In this document: positions 1-64,000 of the stretch, in pieces
Layout: each line of letters opens with the position of its first letter
Position numbering within the stretch: the first letter of the stretch is position 1
NCBI RefSeq assembly: GCF_006516955.1
Contig: NZ_VHLG01000011.1
Span: forward strand, 1-64,000
Origin: Martelella alba
GTDB taxonomy: Bacteria; Pseudomonadota; Alphaproteobacteria; Rhizobiales; Rhizobiaceae
DNA length: 64,000 nucleotides
Direction: 5' to 3'
Made by a program: the position numbers and the translations under genes
Notes under the pieces: model-generated
The model's database searches: none
Told to the model about the DNA's origin: nothing
What the model saw: the letters and a program-made list of their open reading frames with translations, nothing else

Positions 1-48
1 GTCAACCGCGAAGACATTCGCCGCGTTGCCCGCAAGGCTTCCTTCTAA
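1..48 (+). CDS. DUF1127 small protein, 3' end only
   Basis: The last 15 codons and the TAA stop of a copy identical to the two complete genes downstream (ends VNREDIRRVARKASF). The start lies left of the window. It is the first visible member of the tandem array. DUF1127 proteins are short, arginine-rich alphaproteobacterial proteins, some of which bind RNA. Confidence 0.9.
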   Translation, partial: VNREDIRRVARKASF

Positions 49-96
49 GACCTTTACAAAGGCTGACGATCCCTCCTCCCGATTGTCGCCATATGA

Positions 97-135
97 AACG
101 CCCGCCGGTTCCTCCCCCGGCGGGCGTTATTTTTT
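97..135 (+). terminator. Rho-independent terminator after first DUF1127 copy
   Basis: A 12-bp perfect stem (97-108 with 117-128, arm AACGCCCGCCGG) is followed by ATTTTTT. It lies about 50 bp after the stop, so each gene copy probably gives its own short mRNA. Confidence 0.9.
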
Positions 136-348
136 GCGCGCGAGCCAATCGGCTCTGCACAGAAATGATGCATGAAACTCTGTCAAAATACCCGTTTTCG
201 CCAAGGATTGCGCCAGACGCATAGCCGCGTTGAGACAAACCACCTGCCTGCGTTGTGAGGAAAGGCCTATATCAGGGTCAACAGCAAGCGATGAACGCCA
301 GCAAGACCTGAGCGACACGCTGAAACCCAATTCACGAGGAGATCGAAA
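136..348 (+). promoter_or_regulatory. Leader/promoter region of the repeat unit (copy 2)
   Basis: A gene-free spacer of about 210 bp, almost identical to 581-793 ahead of copy 3. It should contain the promoter. A TATATC element near 269-274 could be a -10, but no good -35 lies 17 bp upstream, which would suit an activator-dependent promoter. GAGGAG sits just upstream of the ATG. The start point cannot be fixed by eye. Confidence 0.45.
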
Positions 349-492
349 ATGAGCATGGCACGTTCCTTCAACAACTGGATGAAGTATCGTCAGACCGTCA
401 GCGAACTGAACCGCATGTCGGGCCGCGAACTGGCTGACCTCGGCGTCAACCGCGAAGACATTCGCCGCGTTGCCCGCAAGGCTTCCTTCTAA
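349..492 (+). CDS. DUF1127 small arginine-rich protein (copy 2)
   Basis: A 47-residue protein starting MSMARSFNNW and ending RVARKASF. It has the DUF1127 signature: a basic helix, then SELNRMSGRELADLGVNRED. There are eight arginines and two lysines. The start is supported by GAGGAG eight bases upstream. Family members in Agrobacterium and Rhodobacter have been linked to RNA turnover and nutrient responses, and in Brucella to VtlR control. Which role applies here is not visible. It is monocistronic, with its own terminator, and lies in a tandem array that could raise gene dosage. Confidence 0.9.
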   Translation: MSMARSFNNWMKYRQTVSELNRMSGRELADLGVNREDIRRVARKASF

Positions 493-541
493 GACCTTTT
501 ACAAAGGCTGACGATCCCTCCTCCCGATTGTCGCCACATGA

Positions 542-580
542 AACGCCCGCCGGTTCCTCCCCCGGCGGGCGTTATTTTTT
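542..580 (+). terminator. Rho-independent terminator after DUF1127 copy 2
   Basis: The same 12-bp stem (542-553 with 562-573) is followed by ATTTTTT. It is identical to the terminator at 97-135. Confidence 0.9.
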
Positions 581-793
581 GCGCGCCAGCCAATCGGCTC
601 TGCACAGAAATGATGCATGAAATTCTGTCAAAATACCCGTTTTCGCCAAGGATTGCGCCAGACGCATAGCCGTATTGAGGCAAACCACCTGCCTGAGTTG
701 TGAGGAAAGGCCTATATCAGGGTCAACAGCAAGCGATGAGCGCCAGCAAGACCTGAGCGACACGCTGAAACCCAATTCACGAGGAGATCGAAA

Positions 794-937
794 ATGAGCA
801 TGGCACGTTCCTTCAACAACTGGATGAAGTACCGTCAGACCGTCAGCGAACTGAACCGCATGTCGGGCCGCGAACTGGCTGACCTCGGCGTCAACCGCGA
901 AGACATTCGCCGCGTTGCCCGCAAGGCTTCCTTCTAA
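794..937 (+). CDS. DUF1127 small arginine-rich protein (copy 3)
   Basis: It encodes exactly the same 47 residues as the gene at 349-492, with one synonymous base change. The GAGGAG ribosome site is the same. It is the last unit of the array. Its hairpin (986-1017) is intact, but the following U-tract is replaced by sequence of the converging diguanylate cyclase gene, so termination may be weaker here than after the other copies. Confidence 0.9.
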   Translation: MSMARSFNNWMKYRQTVSELNRMSGRELADLGVNREDIRRVARKASF

Positions 938-985
938 GACCTTTACAAAGGCTGACGATCCCTCCTCCCGATTGTCGCCACATGA

Positions 986-1017
986 AACGCCCGCCGGTTC
1001 CTCCCCCGGCGGGCGTT
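986..1017. terminator. Hairpin of last repeat, U-tract missing
   Basis: The 12-bp stem of the other units is kept (986-997 with 1006-1017) but is followed by ATGCGTTTGG instead of ATTTTTT. The stop codon of the minus-strand GGDEF gene (1016-1018) lies inside the stem. It may still act as a weak, possibly bidirectional terminator. Confidence 0.6.
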
Positions 1018-1957
1018 ATGCGTTTGGGGGGCCGGGATCAAGTTCAATGGCCAGCTGATCGCGCCCGGAACGCTTGGCATTATAGAGTGCGGCATCAGCG
1101 CGACCGTAAATGGCACTCGGCGTATCGGCCGGACAGACGGCTGCAAGGCCCGCAGAAAAACTGAAGGAAAAGTCCGGCAGATCCGGCATGGGGCGTAACA
1201 AGCGGATCTGGTTGAGCATCCGGTCGATCAGGCTTGTGGCCTCGTTGAGGCCTGTTGACGGCAGAACAAGCCCGAATTCCTCTCCGCCCAGCCGGCCAAA
1301 ACAATCCGTGCGCCGCACCAGCAGAGAAATATTGCGGGCAAATTCAATCAGCAGCCGATCGCCCGCCGCATGGCCAAAGTGATCATTGATCTGCTTGAAG
1401 TTATCGATATCGAAAATAGCAAAACAACCCTGACCGCTCCGCGCTTGCGGTCGCCGTGCAAGCATGTCCGTGAGGCGATCCATTATGAAACGATGATTGG
1501 CAATTCCGGTCAGATCATCCGTCAGCGAGGCTTGCAATGCCACGTCGCGCTCACGGCGCAGACTGCGTTCCTGCTTTCGCAGGTTGGTGATGTCGCTGGC
1601 GATGCAGAGCATCCAGCCATCCTCGTCCACAGTCTCGGTCATCCATAACCAGCTACCGTCGTGAACATCCGTTTCAAAGGCGCGAAAAGGTATCTTCCCA
1701 CGACGTGAAAGCGTACTCTTGATCCAGAGATCGAAATTCGGATTGTCGATGATCGTCCCACGCTTTGCATGGAAATTGCGCCGCATCAGATCCGGCCAGA
1801 GCGGCAATTCAGTCTCATTGAGAAAAAAAGCGGTTCTATATTTCCGGTTGGCGAAAACCATGCGATCGTGTTCGTCGAACACAGCTATAATAACATCAGT
1901 CTCGCCCAGAAGGTGCAGAACTTTCCTCAGCTTTTCGTCCATGCCTGTGAAATTCAC
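1016..1957 (-). CDS. PAS-GGDEF diguanylate cyclase
   Basis: A 313-residue protein predicted to make cyclic di-GMP from two GTP. A PAS-like sensor occupies roughly residues 10-125. A short linker helix (RKQERSLRRERD) leads to the GGDEF domain from about 143. The active-site motif is GGEEF at 224-228. An RxxD allosteric inhibition site (RRTD, 215-218) lies exactly five residues before it, so both catalysis and product inhibition look intact. There is no transmembrane segment, so the sensor is cytosolic and the ligand unknown. The gene is single, convergent with the DUF1127 array, and its stop overlaps the last array hairpin. Confidence 0.92.
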   Translation of the reverse strand: MNFTGMDEKLRKVLHLLGETDVIIAVFDEHDRMVFANRKYRTAFFLNETELPLWPDLMRRNFHAKRGTIIDNPNFDLWIKSTLSRRGKIPFRAFETDVHDGSWLWMTETVDEDGWMLCIASDITNLRKQERSLRRERDVALQASLTDDLTGIANHRFIMDRLTDMLARRPQARSGQGCFAIFDIDNFKQINDHFGHAAGDRLLIEFARNISLLVRRTDCFGRLGGEEFGLVLPSTGLNEATSLIDRMLNQIRLLRPMPDLPDFSFSFSAGLAAVCPADTPSAIYGRADAALYNAKRSGRDQLAIELDPGPPNA

Positions 1958-2003
1958 ACCTTTCGTTGGGTGACAATCCGCACCAGAAATCCAGCCTCGC
2001 TGT

Positions 2004-2032
2004 TTTATGTTTCATATATAAGCCATGGTCAA
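2004..2032 (-). promoter_or_regulatory. Candidate sigma-70 promoter of the diguanylate cyclase gene
   Basis: Read on the minus strand: TTGACC (2032-2027), 17-bp spacer, CATAAA (2009-2004). This leaves a leader of about 45 bases before the start at 1957. The match is moderate. Confidence 0.45.
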
Positions 2033-2073
2033 TATTAACACCGCCGCCAACGGACGGACACAGACAAAAGCCC

Positions 2074-2111
2074 AAAAATAAAGGCGCGGACACCATAGCG
2101 CCGCGCCTTTT
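2074..2111 (-). terminator. Terminator of the ATPase-SUMF1 operon
   Basis: The stem AAAGGCGCGG (2080-2089) pairs with CCGCGCCTTT (2101-2110). Read on the minus strand it is followed by a U-rich run (TTTATTTTTGG). It lies just after the stop at 2132 and ends the long minus-strand operon. Confidence 0.75.
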
Positions 2112-2131
2112 CAGACCTGTCCGTGCCGGTA

Positions 2132-3988
2132 TCACCCCCTGGCGACAACCACACGGAAACCATTGCCGCGCCATGAACCGGAGGGCTCCAGCGAACCGCG
2201 ATAGATGCCATTGGCCTTCCAGTCCGGACTGGAGAAACAGCCGCCACGCAGAACCCGACGAATATTGCCGGGCGCATCAAGCGCCTCACGCCCGTCTTCG
2301 CTCCAGGGAAAGGCAAAATCCGGCCGAGACATGTCAGGACCCCACAATGTGGTGCACCATTCCCAGGCCTGCCCCGCCATATCGAGACAGCCGAAAGGCG
2401 AACGGCCTTCCGGAAACAGGCCGACCGTCGAGATATCGTTGAAGCCGGTCTCCTCGCCATTGCCATGCTCAGACGCCCAGACATTGCCCCAGGGCCAGAC
2501 AAGACCATCCGCACCGCGCGCCGCAGCCTCCCATTCCCGCTCGAGCGGAAGACGAACGGTCTCATCGGCCGCGATCCGCCCTTCTGCCCGCCATTTATCC
2601 GTCAGCCAGGCGCAATAGGCACGGGCATCGTGCCAGGTCAGGTCCGTTGCCGGATGGGAAGCCCGCTCGGCCACCCGGCCATTGGCACTCGCCCAGCTTC
2701 TTCCGGTTTCCTCGACAAAAGCCAGATAGGCCGCATTGACGACCGGATAGATCGAGATGCGAAAATCACCGACCGGCGCATGATGGGCGGGGGCTGAATT
2801 GGGATGAATATCACCGCCCATTGGATAGGTCCCTGCGGGAACCGCGACAAGAGCCTCGAGATCACGTGGATCGCCCAGCCGTGCCAGCATGGCGCCGGCC
2901 CGGCGGCGCAGACCGACCGGGGCGCCGCCAGCTTCGATCGCCTGTACCAGCGCTGCGGTAACAAGGCCCGCCGTCTCGCTGCCGGAAACGGCCAGCGTTG
3001 CCGCAGCCAGCAGAACCGGCAGGCCGCCGTCAATTGCGGAAAGTCCGCGAACCAGCGCGTCAGCCCGGTCTTCGCCCGGCACCAGCCAGTCACAATAAAG
3101 ACCAAGCGGCCCGGCAAGCCGCTGAGGCGCTGCTGCCACAGCCTCGACCAGCCGGTCGACGGGCATACGTTCAAGTTCCGCCGCCTTGCGATAGGCAGCC
3201 GCCCACCCGGCCGAGACCGGAGCAAGAACGGCAACCTCACGCGGCGCCAGCACCCGGCCGGTTTCAACGGCGAGAAGCCAGAGCCCCGGCAGCACATAAT
3301 CGCGATCGGGATAGGGCTCGGAAAAGCCGTGAGCTGCGGCAAAATCCGCCCGCTCAGGCCGTGCAAGTCCGAGCAGACGATGTTCGGGCAGGCTTGCCGG
3401 ACGACGAATGCCTTCCAGCGCGCGGCTTTCACACAGGACCAGCAAACGCAGACGCTCAGACGCCGCCACTGCCGTCATCAGGCGTGATAGCAGGGCTTCC
3501 GGTTCGGCGCGCATTTCGAGTGCATCGACGATGAAAAGCACCGGTCCGCGGGTCATGGCCAGCGCATCGGCTAGGGCAGTATCTGCGTCCTCACCCTCAG
3601 CGCAGTAAAATGCCTGTGGCAGATCGGGCGGCAGATCCTGCTCAAGACAATCGCCTTCGCTGTTTCGAAACGCGGGACGCGTCAGCCGCGCGCGGTTGAA
3701 CAGCGCATCGCCATCATGGGTCCCCTTGATGCAGGCAGAAAGCTCGCGGGCAAAAGTGGTCTTGCCGCCGCCATGCGGCGCATGCAGAAGAAGCGCCGGA
3801 AACATGAAAGCCATCTCGGCCGCCGTATAATGCACCGGACGGCGCGGCCCGGCGTCGTCCTCACGAAACGCGCGCAGCCCCTTGGCTTCCTTGTCCTCAT
3901 GGGTAAAGCCGGCAAGAAGCGGAAGCATCACCTCGCGACCCTCCCCGGTATAGCCCCCCGTCAGGATTGGTTCTGCCTCGATCATCAT
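2132..3988 (-). CDS. P-loop NTPase fused to SUMF1/formylglycine-enzyme-like domain
   Basis: About 618 residues. A Walker A motif (APHGGGKTT) lies near residues 70-78, and a Walker B-like stretch (GPVLFIVDALE) follows. A mixed helical region leads to a C-terminal SUMF1/FGE-type domain from about residue 373 (VPAGTYPMGG, then CLDMAGQAWEWC, ending RVLRGGCF and GFRVV). The paired cysteines of true formylglycine-generating enzymes are not evident, so sulfatase activation is doubtful. The family also contains EgtB-type non-haem iron enzymes. The start is the ATG overlapping the stop of the upstream VOC gene (ATGATGA). It is the last gene of the minus-strand operon. The precise role is unknown. Confidence 0.8.
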   Translation of the reverse strand: MMIEAEPILTGGYTGEGREVMLPLLAGFTHEDKEAKGLRAFREDDAGPRRPVHYTAAEMAFMFPALLLHAPHGGGKTTFARELSACIKGTHDGDALFNRARLTRPAFRNSEGDCLEQDLPPDLPQAFYCAEGEDADTALADALAMTRGPVLFIVDALEMRAEPEALLSRLMTAVAASERLRLLVLCESRALEGIRRPASLPEHRLLGLARPERADFAAAHGFSEPYPDRDYVLPGLWLLAVETGRVLAPREVAVLAPVSAGWAAAYRKAAELERMPVDRLVEAVAAAPQRLAGPLGLYCDWLVPGEDRADALVRGLSAIDGGLPVLLAAATLAVSGSETAGLVTAALVQAIEAGGAPVGLRRRAGAMLARLGDPRDLEALVAVPAGTYPMGGDIHPNSAPAHHAPVGDFRISIYPVVNAAYLAFVEETGRSWASANGRVAERASHPATDLTWHDARAYCAWLTDKWRAEGRIAADETVRLPLEREWEAAARGADGLVWPWGNVWASEHGNGEETGFNDISTVGLFPEGRSPFGCLDMAGQAWEWCTTLWGPDMSRPDFAFPWSEDGREALDAPGNIRRVLRGGCFSSPDWKANGIYRGSLEPSGSWRGNGFRVVVARG

Positions 3989-4380
3989 TTGAAAAGCTTC
4001 ACAACCTCTAGATTGTGGAACCGCTGGATCTCGATCGCATAGCCCGCCGGATCTTCGAAGAAGAAATGCTCGCAATAGGTCCCGCGCAGCATATCCGACT
4101 GCCCGGTGACCCCGAGCGCCTTGAGCTTCGCATGCCAGGCGGCAACATCTTCTGAGACGATCGTCAGCAGGGCCGCACTTTTCGGCTGATGCTTCAGATG
4201 GCCCTTATTGCCGTCGACAATGCCGAAATAGGCATTTCCGGCAATGCGGTAGATCCGCGCCAGCCCCTGATCAAGCACCAGTTCGAAGCCCAGAACATCC
4301 TCATAGAACGGAGCAACGGCGTGAATGTCCTCGTAATAATAGAAGGTGATCGCGCATTCTTTCGGCAGTTCGGTCGTCAT
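3985..4380 (-). CDS. VOC-family (glyoxalase/dioxygenase-fold) protein
   Basis: A 131-residue single VOC module with the usual pattern of beta-alpha-beta repeats: FYYYEDIHAVAPFYEDVLGF at the start and FFFEDPAGYAIEIQRF at the end. The glutamate in AIEIQ is a likely metal ligand. The rest of the metal site is not obvious, so it could be an enzyme or a binding protein. Its stop overlaps the start of the ATPase-SUMF1 gene, and it begins 18 bp after the binding-protein-like gene, so the three are co-translated. Substrate unknown. Confidence 0.8.
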   Translation of the reverse strand: MTTELPKECAITFYYYEDIHAVAPFYEDVLGFELVLDQGLARIYRIAGNAYFGIVDGNKGHLKHQPKSAALLTIVSEDVAAWHAKLKALGVTGQSDMLRGTYCEHFFFEDPAGYAIEIQRFHNLEVVKLFK

Positions 4381-4398
4381 GTCAGTCCTCTTTGATGG

Positions 4399-5760
4399 TC
4401 AGGCAATGCGCAGAATACCCTTGGGATCGAGGCTGAAGCCTTCGAGCCCCGGTGCATGCGCCATGCAGTCGATCGGGTGAAACAGATAAAGCCAGTGCGG
4501 ATTGTGATGCAGATGGCAGAGAACGCGGCCATAGGCGGCGCTGCGCGCCTCCGGATCGACAAGGCGGCGTGCCGTCTCGAACAGATCATCGGCAACGAGA
4601 TCTTCAACGCCCTGCCACCAGACGGCACGCGACCGGCTGGAAATCTTGTCATCCAGCACCCGGAATGTGCTGTGCGGCGAACTGTCGAAGATCGCCAGAT
4701 CGCCGGTTTTCTTTTCGCCAAGCTCGCGGGCATAGCCGGGCCGGTCAGTCGCCGTATCGATGGTGACGGCAAACCCCACGGCCTCGAGATCCCGCTTGAT
4801 AAAGGCGGCGATCTCCGGCGCGCGCTCCGGCATATAGAGCGGTGTACGCAGGACGATCTCGCGCGACGCAGATGTTGCGCCGACAAGGTGGGCCGCCTCG
4901 GACGGATCAAAGGGGATCGCCGTCATGCTGTCCGACATGCCGTTATGGAACGGACTGACGATGGTTCTCGCGGGTATGCCGAGCCCGCCCATGACGTCAT
5001 TGACGAGCCTGTTGCGGTCAATCGCCAGATTGGCGGCAAGCCGCATCTGCGGATGGGCAAACGCCCCGTCCCGGCCGTTCATATAGGCAATCACCGACAT
5101 TGTGGTCGCCTGCTCGTGCCAGACAAAGCCTTCAAGCGCCCGCATCGGCGTTTCCAGACGGTCAAGATGGGTGGCAAGCTGAACAGTACCGGCGTGCAGA
5201 GCCTCAAGCCGGTCTTCCGCCTTCGGCATGGCGATCAGCCGCAGCTTTCGCCCGTCTCGATGCTGAAGGGTGACGGATTTTCCCTTATCGAAGGTCTCGA
5301 CCTGCCATGGCCCGGTTCCAAGCGTCGGCGTGCCATCGGGTGCCATTTTCGGCAGGTAGAACTCGGAGAGAATATCCGGCAGATCAGGAAAGGGCTTTGG
5401 CGTCGAAATTCTGAGCACGGAGCCTTCCGCCGTGATCACCGCCCCCTCAAGATAGCGGGCATAGGACCAGGGCATGCCGAACATGTCACGGGCATCGCAG
5501 ATTGCGTTGATAAAGTGCTTCGCATCCTCTGCCTGAACGGGTGTACCATCGTGATAGCAGGCTGCATCGCGCAAGCGCAGCATCCAGTGGCAGCCGTCAT
5601 CGGAGAGCGTCCAGCGGTCAAACAGGCCGGGACGGGCCGCGCCCTTTTCCCAGCGCAGCATCGGCTCTAGCACGAGGTTCTTCAGCGTCAGGACGCTTGC
5701 ATCATCCGTCACCCGGTCGGGCGGCAGGAAGTCGATCTTTTCAAGCGCAATCGTGATCAT
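4399..5760 (-). CDS. Binding-protein-like (SBP_bac_5) protein without signal peptide
   Basis: A 453-residue protein with the fold of dipeptide/oligopeptide binding proteins (DGCHWMLRLRDAACYHDGTP near the N-terminus, then a long two-lobed domain). It starts MITIALEKIDF directly at the domain, with no hydrophobic leader or lipobox, so it should stay in the cytosol. The ATG at 5760 overlaps the stop of the upstream permease (ATGA), which fixes the start. The operon already encodes a normal exported binding protein (7795-9396). This second one may be a cytosolic ligand carrier, sensor or recruited enzyme. The fold is well supported, the role is not. Confidence 0.8.
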   Translation of the reverse strand: MITIALEKIDFLPPDRVTDDASVLTLKNLVLEPMLRWEKGAARPGLFDRWTLSDDGCHWMLRLRDAACYHDGTPVQAEDAKHFINAICDARDMFGMPWSYARYLEGAVITAEGSVLRISTPKPFPDLPDILSEFYLPKMAPDGTPTLGTGPWQVETFDKGKSVTLQHRDGRKLRLIAMPKAEDRLEALHAGTVQLATHLDRLETPMRALEGFVWHEQATTMSVIAYMNGRDGAFAHPQMRLAANLAIDRNRLVNDVMGGLGIPARTIVSPFHNGMSDSMTAIPFDPSEAAHLVGATSASREIVLRTPLYMPERAPEIAAFIKRDLEAVGFAVTIDTATDRPGYARELGEKKTGDLAIFDSSPHSTFRVLDDKISSRSRAVWWQGVEDLVADDLFETARRLVDPEARSAAYGRVLCHLHHNPHWLYLFHPIDCMAHAPGLEGFSLDPKGILRIA

Positions 5761-6593
5761 GCGGCACTCCTGCGGCGCGGGTTGAACCAGTCTGCAAGCG
5801 AATCCCCGATCAGATTGAAAGAGAGGACCGTGATCAGAATGGCAAAGCCGGGCCCGAGCGCCGTCCACGGACTGGAACGGACAAAGGTGAGATTGGCCGA
5901 AACATCAGCCCCCCATTCCGGCATCGGCGGCTGCGCGCCCAGACCAAGGAAGCCAAGTGCTGAGGTCTGCAGGATGGCGCTGCCAAAGGCGAGCGAGGCC
6001 TGAACCAGAAGCGGGCCGATCGAATTGACGAAGATATAGCGGTTGAGGATGCGCATGCGCGGCAGGCCAAGCGAATTGGCCGCCTCAACATAAAGCCTTG
6101 AGGAAACGCCGAGCGCCTGCGAACGGGCAACGCGGGCAAATTGCGGGGCAAGCGTGATGGCGACGGCCAGCATTGCATTTTCAAGGCTTGGCCCGAAGGC
6201 TGCCGCCAGTGCAATCGCCAGAACCAGTGCGGGAAAGGACAGGATGGCATCGACGATGCGCATGATGATCGTGTCGACATAGCCGCCAGCAAAACCGGCA
6301 ACAAGCCCGAAAAATACACCGACGGCAAAGGCAATGGCCACGACGAAAACGCCGATTGCCAGCGTGTAGCGGCCGCCGGTCAGCACGCGCGAAAGCATGT
6401 CGCGGCCGAAATTATCCGTGCCGAGCCAGTGCGACCAGGACGGTGGCTGAAGCTTGGCCGCCATGTCGATGGCAAGCGGCGACGGCAGGAAGAAGGGGCC
6501 GATCAGCACGGCAAGAAGCATGACGGCCAGGACAAAAGTGCCAGCCATGGCGAGCGTGTTGCTTTTCAGGAAGGTGATGAGTTCGCGCATCAT
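5757..6593 (-). CDS. Peptide/nickel-type ABC permease, DppC/GsiD family
   Basis: A 278-residue inner-membrane permease with an N-terminal anchor helix (residues ~15-37), the GTDNFGRDMLSR motif typical of DppC/OppC proteins, and five further hydrophobic segments. The coupling loop contains EAANSLGLPRMRIL. It pairs with the upstream DppB-type permease (7 bp away) to form the channel. The energising ATPases are on the opposite strand at 10577-12370. The ATG overlap with the next gene indicates translational coupling. Confidence 0.93.
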   Translation of the reverse strand: MMRELITFLKSNTLAMAGTFVLAVMLLAVLIGPFFLPSPLAIDMAAKLQPPSWSHWLGTDNFGRDMLSRVLTGGRYTLAIGVFVVAIAFAVGVFFGLVAGFAGGYVDTIIMRIVDAILSFPALVLAIALAAAFGPSLENAMLAVAITLAPQFARVARSQALGVSSRLYVEAANSLGLPRMRILNRYIFVNSIGPLLVQASLAFGSAILQTSALGFLGLGAQPPMPEWGADVSANLTFVRSSPWTALGPGFAILITVLSFNLIGDSLADWFNPRRRSAA

Positions 6594-6600
6594 ATCGTCC

Positions 6601-7611
6601 TCAGTTCATCTTGCGCCGGACGCGCGGGTCGAGAACGGCATAGAGAATATCGACCAGCAGCGACGTCAGCATGAACATCAGCGCAAAGACCAGCGTCGCG
6701 CCCTGGATCACCGGATAGTCGCGATTGCGGATCGCTTCATACATGTAGCGACCAATGCCCGGCCAGGAGAAGATCGTTTCCGTCAGGATCGCACCACCGA
6801 GCATTTCGGCGAATTTAAGCCCGACCACGGTGATGGCGGGCAGCAGCGAATTGCGCAAGGCATGGGTATAGACAACATCATGCTGGCTCAGCCCCTTTGC
6901 CCGCGCGGTGCGGACAAAATCCTCATCCATCACTTCCAGCATGGTGGAGCGCACGAAACGGCCAAGCGTTGCCGCGAGGAACACCGCCAGCACAGTGGTC
7001 GGCAGGACCATATGGGCAATCGCGCTGCCAACGGCGCCGGGTTCACCGGAAAGCCAGGCATCGATGATGGAAAAGCCGGTGACCCGATCGACAAAAAGAT
7101 AGGAGGACATGCGACCCGAAACAGGCAGCCAGCCAAGCCAGGTGGCAAAAATCAGCTGCAGCAGCAGCGCCAGCAGAAAGGCCGGCATGGATACGCCGGT
7201 AAGCGAGATGACCCGCACGGTGTGATCGAAGCCGGAATTGGCCCGTGTGGCTGACAGAACACCGAGCGGAATGCCGATGATGACGGCGATCAGCACAGCG
7301 GCGATGGAGATTTCCAGCGTGGCGGGGAGACGGATCAGGATCTCGTCAAGAACCGGCTTTCCGGATTTCAGCGAGGTGCCCATATCGCCATGCAGCAGGC
7401 CGGTGAAATAGTTCCAGAACTGCAGCAGCGCCGGCTGGTCGAGGTCAAGCTGCGCTCTCAGCGCCGCGATCTGCGTGTCAGTGGCACCGGGTCCAAGCAG
7501 CGTAACCGCCGGATCGCCGGGAATAAGCCGGACCAGAGAAAAGACGATCACCAGGACCAGAAGCAGGACCGGGATCAGTGACAGCAATCGTCGCACGAGG
7601 AAGGCAAACAT
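6601..7611 (-). CDS. Peptide/nickel-type ABC permease, DppB/GsiC family
   Basis: A 336-residue membrane protein with the family N-terminus FLVRRLLSLIPVLLLV and the RLIPGDPAVTLLG motif. Five more helices follow, then the conserved coupling segment ARAKGLSQHDVVYTHALRN. The start at 7611 is preferred to in-frame upstream methionines because the family N-terminus begins there and AAGGTGG precedes it. It is one half of the transmembrane channel with the gene at 5757-6593. A block of three hairpins (7632-7762) separates it from the binding-protein gene. Confidence 0.93.
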   Translation of the reverse strand: MFAFLVRRLLSLIPVLLLVLVIVFSLVRLIPGDPAVTLLGPGATDTQIAALRAQLDLDQPALLQFWNYFTGLLHGDMGTSLKSGKPVLDEILIRLPATLEISIAAVLIAVIIGIPLGVLSATRANSGFDHTVRVISLTGVSMPAFLLALLLQLIFATWLGWLPVSGRMSSYLFVDRVTGFSIIDAWLSGEPGAVGSAIAHMVLPTTVLAVFLAATLGRFVRSTMLEVMDEDFVRTARAKGLSQHDVVYTHALRNSLLPAITVVGLKFAEMLGGAILTETIFSWPGIGRYMYEAIRNRDYPVIQGATLVFALMFMLTSLLVDILYAVLDPRVRRKMN

Positions 7612-7631
7612 CAAACCACCTTGTTGGCATG

Positions 7632-7762
7632 GCCGGTCCGGCGGGGGCGCCGGACCGGCAGAAGCATTCATTCCTTCGGGGGGCTCGAATGAATGCTCCA
7701 TTCCGTCTTAAACTACTTCCGCATCGCCGGCTGGCCGGTTGGATGGCCTGCCGGACGATGCG
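7632..7762 (-). promoter_or_regulatory. Three consecutive hairpins between binding-protein and permease genes
   Basis: Hairpin 1 is a perfect 12-bp stem (7632-7643 with 7648-7659). Hairpin 2 is a perfect 11-bp stem, AGCATTCATTC (7663-7673 with 7687-7697). Hairpin 3 is a longer imperfect stem (CGCATCG 7720-7726 with CGATGCG 7756-7762, plus inner pairs). None has a strong U-tract in the minus direction. In ABC operons such structures protect the upstream binding-protein mRNA and lower permease expression. Confidence 0.7.
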
Positions 7763-7794
7763 AAAGCGGGGCTAGGTCCAGAGGGGAGACAGAC

Positions 7795-9396
7795 CTATTC
7801 TTTCGAAACGCCCCAATATTCGTTGAGCGGCGGTGCCGAATTGATCACCAGACCGTCGACATTCGAACGCGCGAAGATGATCAGCTTCGGCGAGAAGAGG
7901 TAGGCGGCGGGCACATCGGCAACCAGCTTTTCCTGGATCTCGCCATAGAGTGCCTTGCGGGCATCCATGTCGGGCTCCTGCTGCGCCTTCAGGATCAGCG
8001 CATCAAGCTCGGCATTTTCAGGCATACGGAAGGTCATCGCCGAGTTCTTGAGGCTCGACAGATAGCCGATCGTGATGTGGGCATCGGGGTCATTATACCA
8101 GGGCTGACGGCCGTCCAGCGCAATATCCCAGTCACCGGCGACATGCAGCGCGCGGTAGGAGGGGAATTCGGTCTGGGCGATCTCAGCTTCAATGCCAACA
8201 GCGGCGAGATTGGCCTGAACGAAGGTCGCGACATCCCCCCAGAGCGAACCCTGGAACGAATAGAGCTTCAGCTTCAGCGGCTTGTCGGGACCGTAACCGG
8301 CCTCAGCAAGAAGCTTCTTGGCTTCTTCCGGATCATATTTCGGCGCCAGATCCTTGATCTTCGGATCGAAGGCCCAGCTGTTGCTGGTCAGCGGACCATA
8401 AACGCGGTCAGCCGTTCCATCAAACACGCCGGAGAGCAGGCCGTCATAATCGATCGCATGGGCGATGGCTTCGCGAACCTTGATATCGGCAACCGGCGAA
8501 TCCGTCTTGGAATTGTTGAATTCGAGCTGACGGATGATCTGCGAGGGCTTCTCGATGATCTTGATGTCCGCATTGTCAGCAAAGGCCTTCATTTCTTCGG
8601 ACGGAACGGCCGAGAGCTGGCTCTGCTGCTGGATGATGTCGACGCCGCCATTTTCAAGCTCGAGACGACGGGTCGAGGCCTCGGGAATGATGCGGTAGAT
8701 GATGCGCTTCAGCTTGGGCGCGCCGCGGAAATAATCCGGATTGGCGTCCAGCACGATGCGGGTATCCGGCTCATAGGCACGGAATGCGAAGGGACCGGTA
8801 CCAACCGGATGATTGGCGAAATCATCGCCGTATTTTTCAACAGCCGTCGGCGAGACAATGGCCGACTGGGGCTGCGCCAGGATCGACATGAAGGCCGGGT
8901 AAGGCGCATTCAGGTGAATGACAACCTCATCATCCTTGGGCGTATCAATGCTGTCGATCATGCCGAGCGTTGCTGCGACATAGGGGTTCAGTTCCTTGGT
9001 GCGCTCCAGCGAGAACTTCACGGCCTCAGCGTTGAACGGCGTACCGTCCTGGAACGTGACACCATCGCGCAGATCGAAGGTGAAGGTCTTGCCGTCGTCG
9101 GAAATCGACCAGTCTTCGGCAAGCCGGCCTTCAAGCTCGGAAAAATCCGGAGCCTTCCAGGCAACCAGCGTGTCGAACACGTTGAGGATGACTTCACTGC
9201 CGACAGGCTCGGCCTTGTTGGCGCCGGGTTCAAGACCGGCAGGATCGGAAGGAACAGCGACGACCAGCGTTTCGCTTTCCTGGGCGGTTGCAGTGGTTGC
9301 AAAGGTGGCGACAACACCGGCCGGCGCGAGCGTGGCAAAGCCCATGGCCAATGCAGCACCTGACATCGCTCCGAACATCTTGCGGGTCAGGTTCAT
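7795..9396 (-). CDS. Periplasmic ABC substrate-binding protein, DppA/GsiB type (SBP_bac_5)
   Basis: A 533-residue protein with a Sec signal peptide (basic MNLTRK, hydrophobic stretch, cleavage near ATTATAQES). The family-5 binding-protein fold follows (DDGKTFTFDLRDGVTFQDGTPF). It captures a peptide-like or glutathione-like ligand for the importer encoded beside it. AGAGGAG lies seven bases upstream of the ATG. It is the second gene of the minus-strand operon, after the sulfurtransferase. Family membership does not reveal the ligand. Confidence 0.93.
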   Translation of the reverse strand: MNLTRKMFGAMSGAALAMGFATLAPAGVVATFATTATAQESETLVVAVPSDPAGLEPGANKAEPVGSEVILNVFDTLVAWKAPDFSELEGRLAEDWSISDDGKTFTFDLRDGVTFQDGTPFNAEAVKFSLERTKELNPYVAATLGMIDSIDTPKDDEVVIHLNAPYPAFMSILAQPQSAIVSPTAVEKYGDDFANHPVGTGPFAFRAYEPDTRIVLDANPDYFRGAPKLKRIIYRIIPEASTRRLELENGGVDIIQQQSQLSAVPSEEMKAFADNADIKIIEKPSQIIRQLEFNNSKTDSPVADIKVREAIAHAIDYDGLLSGVFDGTADRVYGPLTSNSWAFDPKIKDLAPKYDPEEAKKLLAEAGYGPDKPLKLKLYSFQGSLWGDVATFVQANLAAVGIEAEIAQTEFPSYRALHVAGDWDIALDGRQPWYNDPDAHITIGYLSSLKNSAMTFRMPENAELDALILKAQQEPDMDARKALYGEIQEKLVADVPAAYLFSPKLIIFARSNVDGLVINSAPPLNEYWGVSKE

Positions 9397-9581
9397 TCTG
9401 AACTCCTCTGTTTGTTATGACGGTCCGGTTCTCCGAACCTGACTTATTTGAATACTGGTGATATATCTTTTGCAATATCTATTTTCGATTTTTCATTGCT
9501 CTCATATTTTTATTAGAGCCAATTTTTAAAAATCGAATGATATTTGTGCATCTGCACATCACCCTGCACAGAATCCATGCA
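9397..9581. promoter_or_regulatory. AT-rich intergenic region with several inverted repeats
   Basis: It separates the sulfurtransferase and binding-protein genes. It contains a perfect 14-bp inverted repeat TGTGCATCTGCACA (9545-9558), a long-range repeat TCGATTTTT/AAAAATCGA (9485-9493 and 9528-9536), and a small hairpin CCGGTTCTCCGAACC in the binding-protein leader. An internal promoter for the transporter genes is plausible (TTGCAA and TATTCA-like elements on the minus strand), but the spacing is poor. Confidence 0.45.
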
Positions 9582-10445
9582 TCAAGGATGCGGCCCACGC
9601 TTCACCGGCCGGTTAGGGTCGCCAATCCACTGCGACCAGGAGCCCGGATACATCGCCGCCTCAATCCCCACCGCCGCCAGGGCCAGCACCTCATGCGCCG
9701 CAGACATGCCCGCACCGCAATAGACACCAACCGGCTTTTTACCGTCGACACCCAGCCCCGAAAACAGCTCCCGCAGCGTCACACTATCGGTGAACGGGCC
9801 CGGGTCCGTCAGCGTGTCGAGTGTCGGCGCGCTGATTGCGCCGGGAATATGTCCACGCTTCGGATCACCGCCCTCAACGGCACCACCTATATAATTAGGG
9901 CGGATTCGCGCATCGAGTAGGACCCCGCTTTGCGCCAGTGCCAAAGCCTCATCGGCCGAGAACGTCCGCATCTGCCCGGCCGTCAGGACAATATCCGTCT
10001 CCGCCTTTGTTTCCGGGGCATTCACCACCGAAAGGCCGGCGGTGAGCCAGGCCGGCAAACCGCCATCAAGCACGCGGACATCCTTGAAGCCCGCCCATTT
10101 CAGCACCCACCAGGCACGCGCTGCCGTCATGGCACGATCCGCATCATAAACGACGATGCAGCGATCCTGCGTCAGCCCCCAGCGCCGGGCCGCGTCCTGG
10201 AGACTGGCGATGGAAGGCAGCGGGCGATTGCCCTTCTCTTCGCTTCCCGGCGCCTGAAAATCCGTATAGGCCTCGGCCTCGACCGCACCAGGCACATAGA
10301 TGCCATTGCGCGAATCGACCCCGGTATAAGGATTGACCGACTGAACGGCGATGATGTGCGGCGGCGCATCACCACGGATCATCGCATCGAGCTCCTGCGC
10401 AGTCAGCAGAGCCTTCCGCCGGGTTTCCATATCAGTTTTAAACAT
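9582..10445 (-). CDS. 3-mercaptopyruvate/thiosulfate sulfurtransferase (two-domain rhodanese)
   Basis: A 287-residue tandem rhodanese. The N-terminal inactive domain spans about 12-145, the catalytic domain about 155-280. Active-site Cys243 sits in the loop CGAGMSA. That loop resembles mercaptopyruvate sulfurtransferases (CG-S/A-G) more than thiosulfate rhodaneses (CRKG). It would move sulfur from 3-mercaptopyruvate or another sulfane donor to a thiol acceptor or cyanide. The start at 10445 follows AGGAG; upstream in-frame methionines lie in the promoter region. It is the first gene of the minus arm, next to a C-S lyase on the plus arm, which suggests sulfur-compound metabolism. Confidence 0.88.
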   Translation of the reverse strand: MFKTDMETRRKALLTAQELDAMIRGDAPPHIIAVQSVNPYTGVDSRNGIYVPGAVEAEAYTDFQAPGSEEKGNRPLPSIASLQDAARRWGLTQDRCIVVYDADRAMTAARAWWVLKWAGFKDVRVLDGGLPAWLTAGLSVVNAPETKAETDIVLTAGQMRTFSADEALALAQSGVLLDARIRPNYIGGAVEGGDPKRGHIPGAISAPTLDTLTDPGPFTDSVTLRELFSGLGVDGKKPVGVYCGAGMSAAHEVLALAAVGIEAAMYPGSWSQWIGDPNRPVKRGPHP

Positions 10446-10494
10446 CGCAGCGCTCCTAATTCGTATCCCAGATATATCACGAGAAACTTTGTGT

Positions 10495-10523
10495 TTGACA
10501 GATTGAATGCAATACGGTGTAAA
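10495..10523 (+). promoter_or_regulatory. Sigma-70 promoter of the plus-strand catabolic operon
   Basis: TTGACA (10495-10500), exactly 17 bp, then TGTAAA (10518-10523). The -35 is perfect. It lies about 55 bp upstream of the ATPase start at 10577. The same 131-bp region must also drive the sulfurtransferase gene on the minus strand. Confidence 0.75.
10502..10513. promoter_or_regulatory. Candidate GntR (FCD-type) operator
   Basis: The inverted repeat ATTG-AATG-CAAT lies inside the -35/-10 spacer. It resembles the ATTGTATACAAT-like sites of FadR/FCD-subfamily GntR repressors. The operon's last gene encodes such a regulator (17308-18030). Occupancy would block RNA polymerase directly. Confidence 0.55.
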
Positions 10524-10576
10524 TTGAGGCAAGGAAAAACGATCTTCCGGTCCCCTCTTTCGTGGAAATTGCTTTC

Positions 10577-12370
10577 ATGTCCGTTCTCTCGATCAACAAT
10601 CTGACCACCGCCTTTGCTACGGCTCAAGGCTGGCGCAGCGTCGTCGACGGCATCAGCTTCGATGTCGATGCAGGCGAGACGGTGGCGGTGGTCGGCGAAT
10701 CGGGTTCCGGCAAGAGTGTCACCGCTTTGTCGGTGATGGGGCTTCTGCCCAGGGCGAAATCGCGCGTTACCGGCGAAATCAATTTTCGCGGCCGCAACCT
10801 CGTCTCTCTTTCAGAAGAAGAGATGCAGGAAGTACGCGGCAATGAGATCGCGATGATCTTTCAGGAGCCGATGACGTCGCTGAACCCGGTCATGACTGTC
10901 GGCCGTCAGATCGCCGAGCCGCTGATGCGCCATCGCAGCCTGCCGCAGCGTCAGGCGATGAAGGAAGCGATTCGGCTGATGGACCGGGTGCGCATTCCTG
11001 CCGCGGCTAAGCGGGCCTATGAGTATCCACATGAAATGTCCGGCGGCATGCTGCAGCGTGTGATGATCGCCACTGCGCTTGCCTGCGCACCGAAGCTTCT
11101 GATCGCCGATGAGCCGACCACGGCACTTGACGTCACCATCCAGGCGCAGATCCTTGAACTGATCAAGGAATTGCAGTCAGAAGACCATATGGCGGTGATG
11201 TTCATCACCCACGACATGGGCGTCGTCGCCGAAGTCGCCGACCGGACCGTGGTGATGTTCCGCTCGAAGATGATGGAAGCCGGTGCCACCGAAGATGTCT
11301 TTGCCCGGCCCGAGACCGACTATACCCGCGAGCTTCTGGCCGCAGCACCAAGACTTGGTGATCTCGGCGACAGCCCGCTGCCCCGTCCCTATCCCGGACG
11401 CGACGGTGTTCTGGCCGCAGCCGTCGACACGGTTGATCATGGCGCTGGCCCGCTGCTGGAGGTGAAGAACCTCTCGACCCGGTTTGACATCAAGAAGGGC
11501 GTTCTCGGCCGGGTTCATGCGCGTGTCCATGCGGTGGAAAACGTCTCATTCTCGGTTCAGAAGGGCGAAACGCTGGCAGTTGTCGGCGAATCCGGCTGTG
11601 GCAAATCGACCACCGGCCGCTCGATCCTGCAACTGGTCAAACCCGTCGCCGGGACGGTGATGCTGGACGGCCATGATGTCGGCAAGATGAAGCGGCGTGA
11701 ACTTCTGCGGCTCCGCCAGTCGATGCAGATGATCTTTCAGGATCCCTTCTCCAGCCTCAATCCCCGCATGCGCATCGGCGAGGCGATCGCCGAGCCGATG
11801 CTCGCCCATGGCATTGCCACACCGGCCGAAGCGCGCGACAGGGTTGCCACACTTCTCGAACAGGTCGGCCTTGCCGCGGACATGGCCAGCCGCTGGCCCC
11901 ACGAATTCTCCGGCGGCCAGCGCCAACGCATCGCGATTGCCCGTGCGCTTGGCCTCAACCCCAAGCTGATCGTCGCCGATGAAAGCGTGTCCGCTCTCGA
12001 TGTGACCATCAAGGCGCAGGTCATCAACCTGATGATGAAACTGCAGCAGGACCTCGGGCTTGCCTATGTCTTCATCAGCCATGACATGGCCGTGGTCGAG
12101 CGCATCAGCCACCGGGTTGCCGTCATGCTGCTGGGCGAGATCGTCGAAATCGGTCCACGCGCCGAAATTTTTGCCAATCCCAGCCACCCCTATACCAGAC
12201 GGCTGCTTTCAGCCGTGCCGGAACCCGACCCTGCCCGCCGGCTCATGCGCCGCCACGTGCCGCTGCAGGAGCTGAAAAGTCCGATCTTCCCTGCAAGCTA
12301 TGCCCCGCCGCAGCGTGTTTACGATGCCGTTGGGCCCGATCATTTCGTCATGCGCGAGGCTGAGGCTTGA
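10577..12370 (+). CDS. Fused double ABC ATPase (DppD-DppF / GsiA type)
   Basis: A 597-residue protein with two complete ATP-binding cassettes. Cassette 1 has Walker A GESGSGKS (40-47), signature SGGMLQR (155-161) and Walker B LLIADE. Cassette 2 has GESGCGKS (337-344), signature SGGQRQR (445-451) and LIVADE followed by Ser instead of the usual Pro. Single-chain fusions of this kind occur in GsiA-type (glutathione) importers. It should energise the permeases encoded at 5757-7611 on the other strand. ATG at 10577 is chosen; a GTG five codons upstream is possible. Confidence 0.92.
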
Positions 12371-12398
12371 AGCCGCCCGCGAAGAGCAAAGACAGACC

Positions 12399-13064
12399 AT
12401 GGCCCGTATCCTCGTTTTGAACCCCAACAGTTCCCGCAAGGTCACTGCATCGATTGCGCTCTGCCTGCGCGACCTTGCCGCGACCACGCATCACCGCATC
12501 GATTGCGACCAGTTGCCGGAAGCGCCGCTCGGCATTGAAAGCGATGCCGATGTTGAAACTGTCGCCCCGATGGTGATGGAGCGCGCAAAGGCAACGGACG
12601 CCGATGCCCTGGTGATCTCCTGCTTTTCCGATCCGGGCGTCGAGGCCGTGCGCAAGGCCGTCACCCATATTCCGGTGATCGGCATTGCCGAGGCCGGCTA
12701 CTATGCCAGCCTCCAGCTCGGCCGCCGCTTCGGCGTCGTCTCGCTTGGCCCGGCATCGATTGCCCGCCATGCGCGCCGCATTGACGAGCTTGGCATCACG
12801 CCGCGTCTTGCCGGAGACCGTTCGGCCTCGCTGACGGTGGAAGAATCCGGCGATGACGGGCTTGCGCGCGACAAGGTCATTCAGACCGGCAGGCTTCTGG
12901 CGCAGGAAGACAGCGCCGATGTCATCATTCTGGGCTGCGCCGGCATGGGCATGCAGCGTCCCTTCCTTCAGGCCGCGATCGGCCTGCCGGTGGTTGATCC
13001 CGTTCAGGCCGGCGTCGCCGCCGCCATCTCCGCATTGAATCTCGAATATATCGTAAAGGCATAA
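12399..13064 (+). CDS. Asp/Glu/hydantoin racemase family protein
   Basis: A 221-residue cofactor-independent racemase. The family's two catalytic cysteines are present as Cys75 (VISCFSDPG) and Cys180 (ILGCAGMG), placed to take and give the alpha proton from opposite faces. The N-terminus ARILVLNPNSS is typical of HyuE-like hydantoin and allantoin racemases. The start is placed after the ATPase stop, before the conserved MARILVLNPN. It lies five bases before a cyclic amidohydrolase gene, the usual partner of hydantoin racemases, so a cyclic ureide or thio-analogue is a reasonable substrate. Confidence 0.88.
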   Translation: MARILVLNPNSSRKVTASIALCLRDLAATTHHRIDCDQLPEAPLGIESDADVETVAPMVMERAKATDADALVISCFSDPGVEAVRKAVTHIPVIGIAEAGYYASLQLGRRFGVVSLGPASIARHARRIDELGITPRLAGDRSASLTVEESGDDGLARDKVIQTGRLLAQEDSADVIILGCAGMGMQRPFLQAAIGLPVVDPVQAGVAAAISALNLEYIVKA

Positions 13065-13069
13065 AAGCA

Positions 13070-14437
13070 ATGGATCTCTTACTGCGCGGAACCATCATCA
13101 CCCCGCTCGCCGCGCTTGCCGGCGGCTGGGTTGCCGTCAAGGACGGCAAGATTGCCGCCATCGGAGACGCGAGCGAAACGCCGCCGTCGGCAACCAGAAC
13201 CGTTGATTACGGCGACAAGCTGATCCTGCCCGGCGTGATTGACGGGCAGACCCATGCCACCAGCGCCAAGGGGCTCGAAGGCATTGCCGACACCACCCGC
13301 TCGGCCGTCGCCGGTGGCATCACCACGCTGGTCGACATGCCCTTTGACAGCCCGGAGCCGCTGGACCGCCCGGAACGCCTGACGGCCAAGGTTGAAGCCA
13401 TTTCCGCGCATTCCTATGCCGATATGGCCCTTTATGCGACCGTCACCAAACATACCGGCGTCGCGCATATCGATGCGCTGATCGAAGGCGGCGTTGCCGC
13501 GTTCAAGATTTCCTCCTTTGAAAGCTCACCGACCCGTTTCCCGCGCATTGGTGCCGATCTGATGCTCGACATCATGGAGAAGCTTTCCGACACCAACATT
13601 CCGCTCGGACTTCACAATGAAGACCAGGAGATCGTTCTGGAGCGCATCGCCCGCGCCCGCGCTGCCGGCGAAAACGGCATCAATGCCCATTCCACCGCGC
13701 GCCCCCCGGCTGCAGAACTTGCGGCAACGGCACAGTTTTTGGCCCTTGCCCAGGCGACCGGCGCCCATGCCCATCCGGTTCATCTGACCAGCGGTTCCGG
13801 CTTTGATATGGTCGAAGCCTTTGCCGAAATGGGCGTGCGCGCCACCGGCGAGACCTGCGTTCACTATCTCTGGTTCGATGCCGGTCGTGACGGCCTGCGC
13901 CTCGGCCCCCGCATGAAGGTCAATCCGCCGATCCGCCCCGGCGAGGTCGATAATCTCTGGGATGCCATTGTTGATGGCAAGGTCGCCTTCACCTCTTCGG
14001 ATCATTCCAGCTGGCCAATTGATGGCAAGCTGACAGAATCGATTTTCGATGCCGGAGCCGGTGTTCCGGGTCTCGAGACGCTGCTGCCCGCCTTTTTCAC
14101 GGCAGCCGAAGCGCGCGGCCTCGATGCGGCGATGCTGGCCGCCGATCAGCTGTCAGAGCGCCCGGCCGTCTTCTTCGGCCTGTCGGATCGCAAGGGTGCG
14201 ATCCGCGTCGGCATGGATGCCGATTTTGCGGTACTGGAAGAAGGTGCCTTCACCTGGAATGAAGCGAAAGCCCATGACGGACTGACCTGGTCGCCCTTCC
14301 ACGGCGAGGTGTTCACCGTGCGTGTTGCCGCGACCTATCTGCGTGGCGATCTCGCATTCGACGGCAAAGACATCACCGGCAAGGCTGGCTCGGGGCGCTA
14401 TGTCGCCCGTGGCGCCGATTGCTGGTTCGGCAATTGA
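13070..14437 (+). CDS. Cyclic amidohydrolase (allantoinase/dihydropyrimidinase-like), variant metal site
   Basis: A 455-residue TIM-barrel amidohydrolase that should open a cyclic amide. Candidate metal ligands are a carboxylatable Lys146 (AAFKISSF), His182 (LGLHNED), His238 (HPVHLTS) and Asp311 (FTSSDHSSW). The usual first HxH motif after PGxIDxHxH reads PGVIDGQTH, so the first histidine is Gln60 and only His62 remains. Metal content or substrate may therefore differ from classical allantoinase or hydantoinase. It starts five bases after the racemase stop and ends ten bases before the aldolase gene. Confidence 0.88.
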   Translation: MDLLLRGTIITPLAALAGGWVAVKDGKIAAIGDASETPPSATRTVDYGDKLILPGVIDGQTHATSAKGLEGIADTTRSAVAGGITTLVDMPFDSPEPLDRPERLTAKVEAISAHSYADMALYATVTKHTGVAHIDALIEGGVAAFKISSFESSPTRFPRIGADLMLDIMEKLSDTNIPLGLHNEDQEIVLERIARARAAGENGINAHSTARPPAAELAATAQFLALAQATGAHAHPVHLTSGSGFDMVEAFAEMGVRATGETCVHYLWFDAGRDGLRLGPRMKVNPPIRPGEVDNLWDAIVDGKVAFTSSDHSSWPIDGKLTESIFDAGAGVPGLETLLPAFFTAAEARGLDAAMLAADQLSERPAVFFGLSDRKGAIRVGMDADFAVLEEGAFTWNEAKAHDGLTWSPFHGEVFTVRVAATYLRGDLAFDGKDITGKAGSGRYVARGADCWFGN

Positions 14438-14447
14438 GGAGAACAAG

Positions 14448-15374
14448 ATGAGCCTTCTGACTTCTGACGCAAAAGGCGTCTTCGTCATCTCGGTCACGCC
14501 GTTTCATGAGGATGGCCGGATCGATTTCGACAGTCTCGATCGCGTCACCGATTTCTATCTGGAAAAGGGCGTGACCGGCATCACCGTGCTTGGCATGATG
14601 GGTGAAGCGCCGAAGCTGACCCAGGCCGAAGCAAAAGAGGTTGTGGCCCGCGTGATCAAGCGCGCCGGCAAAACCCCGATTGTCGCCGGCGTTTCCGCCC
14701 CCGGCCTTGCCGCCATTTCCGAGCTTTCCAAGGCGGCGATGGATATGGGTGCGGCCGGCGTGATGATCGCACCGCCCGGCCGGCTGAAAACCGACGGCCA
14801 GATTGCCGGCTATTACCGTGAAGCCTGCGAAGCCGCAGGTGACGGTGTTCCGGTCGTTCTGCAGGATTTCCCTCTGTCGACCGGTGTTCAGATTGCACCG
14901 ACCGTGCTTGGCCAGATCATCGAGGAAAACAGTCAGGTCGTCATGCTCAAGCATGAGGACTGGCCGGGCCTGGCGAAGATCACCGCCCTGCGCAAGGCCG
15001 AGAGCGAAGGCCGTCGCCGGATCTCGATCCTTTGCGGCAATGGCGCGCTGTTTCTGCCGGAAGAGATGGGCCGCGGCGCCGATGGTGCCATGACCGGTTT
15101 CGGCTATCCGGAAATGATGGCCGAGGTGGTCGCACTGACGGGCAATGGAGACATGGACCGGGCGCAGGATATCTTCGATGCCTATCTGCCGCTGGTGCGT
15201 TACGAGCAACAGCCGGGCCTTGGCCTTTCCGTGCGCAAATATGTGCTTGCTAAACGCGGCGCGATTGCTTCTGCAGCACTGCGCAAGCCGGGCGCAGGCC
15301 TTACCCCAGCGGCTGTTGCCGAAGTCGAGCGCCTGATCGAACGCCAGACAAAAAGACTGAAGGAACTTGCCTGA
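14448..15374 (+). CDS. DapA/NAL-family lyase-like protein
   Basis: A 308-residue TIM barrel of the dihydrodipicolinate synthase/N-acetylneuraminate lyase superfamily. The Schiff-base lysine is Lys168 (VVMLKHEDWPG). The GTTGE loop reads GMMGE, and the catalytic tyrosine of DapA is replaced (VVLQDFPLSTG, Gln139). It is therefore unlikely to be lysine-pathway DapA; it more likely forms or cleaves a C-C bond next to a carbonyl in this catabolic route. TTGAGGAG precedes the ATG at 14448. Its TGA overlaps the ATG of the SDR gene. Confidence 0.87.
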   Translation: MSLLTSDAKGVFVISVTPFHEDGRIDFDSLDRVTDFYLEKGVTGITVLGMMGEAPKLTQAEAKEVVARVIKRAGKTPIVAGVSAPGLAAISELSKAAMDMGAAGVMIAPPGRLKTDGQIAGYYREACEAAGDGVPVVLQDFPLSTGVQIAPTVLGQIIEENSQVVMLKHEDWPGLAKITALRKAESEGRRRISILCGNGALFLPEEMGRGADGAMTGFGYPEMMAEVVALTGNGDMDRAQDIFDAYLPLVRYEQQPGLGLSVRKYVLAKRGAIASAALRKPGAGLTPAAVAEVERLIERQTKRLKELA

Positions 15375-16144
15375 TGGATTTCAAGCTCAAGGAAAAACGT
15401 GCCCTCGTTCTGGGTGCCAGCCGTGGCCTAGGTGCCGCATCAGCCATTCTTCTGGCCGAAGAAGGTGCGACCGTTGTCGCCGCCTCGCGCTCCGGCGCGC
15501 TGCCGCAAGGCCTCCCGGACGCCCTCAGGTCAAAGGTCACGGCCGTCACGCTCGATCTTGCCGACCCGGCTTCTGTTGCTGCCATGAAGGAAGAGCTGGC
15601 GAAGAACCCGGTTGATATTCTCGTCAACAATTGCGGCGGCCCGAAAGCGGGCCCGGCGCGCGGTCAGTCCGTGGCCGCATGGCAGGCCGCCTTCGCCGCC
15701 ATGGCAACGCCGGTTTTCGACCTGACCGATGCAGCCCTTGCGGCCATGACTGAAAAGGGCTGGGGCCGCGTCATCACCATCGGCTCGTCAGGCATTGAAG
15801 TGCCGATCCCGAGCCTGGCCCTTTCCAATGGCGTGCGCGGTGCGATGGCTGGCTGGTCGAAGACGCTTGCCGCAGAAGTTGCCGACAAGGGCATCACCGT
15901 CAACATGGTTCTGCCCGGCCGGATCGCCACTGACCGTGTCGCCGAACTTGATGCCGGCAAGGCCGAAAAGACCGGCAACTCGGTTGATGCCGTGCGTGCG
16001 GCATCGCGCGCCACCATTCCCGCCGCCCGCTATGGCCGCCCGGAAGAATTCGCAGCCGTCGTCACTTTCCTTGCTTCCGAGCAGGCAAGCTTCGTCACCG
16101 GCTCGATGATCCGTGTCGACGGCGGCATGATCCGGAGCATCTGA
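15374..16144 (+). CDS. SDR-family oxidoreductase, divergent active site
   Basis: A 256-residue Rossmann-fold protein with the nucleotide-binding motif GASRGLG (14-20) and the NNCGG motif (85-89). The catalytic serine is present in TIGSSG (~138-139). The classical YxxxK is replaced by SNGVR (~151-155), giving Ser and Arg. A divergent SDR group with LALSN-type sequences exists, so the gene is probably functional but mechanistically different, or the protein binds cofactor without normal reduction. It is translationally coupled to both neighbours (TGATG overlaps). Confidence 0.87.
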   Translation: MDFKLKEKRALVLGASRGLGAASAILLAEEGATVVAASRSGALPQGLPDALRSKVTAVTLDLADPASVAAMKEELAKNPVDILVNNCGGPKAGPARGQSVAAWQAAFAAMATPVFDLTDAALAAMTEKGWGRVITIGSSGIEVPIPSLALSNGVRGAMAGWSKTLAAEVADKGITVNMVLPGRIATDRVAELDAGKAEKTGNSVDAVRAASRATIPAARYGRPEEFAAVVTFLASEQASFVTGSMIRVDGGMIRSI

Positions 16145-17295
16145 TGACCGACATCATCGCAATCGACCGGCGCGGCAGCGACAGCAACAAATGGCGGGCC
16201 TTCCCGCAAAACGTCATTCCGCTGCCCGTTGCCGATATGGATTACGCCGCTGATCCGGCCATCATCGCGGCCATTGAAAAGCGGCTGGCCCATGGCGTAC
16301 TCGGCTATGGTTCTGCGACCGACAGCTTGAGGGCCGTGCTGGTCGATGCGATGATGCACGACTATGGCTGGAAGATCGAACCGGACTGGCTCGTTTTCCT
16401 GCCGGGCGTCGAACCCGGCTTCAACATGGCGCTCAACGCCTTCACCCGGCCGGGCGACACGGTGATGCAGGAATTTCCGGTCTATAAGCCTCTGCGCACC
16501 GCACCGGCCACCTGGGGTCTCAAAACCGCAGCCATCTGGCAGACGCATAGCGAAACCGGCCGCTGGGAAAGCGACCACGAGGCTTTGGAAAAGGCGGCAT
16601 CACATGCGAGCCTGATGCTGCTCTGCAATCCGCAAAACCCGACCGGCCGCGTATACAGCCACGAAGAGCTCACCTTCAGGGCTTCGCTGTGCCTGAAGCA
16701 TGATCTGCTTTTGGTCTCCGACGAGATCCATTGCGGGCTGACGCTGGATGGGCGCAAGCATATTCCGGTTGCCTCGCTTTCGAAGGATATCGAAAACCGT
16801 TCGATCACACTGATGGCCGCCAGCAAGACCTGGAACATCGCCGGACTGAAGGCAGCCTTTGCGATCGTGCCGAATGCTGCAATCCGGTCCCGCTTCATGG
16901 AAGCCAAGAAAGGCCTTGTCGACAGCGTCAACGTACTGGGACTTGCCGCGATGGAAGCAGCCTATCGCGACGGCGGTGCGTGGCGTCAGGCGGTCCGTGA
17001 GAAGATCGCCGAGAACCGCGATATGCTGCATCGCGCACTTGATGAAACCATGCCGAAGGCCAAAGCCCTCAAGGCCGATGCCAGCTTCCTGGCCTGGATC
17101 GACCTTTCTGCCTACAACCTTAACGCGCCGGCAGCATCCTGGCTTCTGCAGCATGCGCGGATCGGTGTCAGCGACGGTCGCGATTTCGGCGACGGTCTCG
17201 AACAGTTTGTCCGACTTAATTTCGCATCTGCGGCAGAAACCCTTGCCGAAGCGCTTCGGCGTATGGCAAAGGCACTGGAAAACAAAGAACGATAA
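16144..17295 (+). CDS. PLP-dependent C-S lyase / aminotransferase, PatB/MalY family
   Basis: A 383-residue fold-type I PLP enzyme. Lys228 (ASKTWNIAG) is the internal aldimine lysine. Asp193 (VSDEIHCGL) and the CNPQNPTGR segment (161-169) bind the cofactor. The MalY/PatB family beta-eliminates cysteine S-conjugates and cystathionine to pyruvate, ammonia and a thiol; some members transaminate. Its presence with a mercaptopyruvate-type sulfurtransferase points to a sulfur-containing amino-acid substrate. The ATG overlaps the SDR stop. It is the last enzyme gene of the plus-strand operon. Confidence 0.88.
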   Translation: MTDIIAIDRRGSDSNKWRAFPQNVIPLPVADMDYAADPAIIAAIEKRLAHGVLGYGSATDSLRAVLVDAMMHDYGWKIEPDWLVFLPGVEPGFNMALNAFTRPGDTVMQEFPVYKPLRTAPATWGLKTAAIWQTHSETGRWESDHEALEKAASHASLMLLCNPQNPTGRVYSHEELTFRASLCLKHDLLLVSDEIHCGLTLDGRKHIPVASLSKDIENRSITLMAASKTWNIAGLKAAFAIVPNAAIRSRFMEAKKGLVDSVNVLGLAAMEAAYRDGGAWRQAVREKIAENRDMLHRALDETMPKAKALKADASFLAWIDLSAYNLNAPAASWLLQHARIGVSDGRDFGDGLEQFVRLNFASAAETLAEALRRMAKALENKER

Positions 17296-17307
17296 AGAGG
17301 GAATGTC

Positions 17308-18030
17308 ATGCCGCGTGGCAAGAGCGACAGCAAGACGACAGCGCGCAAAAATGGCGCGCAGACCGACAAGGCAAAGTCGCTGACGGACCAGGCCTATGAC
17401 CGCCTGCGTCACGAGATCATCACCTGTAAGCTGCAACCGGGAACGGATCTTGGCGAACAGGAACTGGCCGAAAAGCTTGCCATGAGCAAAACGCCGGTGC
17501 GCGAAGCGCTGGCGCGACTGACGCTTGAAGGCCTTGTCGAGGCCTTTCCCCGGCGCGGCTACCGTATCACCCCGGTGACGGTCAAAAGCGTCAATGACGT
17601 TTTCACCGTGCGCAAGGCGCTGGAAGGCGTTGCCTGCGAGCTTGCCGCAGACCGGCTGACCGATGAGGAGATCGACCGGATCGAGGCTCTTTCCGACGCT
17701 ACCTATGTGCCGGGCGAGGAGCCGACAATCGAGGCCTTTATCAAGACCAACAACGATTTCCATGCGGCCATTGCCGAGGGCGCGCGCGTGCCGCGCCTCG
17801 TCACGCTGATTTCCTCCTATCTGGAAGAATCAACCCGGCTTTTCTACATGGGCGCCGCCATGCGCGACGTGAATCCGGAGACCTCGACCGACCACGCCCG
17901 GATCGTCGCGGCCCTGCGCCGGCATGACAGTGATGCCGCCCGCGAGGCCATCATCCAGCACACGGAAAACACCCGTCGCGGCCTGCTGACCGCGCTGATA
18001 TCCGACAGCGAGTCGCTGCTGGTGCTGTAG
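17308..18030 (+). CDS. GntR-family (FCD) transcriptional regulator
   Basis: A 240-residue regulator. The winged-helix DNA-binding domain spans about 26-95 (LTDQAYDRLRHEI, LAMSKTPVREALARL). An FCD ligand-binding domain follows (FHAAIAEGARV, DHARIVAAL, about 100-230). FCD members usually sense small carboxylates. It is the last gene of the operon and probably controls it from the palindrome at 10502-10513, giving substrate-dependent induction of both arms. GAGGGAATG precedes the start. A hairpin at 18038-18056 follows. Confidence 0.9.
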   Translation: MPRGKSDSKTTARKNGAQTDKAKSLTDQAYDRLRHEIITCKLQPGTDLGEQELAEKLAMSKTPVREALARLTLEGLVEAFPRRGYRITPVTVKSVNDVFTVRKALEGVACELAADRLTDEEIDRIEALSDATYVPGEEPTIEAFIKTNNDFHAAIAEGARVPRLVTLISSYLEESTRLFYMGAAMRDVNPETSTDHARIVAALRRHDSDAAREAIIQHTENTRRGLLTALISDSESLLVL

Positions 18031-18037
18031 GGTCAAG

Positions 18038-18056
18038 GGCCGGGATTTACCCGGCC
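18038..18056. terminator. Bidirectional hairpin between convergent operons
   Basis: A 7-bp GC stem (GGCCGGG 18038-18044 with CCCGGCC 18050-18056) with a five-base ATTTA loop lies between the GntR stop and the sugar ATPase stop. There is no U-tract, so the strength is uncertain. Confidence 0.55.
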
Positions 18057-18069
18057 TGCGCCGCTCGGC

Positions 18070-19170
18070 TCAGTCCAGTGCCAGCGAGCGCTCGGTCTCG
18101 ACATCGAACAGATGCATCTGGTTCATGTTGACCGAGAGCGGCACCTCAGTGCCCGCCCTGAGGCTTCCTTCCGGCTCGATGCTGGCACAGATGCCTTCAT
18201 TTGCTACATTGAAATAGATCATCGTCGTCGCCCCGAGCGGCTCCACCAGATCGACAGCCGCTTCAAAGGGTTCGAAACCCGGACGGTCCTGGCGGATGGC
18301 GATGTTTTCCGGACGGATACCGAAGGTGACCGCCCGTCCGGCATGCGGCCGGAAACGGGCAGCCTTCTCGTCAGGCACGCGAAGCCGCGTTCCGTCATCC
18401 AGCACGACGAAGAGAGCACCGCCGACCTCTTCCAGCCGGGCGGGCAGGAAATTCATCGATGGTGAACCGATGAAGCCGGCCACGAAACGGGACACCGGGT
18501 TCAGATAGAGATCCTGCGGTTCGCCGACCTGCTCAACCAGACCGCCATTCATCACCACCACACGATCGGCCATGGTCATGGCCTCAACCTGATCATGGGT
18601 GACATAGACCGTGGTCGTCGGCAGGATCTGATGCAGGCGCTTGATCTCGGTGCGCATCGTGACCCTGAGCTTGGCATCAAGGTTTGACAGCGGCTCATCA
18701 AACAGGAACACTTTCGGATCCCGCACGATCGCCCGGCCCATGGCAACACGTTGACGCTGGCCGCCCGACAGGGCACCCGGCCTGCGCTCAAGCAGTTCGC
18801 TGATATGGAGCGTTTTCGCCGCCTCATCGATGCGCCTGGCGATCTCCGCTTTGGGCATGCGCTGCTGCTCCAGGCAAAAGGCGATATTTTCCCGCACGCT
18901 CATATGCGGATAGAGCGCGTAATTCTGGAAGACCATGGCAATGTCGCGCTTGCCCGGCGCCAGCCGGTTGACGACATCATCGCCAATCAGGATTTCACCG
19001 CCGGAAATATGTTCAAGGCCTGCAATCATGCGCAAAGTGGTCGACTTGCCGCAGCCAGACGGGCCGACGAAAACGACGAATTCCTTGTCGGCGATCTCCA
19101 GATCGATACCGCGTACCGCTTCGTAGATGCCATAGGACTTGACCACATTCTTCAGTGTCAGTCGTGCCAT
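18070..19170 (-). CDS. Sugar ABC transporter ATPase, MalK/UgpC type
   Basis: A 366-residue CUT1-class ATPase. Walker A is GPSGCGKST (~37-45), signature LSGGQRQR, Walker B VFLFDEPLSNLD. A C-terminal regulatory OB-fold domain runs from about residue 240. A single copy energises the permease pair encoded upstream. It is the last gene of the GH127/sugar operon, 9 bp after the glycosidase. A RAGGAG-like site precedes the start. Confidence 0.93.
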   Translation of the reverse strand: MARLTLKNVVKSYGIYEAVRGIDLEIADKEFVVFVGPSGCGKSTTLRMIAGLEHISGGEILIGDDVVNRLAPGKRDIAMVFQNYALYPHMSVRENIAFCLEQQRMPKAEIARRIDEAAKTLHISELLERRPGALSGGQRQRVAMGRAIVRDPKVFLFDEPLSNLDAKLRVTMRTEIKRLHQILPTTTVYVTHDQVEAMTMADRVVVMNGGLVEQVGEPQDLYLNPVSRFVAGFIGSPSMNFLPARLEEVGGALFVVLDDGTRLRVPDEKAARFRPHAGRAVTFGIRPENIAIRQDRPGFEPFEAAVDLVEPLGATTMIYFNVANEGICASIEPEGSLRAGTEVPLSVNMNQMHLFDVETERSLALD

Positions 19171-19179
19171 TTTCCGCTC

Positions 19180-21123
19180 CTATTCTTCCCCGAGCCAGAC
19201 CTGCATGGCGCCCGCCTCGCGATTGGCCCAGAGGTGATAAGGGATTGCCCTGAAGGGCTTTTTCTTCAACACCGGCGGCGCGGTGGCATAAAGCGCGCCT
19301 GCCCAGCCATCGGTCGAAGCCTCAAGCCCCTCGCCTTCCAGAACGACGGCTCCGCCCAGAAGCGTTGCCTCGAATCGTGGCGTGAGTTTTGCGCCCGAGG
19401 CGACCCGGAGCCGCTGCGGCTCGATGCCGAGATCGGCTTCCTCGACGCAATAAACCACCGGCCCACGGCGGAAGGAAACCCGGTGGGCATCCTCACCGAC
19501 AGCCGGGTGGGCATAGAGCCGCTCGACCGGCATATCGAAGGACAGGCGGATCTCGTCGCCATCGGCGAAGGTCGCGGCAATCGTCGCATAGCCCTTTTCG
19601 GCCTTGAGCGTGACCGCCTCGCCATTCAGCGTGGCGGTCGCCTTGCGGCACCAGCCGGGAATTCTGAGTTTCAGTTCCAGTTCGGCCGGTGCGGAAAGCC
19701 CCAGCGACAGGCGGATATCACCGTCCCAGGGATAGGCCGTATCCTGTTTCAGGCGCACGAAAGTTTCGCCAATTTCAAACTCGGCACTGTTGGCACCATA
19801 AAGATGCACGGCAATCGCATTGCCCTTGGTCGAATAATAATACTGGCCGAGCGAGGTGATAAAGCGGGCGATATTGGTCGGGCAGCAGGGGCAATAATGC
19901 CATTTCCAGCGCCGGTTCTGACCATGGCTTTCAAGCACATTCTCATAAAAATAATGCTCGCCATCCCGTGAAATGCCGGACAGCGCGCCGTTATAGAGTA
20001 CCGTTTCCAGTCTGTCGGTGAATTTGGCATCAAGATCGATCTGCGCCATGCGGTGGGTCCAGAAGCCAAGAGCAACGGCAGCACAGGTCTCGGCATAGGC
20101 CGTTTCGTTCGGCAGATCATATTCGCGGGTAAAGCCCTCATTGGCCGCCGACGGACCAAGCCCGCCGGTCACATAGAGCTGGCGGCTGGTCAGATTGTCG
20201 AACAGCCGGTCGCAGGCCGCTTTCAACGTCGCATCGTCATTTTCATAGGCGAGATCCGTCATCGCCGAGAACAGATACATCGCCCGCACGGCGTGGCCTT
20301 CGACCCTGGTCTGCTCGCGGACCGGCTTGTGCGCCTGGCTGTAGGCATAGGTCTGGAACACGTAGTCATCGGGGTTTTCGCCGCGCCTGCGCGCCTCCTC
20401 GTCATAATAGGAGGGCATCTGGCCGCGCTCGTCGATGAAATAGGTGGCAAGCTTCAGGTGACGCGGATCACCGGTAACCCGGTAGAGCTTGACCAGCGCC
20501 AATTCGATCTCCTCATGCGCGTCATAGCCGCGCAGCTTGCCAGGCTCGGCACCGAATGTATCGATGATATGGTCAACGGCGCGGATCATCACATCGAGAA
20601 AGCGCCGCTTGCCGGTTGCCTCAAAATAGGCGACGGCCCCTTCCAGCAGATGGCCCATCGAATACATCTCATGCAGATCGCGCAGATTGGTCCAGCGCTT
20701 TTCCGGCTCGCGGCGGATGAACCAGGAATTGAGATAGCCATCGGCCATCTGGCCCTGTTCAAGCTTTTCGACAATCGCATCGATCTTGGCTTCGACATCC
20801 GGGTTGGGATTGTTCTTCAGCGTGTAGCTCGCCGCTTCGATCCACTTGCCGAAATCAGAATCGAAGAAATGCTGCATTGAAAGGCCCGAGGGCTGGATCG
20901 GCCGCGCCAGCGGTCCGGCCGGCTTGTCGAAATCGAGCACTTCGAGAAAGCCCTCCTCTTCCAGCCGCATATGCTGCGAGGGGATGGTGACATCACGGAT
21001 TGTCTTCTGCCAGCTTTCCCAGAAACCGCCGTTAAAGGCGACTTTGGTGTGATCAACGGGCTCGAAGCGCTGAAAAAGGTGATCGGTCACGCCGGCAGCC
21101 TTCGTCTTGAGGGTCGAGGACAT
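19180..21123 (-). CDS. GH127 beta-L-arabinofuranosidase-like glycoside hydrolase
   Basis: A 647-residue cytosolic protein of family GH127 (formerly DUF1680). The catalytic and zinc-binding residues of this family are visible: Glu345 and Cys347 in YAETCAA, and the double cysteine Cys413-Cys414 in HYCPCCPTN. An (alpha/alpha)6 barrel occupies the first ~430 residues and beta-sandwich domains follow. It would cleave beta-L-arabinofuranosides after uptake. It has no signal peptide, so hydrolysis occurs on imported oligosaccharide, which fits its position between permease and ATPase genes. Confidence 0.9.
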   Translation of the reverse strand: MSSTLKTKAAGVTDHLFQRFEPVDHTKVAFNGGFWESWQKTIRDVTIPSQHMRLEEEGFLEVLDFDKPAGPLARPIQPSGLSMQHFFDSDFGKWIEAASYTLKNNPNPDVEAKIDAIVEKLEQGQMADGYLNSWFIRREPEKRWTNLRDLHEMYSMGHLLEGAVAYFEATGKRRFLDVMIRAVDHIIDTFGAEPGKLRGYDAHEEIELALVKLYRVTGDPRHLKLATYFIDERGQMPSYYDEEARRRGENPDDYVFQTYAYSQAHKPVREQTRVEGHAVRAMYLFSAMTDLAYENDDATLKAACDRLFDNLTSRQLYVTGGLGPSAANEGFTREYDLPNETAYAETCAAVALGFWTHRMAQIDLDAKFTDRLETVLYNGALSGISRDGEHYFYENVLESHGQNRRWKWHYCPCCPTNIARFITSLGQYYYSTKGNAIAVHLYGANSAEFEIGETFVRLKQDTAYPWDGDIRLSLGLSAPAELELKLRIPGWCRKATATLNGEAVTLKAEKGYATIAATFADGDEIRLSFDMPVERLYAHPAVGEDAHRVSFRRGPVVYCVEEADLGIEPQRLRVASGAKLTPRFEATLLGGAVVLEGEGLEASTDGWAGALYATAPPVLKKKPFRAIPYHLWANREAGAMQVWLGEE

Positions 21124-21146
21124 GAAAACTCCTATGCGATAAGGTA

Positions 21147-22019
21147 TTACTTGACGGCGCCGGCGGTAAGGCCGCGCACGTAGTAGCGTTGTAATGCGAG
21201 GAAAAGCAGGATGCAGGGCACCATGGTGACGGTGATACCGGCCTGAAGCGCCCCCCAGTCGATGATGCCGTAGAGGCCGGATGAAACATTCACCAGCATG
21301 ATCGGCAGGGTGAATTTGTTCTGATCCGACAGAAAGATCAGCGCCGCCAGAAACTCATTCCACGAATTGAGAAAGGCGAACATGGCAACTGTCGCCACGC
21401 CGGGCAGCACCAGCGGCAGAAGGATCCGCCGGACAAGTGTGAACTGCGAGGCGCCATCAATGCGCCCGGCCTCGATCAGCGCCAGCGGTATGGCATCAAA
21501 GGCGTTGCGCATCATGAAGATCGAAAAGGGCAGCTGGAAGGTGGTGTAGATCAACACCAGACCGAGCAGCGAGTTCTGCAGATGCAGGAATTTCAAGATC
21601 AGGAACAGCGGTGTCAGGATCGACTGAAACGGGATCATCATGGTCGCCATGATGATGACGAAGATCAGCGACTGGCCGGGAAACCGGAATTTGGAAAAGC
21701 CATAGCCGGCCGGCACGGAAACGGCCACGGTGATGAGGATTGTTCCCAGCGCGATGAACACCGAATTTCCGGCATAGACATACCAGCCCGCGCCGACATC
21801 CTCGAGGCGGCGGTAGTTTTCCAGCGAAAAGGCTTTGGAAAACAGCGCGACCGGATGGGCCAGGGCATCGGCCGCGGGCTTGAACGAGTTGGCGAAGGAC
21901 CAGATCACCGGCATCAGGAAAAAGGCGGCAAGCACCACCATCACGGCGAACAGGATCATACGGCCCGCAAGCGCGCGGTAGCCATCTTCAGGCGCGACAA
22001 AGATCGGTTGCTTTCTCAT
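21147..22019 (-). CDS. Sugar ABC permease, MalG/CUT1 type
   Basis: A 290-residue inner-membrane permease with six hydrophobic segments and the EAA coupling loop (LIEAGRIDGASQFTLVRRILLPLV). Its start overlaps the stop of the partner permease (ATGA), so the two are co-translated. It forms the channel for an arabinoside, as inferred from the GH127 gene 23 bp downstream. Confidence 0.93.
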   Translation of the reverse strand: MRKQPIFVAPEDGYRALAGRMILFAVMVVLAAFFLMPVIWSFANSFKPAADALAHPVALFSKAFSLENYRRLEDVGAGWYVYAGNSVFIALGTILITVAVSVPAGYGFSKFRFPGQSLIFVIIMATMMIPFQSILTPLFLILKFLHLQNSLLGLVLIYTTFQLPFSIFMMRNAFDAIPLALIEAGRIDGASQFTLVRRILLPLVLPGVATVAMFAFLNSWNEFLAALIFLSDQNKFTLPIMLVNVSSGLYGIIDWGALQAGITVTMVPCILLFLALQRYYVRGLTAGAVK

Positions 22020-22936
22020 CGTCCCCCCTCCGGGCGCTGGCGCATGAAGGACAGTTGGATCGAACTCAGCGCCACCAGCACGACCAGCAGCGCGAAGGAC
22101 AGCGCCGAACCGTAACCGAGGCGGTAGGAGGAAAAGGACGCCAGATAGATGGTGAACACCGCGGAAATGGTCGAATTATTCGGTCCGCCCTGGGTGATGA
22201 TGAAGAACTGGTCGAAAGCGAGCATGGACGAAGTGACGTTGAGGATCAGCGCCAGCAGCACGGAATTGCGCATCAAAGGCAGCGTGATCCGGCGGAAGCG
22301 GGAAAAGGGACTGGCACCATCGATGCGCGCGGCTTCGACAATCTCGTTGGGAATGCTCTGAAGACCGGTGAGCAGAATGACCATGGTAAAACCGGCCGTC
22401 TTCCACACCACCATCAGGATGATGACACCCAGCGCCGGCCAGAAGCTTTCCAGCGGCCGTGGCGCATGCGAGACGATACCAAGCCCGGTCAGGAGATGGG
22501 CGAAAACGCCGTTATCAGGATTGAGCAGCCACATCCATAGCGTCGAGGCGGCAGAAAAACCGATCACCACCGGCATGAAGAAAATGGTGCGGAAGAAACC
22601 GACGGAACGCAATGGCCGGTCAACCAGAAGGGCCAGCGGAAAGGCGACAGCCATGATCGCCGCAGTGACAAGGACTGTATAGAGCAGGGTGAAGCCCAGC
22701 GAATGCCAGAGCTGCTGATCACCGATCAGTTCGGCATAATTGTCCATGCCGATAAACTTGCGGCGGCCAAGCAGCGGCCAGCGGAAAAAGCTCATCCAGA
22801 TCGTCATCACCAGCGGAATGACGAACAGACCGATGATGAACACCATGCTTGGCGCGATATAGGCAAGGCCAAGCCAGCCATGCGGCTCCTGATCGCCGTC
22901 GGGAGCCTTTTTTGCTCTCAAGCGCTTGAACGGCAA
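22016..22936 (-). CDS. Sugar ABC permease, MalF/UgpA type
   Basis: A 306-residue membrane protein with six helices and the EAA loop (EIVEAARIDGASPFSRFRRITLPLM). It partners with the MalG-type permease. An intercistronic hairpin (23016-23049) separates it from the binding-protein gene and probably lowers its expression relative to that gene. Confidence 0.93.
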   Translation of the reverse strand: MPFKRLRAKKAPDGDQEPHGWLGLAYIAPSMVFIIGLFVIPLVMTIWMSFFRWPLLGRRKFIGMDNYAELIGDQQLWHSLGFTLLYTVLVTAAIMAVAFPLALLVDRPLRSVGFFRTIFFMPVVIGFSAASTLWMWLLNPDNGVFAHLLTGLGIVSHAPRPLESFWPALGVIILMVVWKTAGFTMVILLTGLQSIPNEIVEAARIDGASPFSRFRRITLPLMRNSVLLALILNVTSSMLAFDQFFIITQGGPNNSTISAVFTIYLASFSSYRLGYGSALSFALLVVLVALSSIQLSFMRQRPEGGR

Positions 22937-23015
22937 GATTTCACATCCTTCTCATCGAAGATTTCGGCTTTGGGCAGCCAAGGCACATCGCCTCCGCGCA
23001 GCAGCGGGAAAGCGT

Positions 23016-23049
23016 GGCGGCTGGCAGGCTAAAAGGCCCGCCGGCCGCC
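23016..23049 (-). promoter_or_regulatory. Intercistronic hairpin after binding-protein gene
   Basis: A 14-base arm (23016-23029) pairs with 23036-23049, with one mismatch and one G-T pair, around a TAAAAG loop. It starts a few bases after the binding-protein stop. Such stems stabilise the upstream message and partly stop transcription into permease genes. Confidence 0.7.
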
Positions 23050-23056
23050 CTTCGCA

Positions 23057-24301
23057 TTACGGATTGGTGCGGTCGAGGATCTTGGTGAACGCATCCTGAG
23101 CCGTGGAAATGGCGCCATCGATATTGTCGTCGAAAATGCCGGTCTGGATCAGGTTGATGAAGGGGCCGGTGCGCGACACGAACAGCTCATCGGAGGCGTA
23201 TGTGTAGGGCGTGCGGGCCTTCGACAGGATGTCATAGGCAACGAGGTTGCGCTTGTCGAACTGGGCATAAGCCTCATCCGCCAGATCGGTGCGCGACGGC
23301 ATGCCGGATTCCTGAGTAATAAAGACCTGCTGTTCCGGCTCCATGTAGAACTTGACGAAATCTTCGAGGATCGCCTTCTTCTCCGGGCTGATACCCTTGA
23401 TCATCGCCAGCGTATCGCCACCGGCAAAACTGGAGGCACCGCCTTCAGGACCCGGGATCGGAGCGACGTCGAAATTGACGTCCGGATATTTGCTGGTCAG
23501 CAGATTGACGATGTAGGAGCCGGTCATCAGGATCCCGACCTTGCCGGATGCGAAGGCTTCAACGGCATTATTGCCATTGCCGGAACGCGACGTCGGGTGG
23601 ATGGCGCCAGCCTTCCACATATCGGAATAGTCTGCCAGCGTTGCGCGCATCGCCGGCGTGTCGACAGTGGCTTCACGGCCATCTTCCGACAGAATGTCAT
23701 CGCCAGCCGCCCAGATATGCGGCAGGAAGTCATAGATCAGCCAGGAACCGGAATTGGCAACGAAATAGAAGCCGTAAGTGTCATCGCCAAGTGCGCTGAT
23801 CTTCTTGGCGTCAGCCGCGATTTCATCCAGCGAGGCCGGGGCCTTGGTCGGATCAAGACCGGCTTTTTCAAACAGGTCGGTATTGTAGGCGATGATCGAG
23901 GCATCGGGCAGCGCCGGCACGCCATAGATCTTGCCGTCATAGGTGGCAAGCCGGATATGCGACGGGCTCAGCGCATCGGCATAGGGCAGGCCATCAACGA
24001 AATCAGTAATGTCTTCCAGCGTGTCATTGGCGGCGAAGGTCGGAAGATAGATCAGGTCGAGTACGGCACCATCCGGCGGCGTACCGGCGGCAATCGAGGC
24101 ACCAAGTTTCGGCACCATCTGTTCGGCAATCACCTGCGTGACATTGACCTTGTCGTCATGGCTGGCATTGTACTTGTCGGCAAGTGCCTGCAGCACCGGC
24201 CCCGACGACGTGCGCACCCACAGCGTCACATCTTCGGCGCTGGCGGCGGAGGTCATGACAGCCAATGTTGCTGCAGCGAGCATCAATTTGCGTTTCAGCA
24301 T
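23057..24301 (-). CDS. Sugar ABC periplasmic binding protein (family 1, CUT1)
   Basis: A 414-residue protein with a Sec signal peptide (MLKRKLMLAAATLAV, cleavage after ASA). Typical family-1 features follow: LWVRTSSGPVLQALADKYN at the N-terminus and a central FAGGDTLAMIKG segment. It delivers the glycoside to the MalFG-type channel. AGGGGAAG precedes the start. It is the first gene of the five-gene minus operon. Its promoter region holds two palindromes likely bound by the divergent LacI regulator. Confidence 0.92.
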   Translation of the reverse strand: MLKRKLMLAAATLAVMTSAASAEDVTLWVRTSSGPVLQALADKYNASHDDKVNVTQVIAEQMVPKLGASIAAGTPPDGAVLDLIYLPTFAANDTLEDITDFVDGLPYADALSPSHIRLATYDGKIYGVPALPDASIIAYNTDLFEKAGLDPTKAPASLDEIAADAKKISALGDDTYGFYFVANSGSWLIYDFLPHIWAAGDDILSEDGREATVDTPAMRATLADYSDMWKAGAIHPTSRSGNGNNAVEAFASGKVGILMTGSYIVNLLTSKYPDVNFDVAPIPGPEGGASSFAGGDTLAMIKGISPEKKAILEDFVKFYMEPEQQVFITQESGMPSRTDLADEAYAQFDKRNLVAYDILSKARTPYTYASDELFVSRTGPFINLIQTGIFDDNIDGAISTAQDAFTKILDRTNP

Positions 24302-24399
24302 CTGCTTCCCCTTTTTGGTGGTTCGTCGTCGTTTAACTTCGACGTGAGTTCACGGTAGGTGAGATTATTTTTATTGTCGACACGTTGCGTGCAGAATTG

Positions 24400-24417
24400 T
24401 GCAAAAACCTTTTTGCA
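24400..24417. promoter_or_regulatory. LacI-type operator, site 1
   Basis: The palindrome TGCAAAAACCTTTTTGCA, with perfect 8-bp arms around CC. It lies in the 162-bp divergent region between the binding-protein and lacI-type genes and is closely related in sequence to site 2, 32 bp away. Confidence 0.7.
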
Positions 24418-24431
24418 GCTTTGAAATCATT

Positions 24432-24449
24432 TGCTAAAAGGTTTTATCA
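24432..24449. promoter_or_regulatory. LacI-type operator, site 2
   Basis: TGCTAAAAGGTTTTATCA, an imperfect palindrome matching the reverse complement of site 1 at most positions. It ends 14 bp before the regulator's ATG, so it could autoregulate. Centre-to-centre distance to site 1 is 32 bp, about three helical turns. Confidence 0.6.
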
Positions 24450-24463
24450 ACCGAGGGATACTG

Positions 24464-25495
24464 ATGACGATCAAGCAGATCCAGCACCGCAGGCGAACGC
24501 TGCGCGACGTTGCCAAAGCGGCAGGCGTCAGCCTCTCGACCGCCTCGAACGCGCTTAACGGGGTCGGCCGCGTCAATGCGGAAACGCGTGACCGCGTGGC
24601 CCAGATCGCCCAGGAGATCGGCTTCCGCCCCAATGCGCTGGCCCGGTCTCTGCTTTCCCATCGCAGCCTCACCATTGGCATCATCACCGATGACACCTAT
24701 GGCCGCCTGACCCTGCCGATCAGTTCCGGCGTTTCCGAAGTGCTGGTGGATCATGGCGTTTCCGCCTTTCTCTGCGCCACGAGCGGCGACAGGCGGCTGG
24801 CGCAACTGCATCTTCAGGCGCTGCTCGACAAGCAGGTCGACGGCATCATCTTCACCGCCATCCGGCTGGACAGCGAACCGCCGATCGATCTGCATTCCCT
24901 GACGATTCCGGTCGTCTATGCCTTCGCCATCGGCCCGAAACATTCCACCAGCTTCGTACCCGATGATGCCCATGGCGCCCGCCTCGCAATCAGCCATCTT
25001 CAGCAGGCCGGTTGCCGCGACATTCTGCACATTACGGGTCCGCGCGCCTGGCTTGCAGCGCGCATTCGCGCCGAGGCCTACCAGCAAAGCTGCCCATCCT
25101 CGCGCGATGTCATGTTTGGCGACTGGTCGGAAGAATGGGGCCATGAGGCCATCGATCAGCTGCTCTCAAGCGGCACGCCCCTGCCCGACGGCATTTTTTG
25201 CGGCAGCGACGAGATTGCCCGCGGCGTGATTGATGCGCTTCGGGACCGGACCATCCTGGTGCCCGATGACATTCGCATCATCGGTTTCGACAATTGGGAA
25301 GTCGTGTCGCGGCAGACCCGCCCACCGCTGACGACGATCGATATGGAGCTGAAGGAAATCGGACACCGGGCAGGACTGGCTATGCTCGATCTGACGCGGG
25401 GTGAACCCGTCGCAACCGGCATCGTCCGCCTGCCTTGCTCTCTGGTCAGCAGGAAAAGCGTCGGGGCCGAAGCCCCGGACGCAGCAAGGGAATAG
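24464..25495 (+). CDS. LacI-family transcriptional regulator
   Basis: A 343-residue regulator. The helix-turn-helix and hinge are in RTLRDVAKAAGVSLSTASNALNGVGRV (~11-37), followed by a periplasmic-binding-protein-like sugar-sensing domain. It is divergent from the arabinoside ABC operon and probably represses it until a pentose ligand binds. The start at 24464 follows GAGGGA; an in-frame upstream ATG would overlap operator site 2. Confidence 0.9.
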   Translation: MTIKQIQHRRRTLRDVAKAAGVSLSTASNALNGVGRVNAETRDRVAQIAQEIGFRPNALARSLLSHRSLTIGIITDDTYGRLTLPISSGVSEVLVDHGVSAFLCATSGDRRLAQLHLQALLDKQVDGIIFTAIRLDSEPPIDLHSLTIPVVYAFAIGPKHSTSFVPDDAHGARLAISHLQQAGCRDILHITGPRAWLAARIRAEAYQQSCPSSRDVMFGDWSEEWGHEAIDQLLSSGTPLPDGIFCGSDEIARGVIDALRDRTILVPDDIRIIGFDNWEVVSRQTRPPLTTIDMELKEIGHRAGLAMLDLTRGEPVATGIVRLPCSLVSRKSVGAEAPDAARE

Positions 25496-25496
25496 A

Positions 25497-26423
25497 TCAA
25501 AGCTTGTAGAGCAGTTCCGCCCGCAATGGCTGTGACGGTGTTTCGCCTTCCCTCGCCTGGCGGCTCAGATGGTCCCAGAACGGCTGAAACTGGTCAGCCG
25601 GATAGACCGCACCTGCGAAGGGATCGATGACCACGGCATCCGGGCTCCAGCCCTCATCCGGCCGCCCGATATCAAGCCCGTCACGCGACATTGCACCAAC
25701 ACCTTCCGCATGGGCTCCTGACGTTACGCGCGAGTAGCGCTCGCGATCCATCACGACAAATTGGTGATCCGGCAGACGGCCGGTCATATCGGCACTTTCA
25801 AGCTTCACCGGAATGCTGACGATCTCGATACTGCGCGCATATCCGCGTTTCTTCAGTTCCAGCGCGGCCATCTGTGCCATTTCCGAACTGCCGCCAATCT
25901 TCTCTTTCTTGCTCAGCCTGCTGTTCATCTTCATGTGATCTTCCCAGGCAAGCTTCTTCGCGCGCGCCTTCGCCCTCGGGGATGCGTCCAATTCCGTTTC
26001 ATCGGTAGAAATCTTGCGCATCGCCGGCAAGCGCACCTTGGCCAGAAAGCGCGCAATATCACCCTTCCGCAGGGGCTGCCCGCTCGACGTCAAAGTCAGG
26101 CCGCTCAGGTCCGCCTCAGGCCGTGCAGGCACTTTCTGCTGCACGCGTTGCACGACCTTCCGCGCCAGTTCCATATTATTGCCGAGCCGCATGAAGGAAC
26201 CGCTGCTCGTGCTGGACGAAGCGCTGGCATGGGAGGACCGGCTCGCTGTCTGCAATGACGACGCCGAGCTATGGACACTCGAAAAACCAGGAGGCGCGCT
26301 GGAACGCGGCATGGTCCGGGATGGGCCGGGCTGAGGGCTTGGCGGCCGCTCCTGTCTTTGCCTGCTCTCTTCACAGGCTCTGGCGATATCGGGGCCGCTC
26401 GGAATGGCCTTGAAGTTTAACAT
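25497..26423 (-). CDS. Effector-like orphan protein with papain-like C-terminal pattern
   Basis: A 308-residue protein, not assigned to a named family. Residues ~28-78 are Ser/Pro-rich and low complexity. The C-terminal part (~176-290) shows the spacing of papain-like toxin/effector domains: GGSSEMAQMAAL (usually G-x-C-x-E-x-A), then DHQFVVM (His220), then VVIDPFAGAVYP (Asp267). The expected nucleophilic cysteine is serine (Ser179/180). There is no Sec signal, and no obvious tts box upstream. AAGGAG precedes the ATG. Its stop is one base after the lacI-type gene's stop. Host-directed, antibacterial or regulatory roles are all possible. Confidence 0.5.
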   Translation of the reverse strand: MLNFKAIPSGPDIARACEESRQRQERPPSPQPGPSRTMPRSSAPPGFSSVHSSASSLQTASRSSHASASSSTSSGSFMRLGNNMELARKVVQRVQQKVPARPEADLSGLTLTSSGQPLRKGDIARFLAKVRLPAMRKISTDETELDASPRAKARAKKLAWEDHMKMNSRLSKKEKIGGSSEMAQMAALELKKRGYARSIEIVSIPVKLESADMTGRLPDHQFVVMDRERYSRVTSGAHAEGVGAMSRDGLDIGRPDEGWSPDAVVIDPFAGAVYPADQFQPFWDHLSRQAREGETPSQPLRAELLYKL

Positions 26424-26749
26424 AGTTCGGCTCCTTCTTCTTTTTCTTTCTGATGTGGCCGAGCCGAAACAGCGAAGACGGAACAGTGATCAAGCAAGGG
26501 CCTGACAATCTTGAGGGGACTCACAGAAACCGGCAAGCCTGCCGTTGCGGCTCGACATGTAACCTCACCCCGACACTACAAATATAAAATTCACTTTTTG
26601 AAATGATTAAGAACTTTCAACAATATAAATAAATCGACTATCATTATAATTTATCCATATACAATAATATCTGAATTTTGCCACATATCAAATTCAATAT
26701 ATACTCAAGATTTTCGGATTCATCCAAAGCATAGGAAAGCACCGGCGAA
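26424..26749. other. Gene-free divergent region with AT-rich core
   Basis: 326 bp between the orphan gene and the GNAT gene. About 26570-26720 is strikingly AT-rich compared with the rest of the window. It must contain both divergent promoters; many TATAAT-like strings make assignment by eye unreliable. No tRNA or insertion-sequence end is visible. Confidence 0.6.
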
Positions 26750-27316
26750 ATGAAGGTTGAAATACACAATAGCCCGATCAGCGCCAACCTCATCAATGAG
26801 ATCCAGCCTTTTATGGCGGCCTGCTGGCGGGACACATATGCGGACACGCTCGGTCGGGAGACTGTTGAAAGACTGGTCGCCAAACTGGGTAACGGCAGCC
26901 TCGCAGACGATCTTCCCGGCATTGGTGAAACGCTGGTGCTCATCCGCGACGGCGGCTCCATCATCGCCACCTGCATTTACATCTTTGGTGAAAATGGCGG
27001 CGCGGTTTGGGGGCTCTATATCAAGCGGTCCTATCAGCGCCAGGGGCTTGGCAGCCAGCTTCTGCGCATTGTCGCAGAAGCGGGAGAGCAGGGCGACACG
27101 ATACAGCTCCTTGCGCTGCAAGACAGCAGCCAGGCGATCAATTTCTACCTGCGCAACCAGTTCGTCATTCAGGAACAGATCACCACGGAACTCGTGCCGG
27201 GAATTGAGGCGCAATGTCTGCACCTCTCGACCCCCATCGAGGCTCTTCTTTCCACGATACCGCCAGCCCGCGCGCTCGACATGACGTGGTCAAAAAGCGC
27301 TACGGCCTGCGGCTGA
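26750..27316 (+). CDS. GNAT-family N-acetyltransferase
   Basis: A 188-residue protein. The acetyl-CoA-binding motif A is WGLYIKRSYQRQGLGSQLL (R/Q-x-x-G-x-G form), followed by the motif B region ALQDSSQAINFYLRNQF. The acceptor (amine, protein or antibiotic) cannot be told. The ribosome site is weak. It lies right after an AT-rich stretch and next to the effector-like orphan, a plausible accessory-gene spot. Confidence 0.85.
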   Translation: MKVEIHNSPISANLINEIQPFMAACWRDTYADTLGRETVERLVAKLGNGSLADDLPGIGETLVLIRDGGSIIATCIYIFGENGGAVWGLYIKRSYQRQGLGSQLLRIVAEAGEQGDTIQLLALQDSSQAINFYLRNQFVIQEQITTELVPGIEAQCLHLSTPIEALLSTIPPARALDMTWSKSATACG

Positions 27317-27319
27317 GCA

Positions 27320-27856
27320 TCATTTGGCACCGTCCTCAGCCATAAGATCAAGCTGCGCCCGCGCAGAAAGGGATTGCCCATCGGGACTGATGGCGATGAT
27401 ATCGTCGATTTTCAGATGGCCGCCTTCATCCACAAGCAGGAAACGGGTTTCCGAAAAAGCCTGATAGGCCGGTTCGGCGCCGATACAGGCCATGAAGCGA
27501 AAGCGGGCCGTTTCCACTGTGGTTCCACCCGTCACAAGCGGCGGCGAGATCGTCAGATCTTCAAGCGGGCATCCATCCTGAGCGTTTACGACGACGTCAT
27601 AATCGAAGGGGCTGCCGCCATCGCCGACACCCGAAACGGCCACGGCCTTTTCAAAACGCGCATTGAAATCACGGCTGAAAAGGCGTTTCAGGCGATCTGG
27701 CGAAAACAGATCCTCCTGCACCGCTGCCTCGGGCGACCAGTTGTTGACGGTGACCGCCATGACCTCGGCGACGGGGTCATCCGTCGCACCGGCAAGAGCC
27801 GGCCCGGCCGCGATGAGGCCGAGCAGGCCAATCATCAGACATGCTTTCGGCATCAT
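27320..27856 (-). CDS. Secreted hypothetical protein (DUF3828-like)
   Basis: A 178-residue protein with a signal peptide (MMPKACLMIGLLGLIAAGPALA, cleavage after ALA). The mature ~156 residues hold two cysteines (in DGCPLED and FMACIGAE) that could pair. The pattern of a short periplasmic protein with FDYDVVVNAQDG resembles DUF3828-like domains, but the resemblance is weak. Function unknown. It is 45 bp downstream of hisS on the same strand and could share its transcript. AGGGGG precedes the start. Confidence 0.75.
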   Translation of the reverse strand: MMPKACLMIGLLGLIAAGPALAGATDDPVAEVMAVTVNNWSPEAAVQEDLFSPDRLKRLFSRDFNARFEKAVAVSGVGDGGSPFDYDVVVNAQDGCPLEDLTISPPLVTGGTTVETARFRFMACIGAEPAYQAFSETRFLLVDEGGHLKIDDIIAISPDGQSLSARAQLDLMAEDGAK

Positions 27857-27901
27857 CTTGCAGCCCCCTTACACTTGCAGCCCCTCGCACAAGCGAGCGT
27901 A

Positions 27902-29461
27902 CTATTGCTGCGCGCGCCGGCGATCTTCGGCCTGCGCTGCGAGGATTTCGGCAACCTTGGCAACAAGCTCTGCTTCCGGCACCGTCTCCTGCGCCACGCG
28001 CGCTTCGCGCCAGCTGGCATTGTCCTCGATCTCGCCCGAAAGCCGCTTGCCCTCGATCAGATCCTTGATCTGCACCACGCCCTCTGTGCGCTCATCACCA
28101 CCCTGGATGATGGCAATCGGGCAGCCGCGACGGTCGGCATATTTCAGCTGATTGCCGAATTTCTTCCAGTTGCCCTGATACATTTCAGCACGAATTCCGG
28201 CAGCCCTGAGGGCCTGGGTGAAGCGCTGATAACGCCCCATCGCATCGCCATCGCCATCCATGACCGTGACCAGAACCGGCTCGATCACCGGGGTCTTGCC
28301 GAGCTTGCCGAGGTTTTTCAGTGCCGTCATCAGCCGTGAGACACCGATGGAAAAGCCGGTCGCTGGGACCGGCTGGCCCATGAAGCGCGACACCAGGCCG
28401 TCATAACGTCCACCGCCACCAACGGAGCCAAAGACAACCTTTTCACCCTTTTCATTGGTGACATCGAAGGTCAGCTCCGCCTCATAGACCGGACCGGTGT
28501 AATATTCGAGACCGCGGACAACGGAGGGGTCGATCTTGACCCGGTCAGGGCCATAGCCGGCTGCGTCAAAAATCCTCTGCATACGTCCTAACTCACTCAA
28601 ACCATCGTAGAGAACATCTACGTCGAGCACATTAGGGAAGCCCTTTGGGAAACTCCCTTTCATGTCCGATATTTCGGCACCATTGTGATCGGTTTCGACA
28701 ACAAACTTAAACTCAAACATGCAAAACAGAGCTTTAATCTGCTGCGCATCAAGCCCCGCGCCCTTGGTGAAGTCGCCGCTCTCGTCCTTGCGGCCTTCGC
28801 CGAGCAACAGCTTCACGCCTTCGACGCCGAACTTGTCGAGCTTGTCGATGGCGCGCAGCACCGTCAGGCGCTGACCGGCCTTGTCATCACCGCCAAGACC
28901 GATCGCTTCCAGCACGCCATCAAGCACCTTGCGGTTGTTGACGCGGATGACATAGTCGCCGCGCGGAATGCCAAGCGCTTCCATCGTATCGGCCATCATC
29001 ATGCACATTTCGGCATCCGTCTGCACGCCGGGCGCGCCGACGACATCGGCATCGAACTGCATGAACTGGCGGAAACGGCCCGGACCGGGCTTCTCATTGC
29101 GGAAGACGTAACCGGCGCGATAGCTGCGGAAAGGCAGCTGGATCTCGTTGAAATTCTCCGCCACGTGGCGGGCGAGCGGCGCCGTCAGATCATAGCGCAG
29201 GCTCATCCACTGCTCGTCATCATCCTGCAGCGAAAATACGCCTTCATTCGGCCGGTCCTGATCCGGCAGGAACTTGCCGAGCGCATCGGTATATTCGAAC
29301 AGCGGCGTTTCCACCGGATCGAAGCCATAAAGCTCATAAACGGCCTTGATCTTGCCGACCATTTCTTCCGTCGCCCGGATATCGCCGGCCTGACGGTCGA
29401 CAAAACCGCGCGGCAGGCGGGCTTTCAGTTTCTGCGGCTTCTTGTTCTTCTTCTCGCTCAT
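27902..29461 (-). CDS. hisS: Histidine--tRNA ligase
   Basis: A 519-residue class II aminoacyl-tRNA synthetase that charges tRNA-His. The N-terminus [12 protein letters not shown], motif 2 ([27 protein letters not shown]) and the histidine-binding [14 protein letters not shown] segment are visible. The C-terminal anticodon-binding domain covers the last ~100 residues. A lysine-rich N-terminal extension ([13 protein letters not shown]) precedes the core. The hisZ and hisG genes that often follow in rhizobia are absent here. Confidence 0.95.
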
Positions 29462-29514
29462 GATGCGGACCGTTTCATAGGTGATGCTTTGAAATTGCCG
29501 CTTGTCTTAGAAGA

Positions 29515-30441
29515 TCAGGCGTCCTGCGGCAAGCCTCGCACGCCTGCCGATTGCCCTTCGGCCACGGCAAGAGCCACCATTTCGGCGGCAGCCTTGCTCA
29601 AATGCCGCTCACGATGGGACAGAAGGTGAAATGCCCGCGAGGGCAGTTCGAAATTGACCCGCGCCAGATCACCCGCTGCAAGCCAAGGGGCTGCGACAGA
29701 ACCGGAGATCGCCGTTGCCGCCTGCCCGGCCCTGACCGCCGTCAGCACCGCTTCATTGGATGGCAGGACCATCGCGACGTTGAGTCCGCCGGCAGCAATA
29801 CCGAAATCTTCCATCGCATGTTCGAATTCGGAACGTGTGCCGGAGCCGACTTCGCGCAGGACAAAGCTTGTCTGCCGCGCCAGCTCACCCGGCGTCACCG
29901 GACGGCCATCGGCGAGCGGATGAGACGGCGCAACGACGACTAGCAGCGCATCATCGGCCAGATGGCGCTTGCGCACCAGATCATGCTCGAAAGCCCCCTC
30001 GACGAAGCCGAGTTCGGCAGCACCTTCGGCAACCGCAGCCCCGACAATCGCCGTATTGCCGATAGTCACCGACAGTTCGATGCCGGGATAGCGCGCATGA
30101 AAGCGCATCAGCACGCGCGGCAGCCAGTAGCTGGCAATGGTCTGGCTGGCATAAATCGACAGCGCGCCGCGCTCCAGCCCGCCAAGTTCGGCCAGAACCT
30201 GCTCGGCCGAGCGGATCCGTTTCAGCGTCGCCCGCGCCTCTTCCAGAAACACCCCGCCTTCCGCTGTCAGCACAATACCGCGCCCGACCCGGTCGAACAG
30301 TTTGACCGCGTAAAACTCCTCCAGCTTGCGCACTGCACTGGAGACTGCCGACGGGGTCAGATGAAGCGCCTCTGCCGCCCGCGTCAGATGCTCGCGCTCG
30401 GCGACTTCGACGAAAATTACAAGTTGTTCAAAGGTCATCAT
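29515..30441 (-). CDS. LysR-family regulator, YeiE-like
   Basis: A 308-residue regulator with an N-terminal winged helix (FVEVAEREHLTRAAEALHLTPSAVSSAVRKLE) and a LysR substrate-binding domain. It is divergent from a YeiH-family transporter gene, the same arrangement as yeiE-yeiH in enterobacteria, so it probably controls that gene. AAATTATT-containing direct repeats (around 30446 and 30474) in the shared promoter region are candidate half-sites. No clear Shine-Dalgarno precedes the start. Confidence 0.88.
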   Translation of the reverse strand: MMTFEQLVIFVEVAEREHLTRAAEALHLTPSAVSSAVRKLEEFYAVKLFDRVGRGIVLTAEGGVFLEEARATLKRIRSAEQVLAELGGLERGALSIYASQTIASYWLPRVLMRFHARYPGIELSVTIGNTAIVGAAVAEGAAELGFVEGAFEHDLVRKRHLADDALLVVVAPSHPLADGRPVTPGELARQTSFVLREVGSGTRSEFEHAMEDFGIAAGGLNVAMVLPSNEAVLTAVRAGQAATAISGSVAAPWLAAGDLARVNFELPSRAFHLLSHRERHLSKAAAEMVALAVAEGQSAGVRGLPQDA

Positions 30442-30621
30442 GGGGAAATTATTCGCGCTGATCGAACAGAACGTAAATTATTATTCGATGGAAGTCCACA
30501 AAGTCCGATGAGAGGATACGGCCATCCCAAGATATTGCCGCGCCCGTTTCGCGCTTGCAAAACCGAACATCCACAAGACTGACGCCCTCCCCGTGCGCCT
30601 GATCAAACAAGAGATAAAAGA

Positions 30622-31674
30622 ATGCAGATCGTTATCGATCAAGAAGCCGACCGCAGCCGGCTCAACCAGATAGCCAGGCTCATGCCCGGCCTTGGACTGG
30701 CCATCCTCGTTTCGGTTGTCGCCTTTGCCGCCGAGGCGGTTGAGGTGCACCTGACCGGTCACAAATTCATCGAGAATCTCGTCCTCGCCATTCTCATCGG
30801 CACGGCCATTCGCTCAACGGTCACCTTGCCGGATATCTTCCATCCCGGCATTCGCTTCTCGGAAAAATTCGTGCTGGAAGTGGCGATCGTCCTGCTCGGC
30901 GCCTCGATCAGCGTTCAGGCGCTGAAGGCAGCAGGCCCGGCGCTCGTCATCGGCATTGTCGGCACGGTGGCGGTCGCCATCTGCGTCAGCTACATGATCG
31001 GTCGCGGCCTCGGCCTGCATCACAAGCTGGCTACGCTGGTCGCCTGCGGCAACTCGATCTGCGGTAATTCCGCGATCGCCGCCGCAGCCCCGGTGATTGA
31101 CGCTGAAGCCGAAGATATCGCGGCCGCCATCGCCTTCACCGCTGTACTCGGCGTGATCATGGTGCTGGCCCTGCCGCTGGCGCTGGCAACGCTTGGCCTG
31201 TCGCCATCGCAATATGGCGTCCTGTCGGGCCTGACGGTCTATGCCGTACCGCAAGTTCTGGCCGCAGCCCAGCCCGGCGGCATTATCGCCGTCCAGACCG
31301 GCACGCTGGTCAAACTCATCCGCGTCATGATGCTCGGGCCGGTCCTGTTCACGCTTGGCATGGTCAGCCGCGCGGCCGCCAGTTCAACCGGCGGCGCCAA
31401 GGTCAGGCTGAAGCATATCGCCCCCTGGTTCATCATCGGCTTTGCCATCATGATGGCGCTGCGCTCGACCAATGTCATTCCCCCGGCCATGGTCGCGCCG
31501 CTGGCCACGACCTCAAACATGCTGACCGTCATCGCCATGGCAGCACTCGGTCTCTCGGTCGATATCCGCTCGCTCGCCCATGCCGGTGGCCGTGTGATCC
31601 TGACCGCCATCCTGTCGATCGGCGTGCTGACGGCGATCGCGCTCAGCCTGATTTTCCTCCTGAACGTCGGCTAA
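30622..31674 (+). CDS. YeiH/UPF0324-family putative sulfate exporter
   Basis: A 350-residue membrane protein with about ten hydrophobic segments and the family signature ACGNSICGNSAIAA. The family is annotated as putative sulfate/sulfite exporters; direct evidence is limited. It is monocistronic and divergent from the YeiE-like regulator. The ribosome site is weak (GAGATAAAAGA). Confidence 0.88.
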   Translation: MQIVIDQEADRSRLNQIARLMPGLGLAILVSVVAFAAEAVEVHLTGHKFIENLVLAILIGTAIRSTVTLPDIFHPGIRFSEKFVLEVAIVLLGASISVQALKAAGPALVIGIVGTVAVAICVSYMIGRGLGLHHKLATLVACGNSICGNSAIAAAAPVIDAEAEDIAAAIAFTAVLGVIMVLALPLALATLGLSPSQYGVLSGLTVYAVPQVLAAAQPGGIIAVQTGTLVKLIRVMMLGPVLFTLGMVSRAAASSTGGAKVRLKHIAPWFIIGFAIMMALRSTNVIPPAMVAPLATTSNMLTVIAMAALGLSVDIRSLAHAGGRVILTAILSIGVLTAIALSLIFLLNVG

Positions 31675-31694
31675 ACCGTTAAAACCGGCGCATC

Positions 31695-32330
31695 TTACTC
31701 CGGACGGATGAACGCCGCCCGGAGCTTTTCCGTTTTCTCCCGGCAGGCACAGCCTTCCAGGTGATCATTGACAAGCCCCATCGCCTGCATGAAAGCATAG
31801 ACCGTGGTCGGTCCGACAAATTTCCAGCCGCGTTTTTTCAGCGCTTTCGACAGGCGGATCGAGGCTGGCGTCGTCGGATTGGCCCTGAGCGCCGCCAGAT
31901 CCATCACGGCCGGGCGCTCTTCAGCGCCCGGTTCGAACGACCAGAAAAAGGCAGCGAGCGAACCGAATTCTTCCTTCAGCGCGATCGCCCGGCCCGCATT
32001 GTTGATCGTCGCTTCGATCTTGCCGCGATGGCGGATGATGCCCGCATCGCCGAGCAGGCGGGCAACATCGCCCTCATCGAAACGCGCCACGGCATTGAAA
32101 TCGAACCCGGCAAAGGCGGAACGGAAATTCTCCCGCTTGCGCAAGATCGTCAGCCAGGACAGGCCTGACTGGAAGCCTTCAAGGCAGATTTTCTCGAACA
32201 GGCGAAAATCATCGGACACCGGTCGTCCCCATTCCTCGTCATGATAGCGGCGATAATCCTCCAGCCCGCCATGCCAGGAACAGGTAAGCGTCCCGTCTTC
32301 ATCGGCCCGAAGCCCGTCTTGTACGTCCAT
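31695..32330 (-). CDS. tag: DNA-3-methyladenine glycosylase I
   Basis: A 211-residue base-excision repair enzyme that removes 3-methyladenine. The zinc-binding residues are in place: Cys17 (LTCSWH), His30 (RRYHDEEWG), and a His/Cys pair in NDHLEGCAC near the C-terminus. YHDEEWG and KKRGWKFVGPTTVYAFMQAMG are family motifs. The start at 32330 is chosen because upstream in-frame methionines overlap glcF. It probably shares the glc transcript (37-bp gap). Confidence 0.92.
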   Translation of the reverse strand: MDVQDGLRADEDGTLTCSWHGGLEDYRRYHDEEWGRPVSDDFRLFEKICLEGFQSGLSWLTILRKRENFRSAFAGFDFNAVARFDEGDVARLLGDAGIIRHRGKIEATINNAGRAIALKEEFGSLAAFFWSFEPGAEERPAVMDLAALRANPTTPASIRLSKALKKRGWKFVGPTTVYAFMQAMGLVNDHLEGCACREKTEKLRAAFIRPE

Positions 32331-32367
32331 CTCAATTTCCACTTTCAACGCGCTTGGCCGCAGTACA

Positions 32368-33666
32368 TTACCGTAGCACCGCCGGTTTTTCACCGCCATA
32401 GGCCCAGTCGAGCAGCTCTGCCGTATGCAGAATCGGGATCTCGGTGCCAGTGCCGATCTGGGTGATGCAGCCGATATTGCCGGTCGCGATCACATCGGCC
32501 TTGGTCGCCTCGATATTCTTCACCTTCCGCGCCTTCAGCTTCGCCGAAATATCCGGCTGCATGATATTATAGGTCCCGGCCGAGCCGCAGCAAAGATGGC
32601 CCTCCGCCGGTTCCCGCACGGCAAATCCGGCGCGCTTCAGCAAGGCCTTGGGCTGGACGTTGAGTTTCTGGCCATGCTGCATCGAACAGGCGGAGTGATA
32701 GGCAACCGTGATATCACGCGCTGGCAGTTCCGGCAGATCAATGGTCGCAAGAAATTCCGTCACGTCCTTTGCCAGCGCCGAAACCCGCGCGGCCTTTTCC
32801 GCATAGGCGGGATCCTGGGCAAGCATATGCCCGTAATCCTTGATCGTGGTGCCACAGCCGGAGGCCGTGATAATGATGGCATCGAGCCCGCCTTGATCCG
32901 CCTCCCGGCACCAGACATCGACATTGCGCCGGGCTTCTTCAAGCGCCTGTTCCTCGCGTCCCATATGGTGAACCAGAGAGCCGCAGCATCCCTCGCCACG
33001 CGGCACGACAACGCTAATCCCGAAACGGTTCAGAAGTCGGATCGTCGCCGCATTGATCGCTGGATCCAGCACCGACTGCGCGCAGCCGGTCAGGATCGCC
33101 ACACGGCCGCGTTTCGGCCCTGTCGCATGATGTTCACCAGGATCACTAAAGCCCCCGCGCGCGGGAAGCTGCGCCGGTGCCAGCCGCAGCATGGCTGAGA
33201 AAGGTTTCAGCGCCTCGACCCGCGCAAGCAGTGCGGCGAAGGGCCGGCCGAGCCGGGCCAGACCCAGCGCAAGGCGGAACCGGCCCGGATAGGGCAGCAC
33301 CATGGCGAGCGCCTGGCGGGTCAGCCGGTTCATCAGCGGGCGCTGATAGGTCTTTTCGATATGGGCGCGGGCATGATCAACGAGATGCATATAGTCCACG
33401 CCCGACGGACAGGTGGTTGTGCAGGAAAGACAGGACAGACAGCGATCAATATGGGTAACGATCTCACGATCGGCCGGACGGTCGTTTTCCAGCATGTCCT
33501 TGATCAGATAGATCCGCCCGCGTGGGCTGTCGAGCTCATTGCCCAGCGTCACATAGGTCGGACAGGTTGCCGTACAGAAACCGCAATGCACGCATTTGCG
33601 CAGGATCGATTCAGCCTCGGCAACCTTTGGATCTTCAAGCTGGGCGGGTGAGAAATTGGTCTGCAT
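32368..33666 (-). CDS. glcF: Glycolate oxidase iron-sulfur subunit
   Basis: A 432-residue subunit that takes electrons from the flavin subunit. Two ferredoxin-type cysteine clusters (CVHCGFCTATCP and CLSCLSCTTTCP) lie in the first ~110 residues. Two CCG domains follow (GEGCCGSL and HLCCGSAGTYN), typical of heterodisulfide-reductase-like subunits. It works with GlcD and GlcE at the membrane to oxidise glycolate to glyoxylate. ATG at 33666 is preferred over the one seven codons upstream. Confidence 0.95.
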   Translation of the reverse strand: MQTNFSPAQLEDPKVAEAESILRKCVHCGFCTATCPTYVTLGNELDSPRGRIYLIKDMLENDRPADREIVTHIDRCLSCLSCTTTCPSGVDYMHLVDHARAHIEKTYQRPLMNRLTRQALAMVLPYPGRFRLALGLARLGRPFAALLARVEALKPFSAMLRLAPAQLPARGGFSDPGEHHATGPKRGRVAILTGCAQSVLDPAINAATIRLLNRFGISVVVPRGEGCCGSLVHHMGREEQALEEARRNVDVWCREADQGGLDAIIITASGCGTTIKDYGHMLAQDPAYAEKAARVSALAKDVTEFLATIDLPELPARDITVAYHSACSMQHGQKLNVQPKALLKRAGFAVREPAEGHLCCGSAGTYNIMQPDISAKLKARKVKNIEATKADVIATGNIGCITQIGTGTEIPILHTAELLDWAYGGEKPAVLR

Positions 33667-33774
33667 CTTATCGTTCCCGAAGCGCACATGTCACTTTTGA
33701 GGAGGGAAAAATGCTCCGGCGCGGCCTCCTCTCCGCTCCGGACGCCCTTTCAAGGGCCAGCATCTATTGCCAGG

Positions 33775-34155
33775 TCAGATCAACCAGCTTGCCGGCTTGG
33801 CGATTGGCTCGCTGGCGCTCGCCTTCTGCATGCCGATGATGACGCGGGCAATGAACCAGATGGCGGTGGCAATGAAACCGAACACGCCAATCACCACGAA
33901 TGTCAGAAGCAGCGAAATAAAACTGTAGAGCAGGCAGATCCAGAATGTGCGGATCGCCCAGACATAATGGCTCTCGACCCAGCCGCGCGCATTCGGCCGG
34001 TTGATATAGGCAAAGACAACACCGATCAGAAACGTGATACCAAGCGCGAAGCTCACCAGATAGAGGATATAAACCAGAAGCACATTATTGCGCCCCGGCT
34101 CGAACCACCCGTTGGCCGAAGGTGTTTCCGGTGGCTGAATTTCAGGTTCACTCAT
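33775..34155 (-). CDS. Small membrane protein, DUF4870-like
   Basis: A 126-residue protein with a cytosolic N-terminus and about three transmembrane segments (VLLVYILYLVSFALGITFLIG; WICLLYSFISLLLTFVVIG; VFGFIATAIWFIARVIIGM). It sits inside the glcDEF operon between glcE and glcF. Its ATG overlaps the glcE stop, so it is co-translated with glcE. It may anchor the soluble Glc subunits to the membrane, which is inference from position only. Confidence 0.8.
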   Translation of the reverse strand: MSEPEIQPPETPSANGWFEPGRNNVLLVYILYLVSFALGITFLIGVVFAYINRPNARGWVESHYVWAIRTFWICLLYSFISLLLTFVVIGVFGFIATAIWFIARVIIGMQKASASEPIAKPASWLI

Positions 34156-35375
34156 GCTGCAATCTCCTGTCGCTCCATCTTGCCGGGATTGAAGATCCCC
34201 CGCGGATCGAAGGTTGCCCGGATCCGCGCCGTCAGGGTGGCCACCGCCGCGGGTGCTGGCTCAAAAGCTGGCACAATCTGGCGCTCGCCGATACCGGCGC
34301 GCAGAAGCGTCGCATGGCCGCCGCCATGCCGCGCGATCAGCGTCCGCAGAATGCGCGCTTCGCAGCCGCCATCCATCCGCATCCAGATGAGACCGCCCTG
34401 CCAGTCATAAAAGGCGTCCACCGCCGCATCCTGTCGCAGGGCGGCAAGCAGCATCGCCCCTTTCGATGGTGCGACGGACACACGCCAGAGCGGCTTTTCA
34501 CTGCCATCGCAATAGGGTCGCACATCAGCAATTTCGCGCCACAGCACCGCAGTTTGTGCCGCATCGAGATGCTGAACCGGGCCGTGGGATGCCAGATAAT
34601 CGCCAAGCTTTTGCTGGCGGATGGCAACGGCCCCCTCCACCCCTTCAAGCCTGAGACAGGCGACACTGTCGCCAGCAAGATGGCCACTGAGAAAGCTGTT
34701 TCTGACCATGAAGGGCAGATGCGCAGCCCCCGAGACCTCAACCGGCAGCCCCATGACCGAGGCCATCAGGCGAATAGCCGCTTCATCATCAAGCCCGGAG
34801 ATACAAAGCGTCACGGCATGTTTCGGCCGGGGCAGAACCTTGAAGGTCAGTTCCGTCAGAAAACCGAGTGTGCCGTGCGAACCGGCCATCAGCTTGACCA
34901 GATCCAGTCCGGTCACATTCTTCATCACCCGTCCGCCAGCGCGGATGATTTCACCACGGCCATTGACGAAGCGGATGCCAAGCAGGCTGTCACGCGCGGC
35001 ACCGGCAAGGGCGAAGCGGCGCGGGCCGGAAACATTGGCAGCAAACACCCCGCCGATTGTCGGCGTCCCCTCGGTCGCCATGATGCCGCGATGATCCATC
35101 GGCTCGAAGGCGAGATATTGCCCTTCCGCAGCAAGCGCGGCCTCGATCTCAGCCAAAGGCGTGCCGGATCGCGCCGTCATCACCATTTCGGACGGATTAT
35201 AGGCGACGATGCCGGACAGATGCGACGACGAAAGACCGGCTGAAGCAGAAACCGGATTGCCATACCCCGCGCGGGTATTGCCGCCGAAAATCGCAACGCT
35301 TTCGTGCCGGTCATGACAGTCGGCGATGATGTCAGCCGCATCTTCCTCGGTTTCGGGGCGATAGATTTCAGCCAT
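34152..35375 (-). CDS. glcE: Glycolate oxidase FAD-binding subunit
   Basis: A 407-residue FAD-linked oxidase with the PCMH-type FAD-binding region (FGGNTRAGYGNP, near residue 30) and TEGTPTIGGVFAANVSGPRRFALAGAARDSLLGIRFV. It is shorter than GlcD, as usual for GlcE. The start at 35375 overlaps the end of glcD by 8 bp. Confidence 0.93.
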   Translation of the reverse strand: MAEIYRPETEEDAADIIADCHDRHESVAIFGGNTRAGYGNPVSASAGLSSSHLSGIVAYNPSEMVMTARSGTPLAEIEAALAAEGQYLAFEPMDHRGIMATEGTPTIGGVFAANVSGPRRFALAGAARDSLLGIRFVNGRGEIIRAGGRVMKNVTGLDLVKLMAGSHGTLGFLTELTFKVLPRPKHAVTLCISGLDDEAAIRLMASVMGLPVEVSGAAHLPFMVRNSFLSGHLAGDSVACLRLEGVEGAVAIRQQKLGDYLASHGPVQHLDAAQTAVLWREIADVRPYCDGSEKPLWRVSVAPSKGAMLLAALRQDAAVDAFYDWQGGLIWMRMDGGCEARILRTLIARHGGGHATLLRAGIGERQIVPAFEPAPAAVATLTARIRATFDPRGIFNPGKMERQEIAA

Positions 35376-36840
35376 CGGCTTTTCTCCCGTCGAGCGGAAA
35401 GACCTTGGAAGGATTGAGCAGCCAGTCGGCATCAAAGGCGGCACGCACCGCCATCTGCTGATCAAGATCGGCTTTTGAATATTGATGCCGCATCAGGTCG
35501 CGTTTCTCTATGCCGACACCGTGCTCGCCGGTCAGACAGCCGCCCTGATCGACGCAAAGCTTGAGAATCTCGGCACCGGCAGCCTCCGCGCGGGCGGCAT
35601 CTTCCGGGTCGTTGATATTATAGAGGATCAGCGGATGCATATTGCCATCGCCCGCATGAAAGACATTGGCGACACGCAGTCCGTAACGGTCGGTAATCTC
35701 GGTTGTCTTGCTGAGCACTGTTGAAAGCCGGCTGAGCGGCACCGTGCCATCCATGCAGATATAATCGGCAATGCGTCCGGTGGCACCGAAAGCCGATTTG
35801 CGCCCCTTCCAGATCAGCGCCGCCTCGGTTGCCGACTGGCACTCCTTGACCGTCATGACCGCATGTTTGCGGGCAATCGCGACGATTTCAGCCAGCATCG
35901 CATCCATTTCCGCCTCGGAGCCCTCGACCTCGACGATCAGCAGCGCACCGGCATCAAGCGGATAACCGGCATGGGCGAAGGCCTCGCAGATTTCGATCGC
36001 CGGCTTGTCCATGAATTCGATGGCCACGGGGATAATTCCGGCGCCGATGATATCGGTGACGCATTGACCAGCCTGTTCGGAACTTGGAAAGCCGAACAGC
36101 ACAGGCCGCGCGCCTTCCGGCATGGCGAGCAGCCGCACCGTCGCCTCGGTGACGATGCCAAGCTGGCCTTCAGACCCGCAGACAAGCCCGACCAGATCCA
36201 GCCCCGGCGCATCCAGCGCCTTGCCACCAAGCTCCAGCACCGTGCCATCAACCATGACCAGCTTGACGCCGAGCAGATTATTGGTGGTCACACCATATTT
36301 CAGACAATGCGCACCACCGGAATTCATGCCGATATTGCCGCCGATCGTGCAGGCAAGCTGCGAACTGGGATCGGGTGCGTAGAAAAAACCTTCAGGATTG
36401 GCGGCCTGCGAGATGGAAATATTGGTGACACCGGCCTGAACCACGGCAACCCGGTCATCAAAATCGAGATCAAGGATCGCGTTCATCCGCGACAGGCCGA
36501 TGATCACGGCATCTTCCTGGGCGATTGCCCCGCCCGAAAGCGAGGTCCCGGCACCGCGCGGAACGACCGGAATGCCATTTTCATGGCAATAGCGCAGAAC
36601 GGCGGAAACCTCCTCGGTTGTCGACGGCAAACAGACAGCCAGCGGCACGCGGCGATAGGCGACAAAGCCATCCGTCTCGAACGGCACCAGTTCGCGTTCT
36701 TCATGCACAAGCGCATCAGCAGGCAGCAACGCCTTGAGTTCCGCAATGATCTGAGCACGGCGGGCAAGGATGTCCGCCTTCGGTTCCAGAAATGCAATCG
36801 TACCGGACAAGACCGCCTCCTCCGCCGTTCGATCAAACAT
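35368..36840 (-). CDS. glcD: Glycolate oxidase catalytic FAD subunit
   Basis: About 490 residues. The FAD-binding segment VVPRGAGTSLSGGA and the long ACTIGGNIGMNSGGAHCLKYG motif are characteristic. The C-terminal HAGDGNMHPL and CLTGEHGVGIEKRD segments complete the flavin site. It oxidises glycolate to glyoxylate, possibly other 2-hydroxyacids. ATG at 36840 is chosen; an in-frame GTG at 36882 would add 14 residues. It is the first gene of the glc operon, divergent from a LysR regulator. Confidence 0.95.
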   Translation of the reverse strand: MFDRTAEEAVLSGTIAFLEPKADILARRAQIIAELKALLPADALVHEERELVPFETDGFVAYRRVPLAVCLPSTTEEVSAVLRYCHENGIPVVPRGAGTSLSGGAIAQEDAVIIGLSRMNAILDLDFDDRVAVVQAGVTNISISQAANPEGFFYAPDPSSQLACTIGGNIGMNSGGAHCLKYGVTTNNLLGVKLVMVDGTVLELGGKALDAPGLDLVGLVCGSEGQLGIVTEATVRLLAMPEGARPVLFGFPSSEQAGQCVTDIIGAGIIPVAIEFMDKPAIEICEAFAHAGYPLDAGALLIVEVEGSEAEMDAMLAEIVAIARKHAVMTVKECQSATEAALIWKGRKSAFGATGRIADYICMDGTVPLSRLSTVLSKTTEITDRYGLRVANVFHAGDGNMHPLILYNINDPEDAARAEAAGAEILKLCVDQGGCLTGEHGVGIEKRDLMRHQYSKADLDQQMAVRAAFDADWLLNPSKVFPLDGRKADG

Positions 36841-36914
36841 GCCTTGCGAAAGGCCACTCCTCTTGGAAAGGCGTTCTAGCACTGGCGCTGAACCATGACA
36901 AATGATAAGACTTT

Positions 36915-36927
36915 TTCCACGGTGGAA
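36915..36927. promoter_or_regulatory. LysR-type operator between glcD and its divergent regulator
   Basis: A perfect inverted repeat TTCCAC-G-GTGGAA that fits the T-N11-A pattern. It lies 15 bp before the LysR ATG (36943) and within the 102-bp divergent region. Confidence 0.55.
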
Positions 36928-36942
36928 TAAATCGGAACGATT

Positions 36943-37863
36943 ATGAAAAACTTGCAGGACCTCGCCGTATTTGCCCGCGTCGCAACGCTTGGCAGCATGA
37001 CGGCGGCTGCCGAAGAGCTGGGGCTGTCACCTGCCGTCGTTTCCAAAAGCATCAAACGGCTTGAGGATCACCTCGCCGCACGCCTGTTTCAGCGCACCAC
37101 AAGGCAGATTGCGCTCACCGAAACGGGACGTGGCTATTATGAACGGCTGACCCCGCTCCTGGAGGGGCTGGAGGAGGCCGAGCGCTTTATCGAGGGCCAG
37201 ACCCACCACGTTCAGGGGCGGCTGAAAGTGTCGGCTCCGACCTCCTTTGGCCGGCTGCATATCGCGCCCCATCTTGGCGGCTTTCTCGATCGCCATCCCG
37301 AACTGATTCTGGAGCTGGTATTGTCGGATGAATTCGTCGATGTGGTCGGTGGCGGGTTTGATCTTGCAATCCGCATCGGCGAGTTGACGGATTCCTCACT
37401 CGTCGCCCGCAAGCTGGCCCCGGTCAGACGCGTCCTCTGCGCCACGCCGGGCTATGTTGCGCGCATGGGCACACCGAAAACCCTTGCCGACCTTGCCCAC
37501 CATACCTGTCTGCCAGCCCATAATGGCGATTTCTGGCGCTTGGAAGGACCGGAAGGCCCGGTGACACTCAAGCCCGAGGGCCGGCTGATTACCAATTCCA
37601 GCGAGGTGATCCGCGAGGCCGTTCTGGCAGGCAACGGCATCGCCCTGCGCTCGACCTGGGATATCGGACCCGAACTTGCCAGCGGCGAGCTCATGCAAAT
37701 CCTGCCGGCCTATGAAACCGGCAACAAGGTTTCCCTCTCCGCCGTCTATCCCAGCCGCAGCTTCCTGCCGGCGAAGGTCAGGCTTTTCATCGATGATCTC
37801 GCCCGCCTTTACGGCCCCGAACCCTATTGGGACCGGGGACAGAAAAGCGCCGCGCAGTTATAG
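36943..37863 (+). CDS. LysR-family transcriptional regulator beside glc operon
   Basis: A 306-residue regulator with winged helix FARVATLGSMTAAAEELGLSPAVVSKSIKRLE and a substrate-binding domain ending around residue 295. The sequence style (LxRTTRQIALTETGRGYYE) is of the DsdC/CrgA-like LysR group. Divergence from glcD and the palindrome at 36915-36927 suggest control of glycolate oxidation. That is inference; enteric glc genes use a GntR regulator (GlcC) instead. Confidence 0.88.
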   Translation: MKNLQDLAVFARVATLGSMTAAAEELGLSPAVVSKSIKRLEDHLAARLFQRTTRQIALTETGRGYYERLTPLLEGLEEAERFIEGQTHHVQGRLKVSAPTSFGRLHIAPHLGGFLDRHPELILELVLSDEFVDVVGGGFDLAIRIGELTDSSLVARKLAPVRRVLCATPGYVARMGTPKTLADLAHHTCLPAHNGDFWRLEGPEGPVTLKPEGRLITNSSEVIREAVLAGNGIALRSTWDIGPELASGELMQILPAYETGNKVSLSAVYPSRSFLPAKVRLFIDDLARLYGPEPYWDRGQKSAAQL

Positions 37864-37898
37864 TCCTGCACGACGCGCAACAATGTCGAAATGCCAGA

Positions 37899-38063
37899 TC
37901 AGGCGATAATCAGCAGTCCTGACAAAAGCGAAATCAGCAAAATCACCAGCACAATGAAGATCAGGATACGCGCAAGGCCCGCAGAAAGCCCGGCGACACC
38001 GCGGAAGCCGAGAAGACTGGCAACGGCCGCGACAATCAGCAGAACCAAAATCCAGTATAACAT
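37899..38063 (-). CDS. DUF1328 small membrane protein
   Basis: A 54-residue, very hydrophobic protein (MLYWILVLLIVAAVASLLGF, then a second helix ARILIFIVLVILLISLL). Length and sequence match the DUF1328/YtjA family of unknown function. AGAAGGG lies ten bases upstream of the ATG at 38063. It has a near-perfect EcfG-type promoter 38-62 bp upstream (38101-38125), so it is likely a general-stress gene. Confidence 0.9.
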   Translation of the reverse strand: MLYWILVLLIVAAVASLLGFRGVAGLSAGLARILIFIVLVILLISLLSGLLIIA

Positions 38064-38100
38064 CCGTTTTCCCTTCTTATTATATTGAACTTGATCAAAT

Positions 38101-38125
38101 AACGGTTCATTCATAGGAAAGTTCC
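38101..38125 (-). promoter_or_regulatory. EcfG-type general-stress promoter of the DUF1328 gene
   Basis: On the minus strand: GGAAC (38125-38121), 16-bp spacer, CGTT (38104-38101). This matches the alphaproteobacterial sigma-EcfG consensus GGAAC-N16/17-CGTT exactly. It predicts a leader of about 30 bases. Confidence 0.75.
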
Positions 38126-38308
38126 GGGATACGGTTCCGCTCTACCTGCCAGGCACGGGCAATAGCTGTGCGCAACGGCGGCAGACCGTTTCAGCTGTCA
38201 CGGAAAATTCATAGAGATGATGCCTTCAGCCTTGCATATTCGTGCTAGTTTCAGGCCCCTCCCTCAAACCCAACCGGCGAGTACGAACGGAAAAGGAGTA
38301 CGGCAAGA

Positions 38309-38779
38309 ATGCCATTCAAGGTTGATATACTAGATGTAAACAACCTAGAGGCCCGCCAACAATATGGCGCCCTGTGCTATCGGCGATCCGGCAAGAAAAA
38401 GCAGGACTGCGAAGTTTTGCTGATCACCAGCCGCGATACAGGGCGCTGGGTGACACCGAAAGGCTGGCCGATGGCCAACAAGGCACCGCATGAGGTTGCC
38501 GAGCAGGAAGCCTATGAGGAAGCCGGCATCAAGGGCACGGTCTCCGACAGGAAACTTGGCTCCTTTTCCTATCTCAAGCGCCTGAATGACGGCAGCGAAG
38601 TACCCTGCGTGGTCGACCTCTATCCGCTGCTGGTCAAAAAGGCCAAGGCGAAATTTCCGGAAGTCGAGGAGCGCACCCGCCGCTGGACCTCTGCCGAAGA
38701 GGCTGCCGAACTGGTGGATGAGAGCGGCCTGAAAGCATTGCTGATCGGTTTTGCCGGCGCTATGACCACCCGGTCCTGA
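38309..38779 (+). CDS. NUDIX hydrolase, DIPP-like
   Basis: A 156-residue NUDIX protein. The box ([25 protein letters not shown]) has the catalytic glutamates of the REXXEEXG core, with Gln replacing the first Arg. The PKG start and length resemble diphosphoinositol/diadenosine polyphosphate hydrolases. The substrate is unproven; it is probably a nucleotide or polyphosphate clean-up enzyme. AAGGAG precedes the start. The 245-bp upstream region contains the EcfG promoter of the divergent DUF1328 gene. Confidence 0.87.
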
Positions 38780-38864
38780 AAACCGCCTCTCCGCCTCTTG
38801 CAGTGCCCGGACGCGCGGTTATGTATGGGACGCAAAGCGGGCTGCCGACCGGGAGAATGAAACC

Positions 38865-39602
38865 ATGCGCGCCAATTATCGCCTTCAGCGCCTTTTCGTA
38901 GCCGATGCACTTGAAGCCGGTTGTCCGGTCGAGGCGACCTCCGACCAGTTTCACTATCTCGCCCATGTGTTGCGCGCCGCAGAAGGCACGGAAATCCTGC
39001 TGTTCAACGGTCGCGATGGCGAGTGGCTGAGCAGACTTTCCTATCCGAGCCGCAAGAAGATCGCCTTCGGGCCGGTCGAGCAGACCCGGCCACAGCCGCA
39101 ACCCTCAACACTTCAGTATCTTTTCGCGCCACTGAAGGTCGGGCGCATGGATTACATGGTCCAGAAGGCCGTCGAGATGGGCGCGGGCCTCATCCGCCCT
39201 GTCATGACCCAGCATGTTCAAGGCCGCATCAACAATATGGACCGGCTTGCCGCCAATATTACCGAGGCTGCCGAGCAATGTGGCGTACTGGCCATTCCAG
39301 ACCTGCTTGAGCCGATCCGGCTTGGCGACCTTGTCGACCAGTGGGAGCCGGACTGCCGCCTGATCTTTTGCGACGAGGGCGAAGAAAGCCAGAACCCCAT
39401 TGCCGCGCTCACCGCAATCCAGGGCGAAAAACTGGCACTTCTGGTGGGGCCGGAAGGCGGATTTTCGGCCGAGGAACGCGCGCTGCTGCGCGCGCAGCCT
39501 TTCGTCACCCCGATCCCGCTCGGGCCGCGCATCCTGCGCGCTGATACTGCCGCCGTTGCTGCCATGGCCGTCATTCAGGCCACAATCGGCGACTGGGATT
39601 AA
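38865..39602 (+). CDS. rsmE: 16S rRNA m3U1498 methyltransferase
   Basis: A 245-residue SPOUT methyltransferase. An N-terminal PUA-like domain ([25 protein letters not shown]) is followed by the knot with [12 protein letters not shown] and [15 protein letters not shown], the SAM-binding signature. It methylates U1498 of 16S rRNA using SAM. GGGAG precedes the ATG. It lies upstream of gshA, an arrangement common in rhizobia. Confidence 0.95.
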
Positions 39603-39773
39603 GGCCTGACAATTTTGTCATTCGCCCCTTGCCCATGACAGGTCCGGCCTCCACATGACAGCCAGTCTGATCGACTGTTCAAACAAATTGACTTGATCCC
39701 CTGTTCCTTTGGCGCGATGAGCGCTAAAGCCCTATTCCATCCAAAACAGGCGTCATCACCCAAGGGAAGCTTC

Positions 39774-41147
39774 ATGGCACGCGACACGACCGACGAAACA
39801 CCGATTACTTCCGTCAGCGCGCTTTCCGACTATCTTGCGGCAGGCTCGAAACCGGAAAGCGAATTTTCGATCGGCACCGAGCATGAGAAATTCCCCTTTT
39901 TCAGGCAGGACAACAGCCCCGTCCCCTATTTCGGCGACCATTCGATCCGCGCCCTTCTGCTGGGCATGCAGGAAAAGCTCGGCTGGGAACCGATCATGGA
40001 CGGCGAAAACATCATCGGCCTTGCGGAACCTTCCGGCATGGGGGCGATCTCGCTGGAACCCGGTGGCCAGTTTGAACTGTCCGGCGCGCCGCTGAAGACA
40101 CTGCATGAGACCTGCCGCGAATCAAACCGGCATCTGGCCGTACTGCGCGGCATTGCCGAACCGATGGGTATCGGTTTCCTTGGCATCGGCGGCAGCCCGA
40201 AATGGACGCTTGCCGAAACGCCGCGCATGCCGAAATCACGCTACGACATCATGACCCGCTACATGCCGAAGGTCGGCACGCAGGGCCTCGACATGATGTA
40301 TCGCACCTCGACCATTCAGGTGAACCTCGACTTCTCCTGTGAAGAAGACATGCGCCGCAAGATGGCACTGTCGATGAAGCTTCAGCCGCTGGCGACCGCG
40401 CTTTTCGCCTCTTCTCCCTTTACCGAGGGCAAGCCGAACGGGCTATTGTCCTGGCGCGGTGACATCTGGCGTGACACCGATAACCAGCGCGCCGGCTTTC
40501 TGGATTTCGTGCTGGAACCCGATTTCGGCTTTGAGCGCTATGTCGAATGGGCGCTCGACGTACCGATGTATTTCGTCGTGCGCGACGGCAAATATCACGA
40601 TTGCACCCACGTCACCTTCCGCCAATTCATGGCGGGTGCGCTGAAGGGTGAGATCGCCGATTATGAGCCGACCATGGGTGACTGGACCAACCATCTTTCC
40701 ACCCTGTTCCCCGATGTGCGACTGAAGCGTTTTCTGGAAATGCGCGGCGCCGATGGCGGCACCTGGCGGCGCATCTGCGCGCTTCCCTCCTTCTGGGTTG
40801 GCCTGCTTTACGACGAGACCGCCCTTGCCGCTGCAGAAGACCTGACCAGGGACTGGAAGCCCGCCGACATTCACAGGCTGCGTGACGAGGTTCCACGCCT
40901 GGCACTGAAGGCCGATATGGCCGGTACCAGCCTTTACGACATTGCCCGCGAGGTGATCGAGATTTCACGCGCAGGTCTTAAAGCCCGCAACAACCGCAAC
41001 AGTGACGGCACGGATGAAAGCGTGTTCCTGACACCGCTGGACGAGATCATCGCCAAGAAGACCACCTTCGCCGAAGACCTGCTTTCCCTTTACAACGGAC
41101 GCTGGAACCAGTCCGTCGAACCCTTGTTCGCCGAATTCCAGTATTGA
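39774..41147 (+). CDS. gshA: Glutamate--cysteine ligase, plant/alphaproteobacterial type
   Basis: A 457-residue enzyme of the plant-like GCS2 class, which makes gamma-glutamylcysteine from Glu, Cys and ATP, the first step of glutathione synthesis. Visible motifs are FSIGTEHEKFPF (~30) and GAISLEPGGQFELSGAP, metal/ATP-binding glutamates, and MYRTSTIQVNLDFS. The start at 39774 (after AAGGGAAGC) gives the family N-terminus MARDTTD; an upstream in-frame ATG would add 27 unlikely residues. Confidence 0.94.
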   Translation: MARDTTDETPITSVSALSDYLAAGSKPESEFSIGTEHEKFPFFRQDNSPVPYFGDHSIRALLLGMQEKLGWEPIMDGENIIGLAEPSGMGAISLEPGGQFELSGAPLKTLHETCRESNRHLAVLRGIAEPMGIGFLGIGGSPKWTLAETPRMPKSRYDIMTRYMPKVGTQGLDMMYRTSTIQVNLDFSCEEDMRRKMALSMKLQPLATALFASSPFTEGKPNGLLSWRGDIWRDTDNQRAGFLDFVLEPDFGFERYVEWALDVPMYFVVRDGKYHDCTHVTFRQFMAGALKGEIADYEPTMGDWTNHLSTLFPDVRLKRFLEMRGADGGTWRRICALPSFWVGLLYDETALAAAEDLTRDWKPADIHRLRDEVPRLALKADMAGTSLYDIAREVIEISRAGLKARNNRNSDGTDESVFLTPLDEIIAKKTTFAEDLLSLYNGRWNQSVEPLFAEFQY

Positions 41148-41215
41148 TCGTCAGACAGGGCGGCTCTGCTTTCTGCGGTGCCGCCTTACCTTGTCTTGCC
41201 GGCTGAAACCGCAAC

Positions 41216-41250
41216 AAAAATGCCCGGAAACGGGCTGACGTTTCCGGGCA
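41216..41250 (-). terminator. Terminator on the minus strand after DUF1127 gene
   Basis: A perfect 12-bp stem TGCCCGGAAACG (41221-41232) with CGTTTCCGGGCA (41239-41250). On the minus strand it is followed by TTTTTG, so it ends transcripts from 41707. On the plus strand it is flanked by A-runs, so it is not ideal for gshA. Confidence 0.8.
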
Positions 41251-41377
41251 AAAAAGCAGGGCAAGGCTGTTACCCTGCGGGGAAAATGACGCTTCAAGGC
41301 CATGGAGGGCAAGGTTTTCGCGATCGAACCCGCCAGGACTTTCAAAGTTCGTCAAACTTCACAAAACGCGCTCAACG

Positions 41378-41421
41378 GGGCCATTTCATGGCCCTGAGGC
41401 GGCGGCGCCTGATGCGGCGCC
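41378..41421. other. Two further hairpins in the gshA/DUF1127 intergenic region
   Basis: GGGCCAT-TTC-ATGGCCC (41378-41394) and GGCGCC-TGATGC-GGCGCC (41404-41421) lie just downstream of the minus-strand DUF1127 stop. They probably stabilise its mRNA 3' end. The rest of 41148-41431 (284 bp) shows no gene. Confidence 0.5.
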
Positions 41422-41431
41422 GGAACCGTGT

Positions 41432-41707
41432 TCACAGATGTAGTTCGCCGATACGCTTGCGTGCTGCGCGTTTCAGGTCGAGCATCGGATCTGCCATGGC
41501 TGGCGCAAGATAGGCGCGTTCCACATCGGCGCGTGTCAGGCCGATATCGTTCAGCAGGGCATCATCCATGTCGACCATGCGCTTCACGGCAAAACGGTTA
41601 CGGAAGAACCGTACTGTGCCAGCAAAGGCCGAACGTGCGGCGTCAAAGATCGTGTAGGGTCTCTGGGCGATCGCCTTAGTGCCAACCGCCCGATCGATCA
41701 TGCTCAT
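41432..41707 (-). CDS. DUF1127 protein, longer form (91 aa)
   Basis: A 91-residue protein with an N-terminal extension (MSMIDRAVGTKAIAQRPYTIF) and a DUF1127 module in the second half (FFRNRFAVKRMVDMDDALLNDIGLTRADVE). It differs clearly from the 47-residue array proteins at the left edge, so it is a separate family member. AAAGGAAA precedes the start. It is divergent, across 336 bp, from an LsrB/VtlR-like LysR gene, whose homologues in Brucella activate DUF1127 genes. Confidence 0.88.
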   Translation of the reverse strand: MSMIDRAVGTKAIAQRPYTIFDAARSAFAGTVRFFRNRFAVKRMVDMDDALLNDIGLTRADVERAYLAPAMADPMLDLKRAARKRIGELHL

Positions 41708-42043
41708 TGTCGTTTCCTTTCATCGTCAGGCATGCTGCCGGCTCGCGGCCGGTCCACGTATCGTCTTTCAGGAATTGCGCAGGCGATACGCGATTTCTCA
41801 GGTCTCAGAGCGACAACGGACATCTCTCTAGATGTCGCTCGCTCCGGGGATGGGTGCGTCGTGATGCCAGAAGCTGGCTGCCGCTCGCGATGAAATATGC
41901 CACCCCTTCAGGCCGTTCCGGTCGCTCCGCTTTTCGTCGGTTCGCGTCTGGTTCGGCGTTGGTTGCACTTTCTCAATTTCTTATTGATCAGTCCAACGAA
42001 TGTTTTTAATATCAAACATCAACAACGCTTATGGGAGCCTGAG
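41708..42043. promoter_or_regulatory. Divergent regulatory region DUF1127 / LysR
   Basis: 336 bp without a gene. It holds nested inverted repeats: GAGCGACA (41808-41815) with TGTCGCTC (41833-41840), and inside them ACATCT-CTCT-AGATGT (41820-41835). Nearer the LysR gene is ATGTTT-N8-AAACAT (42000-42019), a candidate autoregulatory LysR site. A long leader or small RNA on either strand is possible but not shown. Confidence 0.5.
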
Positions 42044-43000
42044 ATGCCTGCCCCGCTCGATATCGATCAGTTGCAGACCTTTGTCGCCATTGTCGACAAT
42101 GGCTCCTTCACGCGTGCCGCCGAGCAGGTTTTCAAAACCCAGTCGGCCGTATCCATGCAGATGCGCCGTCTTGAAGAACGTGTTGGAAAACAGCTCTTTA
42201 CCAAGGATGGCCGTGGCGTTCGCCTGACGGATGAGGGCGAGAAGCTGCTCAACTACGCCCGTAGGATTATCCGGCTGAACAATGAAGCCATGGCGGCTTT
42301 TGACGACAACCGGCTGGAAGGTTCGCTCAGGATCGGCACTCCGGACGACTACGCCGATCGCTATATGCCGGACATTATCAGCCGCTTTGCCAAGACCCAT
42401 CCCAATGTCGAGCTCTATATTGTGTGCGAAGATTCCAACGATCTCGCCGAGCGGCTGAAGCGCGGCGAGCTGGATATGGCGCTTGTGACCCACAATCCGC
42501 GTACCCGCGATTCGGAGGTCGTGCGCACCGAGCCCCTGTGCTGGGTCGCCTCGGCGAATCACGCCATGCCCGGCGACCGGCCGGTCCCGCTGGCGGTCGG
42601 CCGTCATGATTGCCGCTGGCGGCAACTGGCGATCGCGGCCCTTCAGGGCGTTGATCGCGACTATCGCATCCTGTTCACCAGCTGGTCGGCAACGGTTGTC
42701 GCCTCAGCGGTTCTTGCCGGCATGGCGATCTCGATCCTGCCGGAATCAGCCTTGCGCACCGGGATGCGGGTGCTGACCCAGGCCGATGGCTTTCCGCCGC
42801 TGCCACCGGTTCAGATCGGCCTGATGCGCCGTCCGGGCGCGCCAGCTTCGCTGACAACCGCGCTTTCAAACCATATCATCGCCTCGCTCGACAATATCAG
42901 CCCGGTCGAGCTGGAAGAGCGATATGACAACAGTGCGGCAAACCAGCAGGCACCGCGCCAGCCGCGGCTGCGCCCCGGCCATATTCTCGCCAGCTGGTAA
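42044..43000 (+). CDS. LysR-family regulator, LsrB/VtlR-like
   Basis: A 318-residue regulator. The N-terminus PLDIDQLQTFVAIVDNGSFTRAAEQVFKTQSAVSMQMRRLEE closely matches what I recall of Sinorhizobium LsrB and Brucella VtlR, regulators of oxidative-stress, envelope and DUF1127/AbcR genes. The effector domain has Cys residues (IVCEDSN, EPLCWVA, RHDCRWR) that could be redox-active, as reported for LsrB. The start at 42044 follows GGGAGCC; an in-frame start 49 codons upstream is unlikely. Confidence 0.8.
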   Translation: MPAPLDIDQLQTFVAIVDNGSFTRAAEQVFKTQSAVSMQMRRLEERVGKQLFTKDGRGVRLTDEGEKLLNYARRIIRLNNEAMAAFDDNRLEGSLRIGTPDDYADRYMPDIISRFAKTHPNVELYIVCEDSNDLAERLKRGELDMALVTHNPRTRDSEVVRTEPLCWVASANHAMPGDRPVPLAVGRHDCRWRQLAIAALQGVDRDYRILFTSWSATVVASAVLAGMAISILPESALRTGMRVLTQADGFPPLPPVQIGLMRRPGAPASLTTALSNHIIASLDNISPVELEERYDNSAANQQAPRQPRLRPGHILASW

Positions 43001-43127
43001 AGCGCCCCGGCGGCAGCAATCAGCCGCCCTGCATCATCAGGCGATACACGGCTGTGCTGCCGGAGTGATGATGCCGTGCGCCCGGCCAACCAATCATAAT
43101 ATCGAATTGCCATTTTCCCGGCTTTCG

Positions 43128-43142
43128 ATAAGATCATCCTAT
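43128..43142. promoter_or_regulatory. Possible OxyR site at the oxyR start
   Basis: ATAAGATCATCCTAT matches the OxyR half-site pattern ATAGnTnnnAnCTAT at 7 of 10 positions and ends one base before the ATG. ATCGAA/TTCGAT (43101-43106 and 43124-43129) overlaps it as a second inverted repeat. Binding here would autorepress. Confidence 0.4.
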
Positions 43143-43143
43143 C

Positions 43144-44040
43144 ATGCCCACGATCCGCCAACTCCGTTATTTTGAAGCATTGGCCCGCGAACGCCACTTC
43201 GGCCGGGCAGCCGAAGCGGTGCATGTCAGCCAGCCAGCCCTGTCTGCCCAGATCATGGAGATGGAAGCAGAGCTTGGCAGCCGCCTCGTCGAACGCAGCC
43301 GCCGAACGATATTGCTGACGGCTGCGGGAGAGCGTGTTCTCGATCATGCAGGCAAGGTTCTGCGTGCCATGGAAGCACTGGAACAGGCGGCAAGGCCGGA
43401 AGCAGGGCCGCTTTCCGGTCCGTTTCGTATCGGCCTCATTCCAACGATCGCCCCCTATCTGATCCCCGCTCTGGTGCCCGCGCTGAAAGCCGGCTATCCC
43501 GATGCCGAAATCGCCCTGAAGGAGGCGGTGACGGACCGCCTGCTTGATGAACTGGAAAGTGGCGCGCTGGACGCAGTGATCGCGGCTTCGCCCGTCACCC
43601 GCGACACAATTCGCTCCCGGCCGCTTTTCACCGATCCGTTTCACCTGGCCGTTGCGCGCAATGACCGCACATTGCTGACATCCCCGCTGACCGAGGCGCA
43701 TGTCGATACCGAACGCCTGCTGCTGCTTGAAGAAGGCCATTGCCTGCGTGACCAGGCATTGGCGGTCTGCCACCTGGCGCCGCAGCGCAACAGCATCAAT
43801 GTTGGCGCCACGTCGCTGACAACGCTTTTGCAGATGGTGGCGAACGACATGGGTATGACGCTCATTCCCGAAATGGCAATCGCAACGGAGACGGCCCGTT
43901 TGCCACTCACGATCCTGTCTTTTGCAGACCCGGCCCCGGCTCGCGCGATCGGGCTTTTCTGGCGGGCCAGTGATCACCGCAAGGACGATATGCGCGCCCT
44001 TGCCGATGTTGTTCTGGAGTGTCGCAAGACTGCCGCGTAG
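43144..44040 (+). CDS. oxyR: OxyR hydrogen-peroxide sensor (LysR family)
   Basis: A 298-residue regulator. The redox pair is exact: Cys200 and Cys209 in EEGHCLRDQALAVC, the same spacing as E. coli Cys199-Cys208. The N-terminal winged helix (ERHFGRAAEAVHVSQPALSAQIMEME) is typical. Peroxide would form the disulfide and activate antioxidant genes, none of which is adjacent. There is no Shine-Dalgarno before the ATG, so the mRNA may be leaderless. LsrB-like and OxyR genes lie side by side, both linked to oxidative stress in the literature. Confidence 0.9.
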   Translation: MPTIRQLRYFEALARERHFGRAAEAVHVSQPALSAQIMEMEAELGSRLVERSRRTILLTAAGERVLDHAGKVLRAMEALEQAARPEAGPLSGPFRIGLIPTIAPYLIPALVPALKAGYPDAEIALKEAVTDRLLDELESGALDAVIAASPVTRDTIRSRPLFTDPFHLAVARNDRTLLTSPLTEAHVDTERLLLLEEGHCLRDQALAVCHLAPQRNSINVGATSLTTLLQMVANDMGMTLIPEMAIATETARLPLTILSFADPAPARAIGLFWRASDHRKDDMRALADVVLECRKTAA

Positions 44041-44208
44041 ATCGCTTATTGTGGCATAACAGCGGTAGATGAGCGGCTTACTGCGTCATTCGCGCTTGAC
44101 GGCGCTCAAGGTTTCAGCCGAAATAGTCGCGCTAGAATTGTATTCCGGTACAGACAAATGGGGGTCTGTCAAAACAGGCGGGCGCTGGCTCTTCAGGAGG
44201 CTATCTTT

Positions 44209-45522
44209 ATGAAATCATTTCTCAACGGCCTGATGCTGGCCGGATTGCTGGTGTTTGCGCCCGCCATGGCATCCGCCACAGAGCCGTTGGTATTCGGCGG
44301 CGATACCTATGATAGCGGCCAGACGCCAACCCTCAGCGAGGCAAGCCCGCGCAGTGCTTTTGTCGCCGGTGCGACCGCCTCGATTACCGCCCCGGTCGCC
44401 CGCGATGCGCATCTGGCTGCAGGCCAGGTCAGCATCGACGCAGCCATCGGCGGCGATGTTTATGCCGCCGGTTTCTGGGTACGTATCGATGACAGTGTCG
44501 GCGGCGATGTCACGGCCAGCGCCTATTCGATCACGCTCGGCAATCAGGCGTCTGCTGGCGGCAATGTCCGCGCTGCTGCCCGCGAGGTGACGATAGACGG
44601 GCCGGTGCATGGCAGCCTGTTGCTGGCCTCGCAATATGCCACCATCAATGCCGAGGTCACCGGAGATGTGATGATCCTCGCAGAGGAGATCCATTTCGGC
44701 CCCAATGCCAAGATCGATGGGTCGTTGATCTATGTTTCGGCCAAGGATGTCGACATTCCGGCAAGCGTGATCTCGCCGGATCGCGTCGTCCACAAGCAGG
44801 TTCTGGCCTCGGCCTTCGGCGCGTTGTCGCGCCTGAAGATCGGTGAAAAGACAATCGGCATCGAAAACGGCGTCACTGTCACCAAGGACGTTGCCACCCA
44901 TGTCAAATGGCTGAGCTGGTTCGACTGGTCGCAGACCGGCGACTATCTTTTCTGGCTTGTCGTCAAGCTCGCCGTACTCGCCGCCATTCTCTATCGCCTG
45001 CCGGCAAGGGCCGAGGCCATCCGCGAACGGCTGATTGCCCGCCCCTTCGTCTCCTTTGGCTATGGTTATCTTGGCGTTTCCATGCTGATCGGCACAATCC
45101 CGCTGGCCGCTATGACGCTGATCGGCATTCCGCTCATCCCGATCTTTGCCCTGATCCTGATTGTCGGCTGGAACATTGCCGTCATCATGGCTGTCTATGC
45201 GCTGTCCTGGTCACTCGCCCGCGCCATCAAGCCATTTGAACCGACGCTCATTGCCAAGCTCATCGCCTCGGCGATCGGCTTCATCATCCTGTCGCTCACC
45301 AGCCTGTTCTGGATCGGCGGCTGGCTGATCTATCTCGTCATCGTTCTCCTCGGCATGGGCGCGATGATGGTGATCTGCGCGCAGGGCATGAAAGAGCGTC
45401 GTGCGCGGCGCAATGCACCGCCACCGCCTTCACCCAACGCTCACCTGCCACCGGCCACCACGGCTGCCGAAGCGCGCTACGTCGAAGAACAGATGCGCCG
45501 CCGCGATGAGGGTGATGACTGA
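44209..45522 (+). CDS. Polymer-forming (bactofilin-like) exported membrane protein
   Basis: A 437-residue protein. A signal peptide (MKSFLNGLMLAGLLVFAPAMASA) is followed by ~200 residues of short hydrophobic/glycine repeats (GGDVYAAGFWVRIDDSVGGDVTAS and similar), a beta-helix of the kind found in bactofilins. At least four transmembrane segments (~240-400) and a charged, proline-rich tail follow. It may be an envelope scaffold; no partner is evident. AGGAGG lies eight bases upstream of the ATG. A strong bidirectional terminator follows. Confidence 0.8.
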   Translation: MKSFLNGLMLAGLLVFAPAMASATEPLVFGGDTYDSGQTPTLSEASPRSAFVAGATASITAPVARDAHLAAGQVSIDAAIGGDVYAAGFWVRIDDSVGGDVTASAYSITLGNQASAGGNVRAAAREVTIDGPVHGSLLLASQYATINAEVTGDVMILAEEIHFGPNAKIDGSLIYVSAKDVDIPASVISPDRVVHKQVLASAFGALSRLKIGEKTIGIENGVTVTKDVATHVKWLSWFDWSQTGDYLFWLVVKLAVLAAILYRLPARAEAIRERLIARPFVSFGYGYLGVSMLIGTIPLAAMTLIGIPLIPIFALILIVGWNIAVIMAVYALSWSLARAIKPFEPTLIAKLIASAIGFIILSLTSLFWIGGWLIYLVIVLLGMGAMMVICAQGMKERRARRNAPPPPSPNAHLPPATTAAEARYVEEQMRRRDEGDD

Positions 45523-45532
45523 GCAAAAAAGG

Positions 45533-45567
45533 AAAGAGCGGTCCCGGACGTCGGGGCCGCTCTTTTC
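45533..45567. terminator. Bidirectional intrinsic terminator
   Basis: A 14-bp stem (45533-45546 with 45552-45565; AAAGAGCGG arms) is followed on the plus strand by TTTTC and on the minus strand by CCTTTTTT. It ends the polymer-forming protein gene and the paa/liv operon from opposite sides. Confidence 0.85.
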
Positions 45568-45623
45568 ACTTGCCATCACCATCGCGCAAATGCTGCGTCC
45601 TTCAGCGGACGAACACATATGGC

Positions 45624-47549
45624 TCATCTGCCAGCAATAAACATCGGGCCGCCCTTATGGCGCGGGAAGCCATAGCCGTGGATTTCCACCAGATCGATGT
45701 CCTCCGGTTTATGAGCAATCCCTTCGTCGAGAATGTCTTGCCCCTCAGCCGCCATCGCTGACAGCAGCCGGGTGGCAATGGCATCCGGCTCCATCACTGT
45801 CGCCGTCCCGATCCGGGCCGAAAGAAGCCTTGCGGTCTCACCGGATCGGACCGGCCGGCGTCCATCATAATCATACCAGCCGCCGCCGGTCTTCTGCCCC
45901 TTGCGGCCGGCACGCACCAGAATATCGCCGAGCGTCTCCGCGACCGCCTGCCCCGCCTTGCGCGCGCCCTCGCGCTGCAGGAAGGCGATATCAAGGCCGC
46001 CCATATCCTGAGCCTCAAACGGCCCCATCTTGAAGCCGAAGCCGCGCATGGCGGCATCTATATCGGCAATGGCGACGCCGCTTTCGACAAGCTTTTCGGC
46101 CTCGGCACGATAGCGCTTCAAAATGCGATTGCCGATGAACCCTTCGCAGATGCCTGCCTGAACCGGCACCTTGCCGAGCCGCTTGCCAAGCGCAAAGGCT
46201 GTTGCCAGCACATCACCGGCCGTTACCGGCACCGGCACGATTTCGAGCAGCTTCATCACATGGGCTGGCGAGAAGAAGTGCAGACCGATGAAACGCTCCG
46301 GGTTTGACAGACCTTCAGCAATCAGACGCGGATCGAGATAGGACGTATTGGTCGCAAGGATTGCATCGTCCCGGCAAACCCGGTCCAGTTCGGCAAAGAC
46401 GGCACGCTTGACGGAAATGTCTTCAAACACCGCCTCAATCACCAGGTCGCAGCCGGAAAGCGCGGCATAGTCATACGCGCCGCTGACCCGTTCCATACGC
46501 GCCACCTGATCCGCCTCGGAGAGCCGGCCGCTTTTGACAGAGGCTGCGAAAATGCCGTCGAGATTGGCCATGCCACGCGCAAGCGCTTCCGCATCGCGTT
46601 CGATCAGCGTGACGGACAGCCCGGCATTCAGAAGCGCTGCGGCAATGCCCGCCCCCATAGTGCCGCCACCGACCACACCGACATGATGAATGGCGCGCGG
46701 CGTGATACCGGTAATTGCATCCGGCCGGGCCGCCGCCCGCTCGGCGAAAAAGACGTAGCGCAGTGCCGCAGCTTCATCAGAGCCGCGCAGCGCAAGAAAC
46801 AGGTCGCGCTCGCGCTTCATCGCCACATCAAACGGCGCGGAACAAGCAAAACGGATTGCCTCAAGCGCTGAAAGCGGCGCACGGTGTCCAGCTTTTGCCG
46901 CCGCTTTTTCCGCCGCCTGCCAGAATTCGTCCGGCATGTCAGCCACAGGGCGTTCGCTGACCCTTGGCGGAAACGGTTTTTCGAGTGCAGCAAGCGCGAA
47001 GGCAACAGCATCGCGGACCAGATCGCCTTCGGCAACCGCATCCAGCAAGCCCGCCTTCAGGGCGGCCGGTGCCTTCATCGGTTTGCCCGTAGTCGCAAGC
47101 TTAACCGCCACTTCGGCACCGGCAAGACGCGGTGTCCGAACAGTGCCGGAAGCGCCGGGCATGACGCCGAGCGTCACCTCCGGCAGCCCGACGGAGGCAG
47201 CAGCGGCGGCGATGCGGAACCGGCAGCCAAGCGCAATTTCAAACCCGCCGCCGAGTGCTACGCCATGAATGGCAGCGATCCACGGCTTTTCCGCCGCCTC
47301 TATACAGGCGACCACATCCGGCAGATGCGGCTCTTGCGGCGGCTGGCCGAATTCGCGCACATCAGCACCGGCAATGAAGGTCCGTCCGGCGCAGGTCAGG
47401 ACGACAGCGCGGACGAAAACATCGGCGTCAAGCGCGGCAACAGTGTCGACAAGCGCCTGTCTCAGCGCCGTCGAAAGCGCATTGACCGGTGGATTGTCGA
47501 TGGTGACGACGGCGATATCGCCGTCATGGCGGATCGAAACAAGGCTCAT
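45624..47549 (-). CDS. Bifunctional enoyl-CoA hydratase / 3-hydroxyacyl-CoA dehydrogenase (FadJ-like)
   Basis: A 641-residue fusion. Hydratase domain ~1-190 (GRTFIAGADVREFG, VALGGGFEIALGC). The NAD-dependent dehydrogenase begins ~285 (VGVVGGGTMGAGIAAALLNAG) and contains NTSYL, GLHFFSPAHVMKLLEIV and CEGFIGNRIL. It probably does the hydration and oxidation steps of the paa lower pathway, standing in for PaaF and PaaH, which are not visible. It ends at GFPRHKGGPMFIAGR, about 40-50 residues earlier than most homologues. It is one base from livF in the same operon. Confidence 0.88.
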   Translation of the reverse strand: MSLVSIRHDGDIAVVTIDNPPVNALSTALRQALVDTVAALDADVFVRAVVLTCAGRTFIAGADVREFGQPPQEPHLPDVVACIEAAEKPWIAAIHGVALGGGFEIALGCRFRIAAAAASVGLPEVTLGVMPGASGTVRTPRLAGAEVAVKLATTGKPMKAPAALKAGLLDAVAEGDLVRDAVAFALAALEKPFPPRVSERPVADMPDEFWQAAEKAAAKAGHRAPLSALEAIRFACSAPFDVAMKRERDLFLALRGSDEAAALRYVFFAERAAARPDAITGITPRAIHHVGVVGGGTMGAGIAAALLNAGLSVTLIERDAEALARGMANLDGIFAASVKSGRLSEADQVARMERVSGAYDYAALSGCDLVIEAVFEDISVKRAVFAELDRVCRDDAILATNTSYLDPRLIAEGLSNPERFIGLHFFSPAHVMKLLEIVPVPVTAGDVLATAFALGKRLGKVPVQAGICEGFIGNRILKRYRAEAEKLVESGVAIADIDAAMRGFGFKMGPFEAQDMGGLDIAFLQREGARKAGQAVAETLGDILVRAGRKGQKTGGGWYDYDGRRPVRSGETARLLSARIGTATVMEPDAIATRLLSAMAAEGQDILDEGIAHKPEDIDLVEIHGYGFPRHKGGPMFIAGR

Positions 47550-47550
47550 A

Positions 47551-48252
47551 TCAGATTCCAAGATAGGCTTCACGGACCTGCGGGTCGGCAATCAATGCTG
47601 CCGCCGGCCCTTCCATGGTGATGCGGCCTGTTTCCATCACATAGCCGCGATCGGCGATCTTCAGCGCGCCGAAAGCATTCTGCTCGACTAAAAGCACGGT
47701 GACGTCGCGGGATTTCAGCGCCTTGACGACATCGAAAATCTGCGCCACCAGCAGCGGCGCCAGCCCCATTGACGGCTCATCGAGCAGCAGGCAAGCGGGC
47801 CGGCCCATCAGCGCGCGGGCAATCGCCAGCATTTGCTGCTGGCCACCGGACAACCCGCCAGCGGCAAGATTGCGCTTCTGACGCAACACCGGAAACATCT
47901 GGAACGCATCCTCCATATCCCTGTCGACGCGCTCATCGGTAAACAGGAAGGCACCGAGGCGCAAATTTTCCTCCACCGAGAGATTGGTGAAGATCTGGCG
48001 GCCTTCCGGCGACTGGGCAATACCGCGCGCAAGCCGTTTGTAGCCCGGCACATCGGTGACGATCTCGCCGCGAAAGATCACTTCGCCGTCAGAAACTTTC
48101 TGCAGGCCCGAAAGGCACTTCAGCAGCGTCGTCTTGCCCGCGCCGTTTGCCCCGACGACGGTGACGATCTCACCGGATTTCACCTCGATATCGATGCCAT
48201 GCAGCACCTCGATGCGCCCATAGGCCGAGCGCAGCCCCTTAACCGTCAGCAT
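47551..48252 (-). CDS. livF: Branched-chain-type ABC ATPase, LivF
   Basis: A 233-residue ATPase. Walker A GANGAGKTT, signature LSGGQQQM, Walker B LLLDEPSMGLAP. HAAT-family ATPase that pairs with LivG on the cytosolic face. The start at 48252 lies 13 bp inside livG. Its position in the paa cluster suggests an aromatic-acid rather than an amino-acid substrate. Confidence 0.92.
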   Translation of the reverse strand: MLTVKGLRSAYGRIEVLHGIDIEVKSGEIVTVVGANGAGKTTLLKCLSGLQKVSDGEVIFRGEIVTDVPGYKRLARGIAQSPEGRQIFTNLSVEENLRLGAFLFTDERVDRDMEDAFQMFPVLRQKRNLAAGGLSGGQQQMLAIARALMGRPACLLLDEPSMGLAPLLVAQIFDVVKALKSRDVTVLLVEQNAFGALKIADRGYVMETGRITMEGPAAALIADPQVREAYLGI

Positions 48253-49027
48253 CGGCAGGCTCCTCCTCGTCGGCCGTTCCGAGATAGGCGGCAATCACCG
48301 CCTTGTTGCGGGCAACCGCCTCCGGCTCGCCCTCGGCAATTTTCTCGCCATGATCGAGAACAACGATATGGTTGGAAATGCGCATCACCATCTTCATGTC
48401 ATGCTCGACCAGAAGAATGGCGATGCCGGAGGCCGCCAGTTCGGCAATCAGCCGGTCGATCTCTTCCGTCTCAACCGCATTGCAGCCGGCAGCCGGTTCA
48501 TCGAGCAGCAGAACGCGGGGGGCAACGGCCAGAGCCCGGGCAATCTCCAGCCGTTTCAGCGCGCCATAGGAAAGATTGCCTGCCTGCCGCTCGGCCGCCT
48601 TTTCAAGCCCGACCTTTTGCAGCAGGACCATGGCCGCATCCCGTGCCTTTGCGGCGCGGCGGCGCGAACCGGGCAGAGACAGAAGATCGGCCACCAATGC
48701 GCCGCGTTCCTGAAGGTGAAAGCCGGCGATGACATTTTCCAGAACGCTCATTTCCTGAAAGATCTGCAGGTTCTGGAAAGTTCGCGTCAGCCCCATGGCC
48801 GCGAGCCTGTCCGGGGCAAGGCCCGTCACCTCTTTGCCTTCCAGCAGCACGCGGCCCTCGCCCGGCTGGTAAACGCCGGAAATCATGTTGAAGAGCGTGG
48901 TCTTTCCCGCACCGTTCGGGCCGATGACGGAGACGATTTCGCCCGGATTGGCAGCAAAGCCGACATTGTTGACGGCACGGATGCCGCCAAAGGAAATGCC
49001 AAGGCCGCTCACTTCGAGAAGGCTCAT
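48239..49027 (-). CDS. livG: Branched-chain-type ABC ATPase, LivG
   Basis: A 262-residue ATPase with Walker A GPNGAGKTT, signature LSYGALKR (a LivG-type form), Walker B VLLLDEPAAGCNAVE and the C-terminal LVEHDMKMVM segment. It overlaps livM by four bases (ATGA). Confidence 0.93.
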   Translation of the reverse strand: MSLLEVSGLGISFGGIRAVNNVGFAANPGEIVSVIGPNGAGKTTLFNMISGVYQPGEGRVLLEGKEVTGLAPDRLAAMGLTRTFQNLQIFQEMSVLENVIAGFHLQERGALVADLLSLPGSRRRAAKARDAAMVLLQKVGLEKAAERQAGNLSYGALKRLEIARALAVAPRVLLLDEPAAGCNAVETEEIDRLIAELAASGIAILLVEHDMKMVMRISNHIVVLDHGEKIAEGEPEAVARNKAVIAAYLGTADEEEPADADG

Positions 49028-49980
49028 TCTCCCCTCCCTTTCAAACGCCGCGCAATCGAGGGCAAAAGCCCCTGCGGCATGAAGATCATTACCGCGATCA
49101 TGATCGCGCCGAGGACCAGCTGCTCATATTCGGCAAACACCGTCAGCACCTGCGGTAAAAGCGTGAGGATCACGGCGCCGAGGGTGGCGCCCAGCACCGA
49201 ACCAACGCCACCGAGGACCGCCATCGACACCATTTCGATGGAATGCATGAAGCCCGCGACATCCGGTGTGATGAACTGGTTCTGCAGCGCCAGCAGCGAA
49301 CCGGCAATCGAGGCATAGACGGCCGAAATGACAAAGGCCTGCAGCTTGACGCGGGCGACATTGATGCCGACCGTGCGGGCAGCAACCTCGGAGCCATGCA
49401 GCGCCCGCATGGCCCGCCCCGTCGGGCTTTGCGCCAGATTGAGCGCGATCCAGACACCGATCACCAGCACGATGCCGCAGAAGAAATACCAGAACTCGCC
49501 GCCGGAGAGCTTGAGGCCCATATCCTTCAAGAGGCCACGCAGACCGAGATCCGGCACCGCCATGCCATCCGGGCCGCCGGTGATCTCGCGTTCATTGGTG
49601 AGAAACAGCGTCATCAATATGCCAAAGCCAAGCGTGGCAACGGCAAGGTAATAGCCTTTCAGCTTCAGGATCGGCCGGCCGATGATCGCAGCAATCACGC
49701 CGGAAAGGACAGCACCGCCGATTGCCGCAAGGCCAGGGTGAAGGCCGAGAAGCTCCGGCGCCAGCGCACAGGAATAGGCACCGATACCGGCAAAGCCGGC
49801 GGCGCCCAGCGAGATCTGCCCGGCATAGCCGATCAGCACGACAAGGCCGACGGCGGCGAGCGCATTGACGAAGATCAGCGCGCCGACGCGATAATAATAG
49901 CCGGACGGAAAGAACAGCGGCAAAAGCGCGATCAGTGCCGCAACAATGGCGATCTGGACCCATTTTGATTTCAAGCGCAT
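49024..49980 (-). CDS. livM: Branched-chain-type ABC permease, LivM
   Basis: A 318-residue permease with about nine hydrophobic segments and the family stretch LIGYAGQISLGAAGFAGIGAY. GRAMRALHGSEVAARTVGIN is the coupling loop. It partners with LivH (4-bp gap upstream) and is translated with LivG. Confidence 0.93.
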   Translation of the reverse strand: MRLKSKWVQIAIVAALIALLPLFFPSGYYYRVGALIFVNALAAVGLVVLIGYAGQISLGAAGFAGIGAYSCALAPELLGLHPGLAAIGGAVLSGVIAAIIGRPILKLKGYYLAVATLGFGILMTLFLTNEREITGGPDGMAVPDLGLRGLLKDMGLKLSGGEFWYFFCGIVLVIGVWIALNLAQSPTGRAMRALHGSEVAARTVGINVARVKLQAFVISAVYASIAGSLLALQNQFITPDVAGFMHSIEMVSMAVLGGVGSVLGATLGAVILTLLPQVLTVFAEYEQLVLGAIMIAVMIFMPQGLLPSIARRLKGRGE

Positions 49981-49984
49981 GCCA

Positions 49985-50857
49985 TCACACCCTTTCGGTC
50001 GACTTGTGGCCGAACAGGCCCTGCGGCATGACGAACAGCACCGCGAGGATGACGATGAAGGCGACGGCTTCCTTGTATTGCGACGAGATATAGCCCGCCG
50101 TCAGCGCCTCAAGCAGGCCGAGCGCGATACCGCCGACCAGCGCGCCCTTGGGATTGCCCATGCCGCCGAGCATGGCAGCGGCAAAACCCTTGAGCGCCAG
50201 CGCCACGCCAACGTCGTATCCCACAAGCGTGATCGGCGTGATCAGCACGCCGCCGAGGGCCGCGATACCGGCCGAAAGCGAGAAGGAAAGCGTCATCACC
50301 CAATTGATGTTGATGCCGACGAGCTGTGCGGCCTGGCGGTTATTGGCCGCTGCCAGCACTGCCTTGCCGGTCAGCGTCTTGGTGAAGAAGGCCCAGAGCC
50401 CGATAAAGACGAGCAGCGCGCCACCGATCACCCAGAGGCTCTGCGGCAATAAGGTTGCGCCGAGAATGCGGATCGGATCATCACCGGAAAAGGCCGGAAA
50501 GCGATGCAGCTGCTTGTCGAAGATCAGCTGGGCCGCCCCGCGAATGAAGATCGACGCGCCAATGGTGATGATGACAAGCGACACCACGGGTGCACCGCGC
50601 GCAGGCTCGATGGCGAGCTTGTTCAGAGCAACGCCGGCCGCTGCCGTGACCAGGATCGCGATCACCGCAGCAAGCGGCAATGGCAGACCGGCTGCATAGG
50701 TGAAAGCGGTGATCATGCCGCCCATCATGACGAATTCCCCTTGCGCGAAATTCACCACATCGGAGGCGTTGTAGATGATTGTGAAGCCGAGTGCGACCAG
50801 CGCATAAACCGCGCCAACCGTGATCCCGGAGAGCAGAAACTGCATCAATGCGTCCAT
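49985..50857 (-). CDS. livH: Branched-chain-type ABC permease, LivH
   Basis: A 290-residue permease (N-terminus LLSGITVGAVYALVALGFTIIYNASDVVNFAQGEF, typical LivH). About eight transmembrane segments. The ribosome site is weak and it follows two intercistronic hairpins (50892-50939), so translation may be limited relative to the binding protein. Confidence 0.93.
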   Translation of the reverse strand: MDALMQFLLSGITVGAVYALVALGFTIIYNASDVVNFAQGEFVMMGGMITAFTYAAGLPLPLAAVIAILVTAAAGVALNKLAIEPARGAPVVSLVIITIGASIFIRGAAQLIFDKQLHRFPAFSGDDPIRILGATLLPQSLWVIGGALLVFIGLWAFFTKTLTGKAVLAAANNRQAAQLVGININWVMTLSFSLSAGIAALGGVLITPITLVGYDVGVALALKGFAAAMLGGMGNPKGALVGGIALGLLEALTAGYISSQYKEAVAFIVILAVLFVMPQGLFGHKSTERV

Positions 50858-50891
50858 GGAGAATGGTTCCCGAACGAAAGACGAAACAAGT

Positions 50892-50939
50892 GGAACGGCA
50901 TGCCGTTCCGCGAAGGCCGGGCCTTTCTGAAGGCCCGGC
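50892..50939 (-). promoter_or_regulatory. Two hairpins between binding-protein and livH genes
   Basis: A perfect 18-bp palindrome GGAACGGCATGCCGTTCC (50892-50909) and a 10-bp stem-loop (50916-50925 with 50930-50939, loop TCTG). They lie just after the binding-protein stop (50957). They probably protect its mRNA and attenuate the permease genes, as in the other two ABC operons of this window. Confidence 0.7.
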
Positions 50940-50956
50940 GGTCAGACGGCGCAGCC

Positions 50957-52099
50957 TCAGTCGATCGAGGTCCAGCCACCATTCTGGATCGCAAGCATGC
51001 GGAAGGCGGAGAGATCGAGACCGAGGTGATTGTCCGGACCCATCGTGTAAATGCCGGTCGTGCCGACCAGACCGTTGGTCGCTTCCAATGCATCGCGGAT
51101 CGCCTGCGGATCCTCGCTGCCGGCATTTTCCATCGCATTGGTCATCAAAAGGAAGGCGTCATTCGCGTAGCCGCCAAAGGTGGAAACCTTCTCGTTATAC
51201 TTGCCCTCATAGGCCGTCTTGTAGGCCATGACGACATCCTTCTGCGGATCGTCGGCCGGCAGGATATCGGCGATCAGAAGCGCTGTTCCCGGCAGGCGCA
51301 CGCCTTCTGCGGCATCATTGCCGACGAGTTCGATAAAGCCGTCGGAGGCAACGCCATGGCTCTGATAGAACGGCACATCAATACCGAGCTGATGGGCATT
51401 GCGGGTGACGATCGCCGGGCCCTGGCCGAAACCGGGATTGAGGATCGCCTGAACGCCTTCGGTATTCTTGATCTTGGTGAGCTGCGGCGTCATGTCGGCA
51501 TCGCTCGGCCCGTAAATCTCGTCCGCCAGGATCTCGACACCGTAGGTGCCCGCCACATCCTTGCACTGGGCCTGCATCGAAGCGCCGAAACCATCGGTAC
51601 CCGAGATCATGCCGATCTTGGTGATGCCGTTCTTTTGCATGTTCTCGAAGATCTTTTCGCAGGCCATGCGGTCGGTATGCGGGGTCTTGAAGACGTAAGG
51701 CTTGACCGGATCGATGATCTGGATCGCACCGGCGAGTGAAATGAACGGGATTTCTGCATCTTCGGCGACCGCCAGGATCGACATGGACGTGCCGGTGGTG
51801 GTGCCACCGATAATGGCCGCGACTTCGTCATCCTCGATCAGGCGTGTGGCAAAGGTGCGCGCCTTGTTCGGATCACCGCCGTCATCATAAAGCACGAGAT
51901 CGATCTTCTCGCCATTGATGCCGCCCTTGGCATTGAGATCGTCGACCAGCATTTCGATGGTCTTCTTTTCCGGATCGCCGAGAAAGGCAGCCGGGCCGGT
52001 GGCCGAAACGCTGGCGCCGAGCTTGATTTCTGCATTGGCAGCGCTGGCGATGGTGATAAGCGCAAGCGTTGCAAGCGCCGTGGTTGCAAGATACTTCAT
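50957..52099 (-). CDS. Branched-chain-type ABC binding protein (Peripla_BP_6)
   Basis: A 380-residue periplasmic binding protein. Signal peptide MKYLATTALATLALITIASAANA, cleaved before EIKLG. The mature domain has the family start LGASVSATGPAAFLGDPEKKT and DGGDPNKA. Ligand not evident from sequence; in this context phenylacetate or a related aromatic acid is a sensible guess. GGGAGG precedes the start. It is the second gene of the operon, after paaN. Confidence 0.92.
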   Translation of the reverse strand: MKYLATTALATLALITIASAANAEIKLGASVSATGPAAFLGDPEKKTIEMLVDDLNAKGGINGEKIDLVLYDDGGDPNKARTFATRLIEDDEVAAIIGGTTTGTSMSILAVAEDAEIPFISLAGAIQIIDPVKPYVFKTPHTDRMACEKIFENMQKNGITKIGMISGTDGFGASMQAQCKDVAGTYGVEILADEIYGPSDADMTPQLTKIKNTEGVQAILNPGFGQGPAIVTRNAHQLGIDVPFYQSHGVASDGFIELVGNDAAEGVRLPGTALLIADILPADDPQKDVVMAYKTAYEGKYNEKVSTFGGYANDAFLLMTNAMENAGSEDPQAIRDALEATNGLVGTTGIYTMGPDNHLGLDLSAFRMLAIQNGGWTSID

Positions 52100-52146
52100 T
52101 GGATATCCTCCCTAGTTATCCAGACTGAAACTGGCCCCGCCCCTCC

Positions 52147-53799
52147 TCAGGCGGCTTTGGGCCAGCGGATCATGACGCGCCGGAAACGCGGCGCGACGAA
52201 TGCAGTGTCGGTCAGGCTGGCATTGCCCGATGGATTGGCGCCCGTGACATGAAAGTCCGAAAACGCCGCCGACTGATTGACGTAGATATTGCCGGTGAGA
52301 TTGACCGAGAGATTGACGCCGGCTTCGGCAAAGGCCGATGCCGCCCGCTCGATCAGCGCGCCATCCGTGGCATAAAGCGCCGCAGTGATTGCGCCCTTGC
52401 GCCGGGCGATACCGGCTGCGCGGTCGATGGCTGCGTTTTCATCCTCCACCGGAATGACAAAGGAAACCGGACCGAAACATTCTTCGTTCTGAGGACCGTC
52501 CTCGCGCCCGTCGACGATGACGATCATCGGTGTGGCGCTTTCACCAAGCCCCGTCTCACCGCTTGAACGCACCACGCGACCGGCCTGCCTGGCCATGGCA
52601 ACGCGTGCCTTGGTGGCGGGATTGGCAATGGTGCCGCAGATGGCGGAAGCCTGCTTGGCATCGGCCAGAAGCATGTCGATGGCGTCCGAAATGCCGGCGG
52701 CGACATCCTCGAAGCTCTTGTGACCCTCATTGCTGTCGACCCCGCCCTGCGGCACGTAAAGGTTTTGCGGCGAGGTGCACATCTGCCCGGAATAGAGCGA
52801 CAGCGAAAAGGCGATGTTGGCACACATGCCGGCAAAATCATCCGTGCCGGTGATGGCGATGGAATTGACCCCCGTCTCCTCGGTAAAGACGAGCGCATCG
52901 CCCGCATTGCCGCGGAGCCATGCGGCGAATGTCGACGATCCGGTATAGTCGATGATCGCGAAGGCACCGGAAGCAACAAGCTGCTTGGTGATTTCGCGGC
53001 CGGGCTCATCCGCCGCCAGAAGCACGACATCCGGCGAAAAGCCTTCCTCCGCCAGCACGGCACGCAGAACCTTGACCGTGAGGGCGAGCGGCAGGATGGC
53101 ACCCGGATGCGGCTTGACGATCACCGGATTGCCGGTGGCAAGGCTGGCAAACAGTCCCGGATAGCCATTCCAGTTCGGAAAGGTCTGGCAGCCGATCATC
53201 AGCGCCAGACCGCGCGGCACCAGCCGCCAGCGTTTTTCCATGACGATCGGCGCGGCCTTGCCCTGCGGTTTCTCCCAGGTGGCAGCAAAGGCCGAACGGG
53301 TCATTTCCGCATGAGCCGCCGCGACCGCTTCAAGGCCGCGATCCTGCGCATGCGGACCGCCGGCCTGAAAAGCCATCGGAAAAGCCTGACCAGTGGTGTG
53401 CATGGTGGCATGGCCGATGAGGAAACTCATGGCGTTGAGGCGGGTCAGCGCTTCGAGCAGAATGCCGGTGCGGGTTTCAGGATCAGCCGCCGCCCATTGC
53501 GGCAGAGCCTGGCGCGCAGCGGCCAACAATGATGCAACGGAGGCCTTGGGATAGGTGATGCCAAGGCTCTGCCCCCAGGGCGAACTTTCCCGGCCAATGC
53601 GGCCTTCTTCGGGATGACCGGGCAGCGCGAAGCCCGCGCCGCTGAGAGCGGCAAAGGCTGCTTCACCATCGGCGCGCGCCGTCTCGCCATAGAATTTGCC
53701 AGATGGCACTTCGGCAAAGGGCGTCCAGAATTCGCGCGTCATCAGGGCCTGCCCCGCGCGCTCCAGAAGCGCACGATGGCGGTCAAACAGATTTGTCAT
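52147..53799 (-). CDS. paaN: Phenylacetic acid degradation protein PaaN (aldehyde dehydrogenase superfamily)
   Basis: A 550-residue protein of the PaaN subfamily of aldehyde dehydrogenases. Conserved stretches include GCQTFPNWNGYPGLFASLATGNPVIVKPHPGAILP and SGQMCTSPQNLYVP, where Cys is the likely nucleophile. PaaN has been proposed for ring opening or semialdehyde oxidation in clusters with or without PaaZ; here both are present. GGAGGAG precedes the ATG at 53799. It is the first gene of the paaN-liv-fadJ-like operon and has a PaaR-like palindrome in its promoter. Confidence 0.88.
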   Translation of the reverse strand: MTNLFDRHRALLERAGQALMTREFWTPFAEVPSGKFYGETARADGEAAFAALSGAGFALPGHPEEGRIGRESSPWGQSLGITYPKASVASLLAAARQALPQWAAADPETRTGILLEALTRLNAMSFLIGHATMHTTGQAFPMAFQAGGPHAQDRGLEAVAAAHAEMTRSAFAATWEKPQGKAAPIVMEKRWRLVPRGLALMIGCQTFPNWNGYPGLFASLATGNPVIVKPHPGAILPLALTVKVLRAVLAEEGFSPDVVLLAADEPGREITKQLVASGAFAIIDYTGSSTFAAWLRGNAGDALVFTEETGVNSIAITGTDDFAGMCANIAFSLSLYSGQMCTSPQNLYVPQGGVDSNEGHKSFEDVAAGISDAIDMLLADAKQASAICGTIANPATKARVAMARQAGRVVRSSGETGLGESATPMIVIVDGREDGPQNEECFGPVSFVIPVEDENAAIDRAAGIARRKGAITAALYATDGALIERAASAFAEAGVNLSVNLTGNIYVNQSAAFSDFHVTGANPSGNASLTDTAFVAPRFRRVMIRWPKAA

Positions 53800-53823
53800 G
53801 TCTCCTCCCAAATTCTGAAAGCT

Positions 53824-53852
53824 ATTATTGACCGACCGGACGGTTTATGCAA
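53824..53852 (-). promoter_or_regulatory. Promoter of the paaN operon with operator in the spacer
   Basis: On the minus strand: TTGCAT (53852-53847), exactly 17 bp, AATAAT (53829-53824). The spacer is almost entirely the palindrome at 53831-53844. Confidence 0.6.
53831..53844. promoter_or_regulatory. PaaR (TetR) operator, site 1
   Basis: ACCGACCGGACGGT is a near-perfect inverted repeat (one mismatched pair) in the divergent paaN/paaG region. It shares the TGACCGA core with site 2 at 56600. TetR-type PaaR repressors bind GACCGn..CGGTC-like palindromes. Confidence 0.65.
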
Positions 53853-54001
53853 CAACAATTATCGACAAAGCGCTGAGGAGAGCGCTTCAGGCACCGCAAC
53901 GGCCGGGTTTGAAGGACCCGTGGCCAGGCGGCGCCGATATGAAATGAGAGTGGATACCCGAAGCTCACAAACGTGCGCTTCAGGCATTTCAGGGAGGAGA
54001 C

Positions 54002-54796
54002 ATGACTGCTAGCGAAAGCGTCGCCGTTGCGCGCGCCGGTGCGGTTCTGCAAGTGACGCTGAACCGGCCGGAAAAGCTGAATTCCCTTAATCCGGAGATG
54101 CATCTGGCCATGCGCGCCGCCTTTGAGCTTGCGCATGAGGATGGGACAGTCCGCGCCGTTTTGCTGACGGGCGCCGGTCGCGGTTTCTGCGCCGGTCAGG
54201 ATCTCGGCGACCGCGACCCGCGCAAGGGCGGAGCGAAGCCCGATCTCGGCGAGACAATCGACACCTATTACAATCCGAACCTGCGGCTGATCCGCACGCT
54301 GGAAAAGCCGGTCATCTGCGCGGTCAATGGCGTGGCCGCCGGTGCCGGTGCCAACATCGCCTTCGCCTGCGATATCGTTCTGGCTGCAAAATCGGCGAAA
54401 TTCATTCAGGCCTTCTCCAGGATCGGCCTCATTCCCGATGCCGGCGGCAGCTGGTCGCTCACCCATATTCTGGGTGAGCCGCGCGCCAAGGCGCTCGCCA
54501 TGACGGGCGAGCCGCTTTCAGCCGAAAAAGCCGCCGACTGGGGCCTGATCTGGAAGGCTGTCGATGATGACAGCCTGATGGAGGAGGCAAACGCCCTTGC
54601 CGAAAAGCTGGCCGCTGGCCCGACGAAAGGTCTCGGCCTGACCAAACGGCTGATCCAGGCCGCCTCCACCCATGACCTTTCCACCCATCTCGACATGGAA
54701 CGTGACTGCCAGCGCGAAGCCGGCTTTTCCGATGACTATGCCGAAGGCGTGACCGCCTTTCTGGAAAAGCGCGTACCAAGCTTCAAGGGGCACTGA
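54002..54796 (+). CDS. paaG: Ring-1,2-epoxyphenylacetyl-CoA isomerase, PaaG-type enoyl-CoA hydratase
   Basis: A 264-residue crotonase-fold protein. The oxyanion-hole segments are GRGFCAGQDLGDR and NGVAAGAGANIAFACD. The Asp in GLIPDAGGSW is the catalytic acid expected for PaaG rather than the two Glu of hydratases. It isomerises the epoxide made by PaaABCDE to an oxepin-CoA. GGGAGGAG precedes the ATG. It is the first gene of paaGIK-R, and its stop is next to the paaI start. Confidence 0.92.
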   Translation: MTASESVAVARAGAVLQVTLNRPEKLNSLNPEMHLAMRAAFELAHEDGTVRAVLLTGAGRGFCAGQDLGDRDPRKGGAKPDLGETIDTYYNPNLRLIRTLEKPVICAVNGVAAGAGANIAFACDIVLAAKSAKFIQAFSRIGLIPDAGGSWSLTHILGEPRAKALAMTGEPLSAEKAADWGLIWKAVDDDSLMEEANALAEKLAAGPTKGLGLTKRLIQAASTHDLSTHLDMERDCQREAGFSDDYAEGVTAFLEKRVPSFKGH

Positions 54797-54797
54797 G

Positions 54798-55250
54798 ATG
54801 AGTGACGTGATGGAAACGATGACCCCGCAGCAACTGGCCGAAGCCTGTGCAAAGGCCATGTGGAACGACGACAATGCCACACAGAAGCTCGGCATGCGGC
54901 TCGAGCGCATTGCCCCCGGCGAGGCAGTGCTGTCGATGACCCTGTCGGAAGCCATGACCAACGGCCACGGCAATGCCCATGGCGGCTATATTTTCACGCT
55001 CGCCGACAGCGCCTTTGCCTTTGCCTGCAACACCTACAATCAGGTGACGGTCGCCCAGCACTGCGCGATCAACTACATCGCGCCCGGCGCGCTGGGTGAC
55101 AGGCTGACGGCGACAGCCCGCGAGGTTTCGCGCCGTGGCCGCTCGGGCATCTACGATATTTGCGTAACCCGGCAGGACGGAACGGTGATTGCCGAATTCC
55201 GCGGCCTGTCGCGTACCATTAACGGCACATTGCTGCCGACGGCCGGTTGA
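54798..55250 (+). CDS. paaI: Acyl-CoA thioesterase PaaI
   Basis: A 150-residue hot-dog-fold thioesterase with the PaaI signature GNAHGGYIFTLADSAFAFACN and the C-terminal ISRTINGTLLP-type segment. It hydrolyses stalled phenylacetyl-CoA derivatives and frees CoA. It starts one base after the paaG stop. Confidence 0.92.
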   Translation: MSDVMETMTPQQLAEACAKAMWNDDNATQKLGMRLERIAPGEAVLSMTLSEAMTNGHGNAHGGYIFTLADSAFAFACNTYNQVTVAQHCAINYIAPGALGDRLTATAREVSRRGRSGIYDICVTRQDGTVIAEFRGLSRTINGTLLPTAG

Positions 55251-55277
55251 GGAGCCGGAGCATTGAAGGAGGAAACC

Positions 55278-56594
55278 ATGAACGCAATGCATAACCTGAC
55301 CCCGGCGCGGGAGATCCTCGATCCGATCGAGATTGCCAGCCGTGACGAGATTTCCGCGCTCCAGCTGACGCGCATGACCTGGTCCCTGAACCACGCCTAT
55401 GAAAACTCGCCCTTCTACCGCAAACGCTTCGATGAGAATGGCGTCCATCCGAGTGATTTCAAGACGCTGTCCGATCTCGCCAAATTCCCCTTCACGGTGA
55501 AGACGGATCTGCGCGACTGCTATCCCTTCGGCATGTTTGCCGTGCCGCGCGAGAAGCTGGTGCGTATCCACGCCTCCTCCGGCACCACCGGCCGGCCCAC
55601 CGTTGTCGGCTATACGCGCAAGGATATCGACACATGGGCCGACTGCGTTGCCCGCTCGATCCGCGCATCCGGCGGCAGGCCGGGCGATATCTGTCACGTT
55701 GCCTATGGCTATGGCCTGTTCACCGGCGGCCTCGGCGCCCATTACGGCGCAGAGCGTCTCGGCTGCACCGTGGTGCCGATTTCCGGCGGCATGACCGAGC
55801 GCCAGGTGACCCTGATGAGCGATTTCAAGCCGGATATCATCATGGTGACACCGTCCTACATGCTGTCGATCCTCGACGAGTTCCGCCGCCAGGGCATTGA
55901 TCCGCGCGAAAGCTCGCTGAAGGTCGGCATTTTCGGCGCCGAACCCTGGACCAATGCGATGCGCAACGAGATTGAAGAGGCCTTCGACATGCATGCCGTC
56001 GATATCTATGGCCTGTCGGAAATCATGGGACCGGGCGTCGCCAATGAATGCGTGGAAACCAAGGACGGCCTGCATGTCTGGGAAGATCACTTCTACCCGG
56101 AAATCATCGACCCCGTGACGGGCGACGTGCTGCCCGATGGCGAGATGGGCGAACTGGTCTTTACCACGCTGACCAAGGAAGGCCTGCCGATGGTGCGCTA
56201 TCGCACCCGCGACCTGACCCGCATCCTGCCCGGCACGGCGCGCTCCATGCGGCGGATCGAGAAAATCACCGGCCGTTCCGACGACATGATCATTCTGCGC
56301 GGCGTCAATGTCTTCCCGACGCAGATCGAGGAAATGATCCTGAAATGCGACGGGCTGGCCCCGCATTTCCAGATCGAGCTGACCCGCAAGGATCGCATGG
56401 ATGTAATGACGGTGCATGTGGAATGCACGCCCGATCGTGCGGCAAGCGAAGCCCGCGATGCCTCGGCGAAGGAGCTCGCCCACCACATCAAGTCCGTGAT
56501 CGGTGTGTCGACGAAGATCAATATCTGCGATCCGGAAAGCGTTGCCCGTTCGGAGGGCAAGGCCAAGCGGGTTGTCGACAACCGGCCCAAATGA
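55278..56594 (+). CDS. paaK: Phenylacetate--CoA ligase
   Basis: A 438-residue adenylate-forming enzyme. The ATP-binding loop is SSGTTGRPTVVGYTRKD (~97-113). YGLSEIMGPGV and YRTRDLTRI, followed by the hinge region SDDMIILRGVNVFPTQIEE, are typical. It activates phenylacetate to its CoA ester and commits it to the pathway. AAGGAGG precedes the ATG at 55278; 27 bp separates it from paaI. Confidence 0.95.
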   Translation: MNAMHNLTPAREILDPIEIASRDEISALQLTRMTWSLNHAYENSPFYRKRFDENGVHPSDFKTLSDLAKFPFTVKTDLRDCYPFGMFAVPREKLVRIHASSGTTGRPTVVGYTRKDIDTWADCVARSIRASGGRPGDICHVAYGYGLFTGGLGAHYGAERLGCTVVPISGGMTERQVTLMSDFKPDIIMVTPSYMLSILDEFRRQGIDPRESSLKVGIFGAEPWTNAMRNEIEEAFDMHAVDIYGLSEIMGPGVANECVETKDGLHVWEDHFYPEIIDPVTGDVLPDGEMGELVFTTLTKEGLPMVRYRTRDLTRILPGTARSMRRIEKITGRSDDMIILRGVNVFPTQIEEMILKCDGLAPHFQIELTRKDRMDVMTVHVECTPDRAASEARDASAKELAHHIKSVIGVSTKINICDPESVARSEGKAKRVVDNRPK

Positions 56595-56599
56595 TCGCC

Positions 56600-56613
56600 T
56601 GACCGATTGGTCA
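56600..56613. promoter_or_regulatory. PaaR (TetR) operator, site 2
   Basis: TGACCGATTGGTCA is a perfect 5-bp-arm palindrome (TGACC-GATT-GGTCA) directly after paaK and about 70 bp before the paaR start. It may autoregulate paaR. Confidence 0.6.
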
Positions 56614-56681
56614 ATCATAAATCCAATGATAGAAGGGGCGAGACCGCCCCTTTTGCCTGTCACAACAGGAGTTTGCCCTTC

Positions 56682-57281
56682 ATGTCGAGAACCCGCGCCA
56701 ATGATTTCGAGGAAAAGCGCCACAATCTGCTGCTGACGGCCGCCCATGTCTTTGCGGTGCAGGGCATGGAAAAGGCGTCAATGTCGCAGATCGCGCGCGA
56801 GGCCGGCGTGTCGAAATCGCTGCTCTACCACTACTACCCATCAAAGGAAGAACTGATCTTCGCGATCATCCATACCCATCTGGCGGCACTGGATGCGGAA
56901 CTGGCCGCCGCCGATGATGAAGGCCTTGAACACAAGGCGCGGCTGCAGAAACTGGTCGCCACCGTGCTCAACGAATATCGCGGCGCCGATGACCAGCATA
57001 AGGTGCAGCTCAATGCCGTGGCGGCCCTGTCGGACGAGCAGCGCGCCGCCATCCGCGCCCTGGAGCGCAGCATTGTCGGGCGCTTTTCCGCCGTGATCCG
57101 TGAGATTCATCCCGATCTCGACAAGCCCGATCGCCCGCTGCTGATGCCTGTCACCATGTCGCTCTTCGGCATGATGAACTGGGTCTATATGTGGTTCCGC
57201 GAAGGCGGCGTTGTCACCCGCGACGACTATGCCGAGATGGCAACAACGCTGATCCTTGAGGGCGTCAAGGCCGTGCGCTGA
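56682..57281 (+). CDS. paaR: TetR-family repressor PaaR
   Basis: A 199-residue TetR regulator. The helix-turn-helix is MSQIAREAGVSKSLLYHYYPSKEELI (~34-60). The C-terminal domain should bind phenylacetyl-CoA, as reported for PaaR proteins of Burkholderia and Thermus. It probably represses from the palindromes at 53831 and 56600. ATG at 56682 is chosen on the conserved MSRTRANDFEEKR start. A perfect terminator stem follows at 57315. Confidence 0.87.
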   Translation: MSRTRANDFEEKRHNLLLTAAHVFAVQGMEKASMSQIAREAGVSKSLLYHYYPSKEELIFAIIHTHLAALDAELAAADDEGLEHKARLQKLVATVLNEYRGADDQHKVQLNAVAALSDEQRAAIRALERSIVGRFSAVIREIHPDLDKPDRPLLMPVTMSLFGMMNWVYMWFREGGVVTRDDYAEMATTLILEGVKAVR

Positions 57282-57314
57282 AGCACGGCGACGTCTGGAA
57301 CAATCCGGCCGGAT

Positions 57315-57345
57315 TGACCCGCATCGCCATCCGCAATGCGGGTCA
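57315..57345. terminator. Bidirectional terminator between paaR and paaZ
   Basis: A perfect 10-bp stem TGACCCGCAT (57315-57324) with ATGCGGGTCA (57336-57345), lying between convergent genes. The U-tract is short. Confidence 0.65.
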
Positions 57346-57371
57346 TTTCGTGGTAGCTCATTTGTCCCGGC

Positions 57372-59438
57372 TCACGCCGCCTCGGGCGGCCAGGTCTTGG
57401 CGACCATGGTCAGCACATCATATTGGGCCACAACCTCATCCTTCTGATTGGTGACGCGGCAATCCCAGCGCACCTCGCCGTGACCGGCATTCTCGCGCGG
57501 ATTGATCGCCTTGCATGTGAGCCGGACCTTCAGTGCATCACCGAAATAGACCGGCGTCAGGAAACGCAGATTGTCGACACCGTAATTGGCCAGTACCGGG
57601 CCCGGATCGGGATCGACGAACAGACCGGCGGCAAAGGAAGCAATCAGATAGCCATGGGCAACACGGTCTTCGAAGAAGGGATTGGCCCTGGCCGCATCAC
57701 TGTCCATATGGGCATAGAAGGTGTCGCCGGTAAATTCGGCAAAATGCTCGACATCCTCCCTGGTGACTTGACGCGTTTGCGTGACGATCTGATCGCCGAT
57801 CTTCAGCTCTGCCAGCGACTTGCGGAAGGGATGAATATCGCTGCGGCTTGTCGCCCCTTCGACCCATTCGCCGGTAATGGCGGCAAGCATGTCCGGCGTA
57901 CCCTGCACGGCGGTGCGCTGCATGAAATGCTTGACCCCGCGCATGCCCCCCATTTCCTCACCGCCGCCGGCCCGACCCGGCCCGCCATGGATCAGCGGGG
58001 CGAGCGGCGAGCCATGCCCGGTGGAGGTTTTTGCCGAGAGGCGGTTGCCAACCAGCACGCGGCCATGATGGGAGGCAAGCCCCGTGACGGCTTCAGCGGC
58101 AACCGCAGGATCATTGGTGAAGAGTGAGGAAACCAGTGATCCCTTGCCTTTCTCGGCAAGTGCTACGGCCTCGGCGAGATCGCCATAGGCCATAATCGTG
58201 GCGACCGGCCCGAAGGCCTCGATCGCATGAATGGTCTCAGCCTCTGCAGGATTTCCGGCCCGCAGCAGAACCGGCCCCATAAAGGCGCCTTTCGCCGCAT
58301 CACCGGCAATCAGCTCGACATGATCAGGATCGCCAAAGACGATCTCGGCATCTTCCCGCAGCATTGTCAGCTTCTCGCGCACGCCGTTACGGTCGGAGAG
58401 CGACGCCAGCGCGCCGACGCGCACGCGCTCATCATCGGGAAGGCCGACAGGCGCTGCCTGAAGCCGCTTCGCCAGCGCTTCGATGACGGCATTTTCAAAA
58501 GCCTCGGGTACGAAGATCCGGCGGATGGCGGTACATTTCTGCCCGGCCTTGACCGTCATCTCATTGGCAGCCTCGCGGATGAAGAGATCAAATTCCGGCG
58601 TCCCCGGTCCTGCATCCGGCCCGAGGATGGCGGCGTTGAGGCTGTCGGCCTCCATGTTGAAACGCACGGCATTTTCAACGATGGCGCGGCCGGTCTTAAG
58701 CTTGCGGCCCGTCTCTGCCGAACCGGTGAAGGTCACGACATCCTGCCCGCTCACGTGATCGAGCAGATCGCCTGCGCTGCCGCAGACAAGCTGCAGCGCA
58801 CCTTCCGGCAGAATGCCGGTTTCGATGATGCGGCGGGTGACAAGCTCGGTCAGATAGGCGGTCTGCGAGGCGGGCTTCACCAGACATGGCATGCCGGCAA
58901 TCAGCGCAGGCGCGATCTTTTCCAGCATACCCCAGACCGGAAAGTTGAAGGCATTGATGTGAATGGCGACACCGTTGAGCGGCGTCAGGATATGGCGGGC
59001 GACAAAGCTGCCATCCTTCGACAAGGTCTCGACATCGCCCTCGGGCAGGACACGTGTATTGGGCAGTTCCCGCCGCGCCCGCGAGGCATAGGTCAAAAGC
59101 GTGCCGATACCGCCTTCAATATCGACCCAGCCGTCACGTCGCGTCGCGCCGGTGGCGAAATTCTCGGCATAGAATTCTTCCCTTTGTGCCATCAGCGCCA
59201 TGCCGACGGCTTTCAGCATCAACGCCCGCTCATGGATGGTCAACGCCCGAAGTGCAGCACCGCCCTTTTGCCGGCCAAACTCCAGAGCCTCGGCAAAATC
59301 AAGCCCTTCCGCACCGATCAGCGCCACTGTCTCACCGGTTGCAGCATTGGCAAGCGGCCTGCCCTCGCCTGTTCCCGTTTGCCAGGCGCCAGCCAAAAAG
59401 CTTTGCAGACGGCGCGGCTTTAAAACCGTGTCGGTCAT
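57372..59438 (-). CDS. paaZ: Bifunctional oxepin-CoA hydrolase / semialdehyde dehydrogenase
   Basis: A 688-residue fusion. The aldehyde-dehydrogenase domain (~1-520) has Cys in VKAGQKCTAIRR and the general-base Glu in NMEADSLNAA. The C-terminal MaoC hot-dog domain (~535-680) carries FAEFTGDTFYAHMD and RVAHGYLIAS, the hydratase motif. It opens the oxepin ring and oxidises the aldehyde. AAAGGAA precedes the start. It is the last gene of the paaJABCDEZ operon, 39 bp after paaE. Confidence 0.94.
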   Translation of the reverse strand: MTDTVLKPRRLQSFLAGAWQTGTGEGRPLANAATGETVALIGAEGLDFAEALEFGRQKGGAALRALTIHERALMLKAVGMALMAQREEFYAENFATGATRRDGWVDIEGGIGTLLTYASRARRELPNTRVLPEGDVETLSKDGSFVARHILTPLNGVAIHINAFNFPVWGMLEKIAPALIAGMPCLVKPASQTAYLTELVTRRIIETGILPEGALQLVCGSAGDLLDHVSGQDVVTFTGSAETGRKLKTGRAIVENAVRFNMEADSLNAAILGPDAGPGTPEFDLFIREAANEMTVKAGQKCTAIRRIFVPEAFENAVIEALAKRLQAAPVGLPDDERVRVGALASLSDRNGVREKLTMLREDAEIVFGDPDHVELIAGDAAKGAFMGPVLLRAGNPAEAETIHAIEAFGPVATIMAYGDLAEAVALAEKGKGSLVSSLFTNDPAVAAEAVTGLASHHGRVLVGNRLSAKTSTGHGSPLAPLIHGGPGRAGGGEEMGGMRGVKHFMQRTAVQGTPDMLAAITGEWVEGATSRSDIHPFRKSLAELKIGDQIVTQTRQVTREDVEHFAEFTGDTFYAHMDSDAARANPFFEDRVAHGYLIASFAAGLFVDPDPGPVLANYGVDNLRFLTPVYFGDALKVRLTCKAINPRENAGHGEVRWDCRVTNQKDEVVAQYDVLTMVAKTWPPEAA

Positions 59439-59477
59439 GAAAATTCCTTTCTGAATTCGATCAGTCGGCGCGGCGAC

Positions 59478-60554
59478 CTATTCGTCGTAGCTCAGCACAA
59501 CCCTGTCGGTGAGCGGCAGGCACTGGCAGGAGAGCACGTAACCGGCCTCCACTTCGTAATCTTCCAGCGCGTGATTGGTTTCCATCTCCACCTCACCCTC
59601 GATTACTCTCGCCCGGCAGGTGGAGCAGATCCCGCCCTTGCAGGAATAGGGCGCATCGATGTGGTTGGCGATGGCCGCATCCAGAATGGCGGTTCCATCA
59701 CGATGCATCTCGAAGGAACGCGTCGCGCCATCCAGCGTGACGGAAACGGAAACCGTGCCGGTGGCCGCCGCCGCCTCGGCGGAGAGTTCCGTCTTCTTCG
59801 CCCGCCCCGGCTGCGAGGACACGAACAGCTCGAACTTGATCTGCTCATCCTTCAGCCCGTGCTTCTTCAGCGTATCGGCGATGGTCAGCATCATCGGTTC
59901 CGGCCCGCAGATGAAGGCGGTATCGACGGCATCGATATCGATCCAGAGCCGGAAGAAGGCCTCCAGCTTTTCCGCATCGATGCGACCGGTGAACAGATCG
60001 ATATCCTGACTGTCGGATTCCAGCACATGAATGACCGAAAGGCGGCCGAGATAGATGTTCTTCAGATCCTCCAGCTCCTCGCGGAACATGATCGAGGAGA
60101 TGTGGCGGTTGGCATAGACGAGGGTGAAACGCGATTTCGGCTCGCGGGCCAGAACCGTCTTGATGATGGACAATAGCGGCGTGATGCCGGAGCCGCCGGC
60201 AAAGCCGAGATAGTCCTTCTCCGCAGCCTGATCGATCGGTGTGAAGAAGCGCCCCATCGGCGGCATGGCTTCGATCACGTCACCGGCCTTCAGTTCCGCA
60301 TTGGCAAAGGAAGAAAAGGCGCCACCAGCGACACGCTTGATGCCGACTTTCAGGCACCCCTCGTCGAGGCCGGCGCAGATGGAATAGGAGCGGCGCAGTT
60401 CCTCGCCGTCAAAATCGCGGCGGAAGGTGAGATATTGCCCCTGGGTGAAGCCGAACAATTCGGCATCCTCGGGCCTTGGCCGCAATGTGACCACGACCGC
60501 GTCGCGCGTGTCATGGCGGATATCAGTTACTTCCAGCGGGTGAAACCGTGCCAT
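59478..60554 (-). CDS. paaE: Phenylacetyl-CoA epoxidase reductase subunit
   Basis: A 358-residue electron-transfer protein. N-terminal FAD domain (RRSYSIC), NAD(P)-binding region (GFAGGSGITPLLS), and a C-terminal plant-type 2Fe-2S ferredoxin with cysteines CKGGICSTC and LSCQC. It passes electrons from NADPH to the PaaAC oxygenase. Confidence 0.94.
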   Translation of the reverse strand: MARFHPLEVTDIRHDTRDAVVVTLRPRPEDAELFGFTQGQYLTFRRDFDGEELRRSYSICAGLDEGCLKVGIKRVAGGAFSSFANAELKAGDVIEAMPPMGRFFTPIDQAAEKDYLGFAGGSGITPLLSIIKTVLAREPKSRFTLVYANRHISSIMFREELEDLKNIYLGRLSVIHVLESDSQDIDLFTGRIDAEKLEAFFRLWIDIDAVDTAFICGPEPMMLTIADTLKKHGLKDEQIKFELFVSSQPGRAKKTELSAEAAAATGTVSVSVTLDGATRSFEMHRDGTAILDAAIANHIDAPYSCKGGICSTCRARVIEGEVEMETNHALEDYEVEAGYVLSCQCLPLTDRVVLSYDE

Positions 60555-60569
60555 CTGATGTCTCCTCCC

Positions 60570-61103
60570 TCAGATACACTTGAAATAGTCGAAAGGCTCC
60601 AGACAGTCCGCACAGCGATAGGACGCCTTGCAGGGGGTCGAGCCGAATTGCGAAACTTTTTCCGTATTGCCCGAGCCGCAGCGCGGACAGGCAACACGGA
60701 AATTCGAGCCGGCAGCCAGCCGGGACGCCCGGGCGGCAAGCCGCCCATCCGCTGCCGTTCCGTCAATCGGCGGGGCGATGCCAAAGGCTTTCAGCTTCGC
60801 GCGCGCCGCCTCGGACAAGAGGTCGGTGGTCCAGGGTGGCGAGAGCTGCTGCTCGATCCTGATCTTGCCGACCCCCTTTTCGCGCAGCAGGGCCTCGATC
60901 TCAAGATTGATCAGCGACACTGCAGGACAGCCCGAATAGGTCGGCGTGACAACCACAACCAGCACCGCGCCGTCGTGGCGCACGGCCCGCACGATGCCAA
61001 GCTCGGTCACCGAGATCACCGGAATTTCGGGATCCGGCAATTCACCGAGCCAGCCCATCACCGTTTCCGGTGACGGCAGGGCAAGCGTGTCAGCGCTCAC
61101 CAT
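60570..61103 (-). CDS. paaD: Epoxidase assembly/maturation protein PaaD
   Basis: A 177-residue protein of the SUF-type MIP18 family (DPEIPVISVTELGIV near the N-terminus) with a C-terminal zinc-ribbon-like tail (CPRCGSGNTEKVS, SYRCADCLEPFDYFKC). It is implicated in maturation of the epoxidase iron-sulfur/metal centres. It overlaps the end of paaC by 7 bp. Confidence 0.93.
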   Translation of the reverse strand: MVSADTLALPSPETVMGWLGELPDPEIPVISVTELGIVRAVRHDGAVLVVVVTPTYSGCPAVSLINLEIEALLREKGVGKIRIEQQLSPPWTTDLLSEAARAKLKAFGIAPPIDGTAADGRLAARASRLAAGSNFRVACPRCGSGNTEKVSQFGSTPCKASYRCADCLEPFDYFKCI

Positions 61104-61939
61104 TCAGCTCCCGGATAGGCGCGCTGCAGGAACTGCAGCTCGGCCAGCAGAAAGCCCAGATGCTCGGTGTGCCGGCCGGTTTTGCCGCCTCTATGGGCGT
61201 AGCCGTCTTCCGGGATCGAAAGCGTCGCTTCCGCCAGAACAGCCTTCACCGTCTCCAGCCATTCATCCTTCAGGCTTTCCGGCAAGGGCGCGATCCCGGC
61301 ATCCGCGATGGTCTGATCGACGGCATCGCCGATGAACATCTCACCCGTATAGGACCAGAGATCATCGAGCGCCTTTTGCATGCGGGCATGGCTTTCCGCC
61401 GTGCCATCGCCAAGGCCGATCACCAGATCAGCGGAGCGTTCCAGATGATAGGAAACCTCTTTCAGTGCCTTGACCGCAATCTCGGCCACGCGGGGACTTC
61501 TGGAGGCAACAAGCGCTGACAGCAGGCCATAATGCCAGGCATCAACCAGAAACTGACGCATCACGGTCTGGGCCATATCGCCCTTGGGCAATTCGGCAAT
61601 CAGCAGATTGCGGAACTGGGCGGCATCGCGCAGATAGGCAAGATTGTCGGCTGACCGCCCCTTGCCCTCCACCTCACCGGCAAGGCCAAGCCACATCTGG
61701 GTATGGCCGATCAGATCCAGGGCGCCATTGGCGAAGGCGATATCTTCCTCCAGCACCGGCGCATGGCCGCACCATTCCGAGACGCGATGGCCAAGCACCA
61801 GCGTGGTATCGCCAAGGCGACAGAGCCACGCGAACAGGGCCGGCGCAAGCTCAGCATCGGCGACAAAGGGATCCGGCGTGGTGGAAACCGGCATGGGGCG
61901 GATGCTGCCCGTATGGAGAGATTCGCGCGCAGTACCCAT
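61097..61939 (-). CDS. paaC: Phenylacetyl-CoA epoxidase subunit PaaC
   Basis: A 280-residue ferritin-like structural subunit of the epoxidase. It has the conserved RLGDTTLVLGHRVSEWCGHAP start and a long helical core including KEVSYHLERSADLVIGLGDGT. It partners the catalytic subunit PaaA and lacks a full di-iron site. The ATG at 61939 overlaps the PaaB stop (TGATG); a GTG one codon upstream also exists. Confidence 0.93.
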   Translation of the reverse strand: MGTARESLHTGSIRPMPVSTTPDPFVADAELAPALFAWLCRLGDTTLVLGHRVSEWCGHAPVLEEDIAFANGALDLIGHTQMWLGLAGEVEGKGRSADNLAYLRDAAQFRNLLIAELPKGDMAQTVMRQFLVDAWHYGLLSALVASRSPRVAEIAVKALKEVSYHLERSADLVIGLGDGTAESHARMQKALDDLWSYTGEMFIGDAVDQTIADAGIAPLPESLKDEWLETVKAVLAEATLSIPEDGYAHRGGKTGRHTEHLGFLLAELQFLQRAYPGAEW

Positions 61940-62223
61940 CACATATGCCCCACTTCATCGGGAATATCGAAGAAGGTCGGATGGCGATAGACCTTGCTTT
62001 CCGCCGGATCGAACAGCGGCCCCTTTTCAGACGGCGCTGACGCGGTGATGTCGTTTGATTTCGCCACCCAGATCGATACGCCTTCCTTGCGGCGAGTATA
62101 GACATCACGGGCGTGGCGGATCGCCATTTCCGCATCCGGCGCGTGCAGGCTGCCGACATGACGGTGGTTCAGCCCGTGCTGCCCCCGGATGAAGACTTCA
62201 TAAAGCGGCCATTCCTTGGACAT
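61939..62223 (-). CDS. paaB: Phenylacetyl-CoA epoxidase subunit PaaB
   Basis: A 94-residue small subunit (MSKEWPLYEVFIRGQHGLNHRHVGSLHAPDAEMAI). It bridges the PaaAC assemblies. ATG at 62223 with AGGAG eight bases upstream; the longer in-frame extension overlaps paaA and is rejected. Confidence 0.93.
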   Translation of the reverse strand: MSKEWPLYEVFIRGQHGLNHRHVGSLHAPDAEMAIRHARDVYTRRKEGVSIWVAKSNDITASAPSEKGPLFDPAESKVYRHPTFFDIPDEVGHM

Positions 62224-62248
62224 GTTGAAACTCCTCCCAGTCTCGCAA

Positions 62249-63241
62249 TTATTCGGCGGCAACAGCGCTTGCCCGCGCTGCACGTTTATCAGCATGGGCG
62301 GCAAGCCCGTCGCGGAACCACTGGCCGTCTTCCCAGGCCTTGACCCGGGCAGCGAGCCGTTCGCGGTTGCAGGGACCATTACCCTTGATCACCGCGAAGA
62401 ACTCCGACCAGTCCGGCTCGGAAAAGTCGTAGCCGCCCTTCTCCTCGTTCCATTTGAGATTGTCGTCAGGCACGGTGAGGCCGAGATATTTCGCCTGCGG
62501 CACGGTCTGATCGACGAATTTCTGCCTGAGCTCATCATTGGTATTGATCTTGATCTTCCAGGCCATGGATTGGGCGGAGTGGACACTGTCCTTGTCAGAC
62601 GGTCCGAACATCATCAGCGACGGATACCAGAAGCGGTTCAGCGCATCCTGTGCCATCTCCTTCTGCTCCGGCGTGCCAAAGGCCATTTTCATCATGATCG
62701 AATAGCCCTGGCGCTGATGGAAGCTCTCTTCCTTGCAGATCCGGATCATCGCCCGCGAATAGGGGCCGTAGCTGGTGCGCTGCAGCGGCACCTGATTCAT
62801 GATCGCCGCCCCGTCGACCAGCCAGCCGACCGCCCCCATATCCGCCCAGTTCAGCGTCGGGTAATTGAAGATCGAGGAATATTTCATCCGCCCGTCATGG
62901 AGCTTCTCGATCAGCGCGTCGCGCGAAACGCCAAGCGTCTCGGCGGCTGAATAAAGGTAGAGCCCGTGACCGGCCTCATCCTGAACCTTGGCCAGCAGGA
63001 TGGCCTTGCGCTCCAGCGACGGGGCGCGGGTGATCCAGTTGCCCTCCGGCAATTGCCCGACAACCTCGGAATGGGCATGCTGGCCGATCTGACGGATCAG
63101 CGTCTTGCGATAGCCCTCCGGCATCCATTCCTTCGGCTCGATCTTCTCGCCATTGTCGATCCGCGCCTGAAAGGCCATCTCCTCCAGCGACATGTCTTCG
63201 CGGGCTTTCATGCCTTCCGATTTCACCATCTGTGCATACAT
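62249..63241 (-). CDS. paaA: Phenylacetyl-CoA epoxidase catalytic subunit PaaA
   Basis: A 330-residue di-iron monooxygenase subunit. Two helical metal-binding clusters are visible: VQDEAGH and [10 protein letters not shown], giving the Glu/His ligands. It inserts one oxygen atom into the ring of phenylacetyl-CoA. ATG at 63241 with AAGGAAAGGG upstream. Confidence 0.95.
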
Positions 63242-63258
63242 GGTTGAGGCCCTTTCCT

Positions 63259-64000
63259 TCAGATCCGTTCCAAAATCATGGCGATGCCCTGCCCGACGCC
63301 AATGCACATGGTGCAAAGCGCATAGCGGCCACCGCTGCGGTGCAGTTGATTGACGGCGGTGAGCACCAGCCGCGCGCCCGACATGCCAAGCGGATGGCCG
63401 ATGGCGATCGCCCCGCCATTGGCGTTGACATGTGGTGCATCATCTTCAAGACCCAGTTCGCGCAGCACGGCCAGCGACTGGGCGGCAAAGGCCTCGTTCA
63501 GCTCGATCACATCCATATCGGCCAGACGCAGTCCCGCAAGCGACAGGACCTTGCGCGTCGCCGGTACCGGCCCAACGCCCATGATACGCGGCGGCACACC
63601 GGCAGCCGCCATGGCGACAATGCGGGCGCGCGGTGACAGATCATTGGCGCCTGCCGCCTCTTCCGAGGCGATCAGCAGACCGGCCGCACCGTCATTGACA
63701 CCGGAGGCATTGCCCGCGGTCACCGTCAGCTCCGGCCCGTTGACGCCCTTCAGCCGGGCGAGCGCGGCCATATCCGTTCCCGGGCGCGGATGCTCGTCCG
63801 TGTCAACGACAACCGGCGCCCCCTTCTTCTGCGGAATGGAGACCGGCACGATTTCTTCGGCAAAGACGCCAGCCGCATGGGCGGCCTGCCAGCGGGCCTG
63901 GCTCATCGCGGCGAAGCGATCCTGGTCCTCACGCGAAATACCGTAATCGGCAGCGACGTTATCGGCTGTCTCCGGCATGGAATGGGTTCCGAAGGCTTCA
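63259..64000 (-). CDS. paaJ: Beta-ketoadipyl-CoA thiolase, 3' part
   Basis: A partial gene. The visible 247 residues begin [20 protein letters not shown] at the right edge and end [11 protein letters not shown]. The two C-terminal catalytic motifs are present: [16 protein letters not shown] (His) and [10 protein letters not shown] (Cys). The N-terminal nucleophilic cysteine lies outside the window. It cleaves 3-oxoadipyl-CoA (or its dehydro form) to acetyl-CoA and succinyl-CoA. It is 17 bp from paaA, so it is in the same operon. pcaF is an equally fitting name. Confidence 0.88.

Follow-up and report, generated by a model that had tools for sequence, protein, structure and literature searches.

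A divergent gene locus in a Martelella-like genome resembling an undescribed route for the import and dismantling of a ring-shaped, probably sulfur-bearing amino-acid derivative

Introduction

Several described systems lie close to the locus analysed here. According to the part of the source available to us, the Pseudomonas route for 2-amino-thiazoline-4-carboxylate (ATC) employs a racemase followed by a ring hydrolase, after which the hosts degrade cysteine, forming pyruvate, sulfide, and ammonia (PMC10821248). The hyu systems combine a racemase with a hydantoinase, as described in the accessible portion of PMC3546935. Ergothioneine utilisation (Ert) and the PatB/MalY C-S lyases provide further points of comparison.

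We analysed a 64 kb stretch of DNA (the window) from a Martelella-like genome. Its locus at 2132..18030 looks like an undescribed route that would import and dismantle a ring-shaped, probably sulfur-bearing amino-acid derivative. An earlier note on this DNA knew of no described pathway with this gene set, and we found none in the open-access literature. If the reading is true, alphaproteobacteria of soil and sea would gain a further pathway, one that handles cyclic and probably sulfur-bearing derivatives of amino acids, with the first metabolic role for an ATPase-SUMF1 fusion and for a signal-less solute-binding protein. It would also help to assign functions to a DapA-like family, for which one scan gave at least 578 relatives with E <= 1e-3, and to the SDR subgroup of 2z1n and 5va8.

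Results and Discussion

Organization of the locus

The locus consists of 14 genes, not thirteen as counted earlier, in two divergent arms. The left arm contains, in order:

2132..3988, minus strand: P-loop (NACHT/STAND-like) ATPase with a SUMF1/FGE-like domain, 618 aa (PF03781, 133 bits)
3985..4380, minus strand: VOC/glyoxalase-fold protein (PF00903)
4399..5763, minus strand: second binding protein of family 5, lacking a signal peptide (PF00496; the ATG at 5763 overlaps the end of the DppC-type permease gene)
5757..6593, minus strand: DppC-type permease
6601..7611, minus strand: DppB-type permease (reading frame open to 7701; homologous start at 7611)
7795..9396, minus strand: exported family-5 substrate-binding protein (signal-peptide-like N-terminus in the copies read)
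9582..10445, minus strand: two-domain rhodanese with the loop CGAGMSA (PF00581; reading frame open to 10532; homologous start at about 10445)

The right arm follows in this order:

10577..12370, plus strand: double ABC ATPase of the GsiA type (NF007613, 740 bits; reading frame open from 10562)
12399..13064, plus strand: Asp/Glu/hydantoin racemase family protein (PF01177; reading frame open from 12300)
13070..14437, plus strand: cyclic amidohydrolase, a paralogue of ErtD (hydantoin-5-propionate amidohydrolase; NF058538, 477 bits)
14448..15374, plus strand: DapA-superfamily lyase (retains the Schiff-base Lys but has GMMGE and QD in place of the DapA triad)
15374..16144, plus strand: SDR-fold protein (SNxxR in place of YxxxK)
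16144..17295, plus strand: PatB-family C-S lyase (TIGR04350, 386 bits)
17308..18030, plus strand: GntR/FCD regulator (PF00392, PF07729)

Profile and family matches over the locus recovered every gene named in the earlier note, and the gene map bears out its division of an ABC transporter between both arms. GsiA, mercaptopyruvate sulfurtransferase, and DapA are resemblances at family level, under the curated cut-offs. The ATPase scores 740 bits against 1077 for the GsiA glutathione ABC transporter (NF007613), the rhodanese 113 against 250 for 3-mercaptopyruvate sulfurtransferase (NF008557), and the lyase 104 against 206 for DapA, hydroxy-tetrahydrodipicolinate synthase (TIGR00674). No Rfam family matched in the window.

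Co-conservation and distribution

Comparative gene content demonstrates one co-conserved unit, built of a ring-opening core and a sulfur module. Genes in related loci were located by tblastn and a hexamer model. After removal of the duplicates L042 and L069, 86 related loci were counted, some of which are short contigs or end at the 10 kb flanks; we set the identity thresholds ourselves (e.g., PatB 45%, rhodanese 55%, permeases 60%). PatB, the two-domain rhodanese, the exported binding protein, and the permeases occur together in 15 of the 16 PatB loci versus none of the 70 others. An ATPase-SUMF1 orthologue was present in all 11 PatB genomes searched versus 2 of 31 others; one of these two has a full second locus, and the other has the left arm only.

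Of 13 genomes of the genus, 6 have the full set, and it is incomplete or absent in the other seven. Beyond the window, synteny is kept in G352 and in six genomes that belong to the genus or lie near it, and the order is rearranged in G241. The set recurs, partly rearranged, in other soil and marine alphaproteobacteria with a patchy distribution. Arms that are not co-conserved had been named beforehand as an outcome that would speak against a single regulon, and co-conservation mostly holds; the exceptions are L171, a genome in which the left arm stands alone, and the softer case of G726, which keeps both arms on one contig about 70 kb apart. The GsiA-type ATPase was not found in L064, L070, and L091, and the SDR was not found in L064, L068, L070, and L148, which gave unrelated matches of 28-38% or none.

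PatB matches number 17 in 397 genomes of the order, and four are of the locus type. The surroundings of six of the remaining 13 were inspected, and all six lie outside such a locus. The PatB matches in G750 (46%) and G739 (48%) were not counted as further loci, as no other gene of the set clearly accompanies them. Weak ABC and SDR matches were the only ones near them, and their surroundings gave the impression, from the sequences, of sugar metabolism.

The ring-opening core (racemase, ErtD-like amidohydrolase, DapA-like lyase, and often the SDR) also occurs without the sulfur genes, which are therefore an add-on module. The amidohydrolase is found without PatB in 15 of 31 loci, so that sulfur is no property of the core. 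The cyclic sulfur-containing amino-acid derivative proposed earlier is plausible as the substrate.

Shared control of the two arms

Two operator-like sites precede the arms:

9458..9467, minus strand: GATATATCAC, upstream of the exported binding protein
10471..10480, plus strand: GATATATCAC, between the arms, in the divergent region of the rhodanese and GsiA genes and ahead of a conserved TTGACA

These are the two occurrences in the window, one before each arm. The count by itself is not significant, since two or more sites, one mismatch being allowed, also arise in 27 of 100 shuffles; the evidence is the position together with the conservation in the ten loci compared, the window included. 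Near-identical operator-like sites precede both arms in Martelella-type loci. Palindromes with at most three mismatches lie before the binding protein, between the rhodanese and GsiA genes, and between the GntR and racemase genes, and the three occur together in five Rhizobium/Devosia-type loci (L050, L059, L063, L067, and L068). A sigma-70 promoter scan gave no match by its rules, and the divergent region shows nothing unusual in its single-strand fold. Co-conservation and the sites on both arms support the single regulon proposed earlier; the genes very probably form one co-regulated unit, which is probably under GntR control.

Ring-opening core

The nearest solved relatives of the racemase are 3qvj (a putative hydantoin racemase) and 5lfd (allantoin racemase). 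The amidohydrolase lies below the ErtD cut-off (477 versus 600 bits) and is also related to L-hydantoinase and allantoinase. A true ErtD of 753 bits, paired with ErtE, is encoded elsewhere in the same genome (G000:C33:270154-271491). Ergothioneine itself was dropped as the substrate because its own locus lies there. In the amidohydrolase tree, the full-set label changes seven times, five of them forced; therefore, sulfur may belong to a precursor only, which counts against our main reading.

The catalytic triad of DapA is Thr/Tyr/Tyr. In the DapA-like lyase this triad is absent; GMMGE and QD are present in 21 of 21 sequences, and the Lys is equally kept in all 21. The YxxxK motif of classical SDR dehydrogenases is replaced by SNxxR in the window copy and in every motif-covering relative listed at 46% identity or above. 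The names of the solved members of this subgroup, 2z1n and 5va8, carry no substrate.

A plain hydantoin route would need a carbamoylase or an amidase, and its lack counts against our main reading. Neither these nor a nitrilase are encoded among the 14 genes or within the window's first 20 kb. Across 23 stretches that hold the full set or a single arm, the kinds of M20 carbamoylase and amidase compared were not found, and a nitrilase was found only in L034, a full-set stretch where it adjoins the regulator with a second racemase. This pair speaks for ring chemistry, as do the genes for D-hydantoinase, M20 carbamoylase, nitrilase, or amidase that occur at other loci of the DapA-like family. The locus could be a hyu variant, with racemisation and opening of a D,L-5-substituted hydantoin completed by a carbamoylase whose gene lies elsewhere, and with the other genes handling the amino acid. 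The pairing of racemase and hydantoinase follows hyu logic, as far as the accessible portion of PMC3546935 describes it. The M20 carbamoylase ErtE elsewhere in the genome, and the carbamoylase-type genes adjoining other family loci and L034, also speak for such a variant. However, it leaves PatB, the rhodanese, and the ATPase-SUMF1 protein unexplained, and G032 has the full set with a single amidohydrolase match at E <= 1e-80, so a true ErtD seems absent there. We regard the hyu variant as unlikely.

Transporter and binding proteins

The second binding protein lacks a signal peptide in 29 of 29 copies whose N-termini were read. Its AlphaFold model (pLDDT 89) places the first strand from residue 2, and it is probably cytoplasmic. 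A fold search returned only ordinary family-5 binding proteins among the best 50 matches listed, and a literature search, judged by titles, revealed no case of a binding protein without a signal peptide.

Sulfur module

The PatB protein exceeds the cut-off of its family (386 versus 340 bits). Its best solved relative is 5z0q (308 bits), which we take to be OvoB of ovothiol synthesis. Identification with OvoB was dropped because this score is no higher than those of the 13 genomic C-S lyase copies of the order that are not of the locus type (305-337 bits) and because no OvoA match at E <= 1e-60 was found in 289 genomes of the class, the genome of the window included (1 of 14 control genomes was positive). 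The active-site Cys loop CGAGMSA of the rhodanese is kept in 22 of 22 sequences, and HFFFEDPAGYAxEIQ of the VOC protein in 15 of 15.

In the ATPase-SUMF1 protein, G73, G75, K76, D155, and C584 (GGCF) are invariant in 17 sequences; AAA_16 and NACHT match only below the cut-off. Its SenA (69.5 of 420 bits) and EgtB (48.9 of 360 bits) scores, and its OvoA, PvdO, OvsA, and FGE matches, are far below the cut-offs. FGE has a copper-binding Cys pair; an FGE-type pair is not conserved at the C-terminus here. A single-sequence structure prediction (pLDDT 37) was left out of the evidence. Oxidases and C-S or C-Se synthases are among the known proteins with SUMF1-type domains.

Such functions, although the family matches are far below cut-off, would suit a role of PatB, the rhodanese, and the ATPase-SUMF1 protein in detoxification or upkeep (e.g., of a cysteine adduct of a reactive intermediate), with the core degrading a sulfur-free cyclic amide. 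The existence of the core without sulfur genes fits this too. Against it, a specific transporter accompanies the sulfur module in 15 of 16 loci, an indication that another molecule is imported, and we consider a role in detoxification or upkeep improbable.

Cyclised cysteine, such as ATC or 2-oxothiazolidine-4-carboxylate, is another candidate substrate. The racemase would set C4, the ErtD-like enzyme would yield S-carbamoyl-cysteine, and PatB would eliminate directly, with the sulfur passing to the rhodanese. The order of racemase, ring hydrolase, and cysteine breakdown corresponds to that in Pseudomonas, according to the available part of PMC10821248. This thiazoline route needs no carbamoylase, which would explain the near absence of carbamoylases, and it would explain why PatB and the rhodanese travel together. 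However, other loci employ this kind of core in the absence of PatB, the DapA-like and SDR proteins are left unexplained, and the attack would be at C2 rather than at the usual amide carbon. The likeness to the Pseudomonas route is one of reaction steps. The probability of a thiazoline route is low.

Proposed pathway

We prefer to read the locus as a GntR-controlled catabolic regulon for an acidic cyclic amino-acid derivative, C-S cleavage included, although as a whole this reading has slightly less than an even chance. A small acidic cyclic amino-acid derivative would enter through the DppBC/GsiA-type ABC system, served by the exported binding protein. The hydantoin-racemase-type enzyme would convert both enantiomers to the form opened by the ErtD-like amidohydrolase. 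The ring would likely be a hydantoin, thiohydantoin, or thiazoline/thiazolidine bearing a carboxylate, which is proposed because of the RFPRI arginine motif common to the amidohydrolase and ErtD. The kinship to ErtD, L-hydantoinase/allantoinase, and racemases supports this ring chemistry, and it is rather likely that an acidic cyclic amide is imported and its ring opened.

The PatB-type lyase would then cut a C-S bond of the cysteine type, either in the product of ring opening or in an S-conjugate. This would release ammonia, pyruvate or some keto acid, and a thiol or hydrosulfide, the last of which the rhodanese would take up. The chances that the substrate contains a C-S bond are about even. 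The remaining carbon chain would pass to the DapA-like lyase, assisted by the atypical SDR in loci that have one. The signal-less binding protein, the VOC protein, and the ATPase-SUMF1 protein most likely act inside the cell, in binding, sensing, or chaperoning. More tentatively, and with doubt prevailing, the locus may represent a new sulfur-catabolic system, in which the ATPase-SUMF1 and cytoplasmic binding proteins are constant partners of the C-S lyase and rhodanese on an exchangeable core, and in which the DapA- and SDR-like members, having lost the textbook residues, perform undescribed chemistry.

Comparison with known systems

The locus resembles the Ert system in that ErtD is the nearest NCBIfam model of its amidohydrolase, which shares 40% identity and the RFPRI loop with the genome's true ErtD, and Dpp-type ABC transporters occur at both loci. 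Unlike Ert, it has no ergothionase-type lyase and no ErtE; both are encoded elsewhere in the genome. It shares a racemase and a cyclic amidohydrolase with the hyu clusters, whose combination of racemase, hydantoinase, and N-carbamoylase in one cluster is incomplete here: the 14 genes include no carbamoylase and add the DapA-like, SDR, PatB, rhodanese, and ATPase-SUMF1 proteins. The PatB/MalY C-S lyases are represented by a protein that passes TIGR04350. With the Pseudomonas ATC-to-cysteine route, as the available part of PMC10821248 presents it, the locus shares racemisation, ring opening, and the loss of sulfur as sulfide, but it contains more genes.

Organization of the gene set

Fourteen genes in two divergent arms occupy positions 2132-18030 of the window. 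The arms and their named genes are as the earlier note described them, but it counted thirteen.

Left arm, leftward: rhodanese, exported family-5 binding protein, permeases B and C, second family-5 binding protein, VOC protein, ATPase-SUMF1 protein
Right arm: GsiA-type double ATPase, Asp/Glu/hydantoin racemase, cyclic amidohydrolase, DapA-like lyase, SDR, PatB C-S lyase, GntR regulator

We regard this set as a real catabolic unit, conserved though patchy, and its genes are probably co-regulated. As far as searched, it is undescribed. Searches of the open-access literature, judged by their listings, gave no description of the gene set under ergothioneine/hydantoin-5-propionate, the catabolism of thiohydantoins, hydantoin racemase together with DapA and SDR, gene clusters for ergothionase, or hydantoinase with rhodanese and C-S lyase; the literature consulted includes PMC9103826, PMC10821248 and PMC3546935.

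Elsewhere in the window, 18070-25495 holds a sugar ABC transporter, a protein that scores 392 bits on the aceric acid hydrolase model (cut-off 950) and an adjoining LacI-type regulator; the profile basis is the ATPase and the hydrolase, and everything else, the regulator included, is a sequence impression. A phenylacetate degradation-like cluster with a branched-chain-type ABC transporter appears, by the same kind of impression, at 45600-64000.

Conservation of the set

The full set is syntenic in genomes G002, G004, G005, G009, G010 and G032 and also in G352; the stretches compared from G002, G005 and G009 end inside the last gene, ATPase-SUMF1. In G241, its parts lie in a different order, and the SDR matches are just 29 and 38%. 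Among 13 genomes of the genus, six carry a close amidohydrolase (83-100%) with the full set, two (G007 and G012) have only the core of racemase, ErtD-like amidohydrolase and DapA-like lyase, and five have neither.

Co-occurrence across genomes, the check proposed in the earlier note, was found for PatB with the left-arm genes. A DapA-like search and its relatives gave 88 loci, or 86 after two duplicates were removed, and PatB is present in 16. Rhodanese, the exported binding protein and both permeases accompany it in 15 of these 16, and none of them was found in the 70 loci without PatB at the identity thresholds that we set (Fisher 7e-16, with related genomes that are not independent). For the sixteenth locus, L117, the left arm and GsiA lie elsewhere on its contig, at a distance of about 70 kb. 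An ATPase-SUMF1 orthologue occurs in 11/11 genomes with PatB loci, which served as the positive control, and in 0/15 genomes with DapA-family loci lacking PatB. A further 17 genomes (16 new) yielded two orthologues and one weak match: G748 carries a second, full locus (L172), G750 has locus L171, and the match in G745 is distant (38%) and on a short contig.

The association is not strict, however. L171 consists of the left arm and GntR, with no right arm adjoining:

8943-18533 of L171: GntR, rhodanese, binding proteins, permeases, VOC, ATPase-SUMF1

GsiA was not found in L064, L070 and L091, and a core-type SDR was not found in L064, L068, L070 and L148. These cases and L171 speak against a strict unit.

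Core genes and sulfur module

The core, often with the SDR, is also found with other transporters, and 15 of 31 amidohydrolase loci lack PatB. On the ErtD-like tree (41 rows), the full-set label must change seven times, five of these changes being forced by supported branches, and 0 of 200 bootstrap trees have a single change; the genomes of two unlabelled rows, L056 and L058, hold module genes at other places. A second version in Sulfitobacter, Labrenzia and others combines VOC, a Dpp-type ABC transporter, a signal-less binding protein, another amidohydrolase, a racemase, a DapA-like protein and mostly an SDR. PatB and rhodanese are absent from its stretches examined, and ATPase-SUMF1 from those of its genomes searched; these three therefore form the sulfur module proper.

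Loci L107 and L109 join the core to a DUF917-like protein, an M20 carbamoylase, a flavin reductase-like protein and a GlcD-like FAD oxidase (the DUF917 and GlcD labels are our reading). The DapA-like family is large and mainly alphaproteobacterial (at least 596 pattern matches, at least 578 relatives). Its neighbours in L038-L125 are very diverse ring-cleaving and amide hydrolases: D-hydantoinase, TRZ/ATZ-type deaminase, M20 carbamoylase, nitrilase, amidase, DoeA-like and creatininase-like proteins.

Putative operator sites

The sequence GATATATCAC occurs exactly twice in the 64 kb window:

9458-9467, minus strand: GATATATCAC before the exported binding protein
10471-10480, plus strand: GATATATCAC between the arms

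The number of sites is not evidence in itself, because about one match is expected by chance with one mismatch allowed. In ten Martelella-type loci (the window included, two nearly identical), the between-arm site is exact in all ten and is followed by TTGACA in nine and TTGATA in L036. The site before the binding protein is exact in five loci and differs by a single change in the remaining five.

Rhizobium/Devosia-type loci carry a related palindrome of the CGTAGTATATCACG type (up to three mismatches). It lies before the binding protein, in the rhodanese/GsiA gap and in the GntR/racemase gap in L050, L059, L063, L067 and L068, whereas L064, L070, L091 and L117 have it at some of the three positions; the matches in L050 and L059 are circular, since the pattern was derived from them. 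Over 21 loci, there were 11 matches with up to two mismatches versus 1 in single-base shuffles, and 55 versus 19 with up to three. No Martelella-type locus matched this pattern. The palindrome also precedes the racemase in L053, L061 and L078, all without the sulfur module. The GntR regulator may bind these operator-like sites.

Second binding protein and ATPase-SUMF1

The second binding protein starts almost directly in its first strand. Judged by eye with 12 upstream residues included, 19 copies of the full type and 10 of the second version showed no signal peptide, and the N-terminus of the exported partner resembles a signal peptide in 19 and 9 copies, respectively; hydropathy overlaps between the two groups and is therefore no proof of this difference. 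The structure model of the second binding protein (confidence 89) is nearest to ordinary family-5 binding proteins. The N-terminal P-loop domain of ATPase-SUMF1 matches AAA_16 and NACHT below threshold (in relatives also nSTAND, likewise below threshold), and the GGCF cysteine of this protein is invariant across 17 sequences.

Catalytic enzymes and comparison with known systems

The substrate class suggested earlier, a cyclic sulfur-containing amino-acid derivative, is possible. PatB passes its C-S lyase model. The SDR has SNxxR for YxxxK in all matches of at least 46% covering the motif, as do four solved relatives aligned with it (the last ring being SNIMR or SNGAR); ordinary dehydrogenase chemistry should therefore not be assumed. 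In the DapA-like enzyme the Schiff-base lysine is retained, but GMMGE and QD stand at the catalytic triad positions of DapA. The enzyme shares QD with L-2-keto-3-deoxyarabonate dehydratase and may act on a 2-oxo acid as a dehydratase or lyase.

The closest relatives of the racemase are hydantoin and allantoin racemases. In 23 stretches with the full set or a single arm, carbamoylase-type queries (four proteins of other loci and the ErtE of this genome) gave one clear match, to a nitrilase of L034 (66%); over all loci, they found kin in several. This nitrilase, 66% to its counterpart in L115, lies with a second racemase (38%) directly beside the full-set regulator (L034:16274-17841, G004), an arrangement like that of hydantoin clusters.

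The amidohydrolase scores 477 bits against the ErtD model, below the cut-off of 600. A true ErtD (753 bits) is encoded on contig C33 of the same genome, in an ergothioneine-type locus (G000:C33:255001-292000; L031, L032) with ErtE (552 bits, cut-off 520), a histidine-ammonia-lyase-like protein and a Dpp-type ABC transporter. The loop PTRFPRI is present in 21/21 full-set amidohydrolases, and true ErtD has it as PNRFPRI; this type of loop is absent from the L-hydantoinase and two allantoinases aligned. The RFPRI loop shared with ErtD, and its absence from those enzymes, suggest that the ring opened by the amidohydrolase would carry an acidic side chain.
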